From Tateyamaria omphalii (lineage in GTDB: Bacteria > Pseudomonadota > Alphaproteobacteria > Rhodobacterales > Rhodobacteraceae), in contig NZ_CP019312.1 in the NCBI RefSeq assembly GCF_001969365.1, positions 2,418,001 through 2,482,000 of the forward strand: a stretch of 64,000 nucleotides of DNA, read 5' to 3'. The position numbers were made by a program, and so were the translations under genes. The notes under the pieces were generated by a model. That model saw nothing but the letters and a program-made list of their open reading frames with translations. It searched no databases and was not told the origin of the DNA. Shown in pieces: positions 1 through 64,000 of this stretch. Position 1 is the first letter of the stretch, and each line of letters begins with the position of its first letter.

Positions 1-1221
1 GTTGGCCACCGCGATGGCTTCGTCATTGCTGGCTACTTCGATGACGCAGAGCACCGGGCCAAAGATTTCGTCTCGCGCGCGCGCATCCCTGGCGTCCACC
101 TCGATCACGCGGGGCGGGACAAAAGGCCCGTCGTCGCTGTCCGTCTCACCCAGATAGCTGCGCACCTTTCGGCAGTGTTCGGCGTCGATCAGGGCACCGA
201 TATGGTTGGCCGGATCCAGCGGATCGCCCAGCTTCCAATCGCGCAGCCGCGCGTGGATGCGGTCCATCAGGGGTGCTTTGACATCCTTGTGTACGATCAG
301 CCGCGCGGTGGCGGAACAGTTCTGGCCCGCGTTCCAGAAGGCCGCATTGACCACATGTTCGGCGACATGATCCAGGTTTTCGGCATCGTCGAAGACGACC
401 GCCGGGTTCTTGCCGCCACATTCCAGAACGACCTTTTTCAGATTGCTGTCGGCGGCGTAGCGCAGGAAGCGTTTGCCGGTCTCGGTCGAGCCCGTGAAGC
501 TGACCATGTCCACATCCATGTGCCGTCCAAGTGGCTCGCCCACCGATGGTCCGTCGCCGGGCAGCACCTGCAAGACACCGCGCGGCACGCCCGCCTCATG
601 CGCCAGTTCCGCGACCCGCAGCGCGGTCATCGACGTTTGTTCAGCCGGTTTCACGATCACCGAACAGCCTGCCGCCAGCGCCGGTCCGATCTTCCACGCC
701 AGCATCATCAGGGGGAAGTTCCAGGGCAGCACCGCGGCGACCACCCCAATCGGTTCGCGCACGATCAGGGACAAAGCATCGTCGCCGGTGGGCCCCGCCT
801 GGTCATAGATCTTGTCCACCGCCTCTGCGTGCCACTTGATGCAATGGATCGTTTCCGGCACGTCGATGATTTCGCAGTCGCGGATCGGCTTGCCGCTTTC
901 GAGGCTTTCCATGACCGCCAGTTCGCGACGGTTGCGGGTGATCAGCTTGCACAGGCGGATCAACGTGTCCTTGCGGTCCGACGGGTGCAGCTTGGCCCAG
1001 TGCCCTTGCGCAAATGCCCCGCGCGCCTTTTCCACCGCCAGATCGACATCGTCGGCATTGCACCCGGTGATCTGTGCCAATTCCTGCCCCGTTGCGGGGT
1101 TGATGGTGGCAAAGGGCGCGCCACGTCCGGGCCGATACGCGCCGTCGATGAAGGCGGTGCGCGGAAAATCCATCTCCTGCGCCAGGGCCAGATACTCGGC
1201 GTGGGTCAGCAGGTCGCTCAT
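1..1221 (-). CDS. Aldehyde dehydrogenase family protein, 3' end cut by window edge
   Basis: NAD(P)-dependent aldehyde dehydrogenase of the PuuC/betaine-aldehyde-dehydrogenase type; 407 codons are visible and the C-terminus lies outside the window. The frame starts MSDLLTHAEY and stays open to base 1. Visible family motifs are the PWNFP cofactor-binding segment, FTGST before the catalytic region, the general-base Glu in LECGGKNP and the nucleophilic Cys in NAGQNCSA. The ATG overlaps the stop of the upstream DapA-family gene by 4 bp (ATGA), so the two are probably translationally coupled. The pairing suggests oxidation of a semialdehyde made by that lyase; the substrate cannot be read from sequence. 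Confidence 0.9.
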   Translation of the reverse strand, partial: MSDLLTHAEYLALAQEMDFPRTAFIDGAYRPGRGAPFATINPATGQELAQITGCNADDVDLAVEKARGAFAQGHWAKLHPSDRKDTLIRLCKLITRNRRELAVMESLESGKPIRDCEIIDVPETIHCIKWHAEAVDKIYDQAGPTGDDALSLIVREPIGVVAAVLPWNFPLMMLAWKIGPALAAGCSVIVKPAEQTSMTALRVAELAHEAGVPRGVLQVLPGDGPSVGEPLGRHMDVDMVSFTGSTETGKRFLRYAADSNLKKVVLECGGKNPAVVFDDAENLDHVAEHVVNAAFWNAGQNCSATARLIVHKDVKAPLMDRIHARLRDWKLGDPLDPANHIGALIDAEHCRKVRSYLGETDSDDGPFVPPRVIEVDARDARARDEIFGPVLCVIEVASNDEAIAVAN

Positions 1222-2126
1222 ATCGGCTCTCCGGTGATGTTGGACACTGTCGCGTTCATGGTGCGGATCACTTCGGCCAGCTGCCGCTTGTCATCCTTGT
1301 TGAGCGGTTGCAGCGGCTTGCGGGGTGGGCCCGCGTCGATGCCGCGCAGGGTCAGCCCGTGTTTGATGCACTGCACGAACTTGCCGCCCTGTTCGAGCAC
1401 GCGCATCAGGGGCAGCATCGCCGACATGATCGCGCGGCCCTTGGTAAAGTCGCCCTCGACCGCGCAGGCGGTGTACAGCGCGAGATGCGCCTCGGGGGCG
1501 AAGTTGGACCCGGCACAGACCCAGGACCGCGCGCCCCAGGCGAAGAATTCAAGCGCTTGGTCGTCCATCCCGCAGCTAAGCGCGATATGGGGATAGTCGC
1601 GGGCCAGCATGTGCAACCGGTTGATATCGCCCGAGCTTTCCTTGATCGCGCAGAAGTTGGCGGACCGGCCAAGGCGGTCCAGCGTGTCCTCGTCCATGTT
1701 GACGGACATGCGGCCCGGGTAATTGTAGAGCATGACAGGCAGGTTCGCGGCCCGGTCTATGGCCAGCGCGTGCAGCGCGATCTCACGCCCGGTGGGGTAG
1801 GCATAGGGCGGCGTGGCCACCAGCAGCGCGTCGGCCCCGGCGGCCCTGGCCGCGCTGGCAAAGCGCACGCTGTCCTCGGTCCGGATCGCACCGGTGCCGA
1901 CCACCATGGGCACGCGGCCCGCGATCAGATCGGCGCACCGGCCCATCATCCAGATGCGCTCCTCTTCCGTCTGGGCGTAGTATTCGCCGGTGGACCCCGC
2001 CACGATGATCCCGTGCACCCCGGCGCCGATCAGATGTTCAATGGTCTGCGCCAGCGCGTCTTCATTACAGGAAAAGTCGTCGAAATAGGGCGTGACGACG
2101 GGGGTATAGATGCCCTCAAAGCGCAT
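1218..2126 (-). CDS. DapA-family (dihydrodipicolinate synthase-like) lyase/dehydratase
   Basis: 302-aa class I aldolase-fold protein of the DapA/N-acetylneuraminate lyase superfamily. It shows a GSTGE substrate-loop motif near residue 44, a YNYPGR segment carrying the conserved Tyr and the Schiff-base Lys in AIKESSGD. Members act on 2-keto acids, as synthase, aldolase, dehydratase or deaminase. It sits between a GntR/FCD regulator and an aldehyde dehydrogenase. That arrangement fits catabolism of a sugar acid or hydroxyproline-type compound through a 2-keto acid to a semialdehyde. This is inference, and it is unlikely to be the lysine-pathway DapA. It overlaps gntR by 11 bp at its start and the dehydrogenase by 4 bp at its end. 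Confidence 0.85.
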   Translation of the reverse strand: MRFEGIYTPVVTPYFDDFSCNEDALAQTIEHLIGAGVHGIIVAGSTGEYYAQTEEERIWMMGRCADLIAGRVPMVVGTGAIRTEDSVRFASAARAAGADALLVATPPYAYPTGREIALHALAIDRAANLPVMLYNYPGRMSVNMDEDTLDRLGRSANFCAIKESSGDINRLHMLARDYPHIALSCGMDDQALEFFAWGARSWVCAGSNFAPEAHLALYTACAVEGDFTKGRAIMSAMLPLMRVLEQGGKFVQCIKHGLTLRGIDAGPPRKPLQPLNKDDKRQLAEVIRTMNATVSNITGEPI

Positions 2127-2820
2127 TGCGGCGGTCTTTCATCGAGATGACGTCGAGTGGCAGCGGGTCCGGACGGACGTATTTTTCCAACTGGTCACGC
2201 GAGAGGTCCCAATGCTGCAAGGTCAGATCGGTGGCAAGGTTCGCCTCCTGCGCGTCAATGGCCGAGATCATCGCCTCGTGCTGGTCGATCGCTTTTGTCA
2301 CGCGCGTCTTGTCGGCCTCCGATTGCGGCGCAAAGAATGTCTGCCCCAGCCGCGTGTGGTCGATCAGCATCCGCCTGAGCCCGGCCAGAAGGTACGGGTT
2401 CCGCGCCATGTCCCCGATCTTTTCGTGAAAGTCGTGGTTGAGCAGACCGGCCGCCGCAGCATCGCCAGCGCGGGCCGCCTTGGCAAAGTTGTGCTGGATG
2501 TCCTTGAGATCCGCCACCTGACGCGAGGATCTGTTTTCCGCCGCCTGCCGTGCGGTGGAGCAGTAGATCAACGGCGCGGTCTGGAAAAACATCCGCAGCG
2601 TCGCAAAGTCCATGGATTCGACCTTGGCCCCGCGGTTTTCCTCAAGCCGGACAAAGCCGCCACCGGCAAGACGCTGCAGCACCTCGCGCAACGGTGTGCG
2701 CGAGATGCCATATTCCTCGGCCAGGCGCGCCTCGTCCAGATCGCTGCCCGGTGCGATGTCTTGGGTCAGGATGCGGGCGCGCAGGTCGGCGGCGCAGAAT
2801 GATTTTTTGTGTTTGGTCAA
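2116..2820 (-). CDS. GntR-family regulator, FCD (FadR-like) subfamily
   Basis: 234-aa regulator with an N-terminal winged helix-turn-helix (about residues 10-75; EEYGISRTPLREVLQRL is the recognition region) and an all-helical C-terminal FCD ligand domain, with metal-ligand-type His residues such as NHDFHEKI. It heads the operon with the DapA-family lyase and aldehyde dehydrogenase, whose reading frames overlap it. A perfect 12-bp palindrome of the GntR/FCD type lies about 18 bp upstream of its ATG, so autoregulated repression relieved by the pathway substrate is likely. The effector is unknown. Confidence 0.9.
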   Translation of the reverse strand: MTKHKKSFCAADLRARILTQDIAPGSDLDEARLAEEYGISRTPLREVLQRLAGGGFVRLEENRGAKVESMDFATLRMFFQTAPLIYCSTARQAAENRSSRQVADLKDIQHNFAKAARAGDAAAAGLLNHDFHEKIGDMARNPYLLAGLRRMLIDHTRLGQTFFAPQSEADKTRVTKAIDQHEAMISAIDAQEANLATDLTLQHWDLSRDQLEKYVRPDPLPLDVISMKDRRNAL

Positions 2821-2838
2821 AATACTTCTCCGATACTT

Positions 2839-2850
2839 TTTGTATACAAA
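2839..2850. promoter_or_regulatory. Palindromic operator candidate, TTTGTATACAAA
   Basis: A perfect 12-bp palindrome containing TTGTATACAA, which fits the half-site pattern bound by FCD-type GntR regulators. It lies just upstream of the gntR start, within the expected promoter of the regulator-lyase-dehydrogenase operon. Confidence 0.65.
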
Positions 2851-2874
2851 TTGAATTTTCCACGCGTCAACCGC

Positions 2875-2897
2875 AAAAAACCCCGCCAGTGGCGGGG
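2875..2897 (-). terminator. Rho-independent terminator after glutamate-cysteine ligase gene
   Basis: On the minus strand, a 7-bp perfect GC stem (CCCCGCC/GGCGGGG, 3-nt loop) is followed directly by six T residues. It lies about 108 bp past the gshA stop and reads in the same direction. Confidence 0.85.
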
Positions 2898-3004
2898 CTG
2901 AGCACAGGTTTTTGAACCCGCTGTGACGCTACCGAAGAGGTGTTTGTGCGCGAAAAAGCAACCTTTGGCGCAAAGACGCCGGACGCCGTCGGCCCGGCCC
3001 CTGC

Positions 3005-4375
3005 CTAATACGAATACTCAGCAAAAACGCGCGATATGTCGCCCTGCCAATCGCCGTGATAGTGATCCAGCAGCTCATCTGCGGGGGTTTTCCCCGTCTC
3101 GACACTCTCTTGTAGGGCATTCAGGAAATGGGTTTCATCCGGGATCATGCCACCCGCACCGGGCCGGGCGCGCGCCTTCAGGCCGGCATGGGAAATCGCC
3201 ACCGCCTCGCGCGCCAGATCGTGCATCCTGACCCCGTTCACCTCGGCCTGCAGCCCGTCGACCGACGCCGCAACCCGCAGCCCGTCACGCGTTTCGGCAT
3301 CCAGCCCTTTGACAAGATCCCAGGCCGCATCGAGCGCCGTCTGATCGTACATCAGCCCCACCCAGAACGCGGGCAGCGCACAAAGCCGCCGCCAAGGCCC
3401 GCCATCTGCACCGCGCATTTCGATGAATTTCTTGACCCGCGCCTCGGGAAATGCGGTGGTCAGGTGATCCGCCCAATCGCTCATCAGCGGCGTCTCACCG
3501 GGCAGCGCGGGCAGCTTTCCCTGCAAAAAGTCGCGAAAGGACTGGCCCAGCGCGTCAATATATTTGCCGTCGCGGTAGACGAAATACATCGGCACATCGA
3601 GCGCATATTCGACCCAGCGTTCAAAGCCGAAACCGTCATCGAACACGAACGGCACCATGCCGGTACGCGACGCATCCAGATCGCGCCACACCCGGCTGCG
3701 CCAGGACTTGTGCCCGTTGGGCTGGCCCTCAAAGAACGGCGAATTGGCGAACAGCGCCACGGCCGCCGGCTGCAACGCTATGGCCACGCGCATCTTCTGG
3801 ACCATGTCCGCCTCTGACCCGAAGTCGAGGTTGACCTGCACGGTGCAGGTGCGCCGCATCATGGTGCGCCCCATCGTGCCGACCGTGCCCATATAGGCAT
3901 CCATCAGCTTGTAGCGCCCCTTGGGCATGAGCGGCATTTCCTCGTGGGTCCAGATGGGGGCCGCACCCAGGCCGATGAAGCCGACGCCGATCTCATTCGC
4001 GATGTCCATGACCTCGCGCAGGTGGCTGTTCACCTCGTCGCAGGTCTCATGGATGGTCTCGAGCGGTGCGCCGGACAGTTCAAGCGCACCGCCAGGTTCC
4101 AGAGAGACATTCGCGCCATCCTTTTCGACCCCGATCAATTTGCCAGCCTCGCGCACCTCCGACCACTGGTGGCGGTCGCGCAGGGCGCTCAGCACCGCCT
4201 CGATGGATCGCGCGCCCTCGTAGGGCAGCGGCTTGAGCGTGTCGCGGCAATAGCCGAACTTTTCGTGTTCGGTGCCAATGCGCCAGTCTTCCTTGGGCTT
4301 GCAGCCATCGGCGAGGTACTGCGCCAACTGGTCGTGATGTTCGATGGGGCCGCCGCCGGATTGGGGGATGGACAT
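3005..4375 (-). CDS. gshA: Glutamate-cysteine ligase (first step of glutathione synthesis)
   Basis: 456-aa protein matching the plant/alphaproteobacterial type of glutamate-cysteine ligase, which joins L-glutamate and L-cysteine using ATP in the cytoplasm. Recognisable stretches include RIGTEHEKFGY near residue 32, EPGGALELSGAPL near 92, and the TCTVQVNLDFGSE core near 180, all typical of this family. Length agrees with family members of about 455 aa. It appears monocistronic, with its own terminator downstream. The start ATG at 4375 was chosen because the protein begins at the usual family N-terminus. Confidence 0.93.
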   Translation of the reverse strand: MSIPQSGGGPIEHHDQLAQYLADGCKPKEDWRIGTEHEKFGYCRDTLKPLPYEGARSIEAVLSALRDRHQWSEVREAGKLIGVEKDGANVSLEPGGALELSGAPLETIHETCDEVNSHLREVMDIANEIGVGFIGLGAAPIWTHEEMPLMPKGRYKLMDAYMGTVGTMGRTMMRRTCTVQVNLDFGSEADMVQKMRVAIALQPAAVALFANSPFFEGQPNGHKSWRSRVWRDLDASRTGMVPFVFDDGFGFERWVEYALDVPMYFVYRDGKYIDALGQSFRDFLQGKLPALPGETPLMSDWADHLTTAFPEARVKKFIEMRGADGGPWRRLCALPAFWVGLMYDQTALDAAWDLVKGLDAETRDGLRVAASVDGLQAEVNGVRMHDLAREAVAISHAGLKARARPGAGGMIPDETHFLNALQESVETGKTPADELLDHYHGDWQGDISRVFAEYSY

Positions 4376-4482
4376 GGGCGCGCTCCGCTTTTTGCCGTGC
4401 CGTTGAGGTGCAAGCCTTGGTGCGAATTTACGGAGGTGTCAATGCGCAGGCGTCGTGCGCAGGGTCACGGAGATGTGCGCAT

Positions 4483-5016
4483 TTATGCGTGCCCGCGCGG
4501 CTCCATCTGCGCCAGGGTCGGCGCGCTGCGTTCCCAGATCAGGACAGGCGCGTCGGCGCCTGCATTGAGTTTGGCGAGCATCCGTTCGGTCTTGAGCCCC
4601 GGCAGCGCGGCGAAGGCGTCAAACAGCGCATCGGCCCCGTCAGCGTCCACCGGGATCATCAGGGCGGGTTGCTGCGGCTGGTCAAGCCGCCAGTGCGGTG
4701 GGCTCTGCGCGCCGTCGAGGATCACGCGCTGCACATCACGCAACGACACGGACCCGCCGGTCAGCGGGCCGAAATAGATCACCTCGCCCTCGACCACCTG
4801 CACGGTGCCAAGACCCCCGCCCGCACCGCGAAAGCGCCCCCGCTGCAACCCCACCATGATCAGCGCCCCGGCGCCCACCAGCATGACCGGCGCGATATAG
4901 CCCAGCACACCGCGCGCCTGCGCCAGCCACCACAGGGCGAGGACAGCAAGCACAACACCGGCCAGCACTTCGCGCCAGCGCCAGAGGGCGGCTTTTGCTT
5001 CGGGTCGGAAGAACAT
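4483..5016 (-). CDS. Hypothetical membrane protein, last gene after rsmE
   Basis: 177-aa protein of unknown function. Two hydrophobic helices (about residues 15-55, with AGVVLAVLALWWLAQ and GYIAPVMLVGAGALI) are followed by a soluble C-terminal domain of about 110 residues. The start at 5016 is preceded by an AGGGGG-type ribosome-binding site, and its ATG overlaps the stop of the 40-aa frame upstream (TGATG), so translation is probably coupled. An in-frame ATG 51 bp upstream is rejected because it lies inside that frame and lacks a ribosome-binding site. Confidence 0.75.
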   Translation of the reverse strand: MFFRPEAKAALWRWREVLAGVVLAVLALWWLAQARGVLGYIAPVMLVGAGALIMVGLQRGRFRGAGGGLGTVQVVEGEVIYFGPLTGGSVSLRDVQRVILDGAQSPPHWRLDQPQQPALMIPVDADGADALFDAFAALPGLKTERMLAKLNAGADAPVLIWERSAPTLAQMEPRGHA

Positions 5017-5138
5017 CAGACGTCCCCCTTGATCGTTGCGGGTGGATCGAACATCACCACACGGCACGCGCCGATGCAGCGAAAGCCTATGCTTTCATAG
5101 GCGCGCGCCAATCGTAAGGCGCAGGCATCCTGCGCCAT
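5016..5138 (-). CDS. 40-aa ORF coupled between rsmE and the membrane protein gene
   Basis: A 40-codon frame beginning MAQDACALRLARAYESIGFR and ending ATIKGDV. Its ATG overlaps the rsmE stop (TGATG) and its own stop overlaps the next ATG (TGATG), an arrangement unlikely by chance in two successive junctions. The AYESIGFRCIG segment resembles the C-terminal end of GNAT acetyltransferases, so it may be a remnant or a shortened member. I do not recognise a function. Confidence 0.45.
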   Translation of the reverse strand: MAQDACALRLARAYESIGFRCIGACRVVMFDPPATIKGDV

Positions 5139-5860
5139 CACCAATCCCCCAACCGCTGTTGCCAGACCGTCAGCGCCGCCACCGCCGCCGTGTCGGCCCG
5201 CAGGATGCGCGGGCCAAGCTGGACGGCGTGGGCCGTGTCCATCCTGTGCAACCGGGCACGCTCCTTGTCGGAAAACCCGCCCTCCGGCCCGATCAGGATG
5301 GCCCAGGGGCCCGGCGTGTCCGGTAAGGCGGAGGTGTCCTCCGCCCCCGCCAGCGCCTCGTCACAGAACATCAGGCGCCGGTCGCCCAGCCCCGTCAGCG
5401 CGCGGTCGAGCCGCTGCATGTCGGCCACCTCGGGCACGTAGGTCCCGCCACATTGCTCTGCCGCTTCGACCGCGTGGGCTTGCAGGCGGTCGCGCTGCAC
5501 ACGGCCTGCATTCGTGAACTCGGTCTGCACCGGCAGGATCCGCCGCGCGCCCATCTCAGCCGCCTTTTCAACGATGAAATCCGTGCGCGCCTTCTTGATC
5601 GGGGCGAACATCAACCACAGGTCCGGCGGCATCTGCACCGGCCGCGTCCGTGCCGCGCAGACAAGCGTGCCGCCGCGCTTGCCCGCCTCGGCCACCTCCG
5701 CCCGCCACTCGCCATCCACGCCGTTGAACAGCAGAACCGCCGCCCCCACGGACAAACGCATCACGCCAAAAAGATAATGCGCCTGCTCCCGCGACAGCGG
5801 GACCGATTGCCCCTGCCCCAGCGGGTGATCTACATACAGGCGTATCTTTGCGTCACTCAT
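5138..5860 (-). CDS. rsmE: 16S rRNA (uracil-1498-N3)-methyltransferase
   Basis: 240-aa SPOUT-class methyltransferase that methylates U1498 of 16S rRNA using S-adenosylmethionine. The N-terminal PUA-like part contains REQAHYLFGVMRL, and the C-terminal knot region holds the diagnostic IGPEGGFSDKER motif and RILRADTA near the end. Length matches the family (about 240 aa). It is the first gene of a coupled minus-strand set and starts only 12 bp from the divergent ubiA, so at least one of the two promoters must lie inside the neighbouring coding sequence. Confidence 0.95.
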   Translation of the reverse strand: MSDAKIRLYVDHPLGQGQSVPLSREQAHYLFGVMRLSVGAAVLLFNGVDGEWRAEVAEAGKRGGTLVCAARTRPVQMPPDLWLMFAPIKKARTDFIVEKAAEMGARRILPVQTEFTNAGRVQRDRLQAHAVEAAEQCGGTYVPEVADMQRLDRALTGLGDRRLMFCDEALAGAEDTSALPDTPGPWAILIGPEGGFSDKERARLHRMDTAHAVQLGPRILRADTAAVAALTVWQQRLGDW

Positions 5861-5872
5861 GAGCCCCTACAT

Positions 5873-6835
5873 ATGACCAAGCCCGCGCCTGCACCAGACG
5901 GACAAGTCGCCGATGCCGAAGATCGCAACTGGGTCGACCGCTACGCCCCCGAAGGCGCCCGGCCCTACCTGCGGCTCAGCCGGTTGGACCGTCCGACGCC
6001 GGTCCTGTTTCTGCTGCTGCCCTGCTGGTGGGGGCTGGCGCTGGCCATCCTGCATGACCAGTCGGTGCGGTTCGAGGATCTCTGGATCGCAGTGGGCTGC
6101 GCCATCGGTGCGCTCTTGATGCGGGGGGCCGGGTGCACGTGGAACGACATCACCGACCGCAACTTTGACGGACAGGTCGAACGGACCCGCTCGCGCCCCA
6201 TCCCCGCGGGGCAGGCCACCGTGCGCGGGGCCGTGATCTGGATGTGTGTACAATCGGTGCTGGCCTTCGGCATCCTCCTGACCTTCAACACCGCCGCGAT
6301 CCTCTTGGGCGTTCTCGCCCTGCTGCCGGTGGCCGTGTACCCCTTTGCCAAGCGGTTCACGTGGTGGCCGCAGGTGTTTCTGGGTCTCGCCTTCAACTGG
6401 GGCGCCTTGCTGGCCTGGACCGCGCATACGGGTCAGCTCGAGGCGCCCGCCGTGGTCCTCTACCTCGCGGGGATCGCATGGACATTGTTCTACGACACGA
6501 TCTATGCCCATCAGGACACAGAGGACGACGCCTTGATCGGGGTGAAATCCACCGCGCGCCTCTTCGGCACGCAAACCCCGCAATGGCTGCGCCGCTTCCT
6601 GATGGCGACCGTGGGTCTGATGGGCATCGCGGTGATCTTTGCCGCCATCGACGAGGCCAACGTGCTGGCCCTTGTCATTGCGCTTGGCGGGCCGTGGGCC
6701 ATGGGCTGGCACATGGCCTGGCAGTTGCGCGGTCTCGACATCGACGATCCAGCCAAATGCCTGCAACTCTTTCGCGCCAACCGGGACACGGGCGTGATCC
6801 CGCTGGTCTTTTTCTGCGCCGCCCTGCTCGTGTGA
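5873..6835 (+). CDS. ubiA: 4-hydroxybenzoate polyprenyltransferase
   Basis: 320-aa integral membrane prenyltransferase of ubiquinone biosynthesis; it attaches the polyprenyl tail to 4-hydroxybenzoate. Both Asp-rich prenyl-diphosphate/Mg motifs are present: NDITDRNFDGQVERTRSRP near residue 90 and YDTIYAHQDTEDD near 205. Eight or so hydrophobic helices are evident. The ATG at 5873 (MTKPAPAPDGQ) was chosen; the frame is open for a further 140 codons upstream, but that stretch is antisense to rsmE. Confidence 0.93.
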   Translation: MTKPAPAPDGQVADAEDRNWVDRYAPEGARPYLRLSRLDRPTPVLFLLLPCWWGLALAILHDQSVRFEDLWIAVGCAIGALLMRGAGCTWNDITDRNFDGQVERTRSRPIPAGQATVRGAVIWMCVQSVLAFGILLTFNTAAILLGVLALLPVAVYPFAKRFTWWPQVFLGLAFNWGALLAWTAHTGQLEAPAVVLYLAGIAWTLFYDTIYAHQDTEDDALIGVKSTARLFGTQTPQWLRRFLMATVGLMGIAVIFAAIDEANVLALVIALGGPWAMGWHMAWQLRGLDIDDPAKCLQLFRANRDTGVIPLVFFCAALLV

Positions 6836-6901
6836 TTGAACCCGGTGCCCAAGCGGCGTAAACCATAGGCCCGCGCAAGACGCCCAAGGACAGGTTTTCC
6901 G

Positions 6902-8821
6902 ATGATGCGATTGTCGTCCCTTCTGATCATTGTTGTCACGTTCTCCGTGGCCGCCGTCCTGGCACTCGTCACCGCCAACCTGTCGGTGCAGTTGATCGAG
7001 GAAAACTCGGAAATCGGCGTGCGCGACGCGCTGGATGACGAGGGAATGACCTGGGCCGAGGTGCAAGCCGACGGGCTGCAGGTAACGCTCGCGGGCATCG
7101 CACCCACCGAAGCGGTGCGCTTTGCCGCGCTGTCTACCGCGGGCCGCATCGTGGACGCCGCCCGCGTCATCGACGACATGCAGGTCGAGGCCGCCGCCGC
7201 CATCGCGCCACCCCGCTTTTCTGCTGAACTCTTGCGCAACGACGCGGGCCTGTCGATCATCGGGCTGATCCCGGCCGCGACGGACCGCACCGCCGTCATC
7301 GACCGGATCACGGCCATCGCGGGCGACACCCCCGTAACGGACCTGATCGAGGTGGCCGACTATCCGGCCCCGGATGGATGGACCGACGCCCTGGGCTTTG
7401 CCCTCGCCGCGATGGAACGCCTGCCCCGCGCCAAAGTATCGGTCGAGGCGGGCCGCGTGTCGATCCGCGCCATCACCGACAGCGCCGAGGAAAAGACCCG
7501 GCTTGAGGCGCAATTGAACCGCGCGGCACCACCCGGCCTGCGCATGGCGCTCGACATCGCGGCGCCCCGACCCGTCATCACACCCTTCACCCTGCGGCTG
7601 GTCAAGGACGAGGCCGGCACCCGGTTCGACGCCTGCTCCGCCGACAGCGAGACCGCACGCACCCGTATTGTAAGCGCCGCCTTTGCCGCCGGCCTGACCG
7701 GACCGGGCCTGTGCACCGTCGGCATGGGCGTGCCCAGCCCGACATGGAGCGTCGCCGTGGAACAGGCCATCGGCGCGCTGGACACGCTTGGCGCGGGCTC
7801 CATCACCTTTTCAGACGCCGACATCACCCTGATCGCGGCCGAGGGCACGCCGCAAGCGGATTTCGACCGCGTCGTGGGCGAGTTGGAAAACGCTCTGCCC
7901 CCGGTCTTTGCCCTCTATGCCAAGCTGCCGGAAACCGTGGACCCGAACCAGGGGCCACCGGAATTCGTGGCCACGCTCAGCCCCGAAGGGCTGGTGCAAC
8001 TGCGTGGCCGCATCTCGGACCAGAACCTGCGGTCGCTGGTGCAAAGCTATGCGCAGGCGGCCTTTGGCTCCGACAGCGTCTATGTGGCGACACGCATTGT
8101 CGATGACCTGCCCGGTGACTGGCCGGTGCGGGTCCTGACGGGGCTTGAATCGCTGGCGCAACTGTCGAACGGGGCGGTGACGGTCACGCCGGATACGCTG
8201 AAGGTCTCTGGCAACACCGGCAACCCAAAGGCCAGCACGAACATCGCGTCCCTGCTTGCCTCCAAGCTGGGCGAGGCGGAAGAGTTCGACATCCGCGTCA
8301 CCTACCAGGAAAAGCTGGATCCCGTTGCGGCCCTGCCCACGCCGGATGAATGCGAGGCCGAGATTGCAGGCATCCTCGCCGCCTCAAAGATCACGTTCGA
8401 GCCGGGCAGCGCCACCATCGACGCCAGCGCGCTTGGCACGATGGACGACATCGCCGAGGTGCTGCGCGCCTGCGGCGACATCCGGCTGGAGATCCAGGGC
8501 CATACCGACAGCCAGGGCCGGGAAGAGATGAACCTGAACCTCAGCCAGGCCCGCGCCCAGTCCGTCCTGAACGAATTGCGCGCCCGCCGGGTGCTGACCT
8601 CGACCTATTCCGCCAAAGGCTATGGCGAGGTCGACCCCATCGCCGAAAACGACACCGAAGAGGGGCGCGAGGCCAACCGACGCATCGAATTCAAGCTGAT
8701 CCGCCCGACCCCTTCCGCGCCGGAACGCGAAACAACGCTGGAAACCTTGGCCGGAAACGGCGATACAGACCCCGCAACCGAGGATAGCGCCGAAGGACAA
8801 GGGGACGATGAGCAGAACTGA
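6902..8821 (+). CDS. OmpA-family peptidoglycan-associated envelope protein, 639 aa
   Basis: An N-terminal hydrophobic helix (about residues 4-25) acts as signal or membrane anchor. A long periplasmic region with weakly repeated segments of about 70-90 residues follows, then a C-terminal OmpA-like peptidoglycan-binding domain (about residues 495-605) containing FEPGSATID, IEIQGHTD-type GHTDSQG, and NRRIEFKL. The last 35 residues are acidic and probably disordered. The middle segments resemble BON-like repeats, seen only as a weak pattern. It overlaps the next gene by 14 bp. A structural or tethering role between inner membrane and cell wall is likely. Confidence 0.85.
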   Translation: MMRLSSLLIIVVTFSVAAVLALVTANLSVQLIEENSEIGVRDALDDEGMTWAEVQADGLQVTLAGIAPTEAVRFAALSTAGRIVDAARVIDDMQVEAAAAIAPPRFSAELLRNDAGLSIIGLIPAATDRTAVIDRITAIAGDTPVTDLIEVADYPAPDGWTDALGFALAAMERLPRAKVSVEAGRVSIRAITDSAEEKTRLEAQLNRAAPPGLRMALDIAAPRPVITPFTLRLVKDEAGTRFDACSADSETARTRIVSAAFAAGLTGPGLCTVGMGVPSPTWSVAVEQAIGALDTLGAGSITFSDADITLIAAEGTPQADFDRVVGELENALPPVFALYAKLPETVDPNQGPPEFVATLSPEGLVQLRGRISDQNLRSLVQSYAQAAFGSDSVYVATRIVDDLPGDWPVRVLTGLESLAQLSNGAVTVTPDTLKVSGNTGNPKASTNIASLLASKLGEAEEFDIRVTYQEKLDPVAALPTPDECEAEIAGILAASKITFEPGSATIDASALGTMDDIAEVLRACGDIRLEIQGHTDSQGREEMNLNLSQARAQSVLNELRARRVLTSTYSAKGYGEVDPIAENDTEEGREANRRIEFKLIRPTPSAPERETTLETLAGNGDTDPATEDSAEGQGDDEQN

Positions 8822-9134
8822 GTTTGTCATTGCGACAGCCATCATTCTTTTCATTGCGTTCTGCCTGGGCTGGTTCGCGAACTGGCTGATCCACCGCTTC
8901 ACCCGCGTTGCCTCTGGCGATGTGGCTGAACTGGACCGGATGAGCCAGGAATTGCACGAGGCCGAGGAAACCCGCGATCAGGCGATCACCTATCTGCAGC
9001 AGCGCGAGGCGGAACTGACCAACCAGCTTGCCCAGACCGAGGCCGAGCTGCGCGCCGCCATGGACGGGTTGCGCGACGCCCGTCACGAGACGGAAGAGCT
9101 GCGCGCCTGGATCGACCGCCAGCAGGCCAGCTGA
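8808..9134 (+). CDS. Small single-TM coiled-coil protein
   Basis: 108-aa protein with one N-terminal membrane helix (residues 6-27, FVIATAIILFIAFCLGWFANW) and a long charged heptad-like helix (residues 43-106, rich in E, A, L, Q and R). It overlaps the OmpA-family gene by 14 bp, so the two are probably co-translated and may work together in the envelope. Function unknown. Confidence 0.75.
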   Translation: MSRTEFVIATAIILFIAFCLGWFANWLIHRFTRVASGDVAELDRMSQELHEAEETRDQAITYLQQREAELTNQLAQTEAELRAAMDGLRDARHETEELRAWIDRQQAS

Positions 9135-9141
9135 CGCGCGG

Positions 9142-9159
9142 GGCGGATCACGATCCGCC
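9142..9159 (+). terminator. Hairpin after the OmpA-family pair
   Basis: GGCGGATC and GATCCGCC form an 8-bp inverted repeat 8 bp after the preceding stop. There is no T run, only TTACGATC, so this may be a weak or Rho-assisted terminator. Confidence 0.4.
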
Positions 9160-9174
9160 TTACGATCTACAACC

Positions 9175-9210
9175 CTTTATTAACCATCGTTCCTTTATTA
9201 ACCATCGTTC
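9175..9210. repeat. Exact tandem duplication of an 18-bp unit
   Basis: CTTTATTAACCATCGTTC occurs twice back to back (9175-9192 and 9193-9210) in the AT-richer gap between convergent genes. It looks like a recent slippage duplication. Confidence 0.9.
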
Positions 9211-9242
9211 GGTCCGTTAATCTGCGGTTCCGGCGCATAACC

Positions 9243-9282
9243 TGTGCACAGGTTGTGCACGCCTTGTGTACGGGATGTGCAC
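9243..9282. repeat. Four TGTGCAC motifs at exact 11-bp period (array 1)
   Basis: TGTGCAC, TGTGCAC, TGTGTAC and TGTGCAC start at 9243, 9254, 9265 and 9276, each separated by 4 nt. The array lies between the 3' ends of two convergent transcripts. A closely related array is at 62569-62608. See findings. Confidence 0.85.
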
Positions 9283-9287
9283 CGGCA

Positions 9288-9324
9288 GATTCAGCGATTC
9301 AGCCATATAAACAAACGCTGAATC
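9288..9324. repeat. Inverted repeat GATTCAGCG ... CGCTGAATC
   Basis: A 9-bp perfect inverted repeat (9288-9296 and 9316-9324) with a partial third copy, GATTCAGC, at 9296-9303. It sits immediately beside the GTGCAC array and just after the moaE 3' end, so it may form a bidirectional hairpin between the convergent genes. Confidence 0.6.
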
Positions 9325-9355
9325 ACCGAACGCTGCGACACCCCCGTGCATCCGG

Positions 9356-9796
9356 TCACCACCGCGTCAGCGCGTCCTCATCCTCGTCCCGCGCCGCGAC
9401 CCATTCGGCCCCGTCTGTGGTGATCTCTCGCTTCCAGAAAGGCGCCCGCGACTTGAGGTAATCCATCAAAAACTCCGCCGCCTCGAACGCGTCCTTGCGG
9501 TGCCGCGCGGCGGTGGCGACCATCATGATCATCTCTCCGACCTCCAGCCGCCCATGCCGGTGAATGACCAGCGCATCCTCCAGCGACCAGCGGGTCACGG
9601 CCTCGCTTGCGATGTCGGTCAGCGCACTTTCAGTCATGCCGGGATAATGCTCGATCTCCATTGCCTGCAGCCCGCCATCCACGTCCCGGACAATGCCCGT
9701 GAACGTCACAACAGCGCCAGACACGGCTCGCCCTTCGGCAAAGGCTGCCGCTTCGGCGCCAAAGTCAAAAGCGGCATCCTGCACAGCGACCCGCAT
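9356..9796 (-). CDS. moaE: Molybdopterin synthase catalytic subunit
   Basis: 146-aa MoaE, the large subunit that converts precursor Z (cPMP) to molybdopterin with sulfur carried by MoaD. Typical segments are GAVVTFTGIVRD (residues 27-38), IHRHGRLEVGE around 80-90, and the Lys-containing LKSRAPFWKRE near the C-terminus. It lies 4 bp downstream of moaD, as expected for subunits of one heterotetramer. Confidence 0.95.
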   Translation of the reverse strand: MRVAVQDAAFDFGAEAAAFAEGRAVSGAVVTFTGIVRDVDGGLQAMEIEHYPGMTESALTDIASEAVTRWSLEDALVIHRHGRLEVGEMIMMVATAARHRKDAFEAAEFLMDYLKSRAPFWKREITTDGAEWVAARDEDEDALTRW

Positions 9797-9800
9797 GGGT

Positions 9801-10055
9801 CTAACCTCCTGTCATGGGTGGGAAAAATGCCACTTCTCGCACGCCTGACAACGGCGCATCGAAGTCGGTCAATTGCTGATCGACGGCTACGCGCAGCGCC
9901 GAGATGTCGGCAAAGGCGGCCTCATAGCGCTCTTCCTTGCCGCGCAGCTCATCCACCAGATCCATGACCGTCGCAGCTTGCGTGTCGACCGCCTCGCGCG
10001 GGATGCCGATCCGTTCGCGGACCCAGGCGAAATAAAGCACGTCCATGGTTGTCAC
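9801..10055 (-). CDS. moaD: Molybdopterin synthase sulfur carrier subunit
   Basis: 84-aa ubiquitin-fold protein ending in the required Gly-Gly (PPMTGG), whose C-terminus is adenylated and thiocarboxylated before sulfur transfer in MoaE. The start is either the GTG at 10055, which overlaps the pgsA stop as GTGA, or the ATG at 10046. Both leave the domain intact, and I prefer GTG for the coupling. Confidence 0.92.
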   Translation of the reverse strand: MTTMDVLYFAWVRERIGIPREAVDTQAATVMDLVDELRGKEERYEAAFADISALRVAVDQQLTDFDAPLSGVREVAFFPPMTGG

Positions 10056-10711
10056 CCTTTCAGATACGGCATGGCCTTACGGAAGTAATCCCACCCGGTG
10101 ATAATGGTAAGGGCCGCTGCGATCCACAGCAACCAAAGGCCTATACGCCCCGACCAGTCGGCCCCGGCCAGCTTCCACCACAGCCCGAGATGATCGGGCG
10201 CCTCCCCATTCAGGATCGCGTTCACCGTCGCCTCATCCATCCCCCAGATGGACATGCCGAAGTAATGTTCGAAGACGCCTTGCGAAAACAGGACCGCGAT
10301 GGCGATCATTTGCAAAGTTGTCTTCCATTTCGCGAGGTTAGTGACCTTCAGCGTCCCCGCCGTGTCTCCCAGAAACTCCCGCAGACCCGAGACAAAAATC
10401 TCTCGAAACAAGATCATAGTCGCAGGCAGCACCAGCCACGGCGACCAGCTGGAAAAGCCGATGATGACCATCAGCGCGATCACCACCATCGCCTTGTCCG
10501 CGATGGGGTCGAGCATGGTGCCGATCTTGGTCTGCTGTCCCCACGCGCGGGCAAGATAGCCGTCGAACCAGTCGGTGATGGCCGCGCCCACAAACAGGAT
10601 CACGGCAAGCATATCCGCATACGGCCGCGTGAAGTAAAGGAACATGACCGCCACCAGCGGGGCCGCGATCAGGCGCAGGGTCGTGAGAACGTTGGGTACA
10701 TTCCAAATCAT
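10052..10711 (-). CDS. pgsA: CDP-diacylglycerol-glycerol-3-phosphate 3-phosphatidyltransferase
   Basis: 219-aa membrane enzyme making phosphatidylglycerophosphate. The CDP-alcohol phosphotransferase signature DG-x2-AR-x8-G-x3-D-x3-D is complete (DGYLARAWGQQ then GTMLDPIADK, about residues 50-73). Several hydrophobic helices flank it. The stop overlaps the moaD start. It follows uvrC by 57 bp, the uvrC-pgsA order common in proteobacteria. Confidence 0.95.
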   Translation of the reverse strand: MIWNVPNVLTTLRLIAAPLVAVMFLYFTRPYADMLAVILFVGAAITDWFDGYLARAWGQQTKIGTMLDPIADKAMVVIALMVIIGFSSWSPWLVLPATMILFREIFVSGLREFLGDTAGTLKVTNLAKWKTTLQMIAIAVLFSQGVFEHYFGMSIWGMDEATVNAILNGEAPDHLGLWWKLAGADWSGRIGLWLLWIAAALTIITGWDYFRKAMPYLKG

Positions 10712-10768
10712 GCCGTACCTCTAGCGCGTCCCATGCACAGCCGGAAGAGGCTGCGCGACACCGCCCCC

Positions 10769-12655
10769 CTACTGGTCGTGGAAAAAGTCATAGACCTTCT
10801 GCGCCAGCCCCTCGGACACCCCGTCCACCGCCTTGAGATCCGCCAGGTTTGCGCGCGCCACAGCCTTGGCGGACCCGAAATGCGCCAGCAGCGCACGCTT
10901 GCGCGACGCGCCCACGCCCGGAATGTCGTCGAGCGGGTTTTTCATGTTGGATTTCGCGCGCTTGGCTCGGTGGGTTCCGATGGCAAAGCGGTGCGCCTCG
11001 TCCCGCATACGCTGCACGAAGTAGAGGACCGGATCGTTGTGGCGCAGGGCAAAGGGGCGCTTGCCGGTGCGGTGGAACTCTTCCTTGCCCGCATCCCGGT
11101 CTACGCCCTTGGCGACGCCCACCATAGGGATATCTTCAACCCCGTGTTCGCGCATGATCTCGGCCACGGCACTCACCTGCCCGGCCCCGCCGTCGATCAG
11201 CAGCAGGTCGGGCCACATGCCTTTCTCGCGGTCGGGATCTTCGGACAGCAGCCGTTTGAACCGGCGGTGCAGCACTTCCTTCATCATGCCGAAATCGTCG
11301 CCCGGGGTCAGGTCATCGCCCTTGATGTTGAACTTGCGGTAGCTGTTTTTCATGAACCCGTCGGGCCCCGCGACGATCATGGCGCCCACGGCGTTGGTGC
11401 CCTGAATGTGCGAGTTGTCGTAGACCTCGATCCGGTCGGGGGCCTCGGGCAATTCGAACGCCTCCGCCAGACCGCGCAGCAGCTTGGCCTGTGTTGCGCT
11501 CTCGGCCATCTTGCGGGCCAGGCTCTCGCGCGCATTGCGCAGGGCACTGTCCACCAACTCCGCCTTTTCGCCGCGCTGGGGCACAAGCAGTTCGACCTTG
11601 CGGCCCAGCTTCTGGCTGAGCGCCTCAGTCATCAGGTCGGGGTTCTCGATCTCGTTCGACAGGATCAACTGCCGCGGCGGCTCCTTGGTGTCATAGAACT
11701 GGCCCAAAAACGCCTCGAGCACCTCGGCCGCGTCCACGTCGGCGCCCACACGGGGATAGAAGTCGCGGTTGCCCCAGTTCTGGTTGGCACGGATGAAAAA
11801 CACCTGCACACAGGCCTGTCCCTGTTCCATGTGCAGGGCGACGATATCGGCCTCGGTCACGCCGCGGGGGTTGATGCCCTGGGCTGTCTGCACCTGCGTC
11901 ATGGCACGGATACGGTCGCGCAGGGCGGCGGCCCGCTCGAACTCCATCTCTTCTGACGCTTGCTGCATCTGCCCGGCCAGCTTGGCCTGAATGTCGGTGC
12001 TCTTGCCGGTCAGGAAGCGTTCAGCATCCTTGACCGATTGGGCGTAATCCGCCTCGGAAATCAGTCCGACGCACGGGCCCGAGCACCGCTTGATCTGGTA
12101 CAGCAAGCACGGCCTTGTGCGGCTGTCGAACATGGAATCGGTGCAGTTACGAAGTAGAAAGACTTTCTGGAGTTGATTGAGCGTGCGGTTCACGGCCCCC
12201 GCGCTGGCAAACGGCCCGTAATAGGCACCCTTTTGTTTTTTTGCACCGCGGTGCTTTTTGATCTGTGGAAATGCGTGATCGCCGGTCACGAGAATATTGG
12301 GAAAGGATTTGTCGTCGCGCAGGAGGACGTTGAACTTGGGTTTGAGCTGCTTGATCAGGTTCTGTTCAAGCAGCAGTGCCTCGGTCTCGGTCCTTGTGGT
12401 GAGGAACATCATCGACGCCGTCATCGAGATCATGCGGGCGATGCGCCCGGAATGCCCCGAGGGACGCGCATAGTTCGATACCCTCGCGCGCAGGTTGCGG
12501 GCCTTGCCCACGTAAAGCACGCGGCTTTCGCGATCGAGCATGCGGTAAACACCGGGCGAGCTGTCGAGTGTCTTCAGATATCCCTGAATGACATCATGCC
12601 CAACGGGCACGGGCTGCTCAATCTGAGGCTGTTCTGATGGGTCCTGTTTCGCCAT
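10769..12655 (-). CDS. uvrC: Excinuclease ABC subunit C
   Basis: 628-aa nucleotide excision repair endonuclease that makes both incisions. Order of domains: GIY-YIG nuclease (about residues 34-110, with SPGVYRML and [13 protein letters not shown]), UVR domain near 215-250, RNase-H-like nuclease near 400-540 ([24 protein letters not shown]), and a C-terminal helix-hairpin-helix pair ([20 protein letters not shown]). Full length. A 16-bp palindrome lies 39 bp upstream of its ATG. Confidence 0.97.
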
Positions 12656-12693
12656 GCGATTCGTGCCATTTCACCTGTTTTGGCTGCACTGAT

Positions 12694-12709
12694 TTGAACA
12701 CGTGTTCAA
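12694..12709. promoter_or_regulatory. 16-bp perfect palindrome TTGAACACGTGTTCAA upstream of uvrC
   Basis: Perfect dyad located 39 bp before the uvrC start, in the position expected for an operator. It is an inverted repeat of GAACAC, not the GTTC-N7-GTTC direct repeat of alphaproteobacterial LexA. A TetR-like dimeric repressor site is one possibility. Confidence 0.5.
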
Positions 12710-12731
12710 GCAATCATACATCCACCGAAGC

Positions 12732-12740
12732 TGTGGATAA
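12732..12740 (-). other. DnaA-box match (TTATCCACA on minus strand)
   Basis: A perfect single 9-mer in the 289-bp gap between uvrC and the SDR gene. Isolated boxes occur by chance and no origin features surround it. The rest of the gap is AT-richer and shows no supported gene. Confidence 0.3.
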
Positions 12741-12944
12741 GTGTGCGGGTAACTTCTGGGTGTCGGGAATTTTCTGTTGTTTCTTGGGCGCTTCCTGAGT
12801 TTGCCTATTTTTTGTGCACTTAAGCAAGCTACTGTTTTTGCTTGTCTTTTTGTTGCGATCCGGGCAAGTCACTGAAAACAAACGCGTTTTAGTAACAGAA
12901 TTGTAACGAAGATTAACGCGGTGCAAAACTCACCTTACGTCATA

Positions 12945-13724
12945 TTATTCCACGCCGATCACGTCGGGCGTTTCCCAAGCCAGATGCTGCCCACCGTCCA
13001 CACAGAGCAATTGTCCCGTCACGCCGGGCGCGTCGAGAAAATAGCCCAAAGCACCGACAATATCCGATGGGTTTGAACCGCGGCCCAGCACGGTTGCCGC
13101 GCGCTGCTTGGCGAAGTGTTCCGCACTTTGCCGTCCCCCTTGCAATGTCGGGCCAGGCCCGATGGCATTGACACGGATCGCAGGCGTCAGCGCCCGCGCG
13201 CTGGTCTGGGTCAGCGCCCACAGCCCCATCTTTGCCAGCGTATAGGTCATGAATTCAGGGGTGAGCTTGCGCACGCGCTGGTCGACCATGTTCACAATCA
13301 GACCGGGGGCCACGGGTTCGTCCATGTCGTCGCGCGTGGCCTCAAGCCCCTGCGCCGCCATGGCCTGCGTCAGCACAAAGGGCGCGCGCAGGTTGCTTTC
13401 CATATGCCGGTCCCAGCTGGTGCGCGTGGCTGTCTCGACCGCATCATATTCAAAGATGGAGGCGTTGTTGATCAGGCAGGTGACCGGACCGCCAAGCGCC
13501 TCGGTGGCCTTGCCGAACAGGGCCTGCGTGTCATCCTCGTTCGTCAAGTCCGCCTGCAATGCCACGCCGCACTGCCCTGCGCTCTCGACCTGGGCGACCG
13601 TTTCGCGCGCGCCCACATCGGAGCTGGCATAATGCACCGCCACGTCATAGCCCCGCCCTGCCAAATAGACCGCCATGGCCCGGCCCAAACGGTGCCCCGC
13701 CCCTGTCACAAGTGCGCGCGTCAT
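12945..13724 (-). CDS. SDR oxidoreductase, pteridine-reductase (PTR1/FolM) type
   Basis: 259-aa short-chain dehydrogenase. The cofactor motif is TGAGHRLG with Arg12, as in NADPH-dependent pteridine reductases, not the classical TGxxxGxG. The catalytic segment reads NMVDQ ... YTLAK, with Asp148 in place of the usual Ser plus Tyr161 and Lys165, the D-Y-K arrangement typical of PTR1/FolM. A role in reducing dihydropterins is therefore plausible. The start at 13724 follows a strong GAGGAGG ribosome-binding site; the frame is open further upstream but overlaps the antiporter end. Confidence 0.85.
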   Translation of the reverse strand: MTRALVTGAGHRLGRAMAVYLAGRGYDVAVHYASSDVGARETVAQVESAGQCGVALQADLTNEDDTQALFGKATEALGGPVTCLINNASIFEYDAVETATRTSWDRHMESNLRAPFVLTQAMAAQGLEATRDDMDEPVAPGLIVNMVDQRVRKLTPEFMTYTLAKMGLWALTQTSARALTPAIRVNAIGPGPTLQGGRQSAEHFAKQRAATVLGRGSNPSDIVGALGYFLDAPGVTGQLLCVDGGQHLAWETPDVIGVE

Positions 13725-13747
13725 CGCACCCTCCTCGTTTATTCTGA

Positions 13748-14710
13748 TTAGATTAGTACGATTGCCAGATAGGTCAGATAGAGAGCGGTCAAGATCACAC
13801 CCCATACGCGCGTGATATCACGGCGCATGTAGACAAATGGCAGCAACAGGAGAGACGACCCGAGCATGACCCACAGATCGAATTTCAGGAACGAAGGGTC
13901 GACCGGGATCGGACCGACAAAGCTGGCGATACCGATGATGGCCAGCAGATTGAACATGTTCGACCCGATCACGTTGCCCAAGGCTACATCGGCCTGACGG
14001 CGCAGGGCCGCCATCACGGTTGTCGCCAGCTCCGGCAGCGACGTGCCGACGGCCACAAGCGTCAGGCCAATGACCGTGTCGCTGACACCGTACATCTTGG
14101 CGATGATGGTCGCGTTGTCGACCAGCAGGTCCGCGCCGAGTGGCAGGCCGATCAGGCCCAGCACCAAAAAGATGGCGATGCGCCAGCCGGGCAGGTCGGG
14201 GTCCACGCCCTCGATCTCTTCCTCGTCTTCGGCCACATCCGGGCCTGCGGCACGGTGGCCCTTGGCCTCGCGCGCGGCGTCCCCCAGCACGAGGCTGAGC
14301 GCAAAGAGCAGGACGATCGCCGCAATCCAGTCAAAGACGCCGCGAAAGGCCAGCGCGATGAACAGGATCGACGCGGCAATCATGAAATTGAACGTCTTTT
14401 TCGTCTCGCATTCGGACGTGTGCATGGTGGCCAGCAAGGCCGGAATGCCAAGCACCAAAAGGATGTTGGCGGTGTTCGACCCGACGACATTGCCGATGGC
14501 AATGCCGGGTGCATCATCCAGAACCGCCTGGATCGCGATCAACAATTCGGGGGCGGATGTCCCGAAGGCGACGATCGTCAGGCTGACGATCAGGGCGGGC
14601 ACGCCCAGCCGTAGGGACAGGTTCACCGCGCCCTTGACCAGCGAGTCCCCCGCCAGCAGCAGGATCAACAGGCCCAAACCGCTGAGCAGCCACGGCATTG
14701 CAGCAGCCAT
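13748..14710 (-). CDS. Calcium/sodium antiporter, CaCA family (YrbG-like)
   Basis: 320-aa polytopic inner-membrane cation exchanger with the two inverted alpha repeats of the family: FGTSAPELLIAI plus GNVVGSNTANILL in the first half and GTSLPELATTV plus GNVIGSNMFNLL in the second. An acidic cytoplasmic loop (DVAEDEEEIEGVD, near residue 170) separates the halves. The ATG at 14710 overlaps the TGA of the small CxC protein gene upstream (TGATG). The frame is open 9 codons further, but that start lies inside the small gene. Confidence 0.9.
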   Translation of the reverse strand: MAAAMPWLLSGLGLLILLLAGDSLVKGAVNLSLRLGVPALIVSLTIVAFGTSAPELLIAIQAVLDDAPGIAIGNVVGSNTANILLVLGIPALLATMHTSECETKKTFNFMIAASILFIALAFRGVFDWIAAIVLLFALSLVLGDAAREAKGHRAAGPDVAEDEEEIEGVDPDLPGWRIAIFLVLGLIGLPLGADLLVDNATIIAKMYGVSDTVIGLTLVAVGTSLPELATTVMAALRRQADVALGNVIGSNMFNLLAIIGIASFVGPIPVDPSFLKFDLWVMLGSSLLLLPFVYMRRDITRVWGVILTALYLTYLAIVLI

Positions 14711-14871
14711 CAGCTGCCACCCCGTCCACAAGAACACTTGCCCTTGCCAATCCTATAGCGCCCGCAGGCACATTTGGCCGACGCCAAACGCTTGCCCCCG
14801 ATCCAGTGCAACTTGCCAAACACAGCCAGCACCGCAATGAAAGCGAGGAACAGCAGGACAATTTTGGACAT
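14710..14871 (-). CDS. 53-aa membrane-anchored protein with two CxC motifs
   Basis: A small protein starting MSKIVLLFLAFIAVLAVF, i.e. one N-terminal membrane helix (residues 4-20), then a basic tail with paired cysteine motifs KCACGRYR and KCSCGRG (residues 33-51). Four cysteines in CxC-x9-CxC spacing suggest metal binding; this is inference. Its stop overlaps the antiporter start and its start lies 6 bp after the S49 peptidase stop (alternative start 3 bp upstream at 14874), so it sits inside one operon. Confidence 0.65.
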   Translation of the reverse strand: MSKIVLLFLAFIAVLAVFGKLHWIGGKRLASAKCACGRYRIGKGKCSCGRGGS

Positions 14872-14877
14872 CATGGA

Positions 14878-15675
14878 TTACAGTCCAAATCGCGCATAAG
14901 CGGCGCGTTCTTCGATTGTGGTCACCGCATCATCCAGCAGCTGTGCACCCAGGCGCGAGAAGAACGGTTTCTTCACGCCGTAACGGCGGAACTGCACCTT
15001 GTCGCCGAACCGGTCCTGCATCATGGGTTTCAGATGGCCGATGCCGTCGATCAGGCCAAGCGCCTTCGCCTTTTCTGCCAGCCACACCTCGCCCGTAAAC
15101 AACTCGGTTTCGGTGTCGAGCTTGCCCGACCGTCGCGCCTGAACGTGGTCAATAAAATTGGTGTGGATGTCGTCCAGAAGCCCTTTGAGCCGTTCCACAT
15201 CCTCGGGCTTTTCCGGCCTGAAGGGATCGAGCATGCTCTTGGATTTGCCCGCGGTATAGACACGGCGTTCAACCCCTTGGCGCGTCATCAGCTCATGCGC
15301 GCCAAAACTGGCAGAGATGACGCCGATGGACCCGATGACCGAAGACGGGTCCGCATAGATCTCGTCCGCTGCGGCCGCCAGCCAGTAGCCGCCGGATGCG
15401 GCGACGTCCTCGACAAAGGCGATCACAGGGATGTCCTTTTCTTCGGCCAGACGCCGGATGCGGCTGCCGATCAGCGAGGATTGCACCGGGCTGCCGCCGG
15501 GCGAGTTCACCTCGAGCGCGACGGCGGCGGGCTTGCCGCGGCTGAACGCCTTGTCGATGGCGCTTGCCAAAGCGCGGTCATTCAACGCGCCGCGCGTGCC
15601 GCCTGCGATGACCCCTTGCAGCCGCACGATGGCGACGGTGGGGTCGGATTTCATGAAGGGGATCCAGCGTTTCAT
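14878..15675 (-). CDS. S49-family serine peptidase (SppA-like)
   Basis: 265-aa single-domain S49 peptidase. The catalytic Ser lies in DVAASGGYWLA (Ser94) and the general-base Lys in AGKSKSMLDPF (Lys146), with the LEVNSPGG oxyanion segment around residue 54. No signal peptide or membrane helix is visible, so it is likely cytoplasmic or peripheral. The start at 15675 has only a close-spaced GAGG; a TTG start at 15735 would add a hydrophobic 20-residue leader (LLCSAALFCAG) and cannot be excluded. That choice matters for localisation. Confidence 0.85.
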   Translation of the reverse strand: MKRWIPFMKSDPTVAIVRLQGVIAGGTRGALNDRALASAIDKAFSRGKPAAVALEVNSPGGSPVQSSLIGSRIRRLAEEKDIPVIAFVEDVAASGGYWLAAAADEIYADPSSVIGSIGVISASFGAHELMTRQGVERRVYTAGKSKSMLDPFRPEKPEDVERLKGLLDDIHTNFIDHVQARRSGKLDTETELFTGEVWLAEKAKALGLIDGIGHLKPMMQDRFGDKVQFRRYGVKKPFFSRLGAQLLDDAVTTIEERAAYARFGL

Positions 15676-15744
15676 CCTCGCCCATGTAGAATGCGCCCCC
15701 GCACAGAACAAGGCCGCACTGCAAAGGAGTTTCAAGCCGTTACG

Positions 15745-16506
15745 TTATTGCCGAATGCGCCAGCCCGTCTTGAAAATCCACCAGACCGCCCCCAAGCACG
15801 CCGCCGTAAAGAGCGCGATAGCGGCAAGCGATGTGCCGATGGGCACGTCCGCCAGACCAAAGAAGGCCCAGCGGAAGCCCGAGATCAGATAGACCACAGG
15901 ATTGAACATCGAGATCGTCTGCCAGACCGGCGGCAGCATCGAGATGGAGTAGAAAGAGCCACCTAGGAAAACAAGCGGCGTCACGATCAGGAGCGGCACC
16001 AGCTGCAACTGTTCAAAGTTGCCCGCCCAGATGCCGAGGATAAATCCGAAAAGCGCAAAGCTGACACAGGTCAGCACGAGGAAGGCGATCATGGCCATCG
16101 GATTCTGGATCTGGAGGTCGACGAAGAAGAAGGACGTCACCAGGATGATAATCCCGATAAACAGTGCTTTGGTTGCGGCCGCCCCCACATAACCCATGAC
16201 GATTTCCAGGAAGTTCACCGGCGCCGACAGAAGTTCATAGATCGTGCCGATGAATTTGGGAAAGTAGATACCAAAGGACGCGTTGGAGATGGCTTGCGTC
16301 ATCACCGTCAGCATGATGAGCCCCGGCACGATGAACGCGCCGTAGCTGACCCCCTCGACCTGGTCGATGCGGCTGCCAATGGCGGCGCCGAAGACCACGA
16401 AGTAAAGCGATGTGGACAGCACGGGCGAGATGAGCGATTGCGCCATTGTGCGGAAGAACCGCGCCATTTCAAAGAGATAGATGGCGCGGATGGCAGACCA
16501 GTTCAT
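15745..16506 (-). CDS. ABC-2 type exporter permease
   Basis: 253-aa membrane protein with six predicted helices and the ABC-2 pattern near the end ([29 protein letters not shown]). It resembles YadH/NodJ-type permeases. It overlaps the ATPase gene start-to-stop by 4 bp, so the two form one exporter. The cargo is unknown. Confidence 0.88.
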
Positions 16507-17438
16507 TGCGCGGCCTCCGGCTGATTGACCAACGAGACGAAGATGTCTTCGAGGCTGGATTGCCGTGTCACCACGTCCTTGAGTTGCAGCCCGGCCTTTT
16601 GCACATCGTTGAGCAGCTTGGTGATGCCGGTTCTTTCTGCGTTGACGTCATAGCTGTAGACCAGCGTCCAGCCGTCATCACCAAGGGTCAGGTCATAGGC
16701 AGCGAGCGCGTCCGGAACGGCGTCAATCCGGGTGGTCAGTTGCACGTCGAGTTGCTTTTTTCCCATGCGCGACATGAGCGTGCCCTTGTCCTCGACCAAC
16801 AGGATTTCGCCTTTGCTGATGACGCCCACGCGGTCAGCAATGGCTTCGGCCTCTTCGATATAGTGGGTGGTGAGGATGGTGGTGACGCCATCCGCGCGCA
16901 ATTGTTCAACAATTTCCCACATGTCCTTGCGCAGTTCCACGTCGACACCCGCCGTGGGTTCGTCCAGGAACAGCACGCGCGGCTCGTGTGCCAGCGCCTT
17001 GGCGATCAGCACGCGGCGTTTCATGCCGCCAGACAGCTCGCGGATCTGGTTGTCGCGCTTGTCCCAGAGCGACAGGCGTTTGAGGATGTCCTCGACCGCG
17101 CTGTCCTTGCGCCCCTTGCCGAAAAGACCGCGGGAGAAGCGGACGGTATTGATGACCTTCTCAAACGGCTCAAGCGCGATTTCCTGCGGCACGAGACCGA
17201 CCAGGCGGCGCGCTTCGCGAAAGTCGTTGAGCGTGTCGAACCCGGCCACAGTGACGGTGCCCGACGTCGGCATGGTGATGCCGCAAACCGTTGAAATCAG
17301 AGTTGTTTTGCCTGCACCATTGGGACCAAGGAGGGCGATGATCTCGCCCTCTTCGATGTCCAGATTGACACCTTTCAGTGCTTCAAAACCACCCGCGTAG
17401 GATTTGCGCAGGTTCTGGATGCTTAGGATCGTTGACAT
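16503..17438 (-). CDS. ABC transporter ATP-binding protein (YadG-like)
   Basis: 311-aa ATPase. Walker A GPNGAGKT, signature LSGGMKRR, Walker [13 protein letters not shown] and the switch His in [10 protein letters not shown] are all intact. The C-terminal 80 residues form the extra domain common to ABC-2 exporter ATPases. The start at 17438 ([10 protein letters not shown]) gives the standard N-terminus; the frame is open 31 codons upstream without homology. It pairs with the downstream permease. Confidence 0.93.
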
Positions 17439-17527
17439 GAAAACTCCGGCCTGTTCACGGAAACGAGAGGTATGCGGTTGGACGGCACACTGCCAGCGCA
17501 TGGACGCACAGGCGGATGTGCGGGGCG

Positions 17528-18046
17528 TCACTCCTTGCCGGTCAGACGGCCGAGCCAGCCTTTCTTAGGCGCATCATCGGCCTCCGGGGCCTCTTCGGGT
17601 TGGCTGGGCCCTTCGAGGGTTTCCTGAAGGTTGGCAAAAAACTGATCGGCCATTTTCTTGGCAAATCCGTCAATGATCCGGCTGCCCAGCTGTGCGAGTT
17701 TGCCGCCCACTTTCGCCTCAACATCATAGCTGAGTTCCGTCCCGCCATCGACCGGGGCCATGCGCACCTGGGCACCGCCCTTGGCAAAGCCGGCGGCACC
17801 GCCCTTGCCTTCACCTGTGATGACAAGGCTTTGATTTTCCGCCATTTCCGACAGGGTGACTTGCCCCTTGAACGTCGCTTTCACCGGGCCGACCTTTTGC
17901 GTCACGCTGGCCTCGAACCCGTCTTCCGGATTGCCGGTGACCTCGGTCGCACCGGGCACGCAGGCCTTGAGCACATCCGGGTTCAGAAGGGCGGCATAGA
18001 CCTCGGCCGGGGGGGCGGCAATCTGGCGGGTGTCGGACATTTGCAT
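17528..18046 (-). CDS. CoxG/SRPBCC-family protein (CO dehydrogenase subunit G-like)
   Basis: 172-aa protein with a SRPBCC fold domain (residues 1-145; [19 protein letters not shown] is the family hallmark) and a short charged tail. CoxG relatives assist membrane attachment or maturation of molybdenum hydroxylases, but no such enzyme genes are next to it here. The start at 18046 follows AAGGGAG; a second ATG two codons on is possible. It is divergent from the EamA transporter. Confidence 0.8.
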
Positions 18047-18150
18047 GGCTTCGTCTCCCTTGCTTTTGGACCGTGATACCGCAGCGCCTGCAAATGCGCT
18101 ATGCGCTATTCGCAAGCCATGCGCCGCTTTGCTGTGATAGGGCTGGGATC

Positions 18151-19134
18151 ATGGAGACGACACGCCAGAACATCGCCGGACTGGGCATTTTGTTCATCCT
18201 GATCGGGGTATTCTGTATCTCGATAAATGATATGCTGATCAAGCAGTTATCGGGTGACTATCCGCTGCATCAGATCGTCTTTGCCCGGTCGAGCATTGCG
18301 ATCATCGTCAGCCTGTTGATCGTGCAATACGAGGGCGGGCTAGGGATTTTACGCACCGACACGCCCTGGCAACATGCGCTGCGCGGTTTGCTGATTGTGA
18401 TCGCCAACATGACCTTTTTCGTCGGCCTTGCCGTCTTGCCACTGGCGGATGTGACGGCGCTGTTCTTTGCGGCTCCGCTCTTTATCACATTGTTATCTAT
18501 ACCGGTTTTGGGTGAGCGCGTTGGTCCGTTGCGACTGGTGGCCGTAGCCGTTGGCTTTGCCGGGGTGGTGATCATGCAGCGGCCTTGGGCTGATGCGGAG
18601 AGCCTGGAGGTGGGCCGGATTGTCCTGTTGCTGCCAGTGCTGTCCGCGCTGACTTACGCGTTGAATCAGATACTTACGCGTAAGCTGGGGGTCAGCAGCA
18701 AGGCGAGCGCGATGTCGGTTTACATCTCGGCCATGTTCATTCTGGTGTCGTCGGGCTTCTATCTGGTGGCGGGTGACGGGCGCTTTGCCGACGGAGCGAC
18801 GAACGGGTCAGTGATCTTTCTTTTGCGCGCTTGGGTTTGGCCGCAAGGATCTGATATATGGGTATTTTTTGGACTTGGGTTGAACGCGACCGTGATTGGC
18901 TACAGCCTGAGCCAAGCCTATCGGTTGGCAGATGCGGCGACCATTGCGCCCTTCGAATATATCGGTCTGCCGCTGGCGGTGTTCTGGGGTTGGGTCGTTT
19001 TTGGTGATTTGCCAGTGCTGGAGGTCTGGATCGGCATTCTGCTGATCCTTGGCGCGGGTCTGTTCGTGTTTCTGCGCGAGCGGCGGCAGGCGCGCATCCT
19101 GGCACGGGCCCCGACGCGGGGGCGCAGAGGTTAA
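18151..19134 (+). CDS. EamA/DMT-family transporter
   Basis: 327-aa polytopic membrane protein with ten predicted helices in two EamA repeats (for example LPLADVTALFFAAPLFITLLSIPVLGER in the first and DAATIAPFEYIGLPLAVFWG in the second, each at the conserved end-of-repeat position). Metabolite exporters are common in this superfamily; the substrate cannot be told. Start chosen at 18151 (METTRQNIAGLG). Confidence 0.88.
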   Translation: METTRQNIAGLGILFILIGVFCISINDMLIKQLSGDYPLHQIVFARSSIAIIVSLLIVQYEGGLGILRTDTPWQHALRGLLIVIANMTFFVGLAVLPLADVTALFFAAPLFITLLSIPVLGERVGPLRLVAVAVGFAGVVIMQRPWADAESLEVGRIVLLLPVLSALTYALNQILTRKLGVSSKASAMSVYISAMFILVSSGFYLVAGDGRFADGATNGSVIFLLRAWVWPQGSDIWVFFGLGLNATVIGYSLSQAYRLADAATIAPFEYIGLPLAVFWGWVVFGDLPVLEVWIGILLILGAGLFVFLRERRQARILARAPTRGRRG

Positions 19135-19302
19135 CGCAGCGCACAGTGGCCGCCTGGCGCGAGACTGCGATCATTCCGGGCTAAACTATGTATTTTTGAC
19201 CCCTCAAATCTTACGGATTTCCACCATTTGGGGATAAACAGACTATTCTAAACATCAAACTGTGTGTTTTAGACAAGCAACATGCGTCAATGATCCCTCT
19301 AC

Positions 19303-19311
19303 TTATCCACA
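19303..19311 (+). other. DnaA-box match TTATCCACA
   Basis: A perfect single 9-mer in the 218-bp AT-richer gap between the convergent EamA transporter and quinone oxidoreductase genes. No second box is nearby. I see no gene in this gap. Confidence 0.3.
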
Positions 19312-19352
19312 ACGCTGCGGTTTGCGTGGGCGCGGTGCCTTTGGGTTAAGGT

Positions 19353-20318
19353 TTAGCCGTCAACCTGGATCACAACCTTGCCCGTGGCCTTGCGCGTGCG
19401 CAGCAGGTCCAGCCCATCGTTTGAATCGGCCAACGGCAGCACATGACTGACATGAGGTTTCAACTTGCCCTCGGCATACCAGCCAAACAGCACCTCGAAA
19501 CTGTCCGTCAGCACCTTCGGGTTCACCCGCATGTATCCGCCCCAGTAAAAACCCAGCACATGCAGGTTCTTGACCAGCAGGTAATTTGCGGGGATCTGCG
19601 GTACGCTGCCGGAGGCAAAGCCAAGGGGCAGCAGCCGCGCCTCGGGGTTGCAGGCGCGCAAGGCCGCATCGAAGAGATCGCCGCCGACGGGGTCATACAC
19701 GACATCGGCACCGCCCAGGGCTTTGACATCCGTCTTGAGATCGCAGGTGTCACTGTCGAGCAGGTGGTCGGCCCCGGCTTTCGACGCGATTTTCAACTTG
19801 TCGGCGCCGCGGGCGCAGGCGATGACCTCTGCCCCCATCAGCTTGCCGAGTTCCACCGCCGTGAGGCCCACGCCGCCCGAGGCGCCCAGCACGAGGAGTC
19901 GTTCGCCCGGCTGCATCCGCGCCTTGTAGTCAAGCGCCACGTGGCTGGTGCCATAGGCCACGAGGAAGGCGGCGGCGTCGATTTCGGTCATGTCATCTGG
20001 GATCGGCACGCAGATATTGGCAGGCAAAACCGCGTACTCGCCCAATCCGCCGAAGCCAGCGTAGGCGGCGATGCGCTGGCCCGGTTTCAGGTGGGCGACG
20101 TCCGTGCCTGTTGCTTCGATGGTGCCGCACATCTCCATTCCGATGGTAGCGGGGAGTTGCGGCTTTTCCTGATAGGTCCCTTTGACGATCAGCGTGTCAC
20201 CAAAGTTGAGCCCGCAGGTGTGGATGCGCACCAGCACCTCGTTTGGACCCGGCGTGGGCGTGTCAACCTCGCGCAGTTCGAGCGGCTGCCCAAGGGCGGT
20301 GACTTGCATGGCGCGCAT
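19353..20318 (-). CDS. NADPH:quinone oxidoreductase family protein
   Basis: 321-aa medium-chain dehydrogenase/reductase without zinc ligands. It has the NADPH-binding motif VLGASGGVGLTAVELGK (about residues 142-158), the family stretch GLNFGDTLIVKGTYQ near 36, and ATGKVVIQVDG at the C-terminus. It is likely a cytoplasmic NADPH-dependent reductase of quinones or enones. It is 15 bp downstream of a small membrane protein gene. Confidence 0.9.
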   Translation of the reverse strand: MRAMQVTALGQPLELREVDTPTPGPNEVLVRIHTCGLNFGDTLIVKGTYQEKPQLPATIGMEMCGTIEATGTDVAHLKPGQRIAAYAGFGGLGEYAVLPANICVPIPDDMTEIDAAAFLVAYGTSHVALDYKARMQPGERLLVLGASGGVGLTAVELGKLMGAEVIACARGADKLKIASKAGADHLLDSDTCDLKTDVKALGGADVVYDPVGGDLFDAALRACNPEARLLPLGFASGSVPQIPANYLLVKNLHVLGFYWGGYMRVNPKVLTDSFEVLFGWYAEGKLKPHVSHVLPLADSNDGLDLLRTRKATGKVVIQVDG

Positions 20319-20333
20319 TCTGGTATCCCTCGT

Positions 20334-20576
20334 CTACTGGCCCTCGCGGCCGATTTGCCAGACCTGATAGCTGATCTGCACGGCGCCGAACAGGAGGCCG
20401 TGGAAGAACCAGAGGATGAAGAGGACAAGGAATGCGTCATCGCTGTGCGCGGCCCGCGTGTGGATGCCCGCAATGTCGAGGAGCCAGATGCCGGTGACAA
20501 AGGCAGCCGAGAGGGCAAAACCCACGGCGGTGCCGTTGAGGAACAGGCGGATGAGGGGGTTGGGTCGGTCATCCAT
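20334..20576 (-). CDS. Small hypothetical membrane protein
   Basis: 80-aa protein with two hydrophobic helices (about residues 12-33 and 46-68, AFLVLFILWFFHGLLFGAV). It probably forms an operon with the quinone oxidoreductase downstream. Not recognised. Confidence 0.7.
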   Translation of the reverse strand: MDDRPNPLIRLFLNGTAVGFALSAAFVTGIWLLDIAGIHTRAAHSDDAFLVLFILWFFHGLLFGAVQISYQVWQIGREGQ

Positions 20577-20953
20577 GGGGGGAAAGTAGGGCGCTCGCTT
20601 GGGTTTGTCGAATGTCCGTTAAGAGCCCATCCTGTGAATTCGTTATTGTCGCTGCGTGTGCTCGCAGCGCAGAAAATGCTGCGCGAGCGAGGCGCTTAGT
20701 GCTACCGCTCAGCGTACGAAGCGATCATTCGCGCAAGTCGCGGCATGGATCAGGCGTTGAGTTTACAGATCAACGACAAAGTGTCGTTGCGCTTTCTGTC
20801 CTCGCTGATGCAGCTTAGGTTGCCTAGCGGCGGCATCTAAAGCACCGCATCACAGCAAACGTGATTATAACGGTCATTTCATCACAATGGCCATATTCTT
20901 AGACCAAAAACCTGCTCGCTGCACCCCATCAACAAACGCGATGGGGGTGCCGT
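20577..20953. other. 377-bp gap with several short hairpins and no supported gene
   Basis: Contains small dyads such as GCTGCG/CGCAGC and the 8-bp CAACGACA-AAG-TGTCGTTG near 20771-20789, and a terminator-like dyad at the right end. Base composition becomes more AT-rich here, marking the left edge of the accessory region. I see no convincing coding frame or tRNA. Confidence 0.5.
20921..20950 (-). terminator. Terminator-like dyad after the nucleotidyltransferase gene
   Basis: GCACCCCATC pairs with GATGGGGGTGC (one bulged G) immediately past the stop at 20954. On the minus strand a T5 run follows only after about 11 nt, so the call is moderate. Confidence 0.45.
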
Positions 20954-21796
20954 CTATGTATCACCGTTGAGGACGCGGTCTATCGCGCTCTCGACAGCAT
21001 TTCTCTTCTGTGTTGCCGCATTAGCCTTTGACGGGGGAAGCATGCGCATTACGACGCTGAAGTATAGGTCAATGGTATTGGCAATTGCTTCTCTGAAGTT
21101 GTCACTTTGATAGCAAACGTAGGTCAGACGTAATTTGGTCGCCGATTGATCACTGATCCAGTTCTCAAGACTACGCCCTTGGATCATCACCACGTCCCCA
21201 AGAGTCTCTGCCTCCATTTCCAGGGCCCTGAGAAGCATTGATTTCAAATAGACGTCACAACACCAGCAAGCGGTCCATAACTCTCCGCGCATGTACCTCC
21301 GCGTGCTCCAGAGACAGTGGAAGAGAAAATCATCGATTTCTTCGTCGCATATCTGAGTCCGCTTAGCGGGTGGCGGCGTCATGGTCGATAACAGGGTTGT
21401 CATCATGCCTTTGGGATCATGCAAAACCCTAAAACCTTGCGCGAGTGCGCTTTGGCCGAGGTCACTTTGCGTCATGCGCGCGAAGTCGGCCGGCGACACC
21501 GGAACAAAATCGCAGCAAAGACCATCTTCATATTCGACCCGCCATTCGGTCAGTCCCAAGGGGGTGATCTCTCGAAAACGCAAGAAGCTCGTTCCGAAGT
21601 CGTCCAGCCACGCTGCATTGGATATCAGCTGCTCCGGGGCCTCGCTGACAATAATAAAATCATAGTCCGAAAATCTGTCGAATTGTCTCCCGTCATGTGT
21701 TCTCGAACCGAACAGCAGGATCGCCTCGACGCTTGTCTGTGACTTCGCCCAAATCTCTACTTCATTCAAAAAAGTGGTCATACTGCGTGGTTTCAT
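20954..21796 (-). CDS. AadE-like nucleotidyltransferase (aminoglycoside 6-adenylyltransferase family)
   Basis: About 280-aa protein with the nucleotidyltransferase core: GSRTHDG, then SDYDFIIV with the paired metal-binding Asp residues, followed by a mostly helical C-terminal region like ANT(6)/AadE proteins. Chromosomal homologues are common, and resistance activity should not be assumed. The start is uncertain: 21796 (MKPRSMTTF) is preceded by AGGTG; 21781, 21802 and 21829 are alternatives. It lies in an AT-richer accessory region beside a decayed gene. Confidence 0.7.
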   Translation of the reverse strand: MKPRSMTTFLNEVEIWAKSQTSVEAILLFGSRTHDGRQFDRFSDYDFIIVSEAPEQLISNAAWLDDFGTSFLRFREITPLGLTEWRVEYEDGLCCDFVPVSPADFARMTQSDLGQSALAQGFRVLHDPKGMMTTLLSTMTPPPAKRTQICDEEIDDFLFHCLWSTRRYMRGELWTACWCCDVYLKSMLLRALEMEAETLGDVVMIQGRSLENWISDQSATKLRLTYVCYQSDNFREAIANTIDLYFSVVMRMLPPSKANAATQKRNAVESAIDRVLNGDT

Positions 21797-21997
21797 AGCC
21801 ATCACCTGCGACGTGTATTTTTCAGACATGGTAATGCTGGACTTCCATGGCCTGTACTGGATATCCGCTGTATCTGGCCCTGCCAAAACAGAGGTGAGCG
21901 GATCAGGCTTGGGTGGGCGCTTTGCCGCTGAGTGGGTTAGGAGGTGTCGCAACGGCGGTTCATCCAGCGGCGACATACGAACATCCGGGCCATCTGT

Positions 21998-24707
21998 TCA
22001 AATCCGCTCCCGCCAGTGGGGCAGAAGGCGGGCGGGTCCAATGAGGCCGGTTGGCGCGAGGCCATTCCTGTTCTGGAACTGGCCCCAGCGCGGATCGCCG
22101 GTTTCGCCGTAGCCGACAAGGCGATTATGGAGCACTGGCGTCAATGCGACTTCGATCACATTGCGGCCTGGCTCAACGAAATCGGCGATGTCGGTACGGT
22201 AAGGCGGCATCAACAGCACCCCGGCAGCGCGCCCGTTTATGCGGCCCTCAGCAACCTCATGCACACGGCCCAGATCAAGGATCAGGCGCAGGTTTTCTTC
22301 AAGATGCGCCTCATTCATCTCAAAGCTGGTTGTGTAGACCGCCCGCCCCGCCTCATGGCGCAGTTCAGGGATATCGCGCCAGTCGGCCAGTGTCTCAACG
22401 GTGAGTTCAATCGGCGTTGTCGCCCCGTCGGGTGATCGTGTCTGGATGCGCAACGTCCAGTCTTCAAGGCTAATGACGGGGGGCAATGTATCGGCAGTAA
22501 TCGCTGTGGTATCGCCATCCCCAAATACGAATTCATAGGTGCCCGGCGTCGCCGTTTCGACGACAAGGTTGGCCCTATACGCGTAACTGGCAAATCGCCG
22601 TTTGCCACATGCCGTTTTTCCGTGCCGGGACCCAGTCGGATCATCATGGAACCAAAAGGTTCGAGTGTGCCAGATAAAACGACCATGCCGTCATCACAAT
22701 GATGCAGGGGCGGGTGGGTTTGGACGCCAGTCCAGAGATCGACGTGCCACGGAGCACAGGTGGCGTCGCAGGGTAGCGCACCGGTGAAGTTCCGTGGTTC
22801 TTCATCGCTGCTGCGTATGAAGTAGAAGCGATCATCGCCGATCTGGCGCCGAATATACTGCATCTCCGGTTGATCGCTCTGAAATCGCAGCCCCGGCGCA
22901 ACATCTGCAGCCTCCAGCAACGCGGGCAGCGTTTGGGGACTATCCGCCCGCCACTCTCGTGTCGCAAGCGCTTCGGTCATATTGCTGACCACCGCATCAT
23001 TCATGCGGCTCACGTGGAAACCGGAGTGGCGCGCGGGCGTCTCGCCCACAAAAAAGACTTTGAAACCGTCATTTGAAAGCACAATCAATCGACGTGCAAG
23101 ATCGGCAGGCAAATGGGTTTCATTGCTGAGCACCAGCGCCTCCATCCGAATGTCGCCCATATGCAGCACGCCGTCGCGCAGTTCGCCGCGCATCAGGCTA
23201 TCGGAGTTGACCAGCACATAGTCGTATCCGGCGGACTTGAGTGCGTCGCTCGTCTGGACCCGCTGAGAGATATGCTGCTCTTCCGGCGAAAGTGCCTCGA
23301 ACGGTGGCGGAAACCCAAGGAGTGGTGGCATATCGCCTGCACCAAGATAGCCGCTGACCGTTTCTTCCTGGCGCAAGGCGCGGCCCGGATAGCGCCAAAT
23401 GTTGTGAAAAACGCCGATATTGGCCATGTTCCGCCCGCTTTGCGCGATCAGCTGGTTGCGCGCTACGTTGGCGTTCAGATCTCGAAGGTAGTCAAAAATC
23501 GGGTTTGCGCGGGTCATTGATCCGGCAAAGGACACCGGCAGGTCGGGTTGTGACCACGCATTGAAGCCGGGATAGGCGGCCTCTGGTGCTTGGTAATACA
23601 TGCTGTGGTAGTGAAGCTGCGTGATCCCCGAAACGAAGAACCGGTCGGCGTGGACTTTGATTTTGTGCGGCGACGTCATGTAGTCGCGCGACATCCAGGT
23701 CAGGAACTCGCCACCTACAACCCTGCGCCCGTGCAGCGCCGCTGCCGAACCGATGAGTTTCAGAAAATCCAGCGTTCCGCCCGCATAAAACGCCTTTGTA
23801 TCAGGCAGGTCCAAGTATTCTGCCGAACGGATCGTATCGACCGGTATTCCGAAGGTTTGAGAATGCGTTTTCAGCCCATGTTCGCCAGCCCATTCGGCAA
23901 AGCCGCCAAGGTCGTTTTCGATAAATAGACCAGAGTTCGATAAATAGACCAGTGATTGTATGCATGTAGTCGTAACGGATGCGCTTACCTACACTGTCAT
24001 CCACAAAATCAAAGAGCGGCGGGGCACCCCCGAACCGTATGCGAGCGATGAAAGTATCGCGCCCCGGAACATAGGTACTCATCAGAAAGGGCGTCAGGTC
24101 ATAACCGCGGTGCGCTTCAAATTCCTCCAGAAACCCATCCGTCCAGAGTCAGTCGAATTTCAGTTCCACACTTGGCGAATTGATGGCCCGGATCGTATCG
24201 CCGAAGTAATCCGCGATATAGGGTTCGGCGCGGCCAATGACGTGATCGACATGCTTCTGGATTGGCGCCCGCGCCACGTGATCAAGGACAAGCGCATCGC
24301 GCGTGCTGCCATCGCGGGCGTCGAACACCGGAACCTCGCCAATTGGCCCGCCATAATAGGCAAACACGTACCAATCCCCCGACGGGACATCCCAATCAAG
24401 GCGTCCGTCTGACGCGCCCTGCGCATACAGACTGATGGCGCTGTCATGATCAAGAAGAACAGGCGCAGACCACGGTGGCCCGCCGACAAAGAGGTCCTTG
24501 GGGGTTTTCGGTTAGCGCACTGAGCGCAGGGAGTGCATTGCGCGGCCCGTCTTGCACAACACGGGCTGCGCTTACGGCAACAAGATCAAATGGATAGTCC
24601 CCGGCATATGCGGTGTTGCCAAAGAACCAATCCGATCTCTTGAAGTGGTTGCGATCCCAATCCGGAATCTGACCGGTAAAACGCGCCCCGCCTGCGACTT
24701 GCATAAC
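21998..24707 (-). pseudogene. GH106-type alpha-L-rhamnosidase, multiply disrupted and 5'-truncated
   Basis: Fragments in three frames join into a glycoside hydrolase of the GH106 type. An N-terminal part (VFAYYGGPIGEVPVFDARDG) is followed by a catalytic part (SVGKRIRYDYMH; HSMYYQAPEAAYPGF) and a C-terminal beta-rich domain (MPPVISLEDWTLRIQTRS). Lesions are visible: a frame change near 24490-24505 beside a G5/T4 run, an in-frame TGA at 24149-24151 where Trp is expected, a 19-bp tandem duplication at 23917 that shifts the frame, and another shift near 22560-22610. The 5' end is missing and joined to a MipA/OmpV-like gene. Family assignment comes from recognition of fragments, so it is moderately sure; the decay itself is clear. 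Confidence 0.75.
23917..23954. repeat. 19-bp tandem duplication inside the pseudogene
   Basis: The unit TTCGATAAATAGACCAGAG (23917-23935) is followed at once by a second copy identical for 17 bases (23936-23952). Removing one 19-bp copy exactly restores the reading frame between the flanking enzyme fragments. Confidence 0.9.
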
Positions 24708-25298
24708 ACCCATGGCAAACGCCGACCGACTGTCCGTCGCCTCATCTGCGGCCACACCGAACAGGTAGTTGTTCAATCTTGCGTCACGCAGTTCGGCGCT
24801 TGCACGCACGTCGACGGCTGCAAACCCTAACTCAGCTTCATAACCATATGCCACCTGCGCCGCGTAACCCGCATGTATCCCGGCCACATCGGCTTGCACT
24901 GATAAGCGAGTATAGGATGCGCCGAAATCGTAGGTGGCGGTTAAGCCGATTTCAATTGTATCATCGCGTTCCAGCCCATCAAAAAGCGCCCTATCAGGGT
25001 AAGCTGGCGCAAATCGCGGCATCAGCATCGCAGAGACGTTTAGTTGGTCCACCGACATCAGATCATACCTGATTTCATCAATACCGATATGCAGCCGGTT
25101 GGTCCGATAAGCGATATATGGTGATGGTCCGGAACGATCCGGCCCGTCCAGATAGGGGCCTTGGCTACCATCCAGAAACAGCCCGAAAATCCAGTTTCCT
25201 TCGGCGTTCATGGGCGTCGGACCCATGCAGAAAGCGCAAGCAATGCACTGCAGACGTGCCGCTGCGCCCGTCCACTTCATGAGACGCGCGGCAATCAC
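24450..25298 (-). CDS. Chimeric frame: truncated MipA/OmpV outer-membrane protein fused to GH106 fragment
   Basis: 282 codons. A signal-peptide-like N-terminus is followed by a MipA/OmpV beta-barrel portion (to about residue 197; FLDGSQGPYLDG, and ARLNNYLFGVAADEATDS). The sequence then changes without a stop to text fitting an internal GH106 segment (VAGGARFTGQIPDW). An intact MipA/OmpV barrel should continue for another 60 or so residues with a C-terminal aromatic, which is absent. The likely event is a deletion joining two same-strand genes. It starts with GTG overlapping the hydrolase stop (GTGA), or ATG at 25280. Probably non-functional. Confidence 0.6.
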   Translation of the reverse strand: MIAARLMKWTGAAARLQCIACAFCMGPTPMNAEGNWIFGLFLDGSQGPYLDGPDRSGPSPYIAYRTNRLHIGIDEIRYDLMSVDQLNVSAMLMPRFAPAYPDRALFDGLERDDTIEIGLTATYDFGASYTRLSVQADVAGIHAGYAAQVAYGYEAELGFAAVDVRASAELRDARLNNYLFGVAADEATDSRSAFAMGVMQVAGGARFTGQIPDWDRNHFKRSDWFFGNTAYAGDYPFDLVAVSAARVVQDGPRNALPALSALTENPQGPLCRRATVVCACSS

Positions 25299-26803
25299 CC
25301 GTTACCCCACAGGTCAGATGTCCCAAAAAGAAATCTATTCAGTTCCGGTGTGCCATCCCAGTCAATCGGCAGGATGCGGTCAATGCAGCCAAGGTCTGGC
25401 GGTCGATTGGGCGCGTCAAGGAACTGTATCCTGATATCGCGCGCGCAATCGCGTCCGTCGGGCGTTGGCGTCAGGCCTGTCATCCCGTGGGCACCCGTTG
25501 GGAAAAAGGCCCATGTCTGCGCGGGTCCGCGGTAAGCATCGCGCACCGGCTGTGCCCGTTCGGCAGGTGTTGGCCCATCAAGGCCGCCCTGCAACATCAA
25601 CATCGGTCCGTCATAGGGCGGCGGCCCCAAAGGCAAACCCGGTGTGCTGCGTGGCCACGTATCAATCCGCGCAATTTGGGCCTCGAGCCCTGTGGACATT
25701 GTAGCGCGTTGGAAAGCGGCAAGAAGCTGCGGCGCGCGTTCCTGTACCGGTTGTGCCTCCGACAAATAGATATGCGCTGCAAGCACGTCGTCAGGCTCCG
25801 CGTCGTTGGCCAACAACGCTGACAGCCGCGCGGCAAGCCGCGACAATGCGGCAACATCTGCAGGCGCACAGCGGTCGAGCCGATATACAGTCGCCGGAAT
25901 CAAATCACGCAGGGGCGCCCAAAACAGCATGCTGCCAAGGAACACCCGCACGTCGGCTGAGGTGGCATCAAGATCGTCGCAACGGCCTGCGTCTATACCC
26001 GCGACCGCCTGTTGCGCAACGACCCAGGGGTCTTGCTCAAACCGGTTGCCACAGGCGGGGTCAGCAGCGCAGAGCGCCATCACGCGCTGACCCGTACGCT
26101 CCATGCCGGCGTCATAGCCATCAAGGAAACGGTGCGTGGCAATTGCTTCGATAATCACGCCATCGGGCTGGTTGGGAAAGAGTTCGAGATAACGCTGTAC
26201 GAAAATCGTCCCATAAGAGGCACCATAGACAAAGACCGGCACATCCGGTTCGCGATACGCCTCTATCAGACGACCAAGATCCTGCACCGACGCCGTCAGC
26301 GTCACGTGATTGAGACGTGTGCCCAGTCGCGCCGCTAGGCCGACACCGCAGGCCTCGACATCCGCAGGATCCGTCAGAATGCTGACAGCGCTGTCTGAAA
26401 TGCCAGGACAGTCAAGCCGCTCGGACCCGCCGGTGCCGCGATGGTCGACGGCGTAGTGCGCAACACCGGGCCGGTCCCGCCAGATGCCGCCCGACAAAGT
26501 CTCCATACCAGAGCTCGCCGCGGCGCTCGGTCCACCGTCGATCAGCCAGACTTGCGCGCGTGTCGGACCTTCAGCCGGGCGGCGCTTTACAAAAAGGCGA
26601 AACCGTTCGCCAGCAGGTCGGGCATGATCAAGCGGCACGGTGACGAAGGCGCATTCCGCCTCTTGACCGCCCGTCGCCGGGTCCAAGGCACAAGGTGCCC
26701 ATCGCGTAGGTTGTTCGATTGGTGTTTCCGGCGGTGCCGAGACACAGCCAGCGAGCATGATCAGGCATAAGCCGATCAGAGACAAGGTACGGGTGGGCTG
26801 CAT
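25295..26803 (-). CDS. Lipoprotein alpha/beta hydrolase (tripeptidyl-aminopeptidase-like)
   Basis: 502-aa protein with a lipoprotein signal peptide (LSLIGLCLIMLAGC, lipobox LAGC), so it is probably anchored in the periplasm or outer membrane. The alpha/beta hydrolase domain has the nucleophile elbow YGASYGT, a late Asp in GGLDGPT and His in GAHGM. The oxyanion GGPS replaces the usual GGPG of proline-iminopeptidase relatives. The start at 26803 places the signal peptide at the N-terminus. It is divergent from the AraC-type regulator, which may control it, and is coupled to the truncated MipA gene. Confidence 0.8.
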   Translation of the reverse strand: MQPTRTLSLIGLCLIMLAGCVSAPPETPIEQPTRWAPCALDPATGGQEAECAFVTVPLDHARPAGERFRLFVKRRPAEGPTRAQVWLIDGGPSAAASSGMETLSGGIWRDRPGVAHYAVDHRGTGGSERLDCPGISDSAVSILTDPADVEACGVGLAARLGTRLNHVTLTASVQDLGRLIEAYREPDVPVFVYGASYGTIFVQRYLELFPNQPDGVIIEAIATHRFLDGYDAGMERTGQRVMALCAADPACGNRFEQDPWVVAQQAVAGIDAGRCDDLDATSADVRVFLGSMLFWAPLRDLIPATVYRLDRCAPADVAALSRLAARLSALLANDAEPDDVLAAHIYLSEAQPVQERAPQLLAAFQRATMSTGLEAQIARIDTWPRSTPGLPLGPPPYDGPMLMLQGGLDGPTPAERAQPVRDAYRGPAQTWAFFPTGAHGMTGLTPTPDGRDCARDIRIQFLDAPNRPPDLGCIDRILPIDWDGTPELNRFLFGTSDLWGNG

Positions 26804-26984
26804 AGGGTTTCCAGTCAGTGCGGGTGTTAAGGGCATGGCCGACCGTGTCCTGGGGATTGCGCGTCTGTCGTCCGATCCATGTGGATCGGAAGATCGGCGG
26901 CAAGAAACCGCACCTGCTTTGGGCCGCAGGCTTGTTTGTGAAATCCTCGGTCGGTACGCTCAGGATAGGCTTATCAACCGATTG

Positions 26985-28076
26985 ATGACCGCCATGAGCG
27001 CAATTGCCCTGATTGCACCGACGATCCTGCAATGCACAGCGTTGGCGGGCATTCTGGGCGGCAAGCGTTCTGCCCGGGCCGAGGCAGACAGCATTCTGGC
27101 GATGCTCTTCGGCGTCACCGCGATCGCGATGACCGCAGCGATGATACCAATGTTCGTCCCTGCGCTGACGGCCCGGTTCGTGGTCGTGATGCTCCCTCTT
27201 GCGCTTGTCTTCGGGCCGCTCACATACGCTTATGCAAAAACAATGTTGGGTGGCGTGACGCCATCGACAAACCCACTGGCACGCGATGTCACGCCGTGGT
27301 TTGCAACCGGATTTGCGCTATCTTTGCCTTTTGCCACGGCAGCGCCGCCCGATTTCCTACAGGATGCTTCGGCGCTTTGGGCGGTGTTGCTGGGACTGGT
27401 GTTCCTGTTAATCATCGTCGTGAATTCAGGCTACATTCTATATAGTTTGGTATTGGTCTTTCGGCGGTCACATCATCAGATCGACGTTGCAGATCTGCGC
27501 CTTGTGCGTGCGGTTGTCAGCCTCGCAGCCATAGCACTTGCCGCTGGCTTCCTCGTTGAGTTGCCCCAGGTATTTGGTGCGTCGGCACCCCTTGATCCTG
27601 TCTATGCCGCAGCAATCGACCTCTTTTGTGTCATGGCGGTCGGGGGGCTTGCGCTGCTCCATAAGCCCAAACGCCTCAATGACCGTCCGCGATACGCGCG
27701 ATCCGTCATGACGCAAAATCAGGCCGCGCGGCTGGAGCGTAAGCTGCGACATGCAATGGAGATCCAAAGCCTCTACAAAGACCCCCAACTGTCGCTGTCG
27801 CGTCTCGCCGCACATCTGGGGTGCCCACCGCACCGGCTGACGCACCTGCTCGCAACACGCATCGGTTGCAGCTACAGCGATTATGTGAGCCGGTGGCGCG
27901 TCGAAGCAGCATGCAAGCTGCTGCGCAAGACTGACGAAACAGTGCTGCAGATTTTGCTGGCAGTCGGGTTCAACACGCGCTCGACTTTCAACGCCACGTT
28001 TCTACGACACACCGGTCAGTCCCCCAGCAGCTACCGTGATCCGACAAATGCTGTGCGCACATCGACAAAAAAATGA
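26985..28076 (+). CDS. Membrane-embedded AraC-family regulator (7-TM plus HTH)
   Basis: 363-aa protein with about seven hydrophobic helices (residues 2-240) followed by a cytoplasmic AraC/XylS DNA-binding domain (about residues 255-350). That domain has two helix-turn-helix units, with LSRLAAHLGCPPHRLTHLL and QILLAVGFNTRSTFNATFLRHTGQSPSSYR. This layout suggests a one-component sensor reading a membrane or periplasmic signal. It is divergent from the lipoprotein hydrolase, with 181 bp between starts. Start chosen at 26985; 26994 is an alternative. Confidence 0.82.
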   Translation: MTAMSAIALIAPTILQCTALAGILGGKRSARAEADSILAMLFGVTAIAMTAAMIPMFVPALTARFVVVMLPLALVFGPLTYAYAKTMLGGVTPSTNPLARDVTPWFATGFALSLPFATAAPPDFLQDASALWAVLLGLVFLLIIVVNSGYILYSLVLVFRRSHHQIDVADLRLVRAVVSLAAIALAAGFLVELPQVFGASAPLDPVYAAAIDLFCVMAVGGLALLHKPKRLNDRPRYARSVMTQNQAARLERKLRHAMEIQSLYKDPQLSLSRLAAHLGCPPHRLTHLLATRIGCSYSDYVSRWRVEAACKLLRKTDETVLQILLAVGFNTRSTFNATFLRHTGQSPSSYRDPTNAVRTSTKK

Positions 28077-28377
28077 GAAAGAGTCTGCGAAGGGTCAGTT
28101 TTGATTGCCGTTGTCATAATGAGGTAGAGTGTCTTCTTTGGATGGGTCCTGCATTGCAGACATTTTTTACGTTTATTGCTGGGGTTGATCAGTACAGTCG
28201 TCTGTCCGGCCTGTTCATGTGGTGATCGGCCACTGGCCTTGATGATTTCCGCAAGCGAGGTTCCAATCGGCTGCACGGCCTTCGGGGGCAAACGTCATTC
28301 CCGGAGTGGTCTCGCTCTTGGTTGACGTATTCCGCATCATCACGTCATGCGTCGTGCATCTCTGGCAGGTTTCCCGA
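28077..28377. other. 301-bp gap between regulator and IS110 transposase
   Basis: No supported gene. Part of this AT-richer stretch is probably the non-coding end of the IS110 element, but I could not define its boundary, and no terminal inverted repeat matching the other side was found. Confidence 0.4.
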
Positions 28378-29397
28378 TCAGGTGACCGGCTGCCAGTAAT
28401 TCGCCTGTCTCGTCAACATTGCCCAGATCACGCGCGCCGTTTTGTTTGCTATTGCAACTGTTGCAAGTCGAACCGGCTTTCCAGTGAGCATCCTCGCGGT
28501 CCAGATATCGACTTTCTCGGGATGGAGTTTTGCCATCAATGCGCGCGATGTCATGCCAACGATAAGGAGTTTCCTGAGGTAATGATCACCTTTCTTGGTA
28601 ATCCGCCCAAGCCTCTCTTTGCCGCCACTGGATTTGTTGAGCGGGGTTAAGGCCAGCCAAGCGGCCAGATCTCGTCCGGTTTTGAACTGTTTGGCGTCGC
28701 CGACGGTCGCCACGATGGCTGACGCCGTAATCAGGCCAATCCCAGGCACCTGCATCAGTTGGCGTGCGTTGGCATCTCGCCGATCATAGCTCTCGGACAA
28801 CTTGGAAAAGCCTTCAATTCGGGCACTGAGCCCAAGGAGTTGATAGCACGGGGTGCCGAGAACCCCGTTCGCCAGTTTGGGAATTTTAGGTTGATCACCT
28901 TCCAGGTGGCTTTTGGAAAAGCGGACCACAGCCTCAGCCCCGGTTGGGAGAACATAGCCAAACTCACGCAGCATCCCCCGTATCATGTTTGAGACCTGGT
29001 TACTCTGGCGGACAATGAGTTCGCGCGTGTGGTGGGCGGTCCAAAGAGCTTGCTGGTCTTCCGTCTCGATCTCAACAAATCTCATCGTCGGGCGGCCAAC
29101 CGCTTCGCAGATTGTCTCTGCATCCACTGCGTCGGTCTTTCCGCGTTTGACATATGGCTTGACGTAAGTCGCTGGCATCAAACGAACATCGTGCCCTAAA
29201 CTGCGAAGTTCACGGCCCCAATGATGGGCCGAACCACAGGCTTCCATACCGACCACACAAGGCGGTAGGCCCTCAAAGAACTCTAACAGTTTTGCGCGTT
29301 TGATCTTCTTGGTGAAGACCTTGTCGCCTGTCAAAGAAACTCCATGAACCTGGAAAACACTCTTGGCCAGATCAAGTCTTATGGTTCTGACTTGCAT
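28378..29397 (-). CDS. IS110-family transposase
   Basis: 339-aa transposase with the N-terminal DEDD (RuvC-like) domain, starting RTIRLDLAKSVFQVHG, with GMEACGSAHHWGREL and KRGKTDAVDAETICEA carrying the acidic residues. The C-terminal transposase_20 domain has the LMQVPGIGLITASAIVA and FKTGRDLAAWLALTPLNKSSGGKERLG motifs and the conserved Ser. The frame is uninterrupted. IS110 elements lack long terminal repeats and target duplications, so the ends are not set here. A 13-codon N-terminal extension is possible. Confidence 0.93.
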   Translation of the reverse strand: MQVRTIRLDLAKSVFQVHGVSLTGDKVFTKKIKRAKLLEFFEGLPPCVVGMEACGSAHHWGRELRSLGHDVRLMPATYVKPYVKRGKTDAVDAETICEAVGRPTMRFVEIETEDQQALWTAHHTRELIVRQSNQVSNMIRGMLREFGYVLPTGAEAVVRFSKSHLEGDQPKIPKLANGVLGTPCYQLLGLSARIEGFSKLSESYDRRDANARQLMQVPGIGLITASAIVATVGDAKQFKTGRDLAAWLALTPLNKSSGGKERLGRITKKGDHYLRKLLIVGMTSRALMAKLHPEKVDIWTARMLTGKPVRLATVAIANKTARVIWAMLTRQANYWQPVT

Positions 29398-29475
29398 TGG
29401 GTGGCTCCTCTCAAAAGCAGTTTTTGACACCTGCATTATGGCGCATTGCGACGGCGGATGGAGCAGGAGCCATCC
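28378..29475 (-). mobile_element. IS110-family insertion sequence (approximate extent)
   Basis: Transposase plus the upstream non-coding end. Short inverted copies TGGCTCC (29402-29408) and GGAGCCA (29466-29472), with GGATGG/CCATCC around 29456-29475, resemble subterminal repeats near one end of such elements. True boundaries are unknown and may extend further on both sides. Confidence 0.55.
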
Positions 29476-29621
29476 ACTTCATCCGCTTCAGTGACACAAG
29501 CTGCATCGCGGTAATCAGGGCGCCGCACATGCAAAGGTTTTCTGCGTCAGCAAAAGCCGCAAGTGCATAAGTCCGGAAAGTCCCGCTTAGCAGACATCGT
29601 CAGTCCGCCGCCCAGCCAAGA

Positions 29622-30089
29622 TCAAAACGCCTCGGGCCGCGCCTCACGCGCCATGTGGTCCAGCACCGCATTCACAAACTTCGGCTCTTTCCCGTCCGGA
29701 AAGAACGCACGCGCCACGTCGACATATTCCACGATCACCACCTTGGGCGGTGTGCCCGTGTCCCGGAACTCGGCCCCCGCCGCCCGGAACAGCGCGCGCA
29801 GCGTCGGGTCGATCCGCGCAATCGGCCATTTCGCCACCAGCGCGCGGTCCGTCATCTGGTCGATCGGCGCCTGATAGTTCACCGCATCATCCATGACCCG
29901 CGCGAAGTGGTCGGGATCGCCCTCCGCCATCTCGTCGCCCTCGTAGGACGCGCCAAAGCGGTGGTCCATGAACTCGACCTTGATCTGGTCGACGGTCTGC
30001 GCCGTCTGCTCCATCTGGAACAGGGCCTGGACGGCATAGAGCCGCGCGGCCGAGCGCATCTTGCGTTTCTGGTTGCCCGAAAGGGTCAT
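29622..30089 (-). CDS. nusB: Transcription antitermination protein NusB
   Basis: 155-aa all-helical RNA-binding protein of rRNA antitermination complexes. Conserved text includes RSAARLYAVQALFQ at the N-terminus, DRALVAKWPIARIDPTLRALFRAAGAE in the middle, and VVIVEYVDVARAFF with FVNAVLDHMA near the end. Its ATG overlaps the ribH stop by 4 bp, the usual ribH-nusB order. Confidence 0.95.
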   Translation of the reverse strand: MTLSGNQKRKMRSAARLYAVQALFQMEQTAQTVDQIKVEFMDHRFGASYEGDEMAEGDPDHFARVMDDAVNYQAPIDQMTDRALVAKWPIARIDPTLRALFRAAGAEFRDTGTPPKVVIVEYVDVARAFFPDGKEPKFVNAVLDHMAREARPEAF

Positions 30090-30628
30090 GCGATTGTGGA
30101 TCCTGTCTTGGACGCCAGCTGGTATTCGGTGGCCGGTTTGAACCCGACCCCCTTGCTGGAGCGGCCCCACTTACGGCTGAGCGCGATCAGGTGCAAGGCC
30201 GCAGCCGCCGCCCCGCCGCCTTTGTTCTGCTTGGCGGGATCGGCGCGGACCTCGGCCTGGTCCGTGTTCTCGACCGTGAGGATGCCGTTGCCGATGCAGA
30301 GCCCCTGCAGCCCCAGCAGTTGGATGGCGCGAGACGAGTCGTTGCACACCGTCTCGTAATGCGTGGTCTCCCCCCGGATCACGCAGCCGAGGGCCACGTA
30401 GCCATCGAAGTTGGACATGCGTTCGCTGATCCCGATGGCCGTAGGGATTTCCAGTGCGCCGGGCATCTCGATCAGATCCCAGGTGGCGCCAGCGGCCTCG
30501 ATCTCTGCCTTGGCACCCGCGACGAGATTGTCGGCGATCTGCTTGTAGTAGGGCGACACGACGATCAACAGCTTGGTGGGCGCGTCAAAGCTGGGGCGGT
30601 CCAGCACGTGGTGGTCGATTGCGGCCAT
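30086..30628 (-). CDS. ribH: 6,7-dimethyl-8-ribityllumazine synthase
   Basis: 180-aa lumazine synthase, the penultimate step of riboflavin synthesis. Diagnostic segments: MPGALEIP (residues 54-61), LGCVIRGETTHYETV (about 81-95) with the catalytic His, and GILTVENTDQAEVR. The start at 30628 gives the usual N-terminus and lies 1 bp past the ribBA stop. It is part of the ribE-ribBA-ribH-nusB operon. Confidence 0.95.
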   Translation of the reverse strand: MAAIDHHVLDRPSFDAPTKLLIVVSPYYKQIADNLVAGAKAEIEAAGATWDLIEMPGALEIPTAIGISERMSNFDGYVALGCVIRGETTHYETVCNDSSRAIQLLGLQGLCIGNGILTVENTDQAEVRADPAKQNKGGGAAAAALHLIALSRKWGRSSKGVGFKPATEYQLASKTGSTIA

Positions 30629-30629
30629 G

Positions 30630-31748
30630 TTACTCTCCAAGGATGGGGCGGGTGCCGACAATCTCGAGCCCGTAGGCGTCGATTCCCATATAGGTCGTGC
30701 GCGGGCTGTCGGTCAGCAGGATGAGGCGGCTCAGGCCCATATTGGACAGCATCTGCGCACCAAGCCCGGTGTTCTTGACGATGCGGGGGCCGGGCTCTTC
30801 ATCGGCAAAAAGCGATTTGCGCGGCTCGCGGAACAGGCAGACAACGCCGCGTCCTTCAGCGGCGATCAGTTCCATCGCGCGGGGCAATTCGCCGACGGGC
30901 TTGTCGCTGAGGCCCAGGATATCTGTGACCTCGGTCAACGCATGGGTGCGGACCAGAACGGGGTCTTTGGTGCTCAGATCGCCCTTGGACAGCGTCACAT
31001 GCTCAATCCCGTAGGTCTGGTCGGTGAAGATGCGCATATCCCACGCCCCGCCGTGCTGGGATGTGACCATGCGGCGGTCGGTCTCGACCACCAGATTGTC
31101 GTGGCGGCGGCGGAAGGTAATGAGGTCGGAGATGGTGCCAATCTTCAGACCGTGTTTGGCGGCATAGTCCACAAGGTCCGGCAGGCGGGCCATGGTCCCG
31201 TCTTCGTTCATGATCTCGCAGATCACACTGGATGGATAGTGCCCCGCCAGGCGCGCGACGTCACACCCGGCTTCGGTATGGCCAGCGCGGACCAGCACCC
31301 CGCCCTTGCGCGCACGCAGCGGAAACACGTGGCCCGGTGTCGCCAGATCGGCAGAGGTTGCCTGCGGGTTCACCAGCGTCGAAATGGTCAACGCCCGGTC
31401 GGCAGCCGAAATCCCCGTAGACACCCCCTCGCGCGCTTCAACCGAAACCGTAAAGGCCGTCTCGTGCCGCGAGGAATTGTGCATCGCCATCATGGGCAGA
31501 CCCAGATCGTCAATCCGTTCGGCAGGCAGCGTGACACAGATCAGCCCACGCCCATGGGTGGCCATGAAGTTCACGGCGGCCGTGTCCGCAAAGTTCGCAG
31601 GGATCACCAGATCGCCCTCATTCTCGCGATCCTCATGATCGACCAGAATGAACATCCGGCCATGGCGCGCGTCTTCGATGATCTCTTCGATGGGCGAAAT
31701 GGCGGCGGCAAGATCGGTCTCAACCGGACCGGGGGTTTCAAAGCTCAT
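30630..31748 (-). CDS. ribB: 3,4-dihydroxy-2-butanone-4-phosphate synthase fused to degenerate GTP cyclohydrolase II domain
   Basis: 372 aa. The N-terminal domain (about 1-215) is an intact DHBP synthase, with DHEDRENEGDL, MHNSSRHETAF and HTEAGCDVARLAG. The C-terminal half aligns with GTP cyclohydrolase II, but the zinc-binding cysteines expected in the HxxCxxGD ... CDC stretch are missing: the segment reads RTHALTEVTDIL. It therefore looks like the RibBX type with an inactive second domain. If so, GTP cyclohydrolase II must be encoded elsewhere. A coupled small frame precedes it. Confidence 0.9.
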   Translation of the reverse strand: MSFETPGPVETDLAAAISPIEEIIEDARHGRMFILVDHEDRENEGDLVIPANFADTAAVNFMATHGRGLICVTLPAERIDDLGLPMMAMHNSSRHETAFTVSVEAREGVSTGISAADRALTISTLVNPQATSADLATPGHVFPLRARKGGVLVRAGHTEAGCDVARLAGHYPSSVICEIMNEDGTMARLPDLVDYAAKHGLKIGTISDLITFRRRHDNLVVETDRRMVTSQHGGAWDMRIFTDQTYGIEHVTLSKGDLSTKDPVLVRTHALTEVTDILGLSDKPVGELPRAMELIAAEGRGVVCLFREPRKSLFADEEPGPRIVKNTGLGAQMLSNMGLSRLILLTDSPRTTYMGIDAYGLEIVGTRPILGE

Positions 31749-31831
31749 AAGGCACCTGTGGCAGCATTGTCCGCGACATAGAGGATCAGGCGCACCAATG
31801 CCAGTGCCGCGGCGCACATGGCAATGCACAT
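31745..31831 (-). CDS. Possible 28-aa membrane peptide upstream of ribBA
   Basis: A short frame, MCIAMCAAALALVRLILYVAD and seven more residues, is essentially one hydrophobic helix. Its TGA overlaps the ribBA ATG (ATGA), and AAAGGGA lies just before its ATG. The frame is open back to a GTG at 31918 (57 aa). It sits in the 206-bp ribE-ribBA gap. Unproven, but the overlap is suggestive. Confidence 0.35.
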   Translation of the reverse strand: MCIAMCAAALALVRLILYVADNAATGAL

Positions 31832-31954
31832 TCCCTTTGCCAGGTGAACTTCCCCCGGAGGGCCGTTCGGCCGCACGCACCACACGTCCCATGATGCGAG
31901 CACGACCGCAAAACGCACCAAAATGACGTCAGGCCGACAGGCCTGTCCGCAGGA

Positions 31955-32542
31955 TCACGCGACCTCGGCCAGGCGCGCGACATACCGGGCGAGCGTGTCG
32001 ATCTCGAGGTTGACGGCATCGCCCACGGCCACGTCTCCCCAGGTCGTTACCTCCTTGGTGTGCGGGATGAAGTTGATCCCGAACACAGCGCCTTGCACCT
32101 CGTTCACGGTCAGCGAGGTGCCGTTCAGTGCCACCGACCCTTTAGGGGCGATGAACCGCGCCAGATCATCCGGCGCGCGCAATTGCACACGGGTGCTGTC
32201 GCCCTCGTCCACGACCGACACGACCTCGGCCACTCCGTCCACATGGCCCGACACGATATGCCCGCCCAACTCGTCACCGACACGCAGGGCGCGTTCGAGG
32301 TTCAGGCGCTTGCCCACCGCCCAGGTGGCGAGGTTCGTCTTGGACACCGTTTCGGCGCTGACCTGCACGTCGTACCAATCGGGGCCCAGATCCACGACGG
32401 TCAGGCAGACGCCATCCGACGCGATGGACGCGCCCATGTCGATGCCTGCGGTGTCATAGCCAGTCTGGATCCGCACCCTCAGATCGCCCTCTTGCGTGAG
32501 GACGGCGATGGTTCCGATATCAGTGATGATGCCTGTGAACAT
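31955..32542 (-). CDS. ribE: Riboflavin synthase, alpha subunit
   Basis: 195-aa riboflavin synthase with the expected two homologous barrels: MFTGIITDIGT at the N-terminus, SDGVCLTV, GGHIVSGHVDG in the middle, and SLTVNEVQ plus IPHTKEVTTW in the second half. First gene of the ribE-ribBA-ribH-nusB operon. No FMN riboswitch was recognised in the 155-bp gap upstream. Confidence 0.95.
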   Translation of the reverse strand: MFTGIITDIGTIAVLTQEGDLRVRIQTGYDTAGIDMGASIASDGVCLTVVDLGPDWYDVQVSAETVSKTNLATWAVGKRLNLERALRVGDELGGHIVSGHVDGVAEVVSVVDEGDSTRVQLRAPDDLARFIAPKGSVALNGTSLTVNEVQGAVFGINFIPHTKEVTTWGDVAVGDAVNLEIDTLARYVARLAEVA

Positions 32543-32697
32543 GATCGCGCTCCTTGCCGAATTGTCTTGTGACGTAGCGGCGCACCGCCACAAGGGCAAG
32601 GGCCACGCGCATTGCGGAAATATTCAAGATACGCCATAAAACCGCCCCAGTGAGGTGTTCATCTGAGAGTAACAATTTGCCGCATATCAGGGATCAG

Positions 32698-33990
32698 ATG
32701 ACGCTGCATGCCCCAGCCTCGCGGGTCTTTCTGTTTTTGCAGGGACCGCACGGACCGTTTTTCCACCGCCTTGGCGCCATGCTGCGCCGTGCGGGTGCGA
32801 CGGTCTGGCGCGTTGGGTTTAATGCGGGCGACCGCGCCTTCTGGTTCCATCCGCGCAGCTACATCCCCTATCGCGGCACGGCAGACGACTGGCCCTACAC
32901 TTTTGCAGATCTGCTCGCCGAAAAAGATGTCACCGACATCGTGTTGTACGGCGATGTGCGCCCGATCCACGCCCAGGCGGTGGCCGAGGCCAAGCGCCGC
33001 GGCATCACCGTGCACGTGTTCGAGGAGGGGTATATGCGCCCCTACTGGGTCACTTATGAGCGCGGCGGGTCGAACGGGCATTCGCGTCTGATGGAGATGT
33101 CGGTGGCCGACATGCAGGCGGCCCTTGCCCTGTCGGACATGGAGGCGCCCCTGCCCCCCGGCCATTGGGGCGACATGCGCCAGCATGTGTTCTATGGCGC
33201 GCTCTATCATTGGTTCGTGATGTTCCTGAACGGGCAGTATCGCAATTTTCAACCGCACCGCGCGTTAAGCGTCGCCCGCGAGTTTCAGCTGTACCTCAAG
33301 CGTCTGCTCTTGATGCCGTTTCAGACCCTCGACCGGATGCAGGCCACGCTGCGCATCCGTTATGGTGGGTTTCCCTATCACCTTGCGCTCTTGCAGCTGG
33401 AGCATGATAGCAGCTTTCAAGAGCATTCGCCCTTTGACAGCATGCCCGAGTTCCTGGACCTCGTGATCCGGGGCTTTGCCGAGGGCGCGCCAGCGCATCA
33501 TCATCTTGTGATCAAGGCACATCCGCTTGAAGATGGCCGATCGCCCATTCGCAAGACCATCCGCGATCTGGCCCGCGAATTGGGACTGCAGGGCCGGGTT
33601 CAGTATGTGCGTGGCGGCAAGCTGGCACAGCTTCTCAACGATGCGCGCAGTGCCGTGACCGTCAATTCGACCGCCGCCCAGCAGGTGCTGTGGCGGGGCA
33701 TCCCGCTCAAGGTTTTTGGCAAGGCGGTCTTTTCCAAGCCTGAATTTGTCAGCGATCAGCCCCTGCCCGAGTTCTTTGCGGGCGCGTCCCGCCCCGACAA
33801 TCGCGCCTACAAGGATTACCGACGCTACCTGCTGGAGACCAGCCAGATCCCGGGCGGGTTCTATTCCGCGCGCGGGCGCAGGCAGCTTCTGCGCCAGGTC
33901 GTCGACATGATGCTGTCGCCCGACGATCCCTATGATGCGCTGGCCTCGGGCACCGCGGCGCCACGGCAACAGTTGCGGTTGGTCAACTGA
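32698..33990 (+). CDS. Capsule polysaccharide biosynthesis protein, KpsS-like
   Basis: 430-aa protein resembling KpsS, a Kdo-type glycosyltransferase that builds the lipid-linked linker of group 2 capsules. Recognisable segments are FLFLQGPHGPFFHRLG at the N-terminus, VFEEGYMRPYWVTYE near 115, LVIKAHPLEDGR near 270 and the acceptor/donor segment VTVNSTAAQQVLWRGIPLKVFG near 320. It begins a plus-strand cluster with an export lipoprotein and a KpsC-like protein, and is divergent from ribE. Confidence 0.85.
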   Translation: MTLHAPASRVFLFLQGPHGPFFHRLGAMLRRAGATVWRVGFNAGDRAFWFHPRSYIPYRGTADDWPYTFADLLAEKDVTDIVLYGDVRPIHAQAVAEAKRRGITVHVFEEGYMRPYWVTYERGGSNGHSRLMEMSVADMQAALALSDMEAPLPPGHWGDMRQHVFYGALYHWFVMFLNGQYRNFQPHRALSVAREFQLYLKRLLLMPFQTLDRMQATLRIRYGGFPYHLALLQLEHDSSFQEHSPFDSMPEFLDLVIRGFAEGAPAHHHLVIKAHPLEDGRSPIRKTIRDLARELGLQGRVQYVRGGKLAQLLNDARSAVTVNSTAAQQVLWRGIPLKVFGKAVFSKPEFVSDQPLPEFFAGASRPDNRAYKDYRRYLLETSQIPGGFYSARGRRQLLRQVVDMMLSPDDPYDALASGTAAPRQQLRLVN

Positions 33991-34142
33991 CCACCACTAG
34001 CCCTATGGCTAGATTTTATCGCCGGACTCCGGTACTTTGACTGCAAACAAGCACCCCAAAATCGGTGTGATCAGAAAAAGACTACCGGCGCGGATCAAGC
34101 TGCGCCCTGAGGCAGACAAGAACAGGTCGAGGAGACCGAGCA

Positions 34143-35279
34143 GTGATTTTCCAGTCATTCAGCTGGGCGCGTGTCATCGCGTCATTGGCCCTTTTGGGGA
34201 TTCTTGCATCATGCGGCCTGCCGCAGATCGGTCCGAACAAACGCCAGATTTTCTCTGGCTCTGTCCAGCGCGAAGGGGATGCGTTCATCGTATCCGTGAA
34301 CGACCGCGTGACCGAAGCCACCGCCGTGACCCCCGCGCTGGGTTTTTCCGAGGAGTTCCGCAATGCGGGCCTATTGGGTTCCGACACGATCCGGCCTGGC
34401 GATGTGCTGGGTCTGACGATCTGGGAAAACGTAGATGACGGTCTGCTGGCCGGTGAGGCGCAGAACTCCACCATCCTCGAAGAGGTGCAGGTGGATGGCG
34501 CGGGCTTCATCTTTGTCCCTTATGCGGGCCGTATCCGGGCCGCGGGCAACTCGCCTGACGCGATCCGTCGCATCATCACAACCAAACTCGAAGATCAGAC
34601 GCCGGACCCACAGGTGCAGGTGCGACGCGTGGCTGGGGACGGGTCGACCGTATCCCTGATCGGGGCCATCGGGGCGCAGGGCGTCTATCCGATCGAGCGA
34701 CCCACGCGCACCTTGTCGACGATGCTGGCGCAGGCCGGTGGGGTCACCATCGAGCCCGAGATTGCCCGCGTGACAGTGTTGCGCGGCGGAATGCGCAGCC
34801 GCATCTTCTTCCAGGATCTTTATGAAAACCCGCATCTGGACATTGCGCTACGTGGTGGCGACCGGGTTCTGGTCGAGGCCGACACCCGCGCCTTTACGGC
34901 GCTTGGCGCCACCGGCGGACAGGCCCGTGTGCCGTTCGAAACCGCGACCCTGAGCGCGCTCGAAGCGCTGGCGCAGGTCGGTGGTTTACAGACGAACACG
35001 TCCGATCCCACCGGCATCTTCGTGCTGCGCAATGAGCCTGCCGAAGTCGCCAATGTGGTGCTGGGACGCGACGACCTGATCGGGGCGCAGCGTCTGGTCT
35101 ATGTGCTGGACCTGACACAGCCCAATGGCATGTTCCAGGCCCGTGACTTTGTCATTCGCGACGCTGACACGCTCTATGTGACCGAAGCGCCGTACACGCA
35201 ATTTGCCAAGATCATCACCTCGATCACGACCCCAGTCACTGGCGTCAATTCACTGGCGACGGGTCTATCGGGCGAGTAA
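34143..35279 (+). CDS. Polysaccharide export outer-membrane lipoprotein (Wza/KpsD type)
   Basis: 378-aa protein with a lipoprotein signal peptide (LALLGILASC), an N-terminal poly_export domain (DTIRPGDVLGLTIWENV; DGAGFIFVPYAGRI) and two SLBB-like repeats (VSLIGAIGAQGVYPI near 170, and the region near 255). It probably forms the outer-membrane exit channel for capsule. The start codon is GTG with GGAG upstream. A second GTG-start gene, the KpsC-like protein, follows 5 bp after its stop. Confidence 0.88.
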   Translation: MIFQSFSWARVIASLALLGILASCGLPQIGPNKRQIFSGSVQREGDAFIVSVNDRVTEATAVTPALGFSEEFRNAGLLGSDTIRPGDVLGLTIWENVDDGLLAGEAQNSTILEEVQVDGAGFIFVPYAGRIRAAGNSPDAIRRIITTKLEDQTPDPQVQVRRVAGDGSTVSLIGAIGAQGVYPIERPTRTLSTMLAQAGGVTIEPEIARVTVLRGGMRSRIFFQDLYENPHLDIALRGGDRVLVEADTRAFTALGATGGQARVPFETATLSALEALAQVGGLQTNTSDPTGIFVLRNEPAEVANVVLGRDDLIGAQRLVYVLDLTQPNGMFQARDFVIRDADTLYVTEAPYTQFAKIITSITTPVTGVNSLATGLSGE

Positions 35280-35284
35280 CGACC

Positions 35285-37297
35285 GTGCAGAGCGGACAGA
35301 ACATGGCCGCCGGACCCGATGGGGCCCGGCGGCTTTACGTTTACAATGGCGGGTTTCTGGCGCGAGGCCGCGTGCGGCGGATCGTGGAGCTTGCAGGTTA
35401 TGACATCGCCGTGGGCCTGCCCGGCCCGGACGGGATGGTCGGGGTGTGGGGCAACTCGCCCACCGCCTATCGCGGCGAGGCGGTGGCGGACAAGCGTGAT
35501 GCCAATCTGGTGCGGGTCGAGGATGCATTCCTGCGCTCGGTGCTGCCGGGGCGTGCAGGGAGCAAGCCCATTGGCCTCCTGATTGATCATGCCGGCGTGC
35601 ACTTTGATCCATCGACCCCGTCCGATCTGGAACGGATCCTGGCTGACGAGCCGCTGGATAACACCGCTGTTCTGAACACTGCACGCGGCGCAATGGCCCG
35701 GATGCAGGAGGCGCATCTGAGCAAGTATACCGGGTTTGACCCTGACGCGCCGGTGCCCGAGCCGGGCTATGTGCTCGTTATCGACCAGACCCATGGCGAC
35801 GCGTCCGTGACAGCGAGCGGGGCGGACCGGAACCGGTTTTTGGAGATGCTGTTTGTGGCGCAGGATGAGCATCCCGGCGCGCGTATCCTGATCAAGACCC
35901 ACCCCGAGACGGTGCAGGGCTTTCGTGAAGGGTATTTCAACGACGACAATTGCAATGACCGCGTGTCGCTCTTTGCCGCTGCGGTCAGCCCCTGGACCCT
36001 GATGGAGGGGGCCATCGCTGTTTACACCGTGTCCTCTGGCCTTGGGTTCGAGGCGATCATAGCCGGGCACAAGCCGCGGGTTTTTGGCCAGCCCTTTTAT
36101 GCAGGGTGGGGCCTGACAGCGGATGAGTTTCCGGTGCAGCGGCGCCAGCGAACCCTGACCCGTGCGCAGCTTTTTGCGGGGGCGATGATCCTGTATCCGA
36201 CCTGGTATGATCCGCATCGCGACTGCCTGTGCGATCTGCCGATGGCGATGGAGGCGCTTGCGGCTGAGACGCGCGCGTGGCGCGCCGATCATCGCGGCTG
36301 GGTGGCGAGCGGGATGCGCCTGTGGAAGCGGCAACCGCTGCAGAAGGTTTTTGGGCGGTACAAGCCCATGCGGTTTGAGGAGGAGCCCGGACGCGCCCGG
36401 TCCTTGCGTCTTCCGTGGATGGTGTGGGCGGGCAAGGCCGATGTCGGGCACGAAGATGCCTTGCGGGTGGAGGACGGTTTTTTGCGCTCGCGCGGGCTGG
36501 GTGCGGACTTGATCCCGCCCCTGTCCCTCGTGACCGATGATCTGGGCATTTACTATGATCCGTCGCAGCCAAGCCGGTTGGAGCATTTGATCCGGGAGCG
36601 CCGCGTGCTGAGGCCCGATCAGGTGGCGCGGGTAGATGCGCTGGTTGGTGCGCTGACCGCGGCGGGGTTGAGCAAGTACAACTTGTCTGGTGATACACCC
36701 GATCTGCCGATGGGCCAGCGTGTACTCGTCGTTGGTCAGGTGGAGGATGATGCGTCGATCCGGTTGGGCGCGGGTGAGGTCCGCACGAACCGCGCTTTGC
36801 TGGAGGCCGCACGTGCGGCACGGCCAGATGCGGTGCTGATCTACAAGCCACACCCGGATGTGGAGGCGGGGTTGCGTGATGGCGCGTTTGATGCCGCTGG
36901 GGTAGCCGATGTTGTCGCCGACCGGGCCGACATTGCGGCACTGCTGGATGCGGTGGACGAGCTGTGGACCATGACGTCGCTCAGCGGGTTCGAGGCGCTG
37001 TTGCGTGGCGTGCGCGTCGTGACGACTGGTGCACCGTTTTATGCGGGATGGGGGCTGACTGAGGATCGGGGGGCCGTGCCCCCGCGCAGACGCGAGGATG
37101 TGCCGCTGGCGGGGTTGATCCATGCCACGTTGATTGATTATCCGCGCTATTTCGATCCTGTGACTGGTACCGCCTGCCCTGTTGAAGTGGTGGTAGAGCG
37201 TTTGACCAATGGCCCGTTGCCCCGGCCCGGATTTGCCAATCGCATGTTGTCGAAATTACAGGGGATGCTTGCCAGCCAAGCGCATCTGTGGCGCTAG
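35285..37297 (+). CDS. Capsule polysaccharide biosynthesis protein, KpsC-like, two tandem halves
   Basis: 670-aa protein with two homologous glycosyltransferase modules. Each contains the same landmarks: LSKYTGF / LSKYNLS, ILIKTHPE / VLIYKPHP and FYAGWGLT in both. In KpsC the two modules add alternating beta-linked Kdo residues. With the KpsS-like and export proteins this suggests a Kdo-linker capsule, but no KpsM/T/E transporter genes are in the window. GTG start. Its 3' end overlaps ribD on the opposite strand by 4 bp. Confidence 0.88.
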   Translation: MQSGQNMAAGPDGARRLYVYNGGFLARGRVRRIVELAGYDIAVGLPGPDGMVGVWGNSPTAYRGEAVADKRDANLVRVEDAFLRSVLPGRAGSKPIGLLIDHAGVHFDPSTPSDLERILADEPLDNTAVLNTARGAMARMQEAHLSKYTGFDPDAPVPEPGYVLVIDQTHGDASVTASGADRNRFLEMLFVAQDEHPGARILIKTHPETVQGFREGYFNDDNCNDRVSLFAAAVSPWTLMEGAIAVYTVSSGLGFEAIIAGHKPRVFGQPFYAGWGLTADEFPVQRRQRTLTRAQLFAGAMILYPTWYDPHRDCLCDLPMAMEALAAETRAWRADHRGWVASGMRLWKRQPLQKVFGRYKPMRFEEEPGRARSLRLPWMVWAGKADVGHEDALRVEDGFLRSRGLGADLIPPLSLVTDDLGIYYDPSQPSRLEHLIRERRVLRPDQVARVDALVGALTAAGLSKYNLSGDTPDLPMGQRVLVVGQVEDDASIRLGAGEVRTNRALLEAARAARPDAVLIYKPHPDVEAGLRDGAFDAAGVADVVADRADIAALLDAVDELWTMTSLSGFEALLRGVRVVTTGAPFYAGWGLTEDRGAVPPRRREDVPLAGLIHATLIDYPRYFDPVTGTACPVEVVVERLTNGPLPRPGFANRMLSKLQGMLASQAHLWR

Positions 37298-38391
37298 CGG
37301 CGGTTCCAGATGTGGCAAATGTCGTCACCGATGCGGGTGACGGATTTGAGCCGGTAGCGTTGCGCGGCCTCGAGTGAACCAAGGCCGAGCGCGCCAATGT
37401 TCGGCAGCCCTTCGGCGCCGATGGCGAGCCCTGCGGTGAAGCCAACCAACTCGTCCACCAAGTCTGCCTCGATCAGGGACGCAGCCAGGGCGCTGCCCCC
37501 TTCGGAGAACACGCGCGTCAGTCCGTGATCGCCCAGCTTTTGCAGGATGTCCTGCGGGTCAAGCTGGGTGCCTCGTGTGGCGCAGGGCAGGAGCGTGGCC
37601 CCAAGGTCCCGCCATGTACGTTGCAGCATCGGGTCGGCGTCGCGCCCGTGGCAGAGGACGACCGGCACTTCGCGTGCCGTCGTTGCGAGCTTTGACATCA
37701 GCGGGACGTCGATCCGGCGCGAGACCACGATGCGGGCCGGTTGGGTGATGTCGCCCATACCCCTGACGGTCAGTGCGGGATCGTCATGCCGCGCCGTGCC
37801 TCCACCCACCATGACCGCATCGTGCCGCGCACGCATCGCGTGGACGTGCCGCCGTGCCATGGGCCCCGTGATCCACTGGCTTTCACCCGTCCCGGTGGCG
37901 ATACGCCCGTCGAAGCTGCTGGCGAGTTTGAGGGTAACAAAGGGGCGGCCAAGTTCGGTGCGCATGAGGAAACCGGCGTGATCGGCTTGTGCTTCGTCCT
38001 CGCAGATGCCTGTGGTGACGTCGATCCCGGCGGCCTGAAGTATTGCGATGCCAGCGCCGTCCACGCGCGGGTCTGTGTCGCCGGTGGCGATGACGACACG
38101 CGCGATGCCAGCCGCGACGAGCGCGTCGGCACAAGGCGGGGTTTTGCCGTGATGTGCGCAGGGTTCAAGTGTGACATATGCTGTGGCGCCCGCTGCCTTG
38201 TCGCCTGCTTGCGCGAGCGCTTCGGTTTCAGCGTGGGGCCTCCCCCCGGGCTGCGTCCAGCCGCGCCCGATGATGCGGGTACCCTGAACGATCACGCAAC
38301 CGACAGCGGGATTTGGGGCTGTCCGCCCCTGCCCGCGCCGTCCCAGCGCAAGGGCCAATGACATGAAGCGGGTGTCGTCCGCTGCGCTCAC
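37294..38391 (-). CDS. ribD: Bifunctional riboflavin deaminase/reductase
   Basis: 365 aa. The N-terminal deaminase domain has the zinc site HAE (His53, Glu55) and [11 protein letters not shown] (Cys78, Cys87). The C-terminal reductase domain begins near [17 protein letters not shown] (about 145) and includes [14 protein letters not shown]. It converts 2,5-diaminopyrimidine phosphate to the ribitylamino-uracil phosphate. The start is GTG at 38391, overlapping the nrdR stop (GTGA). Confidence 0.95.
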
Positions 38392-38855
38392 TCTTCGCCG
38401 GGGCCCTCGGGCCGCAATTCGGCAACAAACTTATCGAAGTCATCCGCCGCTTGGAAGTTCTTGTAAACGCTGGCAAAACGCACGTAGGCGACCGTGTCGA
38501 TACGGTTCAGCGCTTCCATCACGATCTCGCCGATCTGCTTGGACTGGATGTCGGTTTCGCCCATGGATTCGAGCCGCCGAACGATGCCGGAAATCATCTG
38601 GTCAATGCGCTCGGGGTCGATAGGGCGTTTCTGCATCGAAATGCGGATGGAGCGTTCGAGCTTGTCGCGGTCGAAGTCCTCGCGCTTGCCGTTCGACTTG
38701 ATGACGACAAGGTCGCGCAGCTGCACCCGCTCGTAGGTGGTAAAGCGTCCGCCACAGGCGGGACAGAACCTGCGCCGACGGATCGAAACATGATCCTCGG
38801 CCGGTCGGCTGTCTTTGACTTGAGTGTCGATATTCCCGCAAAACGGACAGCGCAT
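38388..38855 (-). CDS. nrdR: Ribonucleotide reductase regulator NrdR
   Basis: 155-aa repressor with an N-terminal zinc ribbon (Cys3, Cys6, Cys31, Cys34; [17 protein letters not shown]) and an ATP-cone domain ([20 protein letters not shown]). It senses ATP/dATP and represses nrd genes. It heads the minus-strand pair nrdR-ribD. Confidence 0.96.
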
Positions 38856-38978
38856 CGCCCATCCCCTTCGAATTTGTCCCGCCTGTAGTGGGGGTTTTCC
38901 CCCGTTCCACGAAACTATAGGCGGTTGTCAAGGTTTTGGGTAGAGGAGAAATGTCACCGCTAGATGAGCGGTGCCCGA

Positions 38979-39407
38979 TTATCGCCGCACAAGCCGGTTA
39001 TCGGATGTCCGAACCCGCAAAAAGGGGGCATCGCGACAGAGGCTGAAGGCGTGTGTCATAGAGAATACCTTGCCAGTGCGCCGCACGCCCTGACTGAAGG
39101 ACGAAAACGCGCCATCCACCGGTTGCGTGCTGAAGACAACGCCCTTGCGCCCCGGTGCGGTGACGGCATCGCCCCGGCCGGTCTGGATGTAGAGATCGCC
39201 GCCGCGCTGCCCCAGCACGTTGCGCGTGTAGAGACCGGCGGCACACCAGAGTTGTGTGCCGCCTGCTCCGTCCGCCTCGATCACTTCGAAGCTGGTTGCG
39301 TCGATCTGGTTCACGGGGATCGTGAAACGCTCGCGCCGCACAAAGTCCTGCGCGTGGCCAAGTGTCGGGAGTGTGATCAGGACCGCGAGGGAAAGAGGTT
39401 TCAGCAT
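38979..39407 (-). CDS. Hypothetical secreted protein
   Basis: 142-aa protein with a clear signal peptide (MLKPLSLAVLITLPTLGHAQ) and a mature part of about 120 residues containing two Cys (GGTQLWCAAG and FSLCRDA), possibly a disulfide. Function not recognised; start at 39407 chosen because it places the signal peptide first. Confidence 0.75.
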   Translation of the reverse strand: MLKPLSLAVLITLPTLGHAQDFVRRERFTIPVNQIDATSFEVIEADGAGGTQLWCAAGLYTRNVLGQRGGDLYIQTGRGDAVTAPGRKGVVFSTQPVDGAFSSFSQGVRRTGKVFSMTHAFSLCRDAPFLRVRTSDNRLVRR

Positions 39408-39500
39408 CGTGTGCTCCTTTGCCCATGATGTAGGCGCGCGCACGCGATTTGGAACCGGGCCGCGATCACGATACGACACATACGGTCGAAGATGTGCGAT

Positions 39501-39908
39501 TTATACGCTGAGATGCCCAATGACGCGGCGGTGATGCGGTGCCGTGCGATGTTCGAAGAGGTAAATCCCCTGCCATGTGCCAAGCTGCGGGCGCCCATCA
39601 CTGACCGGGATCTGCAGGCTGACCGGCATCATCGCCGCCTTGATATGTGCGGGCATGTCGTCAGGCCCTTCGTAGGTATGCGTTAGGTAGGACATGGAGG
39701 GGTCTGTGGTCGGTGGCACCAACCGCGCGAAGAAGTTTCGCAGGTCGGTCTGCACGTCAGGATCTGCGTTTTCCTGGATGAGCAGGGAGCAGGAGGTGTG
39801 TTGTAAGAACAGGGTGAGAAGGCCGTCGCCGAGACACCATTCGACCACTTGACGGGTGAATTCGTACAGGCCCTGCCCGTGTGTCTGAATCTGGAATGTC
39901 GTTCGCAT
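39501..39908 (-). CDS. YjbQ/UPF0047 family protein
   Basis: 135-aa protein of the YjbQ family. The hallmark region LTLFLQHTSCSLLIQENADPD and the metal-site pattern SYLTHTYEGPDDMPAHIKAAM are present, as is GTWQGIYLFEHR near the end. Some members show weak thiamine-phosphate synthase activity; the physiological role is unclear. Divergent from a small plus-strand gene. Confidence 0.92.
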   Translation of the reverse strand: MRTTFQIQTHGQGLYEFTRQVVEWCLGDGLLTLFLQHTSCSLLIQENADPDVQTDLRNFFARLVPPTTDPSMSYLTHTYEGPDDMPAHIKAAMMPVSLQIPVSDGRPQLGTWQGIYLFEHRTAPHHRRVIGHLSV

Positions 39909-40034
39909 GAAACTTTCATGCATCCGTGGTGGTTTCACTGTCAATCGTGTGCGCGCGCATTAATGCCGCAGCTTTTACCGGCCCGGATTTTGCGTGTCGC
40001 ACCGTGTGGGCGTGCAAAGGAACGGAGAGACAAG

Positions 40035-40232
40035 ATGAGCCAGACAAACGATAATTCCGCCACTGGGCCAGGAACCACGGATGACCCGAACCAGGCCACG
40101 AATACGGGGCTGCCACCGAAGGACAAGTTCAAGGATGTGCCCGAAAAACAGCGGGGCGAGGATCAGACAAACCCCGATCCGTTGACCGGGCCGGGCACCA
40201 CAAGCGATCCGAACCAAGCAAACCTGACCTGA
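40035..40232 (+). CDS. 65-aa disordered protein with internal repeat
   Basis: A hydrophilic, charged protein without hydrophobic segments, preceded by GGAGAGA. Residues 10-21 (TGPGTTDDPNQA) and 51-62 (TGPGTTSDPNQA) are near-identical repeats flanking a basic, Lys/Asp-rich centre (KDKFKDVPEKQRGED). Unknown function; composition suggests an intrinsically disordered protein. Confidence 0.65.
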   Translation: MSQTNDNSATGPGTTDDPNQATNTGLPPKDKFKDVPEKQRGEDQTNPDPLTGPGTTSDPNQANLT

Positions 40233-40245
40233 ACGCGACAGCACG

Positions 40246-40273
40246 AAAAAAGCGGCGGGTGATGGCCCGCCGC
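40246..40273 (-). terminator. Terminator of rpoD, possibly bidirectional
   Basis: 8-bp perfect GC stem (GCGGCGGG/CCCGCCGC, 6-nt loop) followed on the minus strand by six T residues, 52 bp after the rpoD stop. It also lies 14 bp past the 65-aa gene on the plus strand, where the following bases are only CCTGTTTG. Confidence 0.85.
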
Positions 40274-40324
40274 CCTGTTTGTCGTATCTGATGCGTCCCC
40301 GCCCTATGTGCGGATGAGATACCG

Positions 40325-42310
40325 CTACTGGTCCAGGAAACTGCGCAATTTGCGGCTGCGGCTGGGGTGCTTGAGCTTGCGTAGCGCCTTCGCTTCGATC
40401 TGGCGGATCCGTTCGCGCGTCACGCTAAACTGCTGGCCAACCTCTTCGAGCGTGTGGTCGGTGTTCATACCAATGCCGAAGCGCATGCGCAGCACGCGTT
40501 CTTCACGCGGTGTGAGGCTGGCCAGAACCCGTGTCGTGGTTTCCTTGAGGTTTTCTTGAATGGCGCTGTCCAGGGGCAGAACGGCATTCTTGTCCTCGAT
40601 GAAGTCGCCAAGCTGGCTGTCTTCCTCGTCCCCGATGGGGGTTTCGAGGCTGATCGGCTCTTTGGCGATTTTCATCACCTTGCGCACTTTCTCAAGCGGC
40701 ATTTGCAGCTTTTCGGCCAGTTCCTCGGGCGTGGGTTCGCGGCCGATCTCGTGCAACATCTGCCGGCCCGTACGGACCAGTTTGTTGATCGTTTCGATCA
40801 TGTGCACAGGGATACGGATGGTGCGGGCCTGGTCCGCGATGGACCGGGTGATCGCCTGACGGATCCACCATGTTGCGTAGGTCGAGAACTTGTAACCGCG
40901 GCGGTATTCGAACTTGTCGACCGCTTTCATCAGGCCGATGTTCCCTTCCTGGATCAGGTCGAGGAACTGCAGACCGCGGTTGGTGTATTTCTTGGCGATC
41001 GAGATGACGAGACGCAGGTTGGCTTCGACCATTTCCTTTTTCGCCTGACGGGCTTCTTTTTCGCCCTTCTGGACCTGCTGCACGATGCGGCGGAATTCAG
41101 AGATGTCGAGGCCGACATACTGGCCCACCTGCGCCATGTCGGCGCGCAGCTCTTCGACCTTGTCGGCAGAGCGTTCGATGAACATTTGCCAGCCACGACC
41201 GGTTTTGCCGCCCATTTCTTCCAGCCAGTTCGGGTCCAGCTCGCGCCCGCGATAGGAATCGACGAATTCACGACGGTTGATCCGCGCCTGGTCGGCCAGC
41301 TTTACGATGGAGCTGTCGATCTGCATGATCCGGCGGTTGATGCCGTACAGCTGGTCGATCAGCGCCTCGATGCGGTTGTTGTGCAGGTGCAGTTCATTCA
41401 CCAGCAGCACAATCTCTGCCCGCAGTTTCTGGTAGGTCGCTTCGTTTTCGTCAGAGAACGAGCCGTCTTCGTTCAAGGTGGCCGAAATCCGGCTGTCCTG
41501 CATTTCCGACAGGAGCGAGTAGTCGTGGGCGATAACCTCAAGCGCTTCGAGCACTTGGGGTTTCAGCGCGGCCTCCATCGCGGCGAGCGACATGTTGGCC
41601 TGTTCGTCCTCATCATCGTCGTCTTCTTTGGCGATGGGGTTGCCGTCAGCGTCCAGTTCCGGGCCGGTATCGGCCTTTTCTTCAGCTTTGGCGGAGGTAT
41701 CGACGACGGGTTCGGACACCGCTTCGCCATCTTCACCCATCTGGTTGCCGAAGGTTGCTTCGAGGTCGATGACGTCGCGCAGCAGGATCTCTTCACTCAA
41801 GAGTTCGTCGCGCCAGATGGTGATCGCCTGGAACGTCAGCGGGCTTTCGCAAAGCCCTGCGATCATGGTGTTGCGACCCGCTTCGATCCGCTTGGCGATG
41901 GCGATCTCGCCCTCGCGGCTCAGGAGTTCGACGCTGCCCATCTCGCGCAGGTACATCCGCACGGGGTCGTCGGTCCGGTCCAGCTTTTCCTGACCGGTGG
42001 CGCCCAGTGTCAAATCACGGGTGCCTTCGGTTGTCGTGACCTCGGTCGAGCCTTTTTGCTCTTCTTCTTCGGCCTCTTCATCCTCGATAATATTGATGCC
42101 CATTTCGGACAGCATCGACATCACATCTTCGATCTGTTCGGAGCTGACCTGATCGGGCGGCAGCACCGTGTTGAGTTGATCGTAGGTGATGTAGCCCTTG
42201 TCACGGGCTTCCGAGATCATCTTTTTGACCGCGGCCTGGCTCATGTCGAGCGAGTGTGCGCTGTCCTGATCGTCGGTCTTGGCGTCTTCGTTCGTGTCTT
42301 TCGCGGCCAT
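40325..42310 (-). CDS. rpoD: RNA polymerase primary sigma factor
   Basis: 661-aa housekeeping sigma-70. Region 1.1 is at residues 20-90, region 1.2 contains [21 protein letters not shown], and a long acidic non-conserved insert ([13 protein letters not shown]) is typical of proteobacterial RpoD. Region 2 reads [21 protein letters not shown], with [14 protein letters not shown]. Region 4.2 ([24 protein letters not shown]) reads the -35 element. It lies downstream of dnaG as in the macromolecular-synthesis operon, without rpsU here. The start at 42310 was chosen over an upstream in-frame ATG. Confidence 0.97.
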
Positions 42311-42439
42311 ACTGGGCTCCTTCAATCGGGGCTCCTTGGCGATTCGTCCCCGCGAATCGCTGCCAGAAACATTTAGCGCTTTAAGTGATTCGGCCACCCG
42401 TCTAAGCGCATTTTCTTTATGTTTTGAGACCAAATCGCA

Positions 42440-44395
42440 TCAGTTGCGGCGTTTGGAGAAGCTGATCTGATCCATCAGGGCCGCAAACGCATCGCGTTCA
42501 CTGCGGCTGATTCGGGCGCCGTTATCACCCGTTTCATATTCGGCATCATCCTCTTCCCCGCTGCGGGCAGCCTGGGTTGCGACTTGGGCCGCTTGGGCAA
42601 GGCGCCATGTTACGCCTTCATCTGCCACACCTTCCAGGTCCTGCATCGCATCCGCGATCTCGGCATTCAGTCCCTTTGCCGCGCTGAGTTTTGCGAGCTC
42701 TTCGGCCACGGTCATGCGGGCCATGTCGGCATCGCCGGGTGTGCGGATACACGGGACAATTGCCACATGGCGTGAAGACATCAGGTTATCAAGGGCTTCC
42801 GGACCAAGTGCGGCTAAAATGTTTTCGCGCAACACCTCCGGTCCGGCCTGTGCGTGACGCAGAATCAGGTCGCGCAATACGGCATGGTCTGGATCGTTGC
42901 AGGCGAGGCTTTCGAGACCTGCTTCGAACTCTTCGGCCACGTGCGGGGTGCAAACGAGGGCCGCCAGGATCACCGTTTCGCGCAGATGGTCCGTGACCTG
43001 CGCATCGCCTGCCGCCAGCGCAGATGATTTGGTACTGGGCATTGGAACAGGTGGCGCCTGCCAGCCGCGCCCGGGTTGCCACTTTCGCTTTTGTGCCTGC
43101 CCGCCGCGTTGCGGGCGGAACAGGTCCCAGCGCAGATCCTTGATTGCCTGGCCGTAATGCTGGCGGATCGAGGGATCCTTGATCAGCGTGATCTTGTCGC
43201 GCAGCGCCTTGTCGAGCGCGGCCTTGCGTTCCGGGCTGTCGAAATTCTTGCCCTCGGTCTCACGTTGCCAAAGCAGTTTGACCATGGGCATCGCATCATC
43301 GAGCAGCTTTTGCAGGGCGCCTGCCCCTTGCGCCTTGAGCAGGTCATCGGGGTCCTGGCCGTCGGGCATCAGCGCAAAGCGCAGGGATTTGCCCGCCTCA
43401 AGCGCAGGCAGGGCGAGGTCGATGAGCCGCATGGCGGCCCGAAGGCCCGCCTTGTCCCCGTCGAGCGCGATGATAGGCTCATCCGCGATACGCCAGAGCA
43501 TGGCGAGCTGGTGTTCTGTGACCGCCGTGCCTAGGGGTGCGACTGACGCGCCGAACCCATGTTCGGCCAGCGCGATCACATCCATGTACCCTTCGGCCAC
43601 GATCAGGGGCTGGCCCTTGCCCGCCGCGGTGCGCGCGGGGCCGTGGTTGTAAAGGCTGCGGCCCTTGTCGAAGAGTTCTGTCTCGGGCGAGTTCAGGTAT
43701 TTGGCGTTGTCGTTCGGGTCCATCGCGCGCCCGCCAAATGCGATGCACCGCCCGCGCGCGTCGCGGATGGGAAACATAATGCGGCCGCGGAAGGTGTCGT
43801 AGGGTTTGCCGCCCTTTTGGCTGGGCTTGGCCAGCCCCGCGCCGAGGATCAGGTCATCCTCAACCCCCTTGCCCTTGAGCACATCCCAAAGCCCCTGCCA
43901 TGCGTCTGGTGCAAAGCCGATTTCCCAGCGGTCCTGTGCCGCCGGATCGAGGCCGCGGCGCTGGAGGTAATCCCGCGCCGATCCTGCCGCGCCGGTTTTC
44001 AGTTGCAACCGGAAGTGCTGGACCGCCATGTCCATCACATCGGCAAGCTGCGTCCGTTTGTCGGCCTTCTCCTGCGCGCGCGGATCGCGTTCAGGCATCG
44101 GCATCCCTGCCTCGCCTGCGAGAATCTCGACCGCTTCCATGAAGCCCACGTTTTCCGTCTCGCGCACGAAGCTGATCGCGTCGCCCTTGGCGTGGCACCC
44201 GAAGCAGTAATAGTAGCCCTTGCGATCATCGACGTGAAAGCTGGCGGTCTTTTCATGGTGGAAGGGGCACGGCGCCCACAGGTCGCCCTTTCCCTGGTTC
44301 GACTTGCGCGCATCCCACATGACCTTGCGCCCGACGACCTGTCCAAGGGACAGGCGGGTACGCAGTTCGTCCAGAAATCCGGGGGGCAGGCTCAT
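42440..44395 (-). CDS. dnaG: DNA primase
   Basis: 651-aa primase. The N-terminal CHC2 zinc finger is complete (Cys43, His46, Cys64, Cys67; CPFHHEKTASF and CFGCHAKGD). The TOPRIM core has the metal-binding VAEGYMDVIAL and ALDGDKAGLRAA, preceded by FRGRIMFPIRDARGR. The C-terminal 200 residues form the DnaB-interaction region. It is 129 bp upstream of rpoD on the same strand. Confidence 0.97.
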   Translation of the reverse strand: MSLPPGFLDELRTRLSLGQVVGRKVMWDARKSNQGKGDLWAPCPFHHEKTASFHVDDRKGYYYCFGCHAKGDAISFVRETENVGFMEAVEILAGEAGMPMPERDPRAQEKADKRTQLADVMDMAVQHFRLQLKTGAAGSARDYLQRRGLDPAAQDRWEIGFAPDAWQGLWDVLKGKGVEDDLILGAGLAKPSQKGGKPYDTFRGRIMFPIRDARGRCIAFGGRAMDPNDNAKYLNSPETELFDKGRSLYNHGPARTAAGKGQPLIVAEGYMDVIALAEHGFGASVAPLGTAVTEHQLAMLWRIADEPIIALDGDKAGLRAAMRLIDLALPALEAGKSLRFALMPDGQDPDDLLKAQGAGALQKLLDDAMPMVKLLWQRETEGKNFDSPERKAALDKALRDKITLIKDPSIRQHYGQAIKDLRWDLFRPQRGGQAQKRKWQPGRGWQAPPVPMPSTKSSALAAGDAQVTDHLRETVILAALVCTPHVAEEFEAGLESLACNDPDHAVLRDLILRHAQAGPEVLRENILAALGPEALDNLMSSRHVAIVPCIRTPGDADMARMTVAEELAKLSAAKGLNAEIADAMQDLEGVADEGVTWRLAQAAQVATQAARSGEEDDAEYETGDNGARISRSERDAFAALMDQISFSKRRN

Positions 44396-44431
44396 GCCCT
44401 TAATATTGGGCGTGGGGGGCCGTGAGTCGAG

Positions 44432-44734
44432 TCACTGCTGCAGGCAAAGTTCGCTCCATGCGTCAGCAAGGCTTTCGTTGCGGACGATCCGGCGCGGTTG
44501 TTCGTAGACCCAAGGCGCGATGAGCGGGATCGCGTTGTTGTATTTTTCTGGCCATGTGGGGCTTTGGGCGAGGATGTGGTCCTGCACCTCACGCTCTTTC
44601 ACCCGGTCGAGCCGGGCTTGCTGGACAGCGGCCACGACCTGGGCTTGCAGGGCGCAGCTTTCTTCCTTGGTTTCCTGCGCAAAGGCGGGGGCCGCGACGA
44701 GAGCAAGCGCAGCGGCGGTTGAGAAACGGATCAT
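44432..44734 (-). CDS. Small secreted hypothetical protein
   Basis: 100-aa protein with signal peptide (MIRFSTAAALALVAAPAFAQ) and two Cys in the mature part (ESCALQ near the start, SELCLQQ at the very end) that could form a disulfide. Function unknown. It lies between the sarcosine oxidase operon and dnaG, on the same strand. Confidence 0.7.
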   Translation of the reverse strand: MIRFSTAAALALVAAPAFAQETKEESCALQAQVVAAVQQARLDRVKEREVQDHILAQSPTWPEKYNNAIPLIAPWVYEQPRRIVRNESLADAWSELCLQQ

Positions 44735-44772
44735 GGGCAGGCTCCGGTAGAAGGGAATCGGTTCGCGGTGTT

Positions 44773-45312
44773 TTATCCGCGCGCTGCGACGCTTGCCATG
44801 GCCCTTTCCAGATCGTGAAGCAATGTGCCCGCCATTGAGCGGAACACCATCAACAGGAACGTGTCGGCGCCTATGCGCGTGACGGAGCCCATCATGTGCT
44901 GGATCTGGGTGCGCGCCGTGTGGCCGCGTTTGAATTGGCCTGCCGAGAGATCCAATGGGATCAGGCGGGCCAGAACCGCTTCGGCGTCCGTGCCACTGAG
45001 CGTCGCCGCGCTCCAGGCGTCGGATTGGTCAGTGAGGGCTGCGTGTTTGGCAAGTGTCGCATCGGGCGCAGGGCCGGCGAGCAGCGCCATGTCAAGCCCG
45101 AACCAGATGGCCCGGGCGCCATCCTTGCCCGTCGCCCGGTTCGGGGCAGGCCACGCCATGCCGTGCGCGTCTTTGAAAACATCCGCGATCTTGGCATTCG
45201 CATAGGGCGCGATGGAGGTCAGAGTGCCAAGGTCTACCTCGGTCACCGTGCAGGTGCCAATGGTGACCGGGTCCATGCCATCAAGCGGGGTTTTTGCAAT
45301 CAGGTCAGCCAC
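44773..45312 (-). CDS. soxG: Sarcosine oxidase gamma subunit
   Basis: 179-aa gamma subunit of heterotetrameric sarcosine oxidase. It contains the family patterns GTDAEAVLARLIPLDL near the middle and GHTARTQIQHMMGSVTRIGADTFLLMVFRS in the C-terminal half, related to the GcvT/YgfZ fold. The start is GTG at 45312, overlapping the soxA stop by 8 bp, so it is the last coupled gene of soxBDAG. Confidence 0.9.
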   Translation of the reverse strand: MADLIAKTPLDGMDPVTIGTCTVTEVDLGTLTSIAPYANAKIADVFKDAHGMAWPAPNRATGKDGARAIWFGLDMALLAGPAPDATLAKHAALTDQSDAWSAATLSGTDAEAVLARLIPLDLSAGQFKRGHTARTQIQHMMGSVTRIGADTFLLMVFRSMAGTLLHDLERAMASVAARG

Positions 45313-48238
45313 GGGTGCGCTCCCCCTTCGGATCAAAGAACACCGGGTCGCACAGTTCGACCCGCGTCTGGATGCGACGCACATGGTCAACCATGTTCAG
45401 CACATCACCGTGGCGCGACAGTCCATCAGTGACGAAGGCGAGGCCGATGAAATGCCCCAGCGTGGGTGAGAACCCGACGGAGGTGACATAGCCTTGGTCA
45501 TGTTCGGCCACGGGCTCGGCCCCGTCAGAGTAGATATGCGCGCCTGCGGTCAGTTGCTTGACCGGGCCAACCGGTTTCAGGCCCACCAATTGCGCGCGTC
45601 CCGCTTCAGTGAACCCGGGGCGCTGCGCCATCGTGGCGCCGATGAAATCCTTTTTCTTCGACAGCATCCGTTCCATCCCGATGTCCTGGGCGGTCACGCG
45701 CCCGTCGATTTCGGAATGGGTGATGAACCCTTTTTCGATGCGCAGCACATTCAGCGCCTCCATCCCGTAGGCGCCGCCGCCCAAGCCTTCGGCCCGTGCG
45801 ACCAGCAGGCGGAACAGGCTGTCGCCATAGCGCGATGGCACGGCCAACTCATAGGCATGTTCACCGGAAAAGGAGATGCGGAAAAGCCGCCCCTTGACCC
45901 CCTGCACATCCACGGGACCGCAGGACATGAAGGGCCAAGCGTCGTTGTCGATGGGCTGGTCTAGCAACCCATTCAGCAGATCGCGGGACTTTGGCCCGGC
46001 AACGGCGAACTGCGCCCATTGTTCTGTGACCGACATTATCCGTACGTCCCAGTCGGGGTGCAGGGCCTGGCTCACGAATTCGAGATGCCGCATAACTTGC
46101 CCGGCCGCCGCCGTGGTCGTAGTCATCACGTAGTGATTGGGGCCCAGTCGCGCCGTTGTGCCGTCATCCATGACATGACCATCTTCGCGCAGCATGAGGC
46201 CGTAGCGAACGCGCCCCTCTTTCAGGGACGAGAACATGTTTGTGTAGATGAAGTCGAGCAGTTTGGCCGCATCAGGCCCCTGAATGTCGATCTTGCCCAA
46301 CGTGCTGACATCGCAGATGCCAACAGCGTTGCGCACCCAGCCGACCTCGCGGTCGCAGGACTGGCGCCAGGTCTTTTCATCCGGCAGCGGGAAGTAAGAG
46401 GGGCGATACCACAGCCCCGCCTCGATCATCGGCGCGCCTGCGGCGATCGTGGCGGCGTGGCTGGTGGTCTTGCGTTCGGGGGCGAACCCCTTGCCCTGCG
46501 CCCCAGCCCCAAGAGCCGCGAGAGCCACGGGGGTGTAGGGCGGGCGGAAGGTTGTCGTACCGGTTTCCGGTATGCCGCGCCCGGTTGCATCCGCCAGCAG
46601 GGCCAATGCGGCGACGTTGGAATTCTTGCCCTGATCGGTCGCCATGCCTTGGGTCGTGTAGCGCTTCATATGCTCCACTGAGGTGAAGTTTTCCTGTGCG
46701 GCCTGTTTGACGTCCTTCACGCTGACGTCGTTCTGGAAGTCGAGCCAGGCGCGCCCCTTGCCGGGCACGGCCCAGAGCGGTTCGAGCACATAGGCACTGT
46801 CGTCAGCATGCGGGATGTCGATGTCGGGGGCGGTCAGGCCAAGTGCATCAAGGCTCACCTTGGCCGCCGCAACCCCTTGCGTTAGGCAGGCCGCAGTGGC
46901 GAAGGCGCCATTGCAGGCCCCGGCCGCCTCCATACCCGGAATGGAACCGGGGGTGGGCACGAAGCTCGCAATTCCGTCGTCCCAGGTGGGCCGTCCGTTC
47001 ATGTGGCAGGTCATGTGGACTGTCGGATTCCAACCGCCGGACACGGCAAGGCAGTCGGTTGCGATCTTTTCCGTGCCAGTGGCGGTCTCGACGCGGATCG
47101 CGTTGAGCCCCTTCCGCCCTTCCGCGCCCGTAACCATTGCGCCCTGCATCACCCGGTAATCGCCCAAGGCCTGCGCGTCCTTGCGGCTGTCGATGACGGC
47201 AGCGATATGCACGCCCGCATCCTGCAGGTCCAGTGCCGTTCGGTGTGCGTCGTCGTTGTTGGTAAAGACGGTGACCGCCTTGCCCGGGCTCACACCAAAG
47301 CGGTTGAGATAGGTGCGCACCGCACCCGCCCCCATGATGCCGGGACGGTCATTGCTCTGAAACGCGATGTGCCGTTCGATGGCGCCAGCGGCGAGGATCG
47401 AGCGTTTGGCGACGATGCGCCAGAAGGTTTCCTTGACCCCGCCCTCCGGTACGCCGTTCTCGTGATGCGAGACCCGTTCGAGCGCGCCAAAAGTGCCGCC
47501 GTCATGCGCCCCGGTCACAGTCGTGCGCGGCATGAGACGGACATTGTCCATGGCGGCGAGCGTCGCCACCATGTGAGCAGCCCAGTCCGCGCCGGGCTTT
47601 CCGTCAATCTGCAGCGTCTCGGCATTCAGCCGCCCGCCCATCATGCTGTCCTCTTCCGCAATGATCACCCGGGCACCCGCCTGCGCCGCAGCCCACGCCG
47701 CCATCAGGCCCGCAGGCCCGGCACCGATCACCAGCACGTCGCAGAAGGCGTATGCCTTTTCATAATGTTCCGCGTCCTGCTCACCGCTGAGCGCGCCCAG
47801 ACCAGCGGCGCGGCGGATGACTGGTTCATAAACCTTTTCCCAGAATACGCGGGGCCACATGAACGTCTTGTAATAAAAGCCAGCGCCCAGAAAGGGGGCG
47901 GCCAGATCGTTCACACTGAGCAAGTCAAGGCCGAGCGATGGCCAGGCGTTCTGGCTGCGCGCCTCAAGCCCTTCATAGAGCTCTTGCACCGTGGCGCGCA
48001 CATTTGGATCAGTGGCCGGGCCACACCCGATGGTCATAAGCGCGTTGGGTTCTTCTGAGCCAGCGGTCAGAATGCCACGTGGACGGTGGTACTTGAAGGA
48101 CCGGGCCACGTGCCGGATGTCATTGGCCAGCAGGGCAGAGGCCAGCGTATCACCTGGAAACCCGCGGTAGGTGTTGCCGTCAAAGCGAAAAGACAGTGAT
48201 TGGGAACGGTCGATCAGACCTTTGCCATCGATCCTCAT
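45305..48238 (-). CDS. soxA: Sarcosine oxidase alpha subunit
   Basis: 977-aa subunit. The N-terminal ferredoxin-like domain (FRFDGNTYRGFPGDTLASALLAND) is followed by an NAD-binding Rossmann domain (VLVIGAGPAGLMAAWAAAQAG, about residue 168) and a C-terminal GcvT-like tetrahydrofolate-binding domain (about 590-970; GKIDIQGPDAAKLLDFIYTN). The complex demethylates sarcosine to glycine, with tetrahydrofolate accepting the methyl group as 5,10-methylene-THF. Overlaps soxD by 4 bp upstream and soxG downstream. Confidence 0.96.
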   Translation of the reverse strand: MRIDGKGLIDRSQSLSFRFDGNTYRGFPGDTLASALLANDIRHVARSFKYHRPRGILTAGSEEPNALMTIGCGPATDPNVRATVQELYEGLEARSQNAWPSLGLDLLSVNDLAAPFLGAGFYYKTFMWPRVFWEKVYEPVIRRAAGLGALSGEQDAEHYEKAYAFCDVLVIGAGPAGLMAAWAAAQAGARVIIAEEDSMMGGRLNAETLQIDGKPGADWAAHMVATLAAMDNVRLMPRTTVTGAHDGGTFGALERVSHHENGVPEGGVKETFWRIVAKRSILAAGAIERHIAFQSNDRPGIMGAGAVRTYLNRFGVSPGKAVTVFTNNDDAHRTALDLQDAGVHIAAVIDSRKDAQALGDYRVMQGAMVTGAEGRKGLNAIRVETATGTEKIATDCLAVSGGWNPTVHMTCHMNGRPTWDDGIASFVPTPGSIPGMEAAGACNGAFATAACLTQGVAAAKVSLDALGLTAPDIDIPHADDSAYVLEPLWAVPGKGRAWLDFQNDVSVKDVKQAAQENFTSVEHMKRYTTQGMATDQGKNSNVAALALLADATGRGIPETGTTTFRPPYTPVALAALGAGAQGKGFAPERKTTSHAATIAAGAPMIEAGLWYRPSYFPLPDEKTWRQSCDREVGWVRNAVGICDVSTLGKIDIQGPDAAKLLDFIYTNMFSSLKEGRVRYGLMLREDGHVMDDGTTARLGPNHYVMTTTTAAAGQVMRHLEFVSQALHPDWDVRIMSVTEQWAQFAVAGPKSRDLLNGLLDQPIDNDAWPFMSCGPVDVQGVKGRLFRISFSGEHAYELAVPSRYGDSLFRLLVARAEGLGGGAYGMEALNVLRIEKGFITHSEIDGRVTAQDIGMERMLSKKKDFIGATMAQRPGFTEAGRAQLVGLKPVGPVKQLTAGAHIYSDGAEPVAEHDQGYVTSVGFSPTLGHFIGLAFVTDGLSRHGDVLNMVDHVRRIQTRVELCDPVFFDPKGERTRG

Positions 48239-48498
48239 CGCGCGACCTCCTGCACAAGTTCCACGCCCTTGATCTCATGCGTCGAGACATTGCGCGTCAC
48301 TTTCAGCCATGCGCCGCAACCTGCGTCATGGCTCCACAACTCTTCCAGGTCCCCCGCCGGGTTCTCGCGCAGATGCAGGTAATTGTCCCACGCAGCCTCG
48401 CCCGCATCCGGTGCAGGGCGGTCTCGCAGTACTGCAGCACCCTGATAATAGAACTCGCGCCGGTCACGCGCGCCGCAGATCGGACATGAAATGCGCAT
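48235..48498 (-). CDS. soxD: Sarcosine oxidase delta subunit
   Basis: 87-aa zinc-binding delta subunit. It has the Cys pair CPICGARDRREF (Cys5, Cys8) and HDAGCGAWLKVTRNVSTHEI near the C-terminus, with the third Cys and nearby His. Start at 48498 leaves the zinc motif at the N-terminus as in known subunits. Located between soxB and soxA. Confidence 0.94.
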   Translation of the reverse strand: MRISCPICGARDRREFYYQGAAVLRDRPAPDAGEAAWDNYLHLRENPAGDLEELWSHDAGCGAWLKVTRNVSTHEIKGVELVQEVAR

Positions 48499-48571
48499 CA
48501 GTCGCCCTTCCGGGGACAGGTCCCCTGCTTCTTCTCTTTCCAAATACGGAAATCCGACATCTCAACTCTCT

Positions 48572-49825
48572 CTAATGCAGATTGTGCTGCGACCCGGTCG
48601 CCTCTTCGTCCATGATCCCGCGACCCGTGCGGAACCGGTCCAGACGGTGGCGCACAGTGGTGGGGTGCGGCGTGCCGGTGGCCAGCAGGTGGGCAAAGGT
48701 GTGGCCAGAGGCGGGCGTGGCCTTGAACCCGCCATAGCACCAGCCGGCGTTGACAAAGAGCCCCTCGATATCCGTCTTGTCGATGATGAAGGAGCCGTCG
48801 GGCGACATGTCCATCACCCCGCCCCAGCTGCGCAGCATCTTGGCCTTGCCAATGGCGGGCATCAGCGTCATCGCAGCCTCGGCCACATGTTCAACAAGCG
48901 GCAGGTTCCCGCGCGAGGCATAACTCGCGTACATGTCCAGATCGCCACCAAAGACCAAGCCGCCCTTGTCGGACTGGCTGATATAGAAGTGGCCCATACC
49001 ATAGGTGACGACGTGGTCGAGACAGGGCTTCAGGCCCTCGGTCACAAAGGCCTGAAGCACATGGCTTTCGATCGGCAGGCGCATCCCGGCCATGGCCGCC
49101 ACTTGCGACGAACGGCCCGCGGCGACCATCCCGACCTTCTTGGCGCGGATCGGTCCTTTGGTCGTCTGCACGCCTTTGACGACGCCGTTTTCGACGTCGA
49201 TGCCCGTCACTTCGCATTGCTGGATCAGGTCCACACCGCGGTCGCTGGCGGACCGGGCAAAGCCCCAGGCCACCGCATCGTGGCGCGCAGTGCCGCCGCG
49301 CTTGTGGTAGAGCCCGCCATAGATCGGAAAGCGCGTCTGTTCGAAGTCGAGAAAGGGCAGCAGCTTTTCCACCCCGGCCCGGTCGAGCATCGCGCCGTCA
49401 TCGCCCTGGCCGCACATGGAGTTCGCCCGCCGCACAAAAGCGTCGCGCTGGCCGTCCGAGTGCACCAGGTTGATAATGCCCCGCTGCGAGTGCATGACAT
49501 TGTAGTTCAGGTCCTCTTCCAGACCCTCCCACAACTTCAGCGAATGCGAATAGAATTCCGAGTTGCCCGGCAGCATATAGTTTGCGCGGACAATCGTGGT
49601 GTTACGGCCCACGTTGCCGCCGCCCAAATAGCCCTTTTCCAGCACGGCGACATTTGTCAGCCCGTGCACCTTGGCCAGGTAGTGCGCAGTGGCCAAGCCA
49701 TGTCCGCCACCGCCGATGAGGACAATATCGTACTCAGGTTTCGGTTCCGGGTTGCGCCAATGCGGCCCCCAGCCCTTGTTCCCCGTCAGCCCTTCGGTCA
49801 GAACCTTCAGCCCTGAAAAGCGCAT
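48572..49825 (-). CDS. soxB: Sarcosine oxidase beta subunit
   Basis: 417-aa flavoprotein carrying the sarcosine oxidation site. The FAD-binding motif is DIVLIGGGGHGLATAHYLA (about residue 33), with GNVGRNTTIVRANY, and GLFVNAGWCYGGFKATPASG near the C-terminus is diagnostic. Length matches the family. It is the first gene of soxBDAG; upstream is a gap with an oppositely oriented terminator. Confidence 0.96.
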   Translation of the reverse strand: MRFSGLKVLTEGLTGNKGWGPHWRNPEPKPEYDIVLIGGGGHGLATAHYLAKVHGLTNVAVLEKGYLGGGNVGRNTTIVRANYMLPGNSEFYSHSLKLWEGLEEDLNYNVMHSQRGIINLVHSDGQRDAFVRRANSMCGQGDDGAMLDRAGVEKLLPFLDFEQTRFPIYGGLYHKRGGTARHDAVAWGFARSASDRGVDLIQQCEVTGIDVENGVVKGVQTTKGPIRAKKVGMVAAGRSSQVAAMAGMRLPIESHVLQAFVTEGLKPCLDHVVTYGMGHFYISQSDKGGLVFGGDLDMYASYASRGNLPLVEHVAEAAMTLMPAIGKAKMLRSWGGVMDMSPDGSFIIDKTDIEGLFVNAGWCYGGFKATPASGHTFAHLLATGTPHPTTVRHRLDRFRTGRGIMDEEATGSQHNLH

Positions 49826-50010
49826 CTACCCCTCCGCCTGTTCACAAGGCACCACCATCATTATCCTGTTGGGTGTAGCAAGAGGCGCGTCGCGGTCTGC
49901 GGTGCTTTTCGACACGGGCTGGTCTGTCAGCGACCGATTATGCAGCGCATCCAATTGGGTGCGGGGCGCAAGCAATGGAAGACCCGGCGCGGCGGATAGA
50001 TCCAGTGCTC

Positions 50011-50046
50011 GGGCAGCACCCGACAGGTTGGGGTGCTGCCCTTTTT
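50011..50046 (+). terminator. Strong plus-strand terminator with no gene upstream
   Basis: An 11-bp perfect stem (GGGCAGCACCC / GGGTGCTGCCC, 9-nt loop) is followed by TTTTT on the plus strand. The flanking genes are both on the minus strand, so the terminator faces no annotated transcript. On the minus strand the hairpin follows the gdh stop but lacks a T run. Confidence 0.8.
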
Positions 50047-50067
50047 CCTATGTCTGCCCCGACGCTG

Positions 50068-51498
50068 TCAGAGCCCTTTGGCGCGGTAGCTGTCCGCAAC
50101 CTTGCCAATGGCCACCAGATAGGCCGCCGTACGCAGGTCATCCACGTCGTCCCGATCATGCCAGACAGAGGCCATGGACTGATAAGCGGCCCGCATAGTG
50201 TCATCGAGGCCGGAGCGGACCAGTTCCAACTCGTCCGCGCCGCGCAGGTACTTGTCCTTGAAATCCGGCGTGATGGTCCACGCGTCGCCCAAATGGCGGC
50301 TTAGGCGTTCCAGCTCGTCCACGACAAGCTGGTGCCGCGCCTCTTCCTGACGTCGCTGCATGCGGCCAAAGCGGATATGGCTGAGATTCTTGACCCATTC
50401 GAAATAGGACACCGTCACGCCGCCCGCATTTGCGTACATGTCGGGAATGATCACAGTGCCTTTGTCGCGCAGGATGGCGTCGGCGCCTGCCGTCACAGGA
50501 CCGTTCGCGGCCTCGATGATCAGTGGCGCTTTGACCTGTTCCGCGTTGGACAGGTTGATCACTCCTTCGAGCGCTGCCGGGATCAGGATCTCGCAATCCT
50601 TTTCCAGCACGGATGAGCCATCTTCGACATATGTGCCATCGGCATAGCCCGCCACGCCACCATGGCTGGCGATCCAGTTGCGTATGGCGTCCACATCGAG
50701 GCCGCGGTCATCGACCAGCGCGCCATCACGTTCAATGATGCCTACGATCTTGCACCCGTCCTCTTCACTCAGGAACTTGGCGGCGTGGTAGCCCACGTTG
50801 CCAAGGCCCTGCACGACAACGGTCTTGCCGTCGAGCGTGCCGGACATGCCAGCCTTTTTCACGCCTTCGGCGTCACGGAAGAACTCGCGAAGGGCATATT
50901 GCACACCGCGCCCGGTGGCTTCCGTCCGGCCCTGAATGCCGCCCGCATTGGTGGGCTTGCCCGTCACGCAGGCCACGCCGTTGATGTCGGTCGTATTCAT
51001 GCGTTTGTACTGGTCTGCGATCCACGCCATTTCGCGCTCGCCCGTTCCCATGTCGGGTGCGGGCACATTCTGGGCCGGATTGATCATATCCCGTTTGATC
51101 AGCTCATAGGCGAAACGGCGCGTGATCAACTCCATCTCATGATCGTCATATTCGCGTGGGTCGACATGCAGCCCCCCCTTCGATCCGCCAAAGGGCGCTT
51201 CGACCAGGGCGCATTTGTAGGTCATCAGCGCGGCTAGCGCTTCCACCTCGTCCTGGTTGACGCCAAGCGAAAAGCGGATACCGCCCTTGACCGGTTCCAT
51301 ATGTTCTGAATGGACAGATCGGTACCCTGTGAACGTCTGTATTTGCCCGCGCAGGCGCACGCCGAAGCGCACGGTGTAGGTCGCGTTGCAAACCCGTATC
51401 TTTTCCTCGAGCCCCGGCGGCAGATCCATGAGGGCCACCGCCCGGTTGAACATGATATCCACGCTCTCGCGGAAGCTGGGTTCGTTCTGGGGGATCAT
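50068..51498 (-). CDS. Glutamate dehydrogenase (Glu/Leu/Phe/Val dehydrogenase family)
   Basis: 476-aa oxidoreductase interconverting glutamate and 2-oxoglutarate plus ammonia. The substrate and catalytic segments are PVKGGIRFSL and LVEAPFGGSKGGLHVDP with the active-site Lys, then VPAPDMGTGEREMAW. The cofactor domain begins VVVQGLGNVGYHAAKF (about residue 232). Acidic Glu after the GxGxxG strand (IIERDGA) suggests NAD preference. Monocistronic by context. Confidence 0.93.
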   Translation of the reverse strand: MIPQNEPSFRESVDIMFNRAVALMDLPPGLEEKIRVCNATYTVRFGVRLRGQIQTFTGYRSVHSEHMEPVKGGIRFSLGVNQDEVEALAALMTYKCALVEAPFGGSKGGLHVDPREYDDHEMELITRRFAYELIKRDMINPAQNVPAPDMGTGEREMAWIADQYKRMNTTDINGVACVTGKPTNAGGIQGRTEATGRGVQYALREFFRDAEGVKKAGMSGTLDGKTVVVQGLGNVGYHAAKFLSEEDGCKIVGIIERDGALVDDRGLDVDAIRNWIASHGGVAGYADGTYVEDGSSVLEKDCEILIPAALEGVINLSNAEQVKAPLIIEAANGPVTAGADAILRDKGTVIIPDMYANAGGVTVSYFEWVKNLSHIRFGRMQRRQEEARHQLVVDELERLSRHLGDAWTITPDFKDKYLRGADELELVRSGLDDTMRAAYQSMASVWHDRDDVDDLRTAAYLVAIGKVADSYRAKGL

Positions 51499-51803
51499 CC
51501 GGGGGTCTCCTTTTTCCGGCGCGACTCACTTGAGATCAAGTCTGTGAAGCCAGCCTATGACGGTTCCGTTAACGCGTGCGACTTTTTTGTGCGATCCGTG
51601 AATTGACCAACGATCAGGCGTATTTCTCATCAAATTGTAAACAGTCTGGCATACGGCTCCGGATTGATGAAAATGTAGATGAAATCTCCATACAGCCTTC
51701 CCGTTTCTGCCCGAATTCAGCCACATTCGAACGGCACACCAATCATTGGATAAAAGGGCTGCTCAAGCCTGGGATAACCAAAACAACAAGGTGCTCGAAG
51801 CCA
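51499..51803. other. 305-bp divergent gap between gdh and tadG-like gene
   Basis: AT-richer promoter region. A frame continues upstream of tadG into it, but its text shows no homology or signal and lacks a ribosome-binding site. I see no RNA gene and no clear operator. Confidence 0.4.
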
Positions 51804-53213
51804 ATGAAGTGGACACGGAAATTGACAACGAAGGCGGGGCTGAAAAGCAGTGTCGCCGGATTTGCGCGGGACGAGTCGGGGGCTATGACCATCTTCGCTC
51901 TCCTGATGTTTATGATGATGGTTCTGGTGGGTGGCATCGGGGTTGACCTGATGCGCAACGAGATGGAGCGCACGCGCATGCAGGCCACGGTGGACCGTGC
52001 CGTGCTGGCAGCCGCAGACCTCGACCAGCCCCTCGACCCTGAAGCTGTTGTGCGGGACTACTTCGACAAATCCGGAATGAGCGACTATCTCAGCTCAGTT
52101 ACCGTCGACGAGGGTTTGAACTTTCGCACTGTGACGGCAACGGCGAATGTGACGACGGCCACGCAGTTCATGCGCCTGATGGGCGTGGACTCACTGCCCG
52201 TTCCGGCCAAGGCGCAAGCAGAAGAGCGCGTGTCGAACGTCGAGATTTCGATGGTGCTGGACATCTCCGGTTCTATGGGCCGGAACAACAAGATGGCAAA
52301 CCTGCAGACCGCGGCGACAACCTTTGTCGATACGGTGATCCGGGAGGAGAACGACGACCTGATTTCGGTGTCGCTGATCCCGTACACCGCGCAGGTGAAC
52401 GCAGGCTACGACATCTTCTCGCGGATGGAGACGAACCAGCTGCACAACTACTCGTACTGTATTGACTTCGAGATTGCGGACTTTTCCGAAGCCGGCCTCG
52501 ACCTCGATAACGAGTATGAGCACATGCAGCACTTTGACGAAGGCTGGAGCTATTCAAATCCGGTCAGCAATCCGGGGTGCCCAAAGCGGAGTTACGAAGA
52601 GATCGTGCCGTTCAGCCAGAGCGCGACCAAGCTCAAGAACACGATCAACGACTACCGCGCGCGCGCCAATACCTCGATCCATTTGGGCATGAAGTGGGGT
52701 GTGGCGCTGCTGGACCCATCCTTCCGCCCGATCACGCAGGATCTGGCGCTGCCCGGGACTGACGTTGTAGATGATGCGTTTGCGAACCGCCCGGCCTCGT
52801 ATACCGACGTGGAAACACTGAAGACTGTGGTGCTGATGACGGACGGTCAGAACGTGGACACAACGCGCATCCAACCGTGGTACTACAACAGCCCATCGGA
52901 ATACGCGCACTGGAGCCGCTATCCGCTGCACTGGTATCTGAACAACTACGTGCGCAACGGCTGGAACAATTGGCGCTACACCAAGTACACGTCCACACAA
53001 GCCGACGCGATGCTTGAAGACATCTGCGATGCGGCCAAGGCCAAAGGCATCGTCGTGTGGTCGGTCGGCTTCGAGGTCACTGACTATTCCGCGGGTGTCA
53101 TGGAAGACTGCGCATCCTCGCCCAGTCACTTCTTCCGGGTGGAAGGCGTCGAGATCACCGAAGCCTTCGAGGCAATTGCCAAGCAAATCAACCAACTGAG
53201 GCTGACCCAATGA
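51804..53213 (+). CDS. TadG-like protein with von Willebrand A domain
   Basis: 469-aa protein with one N-terminal membrane helix (GAMTIFALLMFMMMVLVGGIGVDLMRNEMERT, a TadE/TadG-type segment) and a long extracytoplasmic VWA domain carrying the MIDAS DxSxS in VLDISGSMGRNN, followed by VLMTDGQN. TadG proteins belong to Flp-type tight-adherence pilus systems. It starts a three-gene overlapping set with two TadE-like proteins. Start at 51804 (MKWTRKL). Confidence 0.85.
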   Translation: MKWTRKLTTKAGLKSSVAGFARDESGAMTIFALLMFMMMVLVGGIGVDLMRNEMERTRMQATVDRAVLAAADLDQPLDPEAVVRDYFDKSGMSDYLSSVTVDEGLNFRTVTATANVTTATQFMRLMGVDSLPVPAKAQAEERVSNVEISMVLDISGSMGRNNKMANLQTAATTFVDTVIREENDDLISVSLIPYTAQVNAGYDIFSRMETNQLHNYSYCIDFEIADFSEAGLDLDNEYEHMQHFDEGWSYSNPVSNPGCPKRSYEEIVPFSQSATKLKNTINDYRARANTSIHLGMKWGVALLDPSFRPITQDLALPGTDVVDDAFANRPASYTDVETLKTVVLMTDGQNVDTTRIQPWYYNSPSEYAHWSRYPLHWYLNNYVRNGWNNWRYTKYTSTQADAMLEDICDAAKAKGIVVWSVGFEVTDYSAGVMEDCASSPSHFFRVEGVEITEAFEAIAKQINQLRLTQ

Positions 53214-53746
53214 CCTTCAATCCAAAATCGCTTCTGCGCCGGTTCCGGCGTGAGGAAGACGGCCACATGGTGGTAGAATTCGCCCTCGCCATCCCTTTGA
53301 TGTTCACCCTGTTCATGACGTCTGTCGAGCTTGGCATTTACCAGGTACGCCAGGGCTTTCTTGACCGCGGGCTCGACATGGCGGTGCGCAATGTCCGCCT
53401 GAACACTTCGGCCAACTACTCGCACAGCGACATCAAGCAGATGGTCTGTGAATTCTCAGGTTTCCTTGAGGATTGCGACACCGCGCTCAAGCTGGAAATG
53501 ACACCGGTTTCGGCCCGTTCGTTCTCCGGGTTCTCACACAGCCCTGACTGCGCCGACATTTCAATGCCGGTCACGCCATCGACAACCTTTGTACACGGAC
53601 GGGAACATGAATTGATGATGCTGCGGGCGTGCTACTCGTTCCAGCCCGTATTCCCGATGACCGGACTGGGTGCCTCGTTCTCCAAGGACGGCGCGGGCCG
53701 GGTCAAGATGACCGCGATGTCCGGATTTGTGCAGGAGCCAAGCTGA
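53210..53746 (+). CDS. TadE-family minor pilin-like protein
   Basis: 178-aa protein with the TadE pattern: a short basic N-terminus, then EEDGHMVVEFALAIPLMFTLFMTSVELG (membrane helix with the conserved Glu five residues in). The remainder is extracytoplasmic with paired Cys (QMVCEFSGFLEDC). ATGA overlap with tadG upstream and TGATG with the next gene. Confidence 0.85.
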   Translation: MTFNPKSLLRRFRREEDGHMVVEFALAIPLMFTLFMTSVELGIYQVRQGFLDRGLDMAVRNVRLNTSANYSHSDIKQMVCEFSGFLEDCDTALKLEMTPVSARSFSGFSHSPDCADISMPVTPSTTFVHGREHELMMLRACYSFQPVFPMTGLGASFSKDGAGRVKMTAMSGFVQEPS

Positions 53747-54297
53747 TGAAACGCATTATCACCAACCTGAAGGCCTTCCGCGACGAGGATCAGGGCAGTC
53801 TCGCGATCGAAACTGTCATCCTTATCCCGCTCCTGTTCTGGGCCTATTTGTCGATGTTCGCGATCTTCGATTCCTTCCGCCAACACTCGATCAACCAGAA
53901 GGCGGCGTATACGCTCGGCGACATCATTTCGCGCGAAACGACGCCGCTGGACAACAGCTACCTCAATGGCACGCAAGAGATCTTTGCCTATCTGACGAAC
54001 AATGTCTCAAGTGACGTCTCGATCCGTGTCACAAGCGTGAAGTACGACGCCAACAACAACGTCTACAAACGCGACTGGTCGAAAGCGCGCGGGTGGAAAT
54101 CACCGCTGTCCAACAATGAGGTCAAGGAACTTAAGCACCTGTTGCCAGTCATGCCACACAATGAACGGGTCATGGTTGTCGAAACCTTCGCCAAGTATGA
54201 CGCGCCGTTTGAAACAGGCCTGAGGGATCGCGAGATCGACAACTTTGTCTTCACCAGGCCGCGCTATGCACCTCGCGTGCTGTGGTCGAACGACTAA
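53746..54297 (+). CDS. Second TadE-like membrane-anchored protein
   Basis: 183-aa protein with DQGSLAIETVILIPLLFWAYLSMFAIFD (residues 15-42), again the TadE-type helix with Glu at +5 of the processed segment. The globular remainder lacks further motifs. Its ATG overlaps the preceding TGA; its stop overlaps the convergent minus-strand gene by 4 bp. Probably the TadF-like partner of this set. Confidence 0.8.
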   Translation: MKRIITNLKAFRDEDQGSLAIETVILIPLLFWAYLSMFAIFDSFRQHSINQKAAYTLGDIISRETTPLDNSYLNGTQEIFAYLTNNVSSDVSIRVTSVKYDANNNVYKRDWSKARGWKSPLSNNEVKELKHLLPVMPHNERVMVVETFAKYDAPFETGLRDREIDNFVFTRPRYAPRVLWSND

Positions 54298-54794
54298 GGC
54301 TGCTCAGGCGACCGCTCTGCGATCATGGCCGAGAGGATCTCGGCCATGAACTTTGCCTGATGACCGGGTGTCATTCCGCCGATTCCGACCCGATTGCCCA
54401 AGCGCCACCACAGGCCCGGGCGCCAGGCACGACCGTCGGAATTGCTAAGGCGCAGCAAAAAGCCGTTTGATGGTTTGAACGCGAACATGCCGCGATCAAT
54501 CGAATGGATGTCGGCGGTACGCGCAACCACCTGGCCCGAACTGTCGCGCAGCTCTTCGGGTGTCAGTTCCAAGGTCAGCGCCGTCGCGCGGCGCATCTTT
54601 TCCGCAATCCAGAGTGCCCCGCCGCCAAGGACCAACAGGAAAAGCTGCCAGCCAATCTCTGGCGGGCGCACGATGCCCACATAGATCACCATAAGCGACA
54701 GGACCCATAACGATCCGATCCCCAGGATACGTCGCCCTTGCGACGCGTTGATCGTGGCGATGACCTCGCCCTCTTTGAAATCCAGACCTTGCAT
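54294..54794 (-). CDS. Hypothetical membrane protein
   Basis: 166-aa protein with two hydrophobic helices in the first third (LGIGSLWVLSLMVIYVGIV and WQLFLLVLGGGALWIAE) and a soluble part resembling PH-like domains in small membrane proteins (LELTPEELRDSSGQVVA). Function unknown. Separated by 40 bp from the downstream catabolic operon's last gene on the same strand. Confidence 0.7.
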   Translation of the reverse strand: MQGLDFKEGEVIATINASQGRRILGIGSLWVLSLMVIYVGIVRPPEIGWQLFLLVLGGGALWIAEKMRRATALTLELTPEELRDSSGQVVARTADIHSIDRGMFAFKPSNGFLLRLSNSDGRAWRPGLWWRLGNRVGIGGMTPGHQAKFMAEILSAMIAERSPEQP

Positions 54795-54834
54795 GGCCCG
54801 CCCTTAGCTTGGGGGCTGCGCACGGGCAAGGGGG

Positions 54835-55779
54835 TCAGCGCCGGACAATGACCTCTGCCCCCGGTGCTTCGGGCTCATCATCGACCATTTGGGCGGGGAA
54901 ATCGGGCGCGGTCACATCGAGGCCAGTGGCCTCTTCCAACCGCTTGATGATGTTGGGCGACAGCTCACGCGGGCCAAAGCGCGCGATGGCGTCGTTGAAC
55001 AGGTTGATCAGCAGCGGATTGAGGTCAAGTGGCACGCCCGCCCGGTCGGCCACGTCCTGAAACAGACCGATGTCCTTGGCCACGAGGTCCATGGTGAAGG
55101 AAATATCGCGTGACCCGTTCAGGATCACCTGGCTTTCGGTTTCATGTACGAAAGAGGTGCCGGAACTGATCGCCATCGCCTCGTACGCGACGCCCAGATC
55201 CATGCCGGCGCCCTTGGCCACCGTCAGCGCCTCTGCGCAACTGACCAGGTTGGCGGTGGCAAGGAAGTTGGTAAGCACCTTGAGCACCGACGCGCTGCCC
55301 AGATCGCCGGTGTGCAGGACGCGCCGCCCCATCGTGGTCAGCAGCGGCAGGATACGTTCGAAGGTCGGGCGGTCGCATCCCGCAAAGATGCTGATGTTAC
55401 CGGTGTCGGCCCGGTGGCAGCCACCGGAGACCGGGCAATCGACGGCGGCGCCACCAGCTGCAATGACCTGGGCGCCGATGCGTTTGACCTCGGCCTCGTC
55501 CGTGGTCGACATCTCCATCCAGATCTTGCCAGAACCGACATGAGGCAGCATCTCATCCATGACCGCGGCGGAGGCTGCGGGGCTGGGCAGGCATGTGATC
55601 ACGGCGTCGCAGCTTTGCATCAGCGCGGCTGGCGATTGCCCGTCGCGCGCACCATCTGCAACCTTGGCGGCCACAAAATCCGCGTTCAGATCATGCACCG
55701 AAACATCATGGCCGTTGCGGATCAGGCTGCCGGACAGCTTGCCACCCACGTTTCCCAGACCGATAAACCCGATTTTCAT
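54835..55779 (-). CDS. 3-hydroxyisobutyrate-dehydrogenase-family oxidoreductase
   Basis: 314-aa beta-hydroxyacid dehydrogenase. It has the N-terminal Rossmann motif KIGFIGLGNVGGKLSGSL, the substrate segment CPVSGGCHRADTG (near 125) and the catalytic Lys in SVLKVLTNFLATAN (near 175). Start at 55779 follows AGGAG with 7-nt spacing; an ATG two codons upstream is too close to it. The substrate is unknown; it lies last in an operon with dipeptidase-like, uronate-dehydrogenase-like and flavin enzymes. Confidence 0.88.
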   Translation of the reverse strand: MKIGFIGLGNVGGKLSGSLIRNGHDVSVHDLNADFVAAKVADGARDGQSPAALMQSCDAVITCLPSPAASAAVMDEMLPHVGSGKIWMEMSTTDEAEVKRIGAQVIAAGGAAVDCPVSGGCHRADTGNISIFAGCDRPTFERILPLLTTMGRRVLHTGDLGSASVLKVLTNFLATANLVSCAEALTVAKGAGMDLGVAYEAMAISSGTSFVHETESQVILNGSRDISFTMDLVAKDIGLFQDVADRAGVPLDLNPLLINLFNDAIARFGPRELSPNIIKRLEEATGLDVTAPDFPAQMVDDEPEAPGAEVIVRR

Positions 55780-55842
55780 GGCCATTCTCCTCTGCGCCTT
55801 TCGGATCAAGGGATGGCGATTGCCCGGCGCTGTCCGTCTTGT

Positions 55843-56817
55843 TTACGACGCAGGGCCAAAATTCTCGGCATAAAAACGATACCAGTTGCGGCCCATGATG
55901 CCTGCCACCTCGTCTTCGGACATGCCGGTTGCGCGCAGCCCGGTTTCGATGTTGCCGAAATCGCGATTGTCGCGGAACCAGGCGGGCTGCGGTGGAAATC
56001 CGGGGTTGGCGGCAGATCCTTCGCCGTAGTCGATCTCCTTGGCCCAGCGGCCCACACGCATCCACTCGACCACACTGTCCGGCTGGTCCTGACACAGATC
56101 AGACCCGATACCGATCTTGTCAGTGCCGTACCGCTCCGCCGTCCGCGCCACGGCCTCACAAAAGGATTGCAAGGTGCAGTGCGATCCGTCCTTGAGGTGG
56201 TGCGGATAGAGCGAAAAGCCCAGCATACCCCCGTTCGAGGTCACGGCCCGGATCACGTCATCGCGCTTGTTCCGCAGCGCCGGATGCCAGTCATGCGGGT
56301 TGGCGTGTGTGATCGCGATGGGGCGTTCGGAAATGTCCGCTGCCTCAATCGTCGAGCGGTCAGCGGAATGGCTCATGTCCACGACCAGTCCCACACGGTT
56401 CATCTCCTTGATCACCTGCTTGCCCATGCGGGTGATGCCGGTGTCTTCGGCCTCGTAACACCCCGTCGCAAGCAGCGACTGGTTGTTGTAGGTGAGCTGC
56501 ATGAAGCGCGCGCCCAGGCTGTGCACAATCTCGACCAGGCCGATGTCATCCTCGATGGGGCTGGGGTTCTGAAAACCGAAGAAAATCGCTGTCTTGCCCG
56601 CGGCCCGCGCCCGGTCGATGTCGCTGGCCCAAAGCCCCTTGGTGATGAGGTCGGGGTAGAGTTCAAACCAGCGGTTCCACGCCTCGAAATTCAGTACCGT
56701 TTCGCGAAAATTCTCGTGATACGCGATGGTGACATGCACCGCGTCCACCTGCCCTTCGCGCATCTGACGAAAGATCTTTTCCGACCAGTTGCAGTACTGG
56801 AGATTGTCGATGCGCAT
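55843..56817 (-). CDS. Membrane-dipeptidase-family (renal dipeptidase-like) hydrolase lacking the HxD motif
   Basis: 324-aa TIM-barrel amidohydrolase relative. It keeps VVDMSHSADRS and PIAITHANPHDW (two metal His), IGIGSDL near the C-terminus and NWYRFYAE. However, the first-strand H-x-D metal motif is absent; the start reads MRIDNLQYCNW. Such variants occur near dimethylglycine/sarcosine or related catabolic genes in other bacteria, from memory of family members. A simple dipeptidase role is therefore doubtful. It is 4 bp downstream of the uronate-dehydrogenase-like gene. Confidence 0.8.
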   Translation of the reverse strand: MRIDNLQYCNWSEKIFRQMREGQVDAVHVTIAYHENFRETVLNFEAWNRWFELYPDLITKGLWASDIDRARAAGKTAIFFGFQNPSPIEDDIGLVEIVHSLGARFMQLTYNNQSLLATGCYEAEDTGITRMGKQVIKEMNRVGLVVDMSHSADRSTIEAADISERPIAITHANPHDWHPALRNKRDDVIRAVTSNGGMLGFSLYPHHLKDGSHCTLQSFCEAVARTAERYGTDKIGIGSDLCQDQPDSVVEWMRVGRWAKEIDYGEGSAANPGFPPQPAWFRDNRDFGNIETGLRATGMSEDEVAGIMGRNWYRFYAENFGPAS

Positions 56818-56821
56818 GGCC

Positions 56822-57661
56822 TTAACCCTGGCCCGTATCGTCCTCATCAAGGTTCAGCGCCATCATCGCGCTTCGCCCGATGGGTGTGCTGGCGAAGGGA
56901 CCGCCGTGGCAGAAATTGCCTGGATCCTGCGGATCCAGAACACCCGCCTCGGCATAGATCTGTTCCGCGAATTGTTCCGCATTGTCCTTGGGCCGGTAGC
57001 CGAGGTGCCGCGCACCGGAGTTGTCGACCGGGGCACGGTCGTTGTTGGACACGCCATAGATGATGGAAAATCCAGCGATGGGCGTGTCGATGGCCCGTTC
57101 GACCAGATGGATCATGTCATCATAGCTCAGCCACGATCCCACGGCCCGCGGGTTGGTGACATTGGCGCAGGACAGGATGCGCAGGCACACGGCTTCGATC
57201 CCCTCCTTGTCCCAGTACATGCGTGCGAGGTCTTCGGTAAAACACTTGGCGAGGCCATAGAACCCGTCTGGACGATGGGCGGCGTCAATGCCGATGGCGT
57301 CGGTCTTTGGGTGCATACCGACCGCGTGGATGGATGAGGCATAGACGATGCGCCGCGTGCCGTGGCGCCGGGCCGCCTCCCAGATGTTGTAGGAGCCCAC
57401 GAAATTCGGGCCAAGCAGTGTCTCGAACGGGGCCTCGTCCACGAAGGCGCCGAAATGCACAACCATGTCAGCGCCTTTGACCACCGCCTCCATCGCTTCA
57501 AAGTCGGCCAGATCGGCCTGTACGTATGTCTCGTTCGGCAAGGGCGTGTCGATGCCGTCGGCGATGTCGGTGGACACCAATGTGTCACACATCTTTGCCA
57601 ACGGCGCGCGCAAGTACGATCCCAGTCGACCAGCAGCGCCGGTCAATACGAGTTTCTTCAT
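56822..57661 (-). CDS. NAD-dependent epimerase/dehydratase, uronate-dehydrogenase-like
   Basis: 279-aa extended SDR with LTGAAGRLGSYLR (NAD-binding, residues 5-17), VVHFGAFVDEAPFE, and the active-site YGLAKCFTED (Tyr and Lys four apart). The overall text resembles uronate dehydrogenases, which oxidise galacturonate or glucuronate, but other sugar or lactone substrates are possible. It follows the flavin oxidoreductase by 10 bp. Confidence 0.83.
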   Translation of the reverse strand: MKKLVLTGAAGRLGSYLRAPLAKMCDTLVSTDIADGIDTPLPNETYVQADLADFEAMEAVVKGADMVVHFGAFVDEAPFETLLGPNFVGSYNIWEAARRHGTRRIVYASSIHAVGMHPKTDAIGIDAAHRPDGFYGLAKCFTEDLARMYWDKEGIEAVCLRILSCANVTNPRAVGSWLSYDDMIHLVERAIDTPIAGFSIIYGVSNNDRAPVDNSGARHLGYRPKDNAEQFAEQIYAEAGVLDPQDPGNFCHGGPFASTPIGRSAMMALNLDEDDTGQG

Positions 57662-57671
57662 GTCAGGTCCT

Positions 57672-58880
57672 TCAGATCACTGCTTTTTCAAGGATGGGTC
57701 GGTCCGTCACCAGACGTTCATAGGCAAAGGGCGACAGATCAAGGCTGCGGAATGCGCCGTAGGTCAACCATTCTGCGGTCCCGCGTCCCATGGCCGGAGA
57801 CTGTTGCAACCCGTGGCCGGAAAACCCGTTGAGGAAGATGAAATTCGCGACCTCCGTATGCGGGCCCAGGATGGCATTGTGGTCAAATGTGTTCATGGCG
57901 TAGTGCCCAGCCCACTCGCTGGTGACCTTGATCGCCTCGAACTGCGGGATGCGCGTGGCAAGGATCGGCCAGACGTGGTTTTCCCAAATGCTGTGATCCA
58001 TGACGAAGTCGTCGTAATCAACGGCGGGGTCGATGTCGGAATGTCCCCCGGCCTGATATGTGCCACCTCCGTTTTCGCGCACATGCACGCCCGACGGGTC
58101 GATGGTCAGCGGCAGGTCGCGATCAAGCGGCTGTTCGGCCTTGAACACCCATGAATAGCGCTTGCGCGGCTCGACCGGCACGTCAATGCCTGCCATCTGC
58201 GCCGTGCGCGCAGCCCGCGGGCCCGTTGCGTTGACGATCTGACCGCAGGCGATGACCTCGCCACTGGCGAGCGTCACGCTTTCGATGCGGGTGCCTGCGG
58301 GATTGCGCGTCATGGCGACCACTTCGTTCTCGATATACTCGACCCCGCGTTCCCGGGACTGGCGGCGCCACCAGTCAAAAACTGCCGCACCGTCCCAATA
58401 CCCCTCGTCCACGGTGTTGATCGACCCAAGCACAATGTCGTCGACATTATAGAACGGATAAGCCGCCTTGATCTGCTCCGGCGTCATCAGTTGCGTCGCC
58501 GCACCAGCGGCATGTTGCAGATGGATGTTCTGGCGCAACGTTTCGGCGAAGGCGTCGGTGTCAGCCAGATACATGTAGCCAAAGCTGCGAATGCCAAGCT
58601 CGGGCACGCGGTCATCACCACCCATGTAACTCCTGATGTTCTTGACGAAATCGGCTGCGAACTGGCTGATGCGGACGTTCAGCTCGGTCGAGAACTGTTG
58701 CCGCATGCAGCTGTTTGTGTGCGCCGTGGAGCATGCAGAGTAGGTCGGGTCGCGCTCTATCACCAAGACCCGGCCATCGAAGTCCGGAGTGTCGGTCAGA
58801 AACCATGCTGTTGAGGCGCCCATGATGGCGCCCCCGACGATGATGACATCGTAGTTTGTATGTTGCGGTGCCTGCGCCAC
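57672..58880 (-). CDS. FAD-dependent oxidoreductase (DAO/glycine-oxidase family)
   Basis: 402-aa flavoenzyme. Its FAD-binding motif DVIIVGGAIMGASTAWFL lies at the N-terminus, and the C-terminal DAO pattern is FNHNAILGP-like (TFDHNAILGPHTEVANFIFLNGF cut here as DHNAILGP and NGFSGHGLQQSP). It probably oxidises an amine or amino acid such as an N-methylated compound; that is inference. The GTG at 58880 is chosen because GGGGG precedes it; the frame is open to an ATG at 58979 with no family similarity. First gene of a four-gene operon, divergent from nasT. Confidence 0.82.
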   Translation of the reverse strand: MAQAPQHTNYDVIIVGGAIMGASTAWFLTDTPDFDGRVLVIERDPTYSACSTAHTNSCMRQQFSTELNVRISQFAADFVKNIRSYMGGDDRVPELGIRSFGYMYLADTDAFAETLRQNIHLQHAAGAATQLMTPEQIKAAYPFYNVDDIVLGSINTVDEGYWDGAAVFDWWRRQSRERGVEYIENEVVAMTRNPAGTRIESVTLASGEVIACGQIVNATGPRAARTAQMAGIDVPVEPRKRYSWVFKAEQPLDRDLPLTIDPSGVHVRENGGGTYQAGGHSDIDPAVDYDDFVMDHSIWENHVWPILATRIPQFEAIKVTSEWAGHYAMNTFDHNAILGPHTEVANFIFLNGFSGHGLQQSPAMGRGTAEWLTYGAFRSLDLSPFAYERLVTDRPILEKAVI

Positions 58881-59092
58881 CTTCGCCCCCGTGCCATTGG
58901 TTGAACGGTGCAGACTGTGCGGCGGAATGCTGAGCCGCGCCAGTGCTTTGTTTGCTCTGTGCTGGAATTTTGTGCGCAATGCTCAACCGTTGGGACGCAA
59001 ACTGTGTGCAATGCAACATGAGGCGGCAGCCCGTGCGTCGCGGATGGATCACGCGCCGCCCATCGCGCACCACGTCACCCGTGACTGAAGAA

Positions 59093-59665
59093 ATGAAAAT
59101 CGCGGTAATTGAACCGGACCCGGACCGCGCGCGGGATATCATCGACGCGCTGAAGGAAGGGGGCTGGAACGACGTCGTTGTTTTGGGGGATGTGACGGGG
59201 CTTGCGCGCAAGCTGGCGGCCCTCGACCCGGACCTTGTGCTGATCGACCTGGCCAATCCGTCGCGCGATGCGTTGGAGCAGGTCAGCGTGGCCTCCGAGG
59301 CGCAAAGTCGACCTGTGGCGATGTTCGTTGACCGCTCGGATGACGAGATGACGCAGGCCGCGGTGGCGGCTGGCCTGTCGGCTTACGTAGTAGGCGAATT
59401 ACAGCCCGACCGGATCAAGCCGGTGCTACAGACCGCCATCGCCCGCTTCCAGATGATGAGCCAGATGCGCAACGAGCTTGAGGCCGCAAAGCAGGCGCTC
59501 GCGGACCGCAAAACCGTGGACCGCGCCAAGGGCATGATCATGCGCGCCAAGGGTGTGGGCGAGGAAGAGGCCTATGCCCTGCTGCGCAAGACAGCAATGT
59601 CGCAGAACCGCAAGGTGATCGAGGTGGCACAGGCACTGCTGACCGCATCGGATCTGCTTACATGA
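59093..59665 (+). CDS. nasT: NasT-type ANTAR response regulator
   Basis: 190-aa RNA-binding antiterminator. The N-terminal receiver-like domain (MKIAVIEPDPDRARDI) is followed by a coiled helix and the C-terminal ANTAR domain (AKQALADRKTVDRAKGMIMR, then EEEAYALLRKTAMSQNRKVIEVAQALL). ANTAR proteins bind paired hexaloop hairpins in mRNA leaders; such hairpins are present 1.3 kb downstream before nrtA. A GTG four codons upstream is an alternative start. Overlaps nasS by 4 bp. Confidence 0.93.
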   Translation: MKIAVIEPDPDRARDIIDALKEGGWNDVVVLGDVTGLARKLAALDPDLVLIDLANPSRDALEQVSVASEAQSRPVAMFVDRSDDEMTQAAVAAGLSAYVVGELQPDRIKPVLQTAIARFQMMSQMRNELEAAKQALADRKTVDRAKGMIMRAKGVGEEEAYALLRKTAMSQNRKVIEVAQALLTASDLLT

Positions 59666-60840
59666 GTACCACGCGCCTGAATTGCGGCTACGTGCCCCTG
59701 GTCGACAGCGCCCCATTGATCGTTGCGCAAGAATTGAATTTTGCCGCCGATGAGGGGCTGTCGCTGAACCTGCTGCGCCAGCCGTCCTGGGCCGCGCTGC
59801 GCGACCTGCTGGCGCTCGGGCATCTGGATGTCGCGCATATGCTGGCGCCGATGCCCATCGCAATGTCGCTTGGGCTAAGCGGGCCTATGGCGCGGATTGA
59901 TGCGCTGATGGTGCTTTCGGTGAATGGAACGGTCATCGGGGTTTCGAACGAGATGGCCGACGCGATGCGCGCCAAGGGGTGGCCGGGTGGATTTGCTGCG
60001 CCGCAAGAGACGGCTGGCCCATTGCTGTCTGCCCTCGACCGGCCGCTGCGCGTGGGTGTGCCCTTTCCCTATTCCATGCACCGGCTGCTGTTTGAATACT
60101 GGATCGGTCATGCCGGTCTGGTCGATCCGTCCACCCTGCACATCATCACGACGCCGCCGCCGCTGATGGCGGATGCCGTCGCCTCGAACGAGATTGACGT
60201 GTTCTGCGTGGGCGAGCCTTGGGGGTCTGTGGCGGTTGGCAATGATGTGGGCGAGCTGATCCTGCCCGGCGCTGCGATCTGGGCCCATGCCCCGGAAAAG
60301 GTTCTGGCCGCGCGGCACGCTTGGGTTGAGGACAACCCGAGCGTTGTTGGCGCGCTAATGCGGGCCGTTGCGCGGGCAGCGGCGTGGTTGGACACCCCCA
60401 AAAACCGCCCCCTCGCCATCGAAATCCTGGCCCGCAGCGCGCATCTGGACTTGCCGCATGCTGCGCTGGACCACGCGCTGATGGGCCGCTTTGCCACGCA
60501 ATTTGGCGCCGCCCCGGTGGATGTGCCCGGCTTCCTGCGCTTTCACGACCGGGCGGCGAACTTTCCTTGGCGCAGTCAAGCCGCCTGGATCGGGGCCGAG
60601 ATTGCGCGCCTGGCCGGCATCAATCGCGACCACGCCATAGACATGGCTCAACGGGCTATGCGTCCCGATTGCTACCGCAGGCACCTGGGCCCCATCGGCG
60701 TCGACATGCCTGGCGCATCCGCCAAAATCGAGGGCGCCCTGACCCACCCCATGGCCGTGGCGTCGACGCGGGGGGAGATGATTTTGGGGCCGGATGCTTT
60801 TTTTGATGGCGAAACTTTTGATTTCAGCCCGTCTGAGTGA
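59662..60840 (+). CDS. nasS: NasS-type nitrate/nitrite sensor, cytoplasmic
   Basis: 392-aa protein related to the NrtA/CmpA solute-binding family but without a signal peptide (MSTTRLNCGYVPLVDSAPLIV), as expected for NasS. In known systems NasS holds NasT inactive until nitrate or nitrite binds. Family text includes LLRQPSWAALRDLL, VGVPFPYSMHRLLFEYWI and VGEPWGSVAVGNDVG. Coupled to nasT by an ATGA overlap. Confidence 0.92.
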   Translation: MSTTRLNCGYVPLVDSAPLIVAQELNFAADEGLSLNLLRQPSWAALRDLLALGHLDVAHMLAPMPIAMSLGLSGPMARIDALMVLSVNGTVIGVSNEMADAMRAKGWPGGFAAPQETAGPLLSALDRPLRVGVPFPYSMHRLLFEYWIGHAGLVDPSTLHIITTPPPLMADAVASNEIDVFCVGEPWGSVAVGNDVGELILPGAAIWAHAPEKVLAARHAWVEDNPSVVGALMRAVARAAAWLDTPKNRPLAIEILARSAHLDLPHAALDHALMGRFATQFGAAPVDVPGFLRFHDRAANFPWRSQAAWIGAEIARLAGINRDHAIDMAQRAMRPDCYRRHLGPIGVDMPGASAKIEGALTHPMAVASTRGEMILGPDAFFDGETFDFSPSE

Positions 60841-60939
60841 TTAGTTTTTGAGCAGATGCTGCATCGCAGCAGGATTCCACGTCCCAACGCAACTTTCCTG
60901 TTGTTTCTCGACGGAATCGCCCGCTAGTCTGAGATCAAC

Positions 60940-60999
60940 GAAGCAAAGTTGCTTCTCTCTGCCTCCACGTTGGGGGCTCTATCAAGAGCAAAGTCGCTC
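60940..60999 (+). promoter_or_regulatory. ANTAR (NasT) target: two AAAGUU/C hexaloop hairpins
   Basis: P1: stem GAAGC/GCTTC around loop AAAGTT (60940-60955). P2: stem GAGC/GCTC around loop AAAGTC (60986-60999). Both loops are six bases with A at position 1 and G at position 4, the known ANTAR recognition rule. They sit in the nrtA leader, upstream of a terminator that shares the P2 3' arm. Confidence 0.85.
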
Positions 61000-61053
61000 G
61001 TTCCTAATGCGTACACCTCCTCCCGTGCGCACCGTGGAACGGGCGGCTTTTTT
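60993..61053 (+). terminator. Leader terminator mutually exclusive with ANTAR hairpin P2
   Basis: 60993-61004 (GTCGCTCGTTCC) pairs with 61036-61047 (GGAACGGGCGGC) over 12 bp with two G-U pairs, followed by TTTTTT (61048-61053). The 5' arm contains the last three bases of the P2 loop and its whole 3' arm, so P2 and the terminator cannot coexist. nrtA starts 20 bp after the T run. Confidence 0.8.
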
Positions 61054-61073
61054 GTTAAAAAAGGACCGACAGG

Positions 61074-62444
61074 ATGACCCGTCTCTTTACATTCGCAGGT
61101 GCCATGGCAGCCCTGCTTGGCACGGCGGCCCACGCCGAGCTGCTGGATCTGGAAAAGGATGAGCTGAAATTTGGCTTCATCAAGCTGACCGATATGGCCC
61201 CCTTGGCCATCGCCTACGAGAATGGCTATTTCGAAGACGAGGGCCTTTTCGTCACGCTGGAAGCGCAGGCGAACTGGAAAGTGCTGCTGGACGGCGTGAT
61301 CGACGGGCAGCTGGACGGCGCGCACATGCTGGCGGGTCAGCCGCTGGCCGCCACCATCGGTTACGGCACCGAGGCGCATATCATCACGCCCTTTTCCATG
61401 GACCTCAACGGCAACGGCATCACCGTTTCCAATGAAATCTGGGAAGAGATGAAGCCCCACGTGCCGTTGATGGACGATGGTCGTCCGCAGCACCCGATCA
61501 GCGCCGAAGCCCTGGCACCCGTTGTCGAAGACTACAAAGACCAAGGCCTGCCTTTCAACATGGGCATGGTGTTCCCAGTCTCCACGCACAACTACGAAAT
61601 CCGCTACTGGCTGGCCGCCGGTGGTCTGGAACCCGGCTATTACAGCCCCGAAAACATCACCGGCCAAATCGGTGCAGACGTGCTGCTGAGCGTGACCCCG
61701 CCCCCACAGATGCCCGCAACCATGGAAGCGGGCACAATATATGGTTACGCGGTGGGTGAGCCGTGGAACCAGCAGGCTGTGTTCAAAGGCATCGGCGTGC
61801 CGGTCATCACCGACTACGACATGTGGAAGAACAACCCCGAGAAGGTGTTTGGCCTGAACGCGGAGTTTGCCGAGGAAAACCCCAACACCACGTTGGCCAT
61901 CACGAAGGCGCTGATCCGTGCGGCCATCTGGCTGGACGAGAACGACAACGCCAACCGCGAAGCCGCGGTCGAGATCCTGTCCCGTTCGGAATATGTCGGC
62001 GCGGATTACGAAGTGATCGCCAACTCGATGACCGGCTTCTTCGAATTCGAAAAGGGCGACCGCCGCCCGGCGCCGGACTTCAACGTGTTCTTCCGCTACA
62101 ATGCGACATACCCGTTCTATTCCGACGCCATCTGGTACCTGACGCAAATGCGCCGCTGGGGTCAGATTGCCGAAGCCAAGTCGGACCAGTGGTATTTCGA
62201 CACCGCAGCCGAGGTCTACAAGCCCGCGATCTATCTGGAAGCCGCGCGTATGCTGGTGGACGAAGGTCTGGCCAACGAAGCCGACTTCCCCTGGGACAGC
62301 GACGGGTTCAAGGCACCGACGCCTGCCGCCGACATCATCGACGGCATCGCCTATGACGGCAAAGCGCCCAACGCGTATATCGACAGCCTGCCCATCGGTC
62401 TGAAAGGTGAGCAAACCGTCGTCGGCAACGCGGTCGAAGGTTGA
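61074..62444 (+). CDS. Nitrate ABC transporter substrate-binding protein (NrtA-like)
   Basis: 456-aa periplasmic binding protein with signal peptide ([21 protein letters not shown]). It matches the CmpA/NrtA family: [53 protein letters not shown], and [18 protein letters not shown]. Transported ion is nitrate or nitrite by context, since nasST and the ANTAR leader lie directly upstream. Confidence 0.92.
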
Positions 62445-62455
62445 AAGAAATGACG

Positions 62456-62547
62456 GGGTGGGCAGCATTGCCCACCCTACGCTGCCTCGCAGCAAATCTG
62501 CCCCAACGGCGGGGCACCTGCCCAAAAAACAGGCACGCTGCAGTGCC
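62456..62547 (+). repeat. Chain of hairpins in the nrtA-nrtB gap
   Basis: A 9-bp perfect stem, GGGTGGGCA/TGCCCACCC (62456-62477), is followed by GCTGC/GCAGC, TGCCCC/GGGGCA (62499-62516) and GGCAC/GTGCC. None has a T run. They may protect the nrtA 3' end and lower expression of downstream permease genes, or be a dispersed repeat. Confidence 0.55.
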
Positions 62548-62568
62548 GCGAAATACCCTGTCACATCC

Positions 62569-62608
62569 TGTGCACAACCTGTGCACCGAACGTGCACAGC
62601 CCGTACAC
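62569..62608. repeat. Four GTGCAC-type motifs at exact 11-bp period (array 2)
   Basis: TGTGCAC, TGTGCAC, CGTGCAC and CGTACAC start at 62569, 62580, 62591 and 62602; a degenerate CTGTCAC fits the same phase at 62558. Read on the minus strand the units resemble those of the array at 9243-9282, sharing the 17-mer GTGCACAGGTTGTGCAC. Confidence 0.85.
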
Positions 62609-62687
62609 CGCTGCATTGCAGCATCCGCCCATTCGAGCCCTGCGCGCGCACGCCACGCCGCCCGCACCACCGCCAGGAGAGCCTGAC

Positions 62688-63767
62688 ATGACCGCCATCG
62701 ACCCATCCGATCTGGACGCCGCAGCGCGCGAAGAGCGCAAGCAGCGGACATTCACCCGCATCAACGCCGCCGACAAATGGTTCCAGGTTCTGGGGCTGGC
62801 GTGGCTGACCCCGGTGCTGAAGGCCGCCGCCGGTGACAACCCCAAGGCACAGACCAAGGAAATCTGGCGCCTGCTGGGTGTCCCGCTTCTGGCCATCGGT
62901 CTGTTTCTGGTCGCGTGGGCCTCGCTCGCGCCGACCGTCCAGACATCGCTGGGTGCGATCCCCGGTCCGGCGCAGGTGTGGGAACAGGTGGGCAACCTGC
63001 ACGAAGATGCCCAGCGCGAGAAAGAGAAAGAGGCGGCGTTTTACGTTCGTCAGGATGAGCGCAACGCGAAGCTGATTGCTGAGGGGAATTCTGACCGGGT
63101 GAAGCAGCGCGTCTATACCGGCAAGCCGACCTATTATGACCAGATCTGGACCTCGATCCTGACTGTGTTCTTTGGTTTCCTGATCGCGTCCGCCGTGGCC
63201 ATCCCGCTGGGCATCGCTGCGGGTCTGAGCCCGACGGTGAATGCGGCGATCAACCCGCTGATCCAGATTTTCAAGCCAGTGTCGCCGCTGGCGTGGCTGC
63301 CCATCGTGACGATGGTTGTGTCGGCCACCTATGCGGCGGACGGGTGGTTTGCCAAATCCTTCCTGACCTCGGCCATCACCGTGACGCTGTGTTCGCTGTG
63401 GCCCACGCTGATCAACACGGCCCTTGGCGTGGCAAGCATCGACAAGGATCTGGTGAGCGTCAGCAAGGTGCTAAAGATGAACACTTGGACCAAGATCACC
63501 AAGCTGGTCCTGCCCTCGGCCCTGCCGCTGATCTTTACCGGTCTGCGTCTGTCGCTTGGTGTTGGCTGGATGGTCTTGATCGCCGCCGAGATGCTCGCGC
63601 AGAACCCCGGTCTGGGCAAATTCGTTTGGGATGAGTTCCAGAATGGGTCGTCGCAATCGCTCGCCAAGATCATGGTGGCCGTGTTCACCATCGGCATCAT
63701 CGGCTTTCTTCTGGACCGTCTGATGTACGCCATCCAGTCCATGTTCACCTTCACGAACAACCGGTGA
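62688..63767 (+). CDS. Nitrate ABC transporter permease (NrtB-like)
   Basis: 359-aa inner-membrane permease. An N-terminal extension of about 140 residues, with one early helix (LLGVPLLAIGLFLVAWASLAP) and a charged segment (EDAQREKEKEAAF), precedes the standard BPD permease domain. The cytoplasmic EAA-type loop is AAEMLAQNPGLGKFVWDEF. Start at 62688 follows AGGAGA. It precedes the ATPase gene by 5 bp. Confidence 0.92.
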   Translation: MTAIDPSDLDAAAREERKQRTFTRINAADKWFQVLGLAWLTPVLKAAAGDNPKAQTKEIWRLLGVPLLAIGLFLVAWASLAPTVQTSLGAIPGPAQVWEQVGNLHEDAQREKEKEAAFYVRQDERNAKLIAEGNSDRVKQRVYTGKPTYYDQIWTSILTVFFGFLIASAVAIPLGIAAGLSPTVNAAINPLIQIFKPVSPLAWLPIVTMVVSATYAADGWFAKSFLTSAITVTLCSLWPTLINTALGVASIDKDLVSVSKVLKMNTWTKITKLVLPSALPLIFTGLRLSLGVGWMVLIAAEMLAQNPGLGKFVWDEFQNGSSQSLAKIMVAVFTIGIIGFLLDRLMYAIQSMFTFTNNR

Positions 63768-63772
63768 GCGCC

Positions 63773-64000
63773 ATGAGCATGATCGAGTTCAAAAACGTAT
63801 CGAAGCATTTCGAGGCTGGCACCGAGCGGACGGAGGTTTTGAAAAACATCTCTCTGTCCGTGGAAGAGGGGGAGTTTCTGGTTCTCCTTGGATTTTCCGG
63901 GACCGGCAAGACGACCCTGATCAACCTGATGGCGGGTTTGGATGTGCCTTCGTCCGGTGAGGTGCTGTTCAAGGGGGCGCCCATCACGGGGCCGGGGCCG
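63773..64000 (+). CDS. Nitrate ABC transporter ATP-binding protein, cut by window edge
   Basis: The first 76 codons are visible, starting MSMIEFKNVSKHFE. Walker A reads GFSGTGKTT, with FSG in place of the usual PSG/SGS. The start is 5 bp after the nrtB stop; a GTG at 63764 overlapping that stop is an alternative. It is an NrtC/NrtD-type ATPase by context, and the rest lies outside the window. Confidence 0.9.
   Translation, partial: MSMIEFKNVSKHFEAGTERTEVLKNISLSVEEGEFLVLLGFSGTGKTTLINLMAGLDVPSSGEVLFKGAPITGPGP

Follow-up and report, generated by a model that had tools for sequence, protein, structure and literature searches.

Polar, 11-bp-phased repeat arrays in Rhodobacteraceae genomes and a candidate ribbon-helix-helix protein that reads them

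What are two short arrays of a GTGCAC-type repeat, lying far apart between genes in a stretch of the Tateyamaria omphalii genome, and what might they serve? The initial annotation of this 64,000-nt stretch (the window) described two arrays of four units with an 11-bp period. Reading the window confirmed both, with successive unit starts exactly 11 bp apart (array 1, GTGCAC at 9244, 9255 and 9277 and GTGTAC at 9266; array 2, GTGCAC at 62570, 62581 and 62592 and GTACAC at 62603). Their opposite orientation was also confirmed: the + strand carries GTGCACAGGTTGTGCAC in array 1 (9244), the − strand in array 2 (62570). The recurrent unit had been given as a TGTGCAC-like 7-mer; the period stands, but the 7-mer is not strict, since a C precedes units 3 and 4 of array 2. 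As described, convergent 3' ends flank array 1, at 9134 for an ORF on the + strand and at 9356 for moaE on the − strand. Array 2, placed between nrtA and nrtB in the initial annotation, lies between an NMT1_2-family NrtA-like gene and a BPD_transp_1 permease gene. No Rfam family at gathering thresholds and no tRNA was found in the window. In the features listed below, 'forward' denotes the strand with the same sense as the binder gene and its promoter array.

9244..9282, forward strand −, GTGYAC strand +: array 1, GTGCAC/GTGCAC/GTGTAC/GTGCAC, 11-bp period
62570..62608, forward strand +, GTGYAC strand −: array 2, four units, 11-bp period
9135..9355, no strand: convergent intergenic region with array 1, between an ORF at 8808-9134 (+) and moaE (PF02391) at 9356-9796 (−)
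62445..62687, no strand: intergenic region with array 2, between the NrtA-like gene at 61074-62444 (+) and the ABC-permease gene at 62688-63767 (+)
9176..9221, + strand: 5' flank of array 1, with TTTATTAACCATCGTTC twice (9176, 9194) and CGGTCCGTTAAT (9210), found by eye

Arrays across the own genome and its relatives

The own genome was scanned with a four-unit pattern allowing up to three mismatches, which matched 53 times forward and 54 times in reverse, with no match for a backwards-read control, and with a three-unit pattern allowing up to one mismatch, which gave 62 and 57 against none. Because 107 four-unit matches stand against a control of zero, the own-genome arrays are not due to chance. 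Among the 100 of the 107 matches listed there are at least 32 arrays, including both window arrays, all on contig C1; the other seven matches carry three mismatches, and extra weak arrays are possible, including on other contigs. The exact three-unit matches all lie on the 3.86-Mb contig. The initial annotation had made its reading depend on further phased arrays in the genome and on a conserved period in relatives: many arrays were found, and relatives keep the 11 bp even where the core sequence differs. Openly licensed papers yielded no description of such arrays or of a protein-array pairing.

The 11-bp unit is oriented, with a consensus of about KGTGYAYRGGY. Core and period are common to the own arrays and the flanks partly so, with a related 5' flank (CACCGCACGNNNCGTTAACC) seen by eye at about half of them, while the spacers vary; orthologous places also keep the core and period and differ in their spacers. 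TTTT follows many own arrays, and in another genome, G071, arrays include a unit in inverted orientation behind the direct ones. When named genomes were scanned, Rhodobacterales accounted for 114 of the 119 matching stretches, among the matches listed. Ten pattern matches on viral contigs were set aside, as they look like unrelated short tandem repeats.

Location bias had been proposed for examination. By genes predicted with a custom script, 150 of 152 arrays are intergenic, with no consistent arrangement of the neighbouring genes, and orientation cannot be predicted throughout from where an array lies relative to the presumed origin. All four flanking-gene arrangements occur, and a promoter or terminator role was therefore rejected. 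Most arrays indeed occupy no normal promoter position, as had been said of the two in the window; the array at C1:2929432, however, lies upstream of the candidate binder gene.

A ribbon-helix-helix protein as candidate binder

The commonest gene just downstream of an array encodes a stand-alone ribbon-helix-helix (RHH) protein of the BrnA-antitoxin family (8 loci), and at these loci gene and array have the same orientation and are 72-88 bp apart, with one distance of 187 bp. All seven intact proteins matched PF14384 with 46.5-57.9 bits (cut-off 26.1), indicating a BrnA-type RHH domain. Other recurrent neighbours are a chorismate mutase gene, with an array just upstream at three loci, and a glutamate-synthase-small-subunit-like gene, which precedes the array at six. 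The AlphaFold monomer of the RHH protein was of low confidence (pLDDT 58.5), and a search by sequence found no relative of solved structure. Phage and plasmid origins of the RHH gene were rejected with a single query protein (L181), which gave no phage match and four plasmid matches, none from Rhodobacteraceae and none covering 80%.

In other genera, the RHH homologues carry a phased upstream array with a different core. The best upstream period was 11 in 23 of the 30 homologues with loci (shuffle p ≤ 0.05 in 19 of the 23), 12 in two, and 10, 13 or 15 in five. Cores read from these promoters predicted genome-wide arrays in seven of the eight genomes tried and in no controls. Arrays of GTMTGG were found in six of seven expected genomes (G067, 167 matches; G175, 73; G105, 36; G049, 30; G191, 14; G039, 10), with no match in G052 and in 0/5 controls, and GTATGAC gave 35 matches in G071 and none in six controls. 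The GTGCAC-type pattern itself is missing from 62 of the 71 RHH-positive genomes; arrays with a core of their own were demonstrated for seven of those 62, and G052 failed. Conversely, an RHH match is missing in two of 11 array-positive genomes (G139 and G147), both of them fragmented.

Among 28 proteins with an assigned core, the presumed DNA-contact residue R55 covaries with core base 1 (p = 3.3e-4) and K51 with core base 4 (p = 3.2e-5; 4.9e-4 minus the five weakest assignments), the residue groups having been set after the alignment was seen, some cores being mixed (e.g. G047, G091, G023) and the genera being related. The sequence comparison indicates that the phased architecture is family-wide and that core and contact residues changed jointly from genus to genus. 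The early suggestion of cooperative protein binding on one DNA face thus gains support from an RHH gene with its own upstream array in many genera and from contact residues that covary with the core. The RHH protein is, very probably, the array binder, and its position downstream of an array suggests that it probably autoregulates. In the sole RHH match of the own strain, a conserved Trp position reads as an in-frame TAG; the own-genome arrays may therefore persist as relics with no protein on them, unless this base is wrong.

Polarity and strand composition

Array orientation follows local strand composition. The forward strand is locally G-rich at 31 of 31 own arrays with non-zero skew; one more rounds to zero (1617459, whose orientation was reset by hand). 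With the sequence pattern as the sole guide to orientation, the count for own arrays is 30/30. Elsewhere, a forward-strand G excess was seen at 104 of 120 named loci (five of these arrays belong to records bearing the labels of other groups: L087, L108, L116, L168, L190), 38/40 in G175, 10/12 in G105, 8/8 in G067, and 25/26 in G071, where 26 loci were merged from 30 and the single negative, L385, had been mis-oriented by the script (later analysis uses 26/26). Genes of either direction show the skew, as does intergenic DNA, and an artefact of gene direction was rejected on this ground. That the arrays are real and polar is practically certain; polarity was absent from the initial annotation.

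A long-range profile was obtained for the complete chromosome of G175 from 20 of its 40 arrays, selected for isolation. Upstream there is no skew until about 2.5 kb from the array, where it sets in; on the downstream side it dies away within about 25 kb (mean −0.012 from −25 to −5 kb, 0.064 from −2.5 kb to the array, 0.086 between +2.5 and +5 kb (19/19), and 0.010 between +22.5 and +25 kb). Downstream skew exceeded upstream skew at 17 of the 20 arrays (Wilcoxon p = 6e-4). The full asymmetric profile is that of this one genome; around the own-genome arrays, skew is positive upstream as well. In the window, array 2 opens a reversed-GC-skew stretch of about 15 kb (C1:2480620-2496000, +0.083) that extends past the window end, and array 1 is weak as a single example, with a forward skew of just +0.013 over 15 kb downstream.

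Two candidate features of the downstream DNA were discarded. For a specific polar motif of the KOPS or Chi type, the most polar k-mers beyond base composition were GAGC, CGAG and GGAG, which were counted as strand asymmetry because a GAG-versus-CTC context effect seems common to many words. A gene-conversion-like GC rise is visible at four-fold sites, but outside G175 total GC does not rise downstream (own genome, G105, G067 and the named loci).

Several alternatives could account for such polar sites. The arrays might be RHH-bound architectural or regulatory sites without directional function, once uniformly oriented to replication and later moved by inversions together with the leading-strand skew. 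We consider this unlikely. The own arrays flanking the parS/dnaA region are mostly leading-strand oriented, and array orientation and local skew flip jointly, as inversions would have it; however, a symmetric skew would be predicted, whereas G175 has none upstream and a decay downstream, and its array direction alternates along the chromosome, with arrays 12 kb apart opposed and the skew changing sign between them. The reversed skew of about 15 kb opened by array 2 also speaks against inversions, yet one small inversion could suffice there.

It is distinctly unlikely that the arrays are packaging starts of gene transfer agents (GTAs), in which sequence recognition, missing from GTA small terminases, would come from the RHH protein, and one-way headfuls with single-strand uptake would leave the fading footprint. 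The sign and fading length of the skew may match successive headfuls, the GTA marker PF13547 is present in 173 of 198 family genomes, and the GTA packaging peaks of D. shibae lack an explanation in the available part of the source (PMC6854486). Against this, G071 has many forward-positive arrays (35 matches) but no PF13547 match, which a recent loss of the GTA could explain, and the PF13547 match of G018 carries two stops. No association between RHH gene and GTA was found, PF13547 being missing in at least five of the 71 RHH-positive genomes (G014, G059, G071, G095, G109) versus 25 of 198 overall.

Quite improbable, in our estimate, are oriT-like or replication-start-like sites, at which nicking or priming would start one-way strand transfer or DNA synthesis. 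Plasmid relaxosomes use RHH proteins as accessory proteins, the profile is one-way and fading, the forward strand is leading-like by GC skew, and G071 arrays have their inverted unit after direct units, but none of ten scanned genes near RHH genes belongs to a relaxase or initiator family, and a nick site was not identified either. An ordinary REP- or MITE-type family, dispersed by strand-biased transposition, is very improbable: the arrays are dispersed, intergenic and strand-biased, yet the copies keep core, period and partly flanks while their spacers vary, also at orthologous places, and the core covaries with a DNA-binding protein. RNA hairpins, which the initial annotation had offered as an alternative, or terminators are barely credible: GTGCAC is self-complementary and TTTT is frequent after own arrays, but no gene reads into 12 of the 32 own arrays on the oriented strand, seven lie between divergent genes, self-complementarity is absent from cores elsewhere (GTCTGG, GTATGG), the direction of flanking genes is not consistent, and the window has no Rfam match.

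A proposed one-way process and its relation to known systems

On balance we lean, if narrowly, towards reading the arrays as operator arrays of the RHH protein that are also polar start sites of a one-way DNA transaction. They would be chromosomal operators for one small stand-alone RHH protein of the BrnA-antitoxin family, whose dimers, placed one helical turn apart on the cores, would form a filament along one DNA face, as the phasing and known RHH proteins suggest. Each polar array would start a one-way DNA transaction; the launched process would act downstream in the forward direction, its effect weakening across about 25 kb, and in the course of evolution would leave the forward strand G-rich. 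That the array starts a directional process and is not a passenger seems moderately likely. As a first and tentative guess, this process may mobilise or recombine DNA in one direction, and transcription seems the less likely candidate.

Known systems share parts of this design. In parC/ParR (e.g. R1, with 11-bp repeats), as far as the available part of the source goes (PMC9426499), an RHH protein is combined in some systems with in-phase 10-11-bp direct repeats, which lie upstream of the system's own genes and have diversified in sequence and spacing between systems. As in partition systems of the ParMRC or ParABS kind, an RHH protein (the domain being assigned by Pfam only) and phased repeats are found here; unlike there, here are dozens of chromosomal sites per genome, polar and with a composition footprint, and no ParM or ParA family was found in ten scanned genes neighbouring RHH genes. 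BrnA of BrnT-BrnA (PF14384) likewise has an RHH domain and an operator array near its promoter, but here the operator type is repeated genome-wide, and no BrnT toxin was found among ten scanned neighbouring genes (7 loci; gene order was read at 8).

KOPS, Chi and Ter are polar chromosomal sites whose orientation is informative and whose action is one-way. The arrays resemble them in that orientation carries information and, as proposed, in one-way action, but differ in being few (dozens), long, composed of phased units, dependent on a separate recognising protein, and subject to sequence turnover between genera and to alternating orientation along the G175 chromosome. An orientation by replication arm, from origin to dif as for the KOPS sites of FtsK, was not found: own arrays at 72 kb-1.3 Mb fit the expected arm in three of eight cases (origin taken as parS, terminus as opposite), and in G175 the orientation goes back and forth, sometimes within 12 kb. 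In mammals, where in the genome a DNA process takes place is determined by the fast-changing DNA-binding specificity of PRDM9. A changing specificity that addresses a DNA process is also proposed here, although the protein is unrelated and recombination at the arrays hypothetical. Rather unlikely is the broader idea that Rhodobacteraceae possess a dedicated, fast-evolving address protein which, at a few dozen polar start sites, mobilises about 25 kb of neighbouring DNA in one direction, by packaging, transfer or recombination. Such a system would parallel in bacteria the hotspots placed by PRDM9, and might underlie the unexplained GTA packaging peaks of D. shibae.

Were the directional part to fail, the protein-array pairing would still be left as a regulon-scale system. 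If the reading is true, many Rhodobacteraceae would have an undescribed chromosome-wide addressing system made up of one protein, dozens of polar sites and a fading footprint. The arrays would allow a test of what sets GTA packaging start sites, the determinant of which is stated as an open question in the available part of PMC11841831. They would also offer a natural code that pairs RHH contact residues with DNA bases, in which the protein and its genome-wide sites change together.

Oriented arrays in the genome and in relatives

The two arrays of the window, which the initial annotation had described as 11-bp-phased repeats, each consist of four GTGYAC units whose unit starts lie exactly 11 bp apart. 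Their opposite orientation was confirmed, with GTGCACAGGTTGTGCAC common to both, as were their positions, one between convergent gene ends beside moaE and the other between NrtA-like and ABC-permease genes.

Window 9244-9282: array 1
Window 62570-62608: array 2, opposite in orientation to array 1

The window corresponds to C1:2418001-2482000. Across the genome (4.315 Mb, 8 contigs), the 4-unit pattern with ≤3 mismatches gave 53+54 matches, and its backwards-read control gave 0. From the 100 of 107 matches listed we obtained at least 32 arrays; every one of these lies on C1, the 3.86-Mb contig, which also holds all exact 3-unit matches. For each of them we retrieved the surrounding 10 kb, and a simple gene predictor placed 32/32 between genes (convergent 11, divergent 7, tandem 14). 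Their 134 units comprise 84 GTGCAC, 28 GTGTAC, 21 GTGCAT, and 1 CTGCAC; because the departures from GTGCAC, except one, are C-to-T on one strand, the unit has an orientation. On that strand the spacers are roughly RGGYK, and the oriented 3-unit pattern matched 30 of the 32 arrays there and 0 on the opposite strand. About half of the arrays have a 5' flank resembling CACCGCACGNNNCGTTAACC (window 9176-9221; fetched loci L045-L076), and several in the same loci have a 3' flank of GGCGTTAACC followed by GATTC. TTAACC and GANTC words in the flanks resemble CtrA and CcrM sites.

When a single genome from each of 84,980 species was scanned, at least 119 matching stretches came back. Rhodobacterales names stand on 114 of those listed (Tateyamaria, Leisingera, Nioella, Paracoccus, Roseovarius, Sulfitobacter, Lentibacter, Jannaschia, and others); the remaining 5 of the 119 lie in MAGs whose labels are Planctomycetes (2), Flavobacteriia (2), and Cupriavidus (1). 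The exact oriented pattern occurs in 11 of 198 family-sample genomes (control 0), and 150 of 152 arrays in our genome and the named loci are intergenic. Some positions are conserved between genera.

Array positions recurring between genera
Array 14-55 bp 3' of a glutamate-synthase-small-subunit-like gene (own genome and five named genera, Leisingera, Lentibacter, Paracoccus, Planktomarina, and Histidinibacterium): L071, L080, L098, L132, L176, L194
Array ahead of a chorismate mutase (CM_2) gene, at a distance of 29-52 bp (own genome, Tateyamaria, and Paracoccus): L066, L079, L091

A ribbon-helix-helix protein as candidate binder

Clustering of all predicted proteins near arrays identified one small-protein gene as the commonest directly downstream of an array, in a regulatory position. 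Its product is a ribbon-helix-helix (RHH) protein, and 7/7 intact copies match PF14384 (BrnA-antitoxin-type RHH). At eight loci (own genome, Nioella twice, Lentibacter, Leisingera, an unclassified Rhodobacteraceae, Roseovarius, and Paracoccus) the array precedes the called start by 72-88 bp (187 bp at one locus), in the same orientation in 8/8. Although the BrnA-type domain is shared with BrnT-BrnA, neither the BrnT family nor any partition-motor family occurred among the 10 neighbouring genes scanned from 7 RHH loci. A prfC (release factor 3) gene lies near the RHH gene and array in L139 and L141, as divergent neighbour in L139; by eye, the upstream sequence of genomes G038, G070, and G073 looks alike. 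A profile built from 7 proteins (E ≤1e-6) matched 71 of 198 family genomes. Of the 11 genomes with arrays, 9 were matched, and the two that were not are fragmented drafts; among 289 class-wide genomes, matches better than 1e-16 were confined to the same family.

Sixty-two RHH-positive family genomes lack the GTGCAC-type pattern. Upstream of 30 homologues with loci, the best repeat period was 11 in 23 (shuffle p ≤0.05 for 19 of these), 12 in 2, and 10, 13 or 15 in 5, with the cores GTGCAC, ATGCAC, CATGCA, GTCTGG, GTCTTC, GTATGG, GTATGAC, and GTACAT. In a prediction test on 8 genomes, the core was read from the RHH promoter and then used to search for arrays genome-wide. GTMTGG arrays were found in 6 of 7 genomes where expected (10 to 167 matches each), with 0 in the seventh, G052, and in 0/5 control genomes; backwards-read counts were 0 except in G105 (16), where spacers ending often in G are probably the reason, and G039 (2). 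GTATGAC gave 35 matches in G071, as expected, and none in six other genomes. In many G071 arrays (L379-L408), an inverted unit comes after the direct ones (GTATGAC-TCCGC-GTCATAC), unlike the all-direct arrays elsewhere.

Strand residues contact bases in RHH proteins generally, and in the 30 aligned proteins, whose N-terminal strand reads x51-V-x53-x-x55, residues 51 and 55 are presumed base contacts. With two proteins without a clear core left out, residue groups set after the data were seen, and genera that are related, R55 within R51-T53 proteins accompanied G as first core base (10/10), and S/A/A/G/M at 55 accompanied A first in most units (5/5; p=3.3e-4). T at core position 4 occurred in 9/9 proteins with K51 and 3/19 without (p=3.2e-5; p=4.9e-4 after dropping five weak core assignments).

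Our strain's own copy reads as interrupted, and no second match was found in the genome at E ≤1e-6. Either the strain lost the RHH protein recently, leaving its 32 arrays as fresh relics, or the base behind the TAG is wrong.

C1:2929010-2929348 (L067:4770-4961 and on): RHH gene with an in-frame TAG in place of the conserved first-helix Trp

Strand composition around the arrays

Forward denotes here the strand that has the same sense as the promoter array of the RHH gene itself. Local GC skew of this strand is positive at 31/31 own arrays, one more rounding to zero, and at 30/30 when orientation is taken from the sequence pattern alone. Positive skew recurs at 104/120 named loci and in family genomes G175 (38/40), G105 (10/12), G067 (8/8), and G071 (25/26). 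It holds for forward genes, reverse genes, and intergenic DNA alike. The parS sites at 3.304-3.306 Mb suggest a nearby origin in our genome. Because only 3/8 own arrays between 72 kb and 1.3 Mb have the expected replication-arm orientation, and neighbouring G175 arrays 12 kb apart are oppositely oriented, with the skew sign flipping between them, replication arm does not fully explain array orientation.

If arrays and local skew were carried together as passengers, a symmetric profile would be predicted, but the profile about 20 of the 40 G175 arrays, picked for isolation, is asymmetric: forward skew is ~0 between -25 and -5 kb, begins to climb less than 2.5 kb ahead of the array, has its maximum of 0.086 at +2.5 to +5 kb, and has fallen to 0.010 by +25 kb. 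In our genome, skew upstream of arrays is positive as well. Array 2 opens a 15-kb stretch of +0.083 (-0.015 before, -0.031 after); array 1 illustrates the pattern poorly. Downstream of arrays in own and G175 stretches, the strongest strand bias is that of the context GAG versus CTC, and it goes beyond base composition.

Candidate one-way transactions

We propose that the arrays are sites, bound by the RHH protein, at which a one-way DNA transaction starts. The arrays are polar, position, prediction, and covariation support their binding by the RHH protein, and from the composition footprint we infer the one-way transaction. Packaging by gene transfer agents (GTA) fits both the sign of the skew and the footprint length, but G071 has arrays and no match to the GTA marker. 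The GTA_TIM match of another array-bearing genome (G018:C1:1292170-1293066) has two in-frame stops. The arrays may also be transfer-origin-like sites or recombination sites. The GTA packaging reading, if true, would answer a question stated as open in a published study (PMC11841831), namely what sets GTA packaging start sites.
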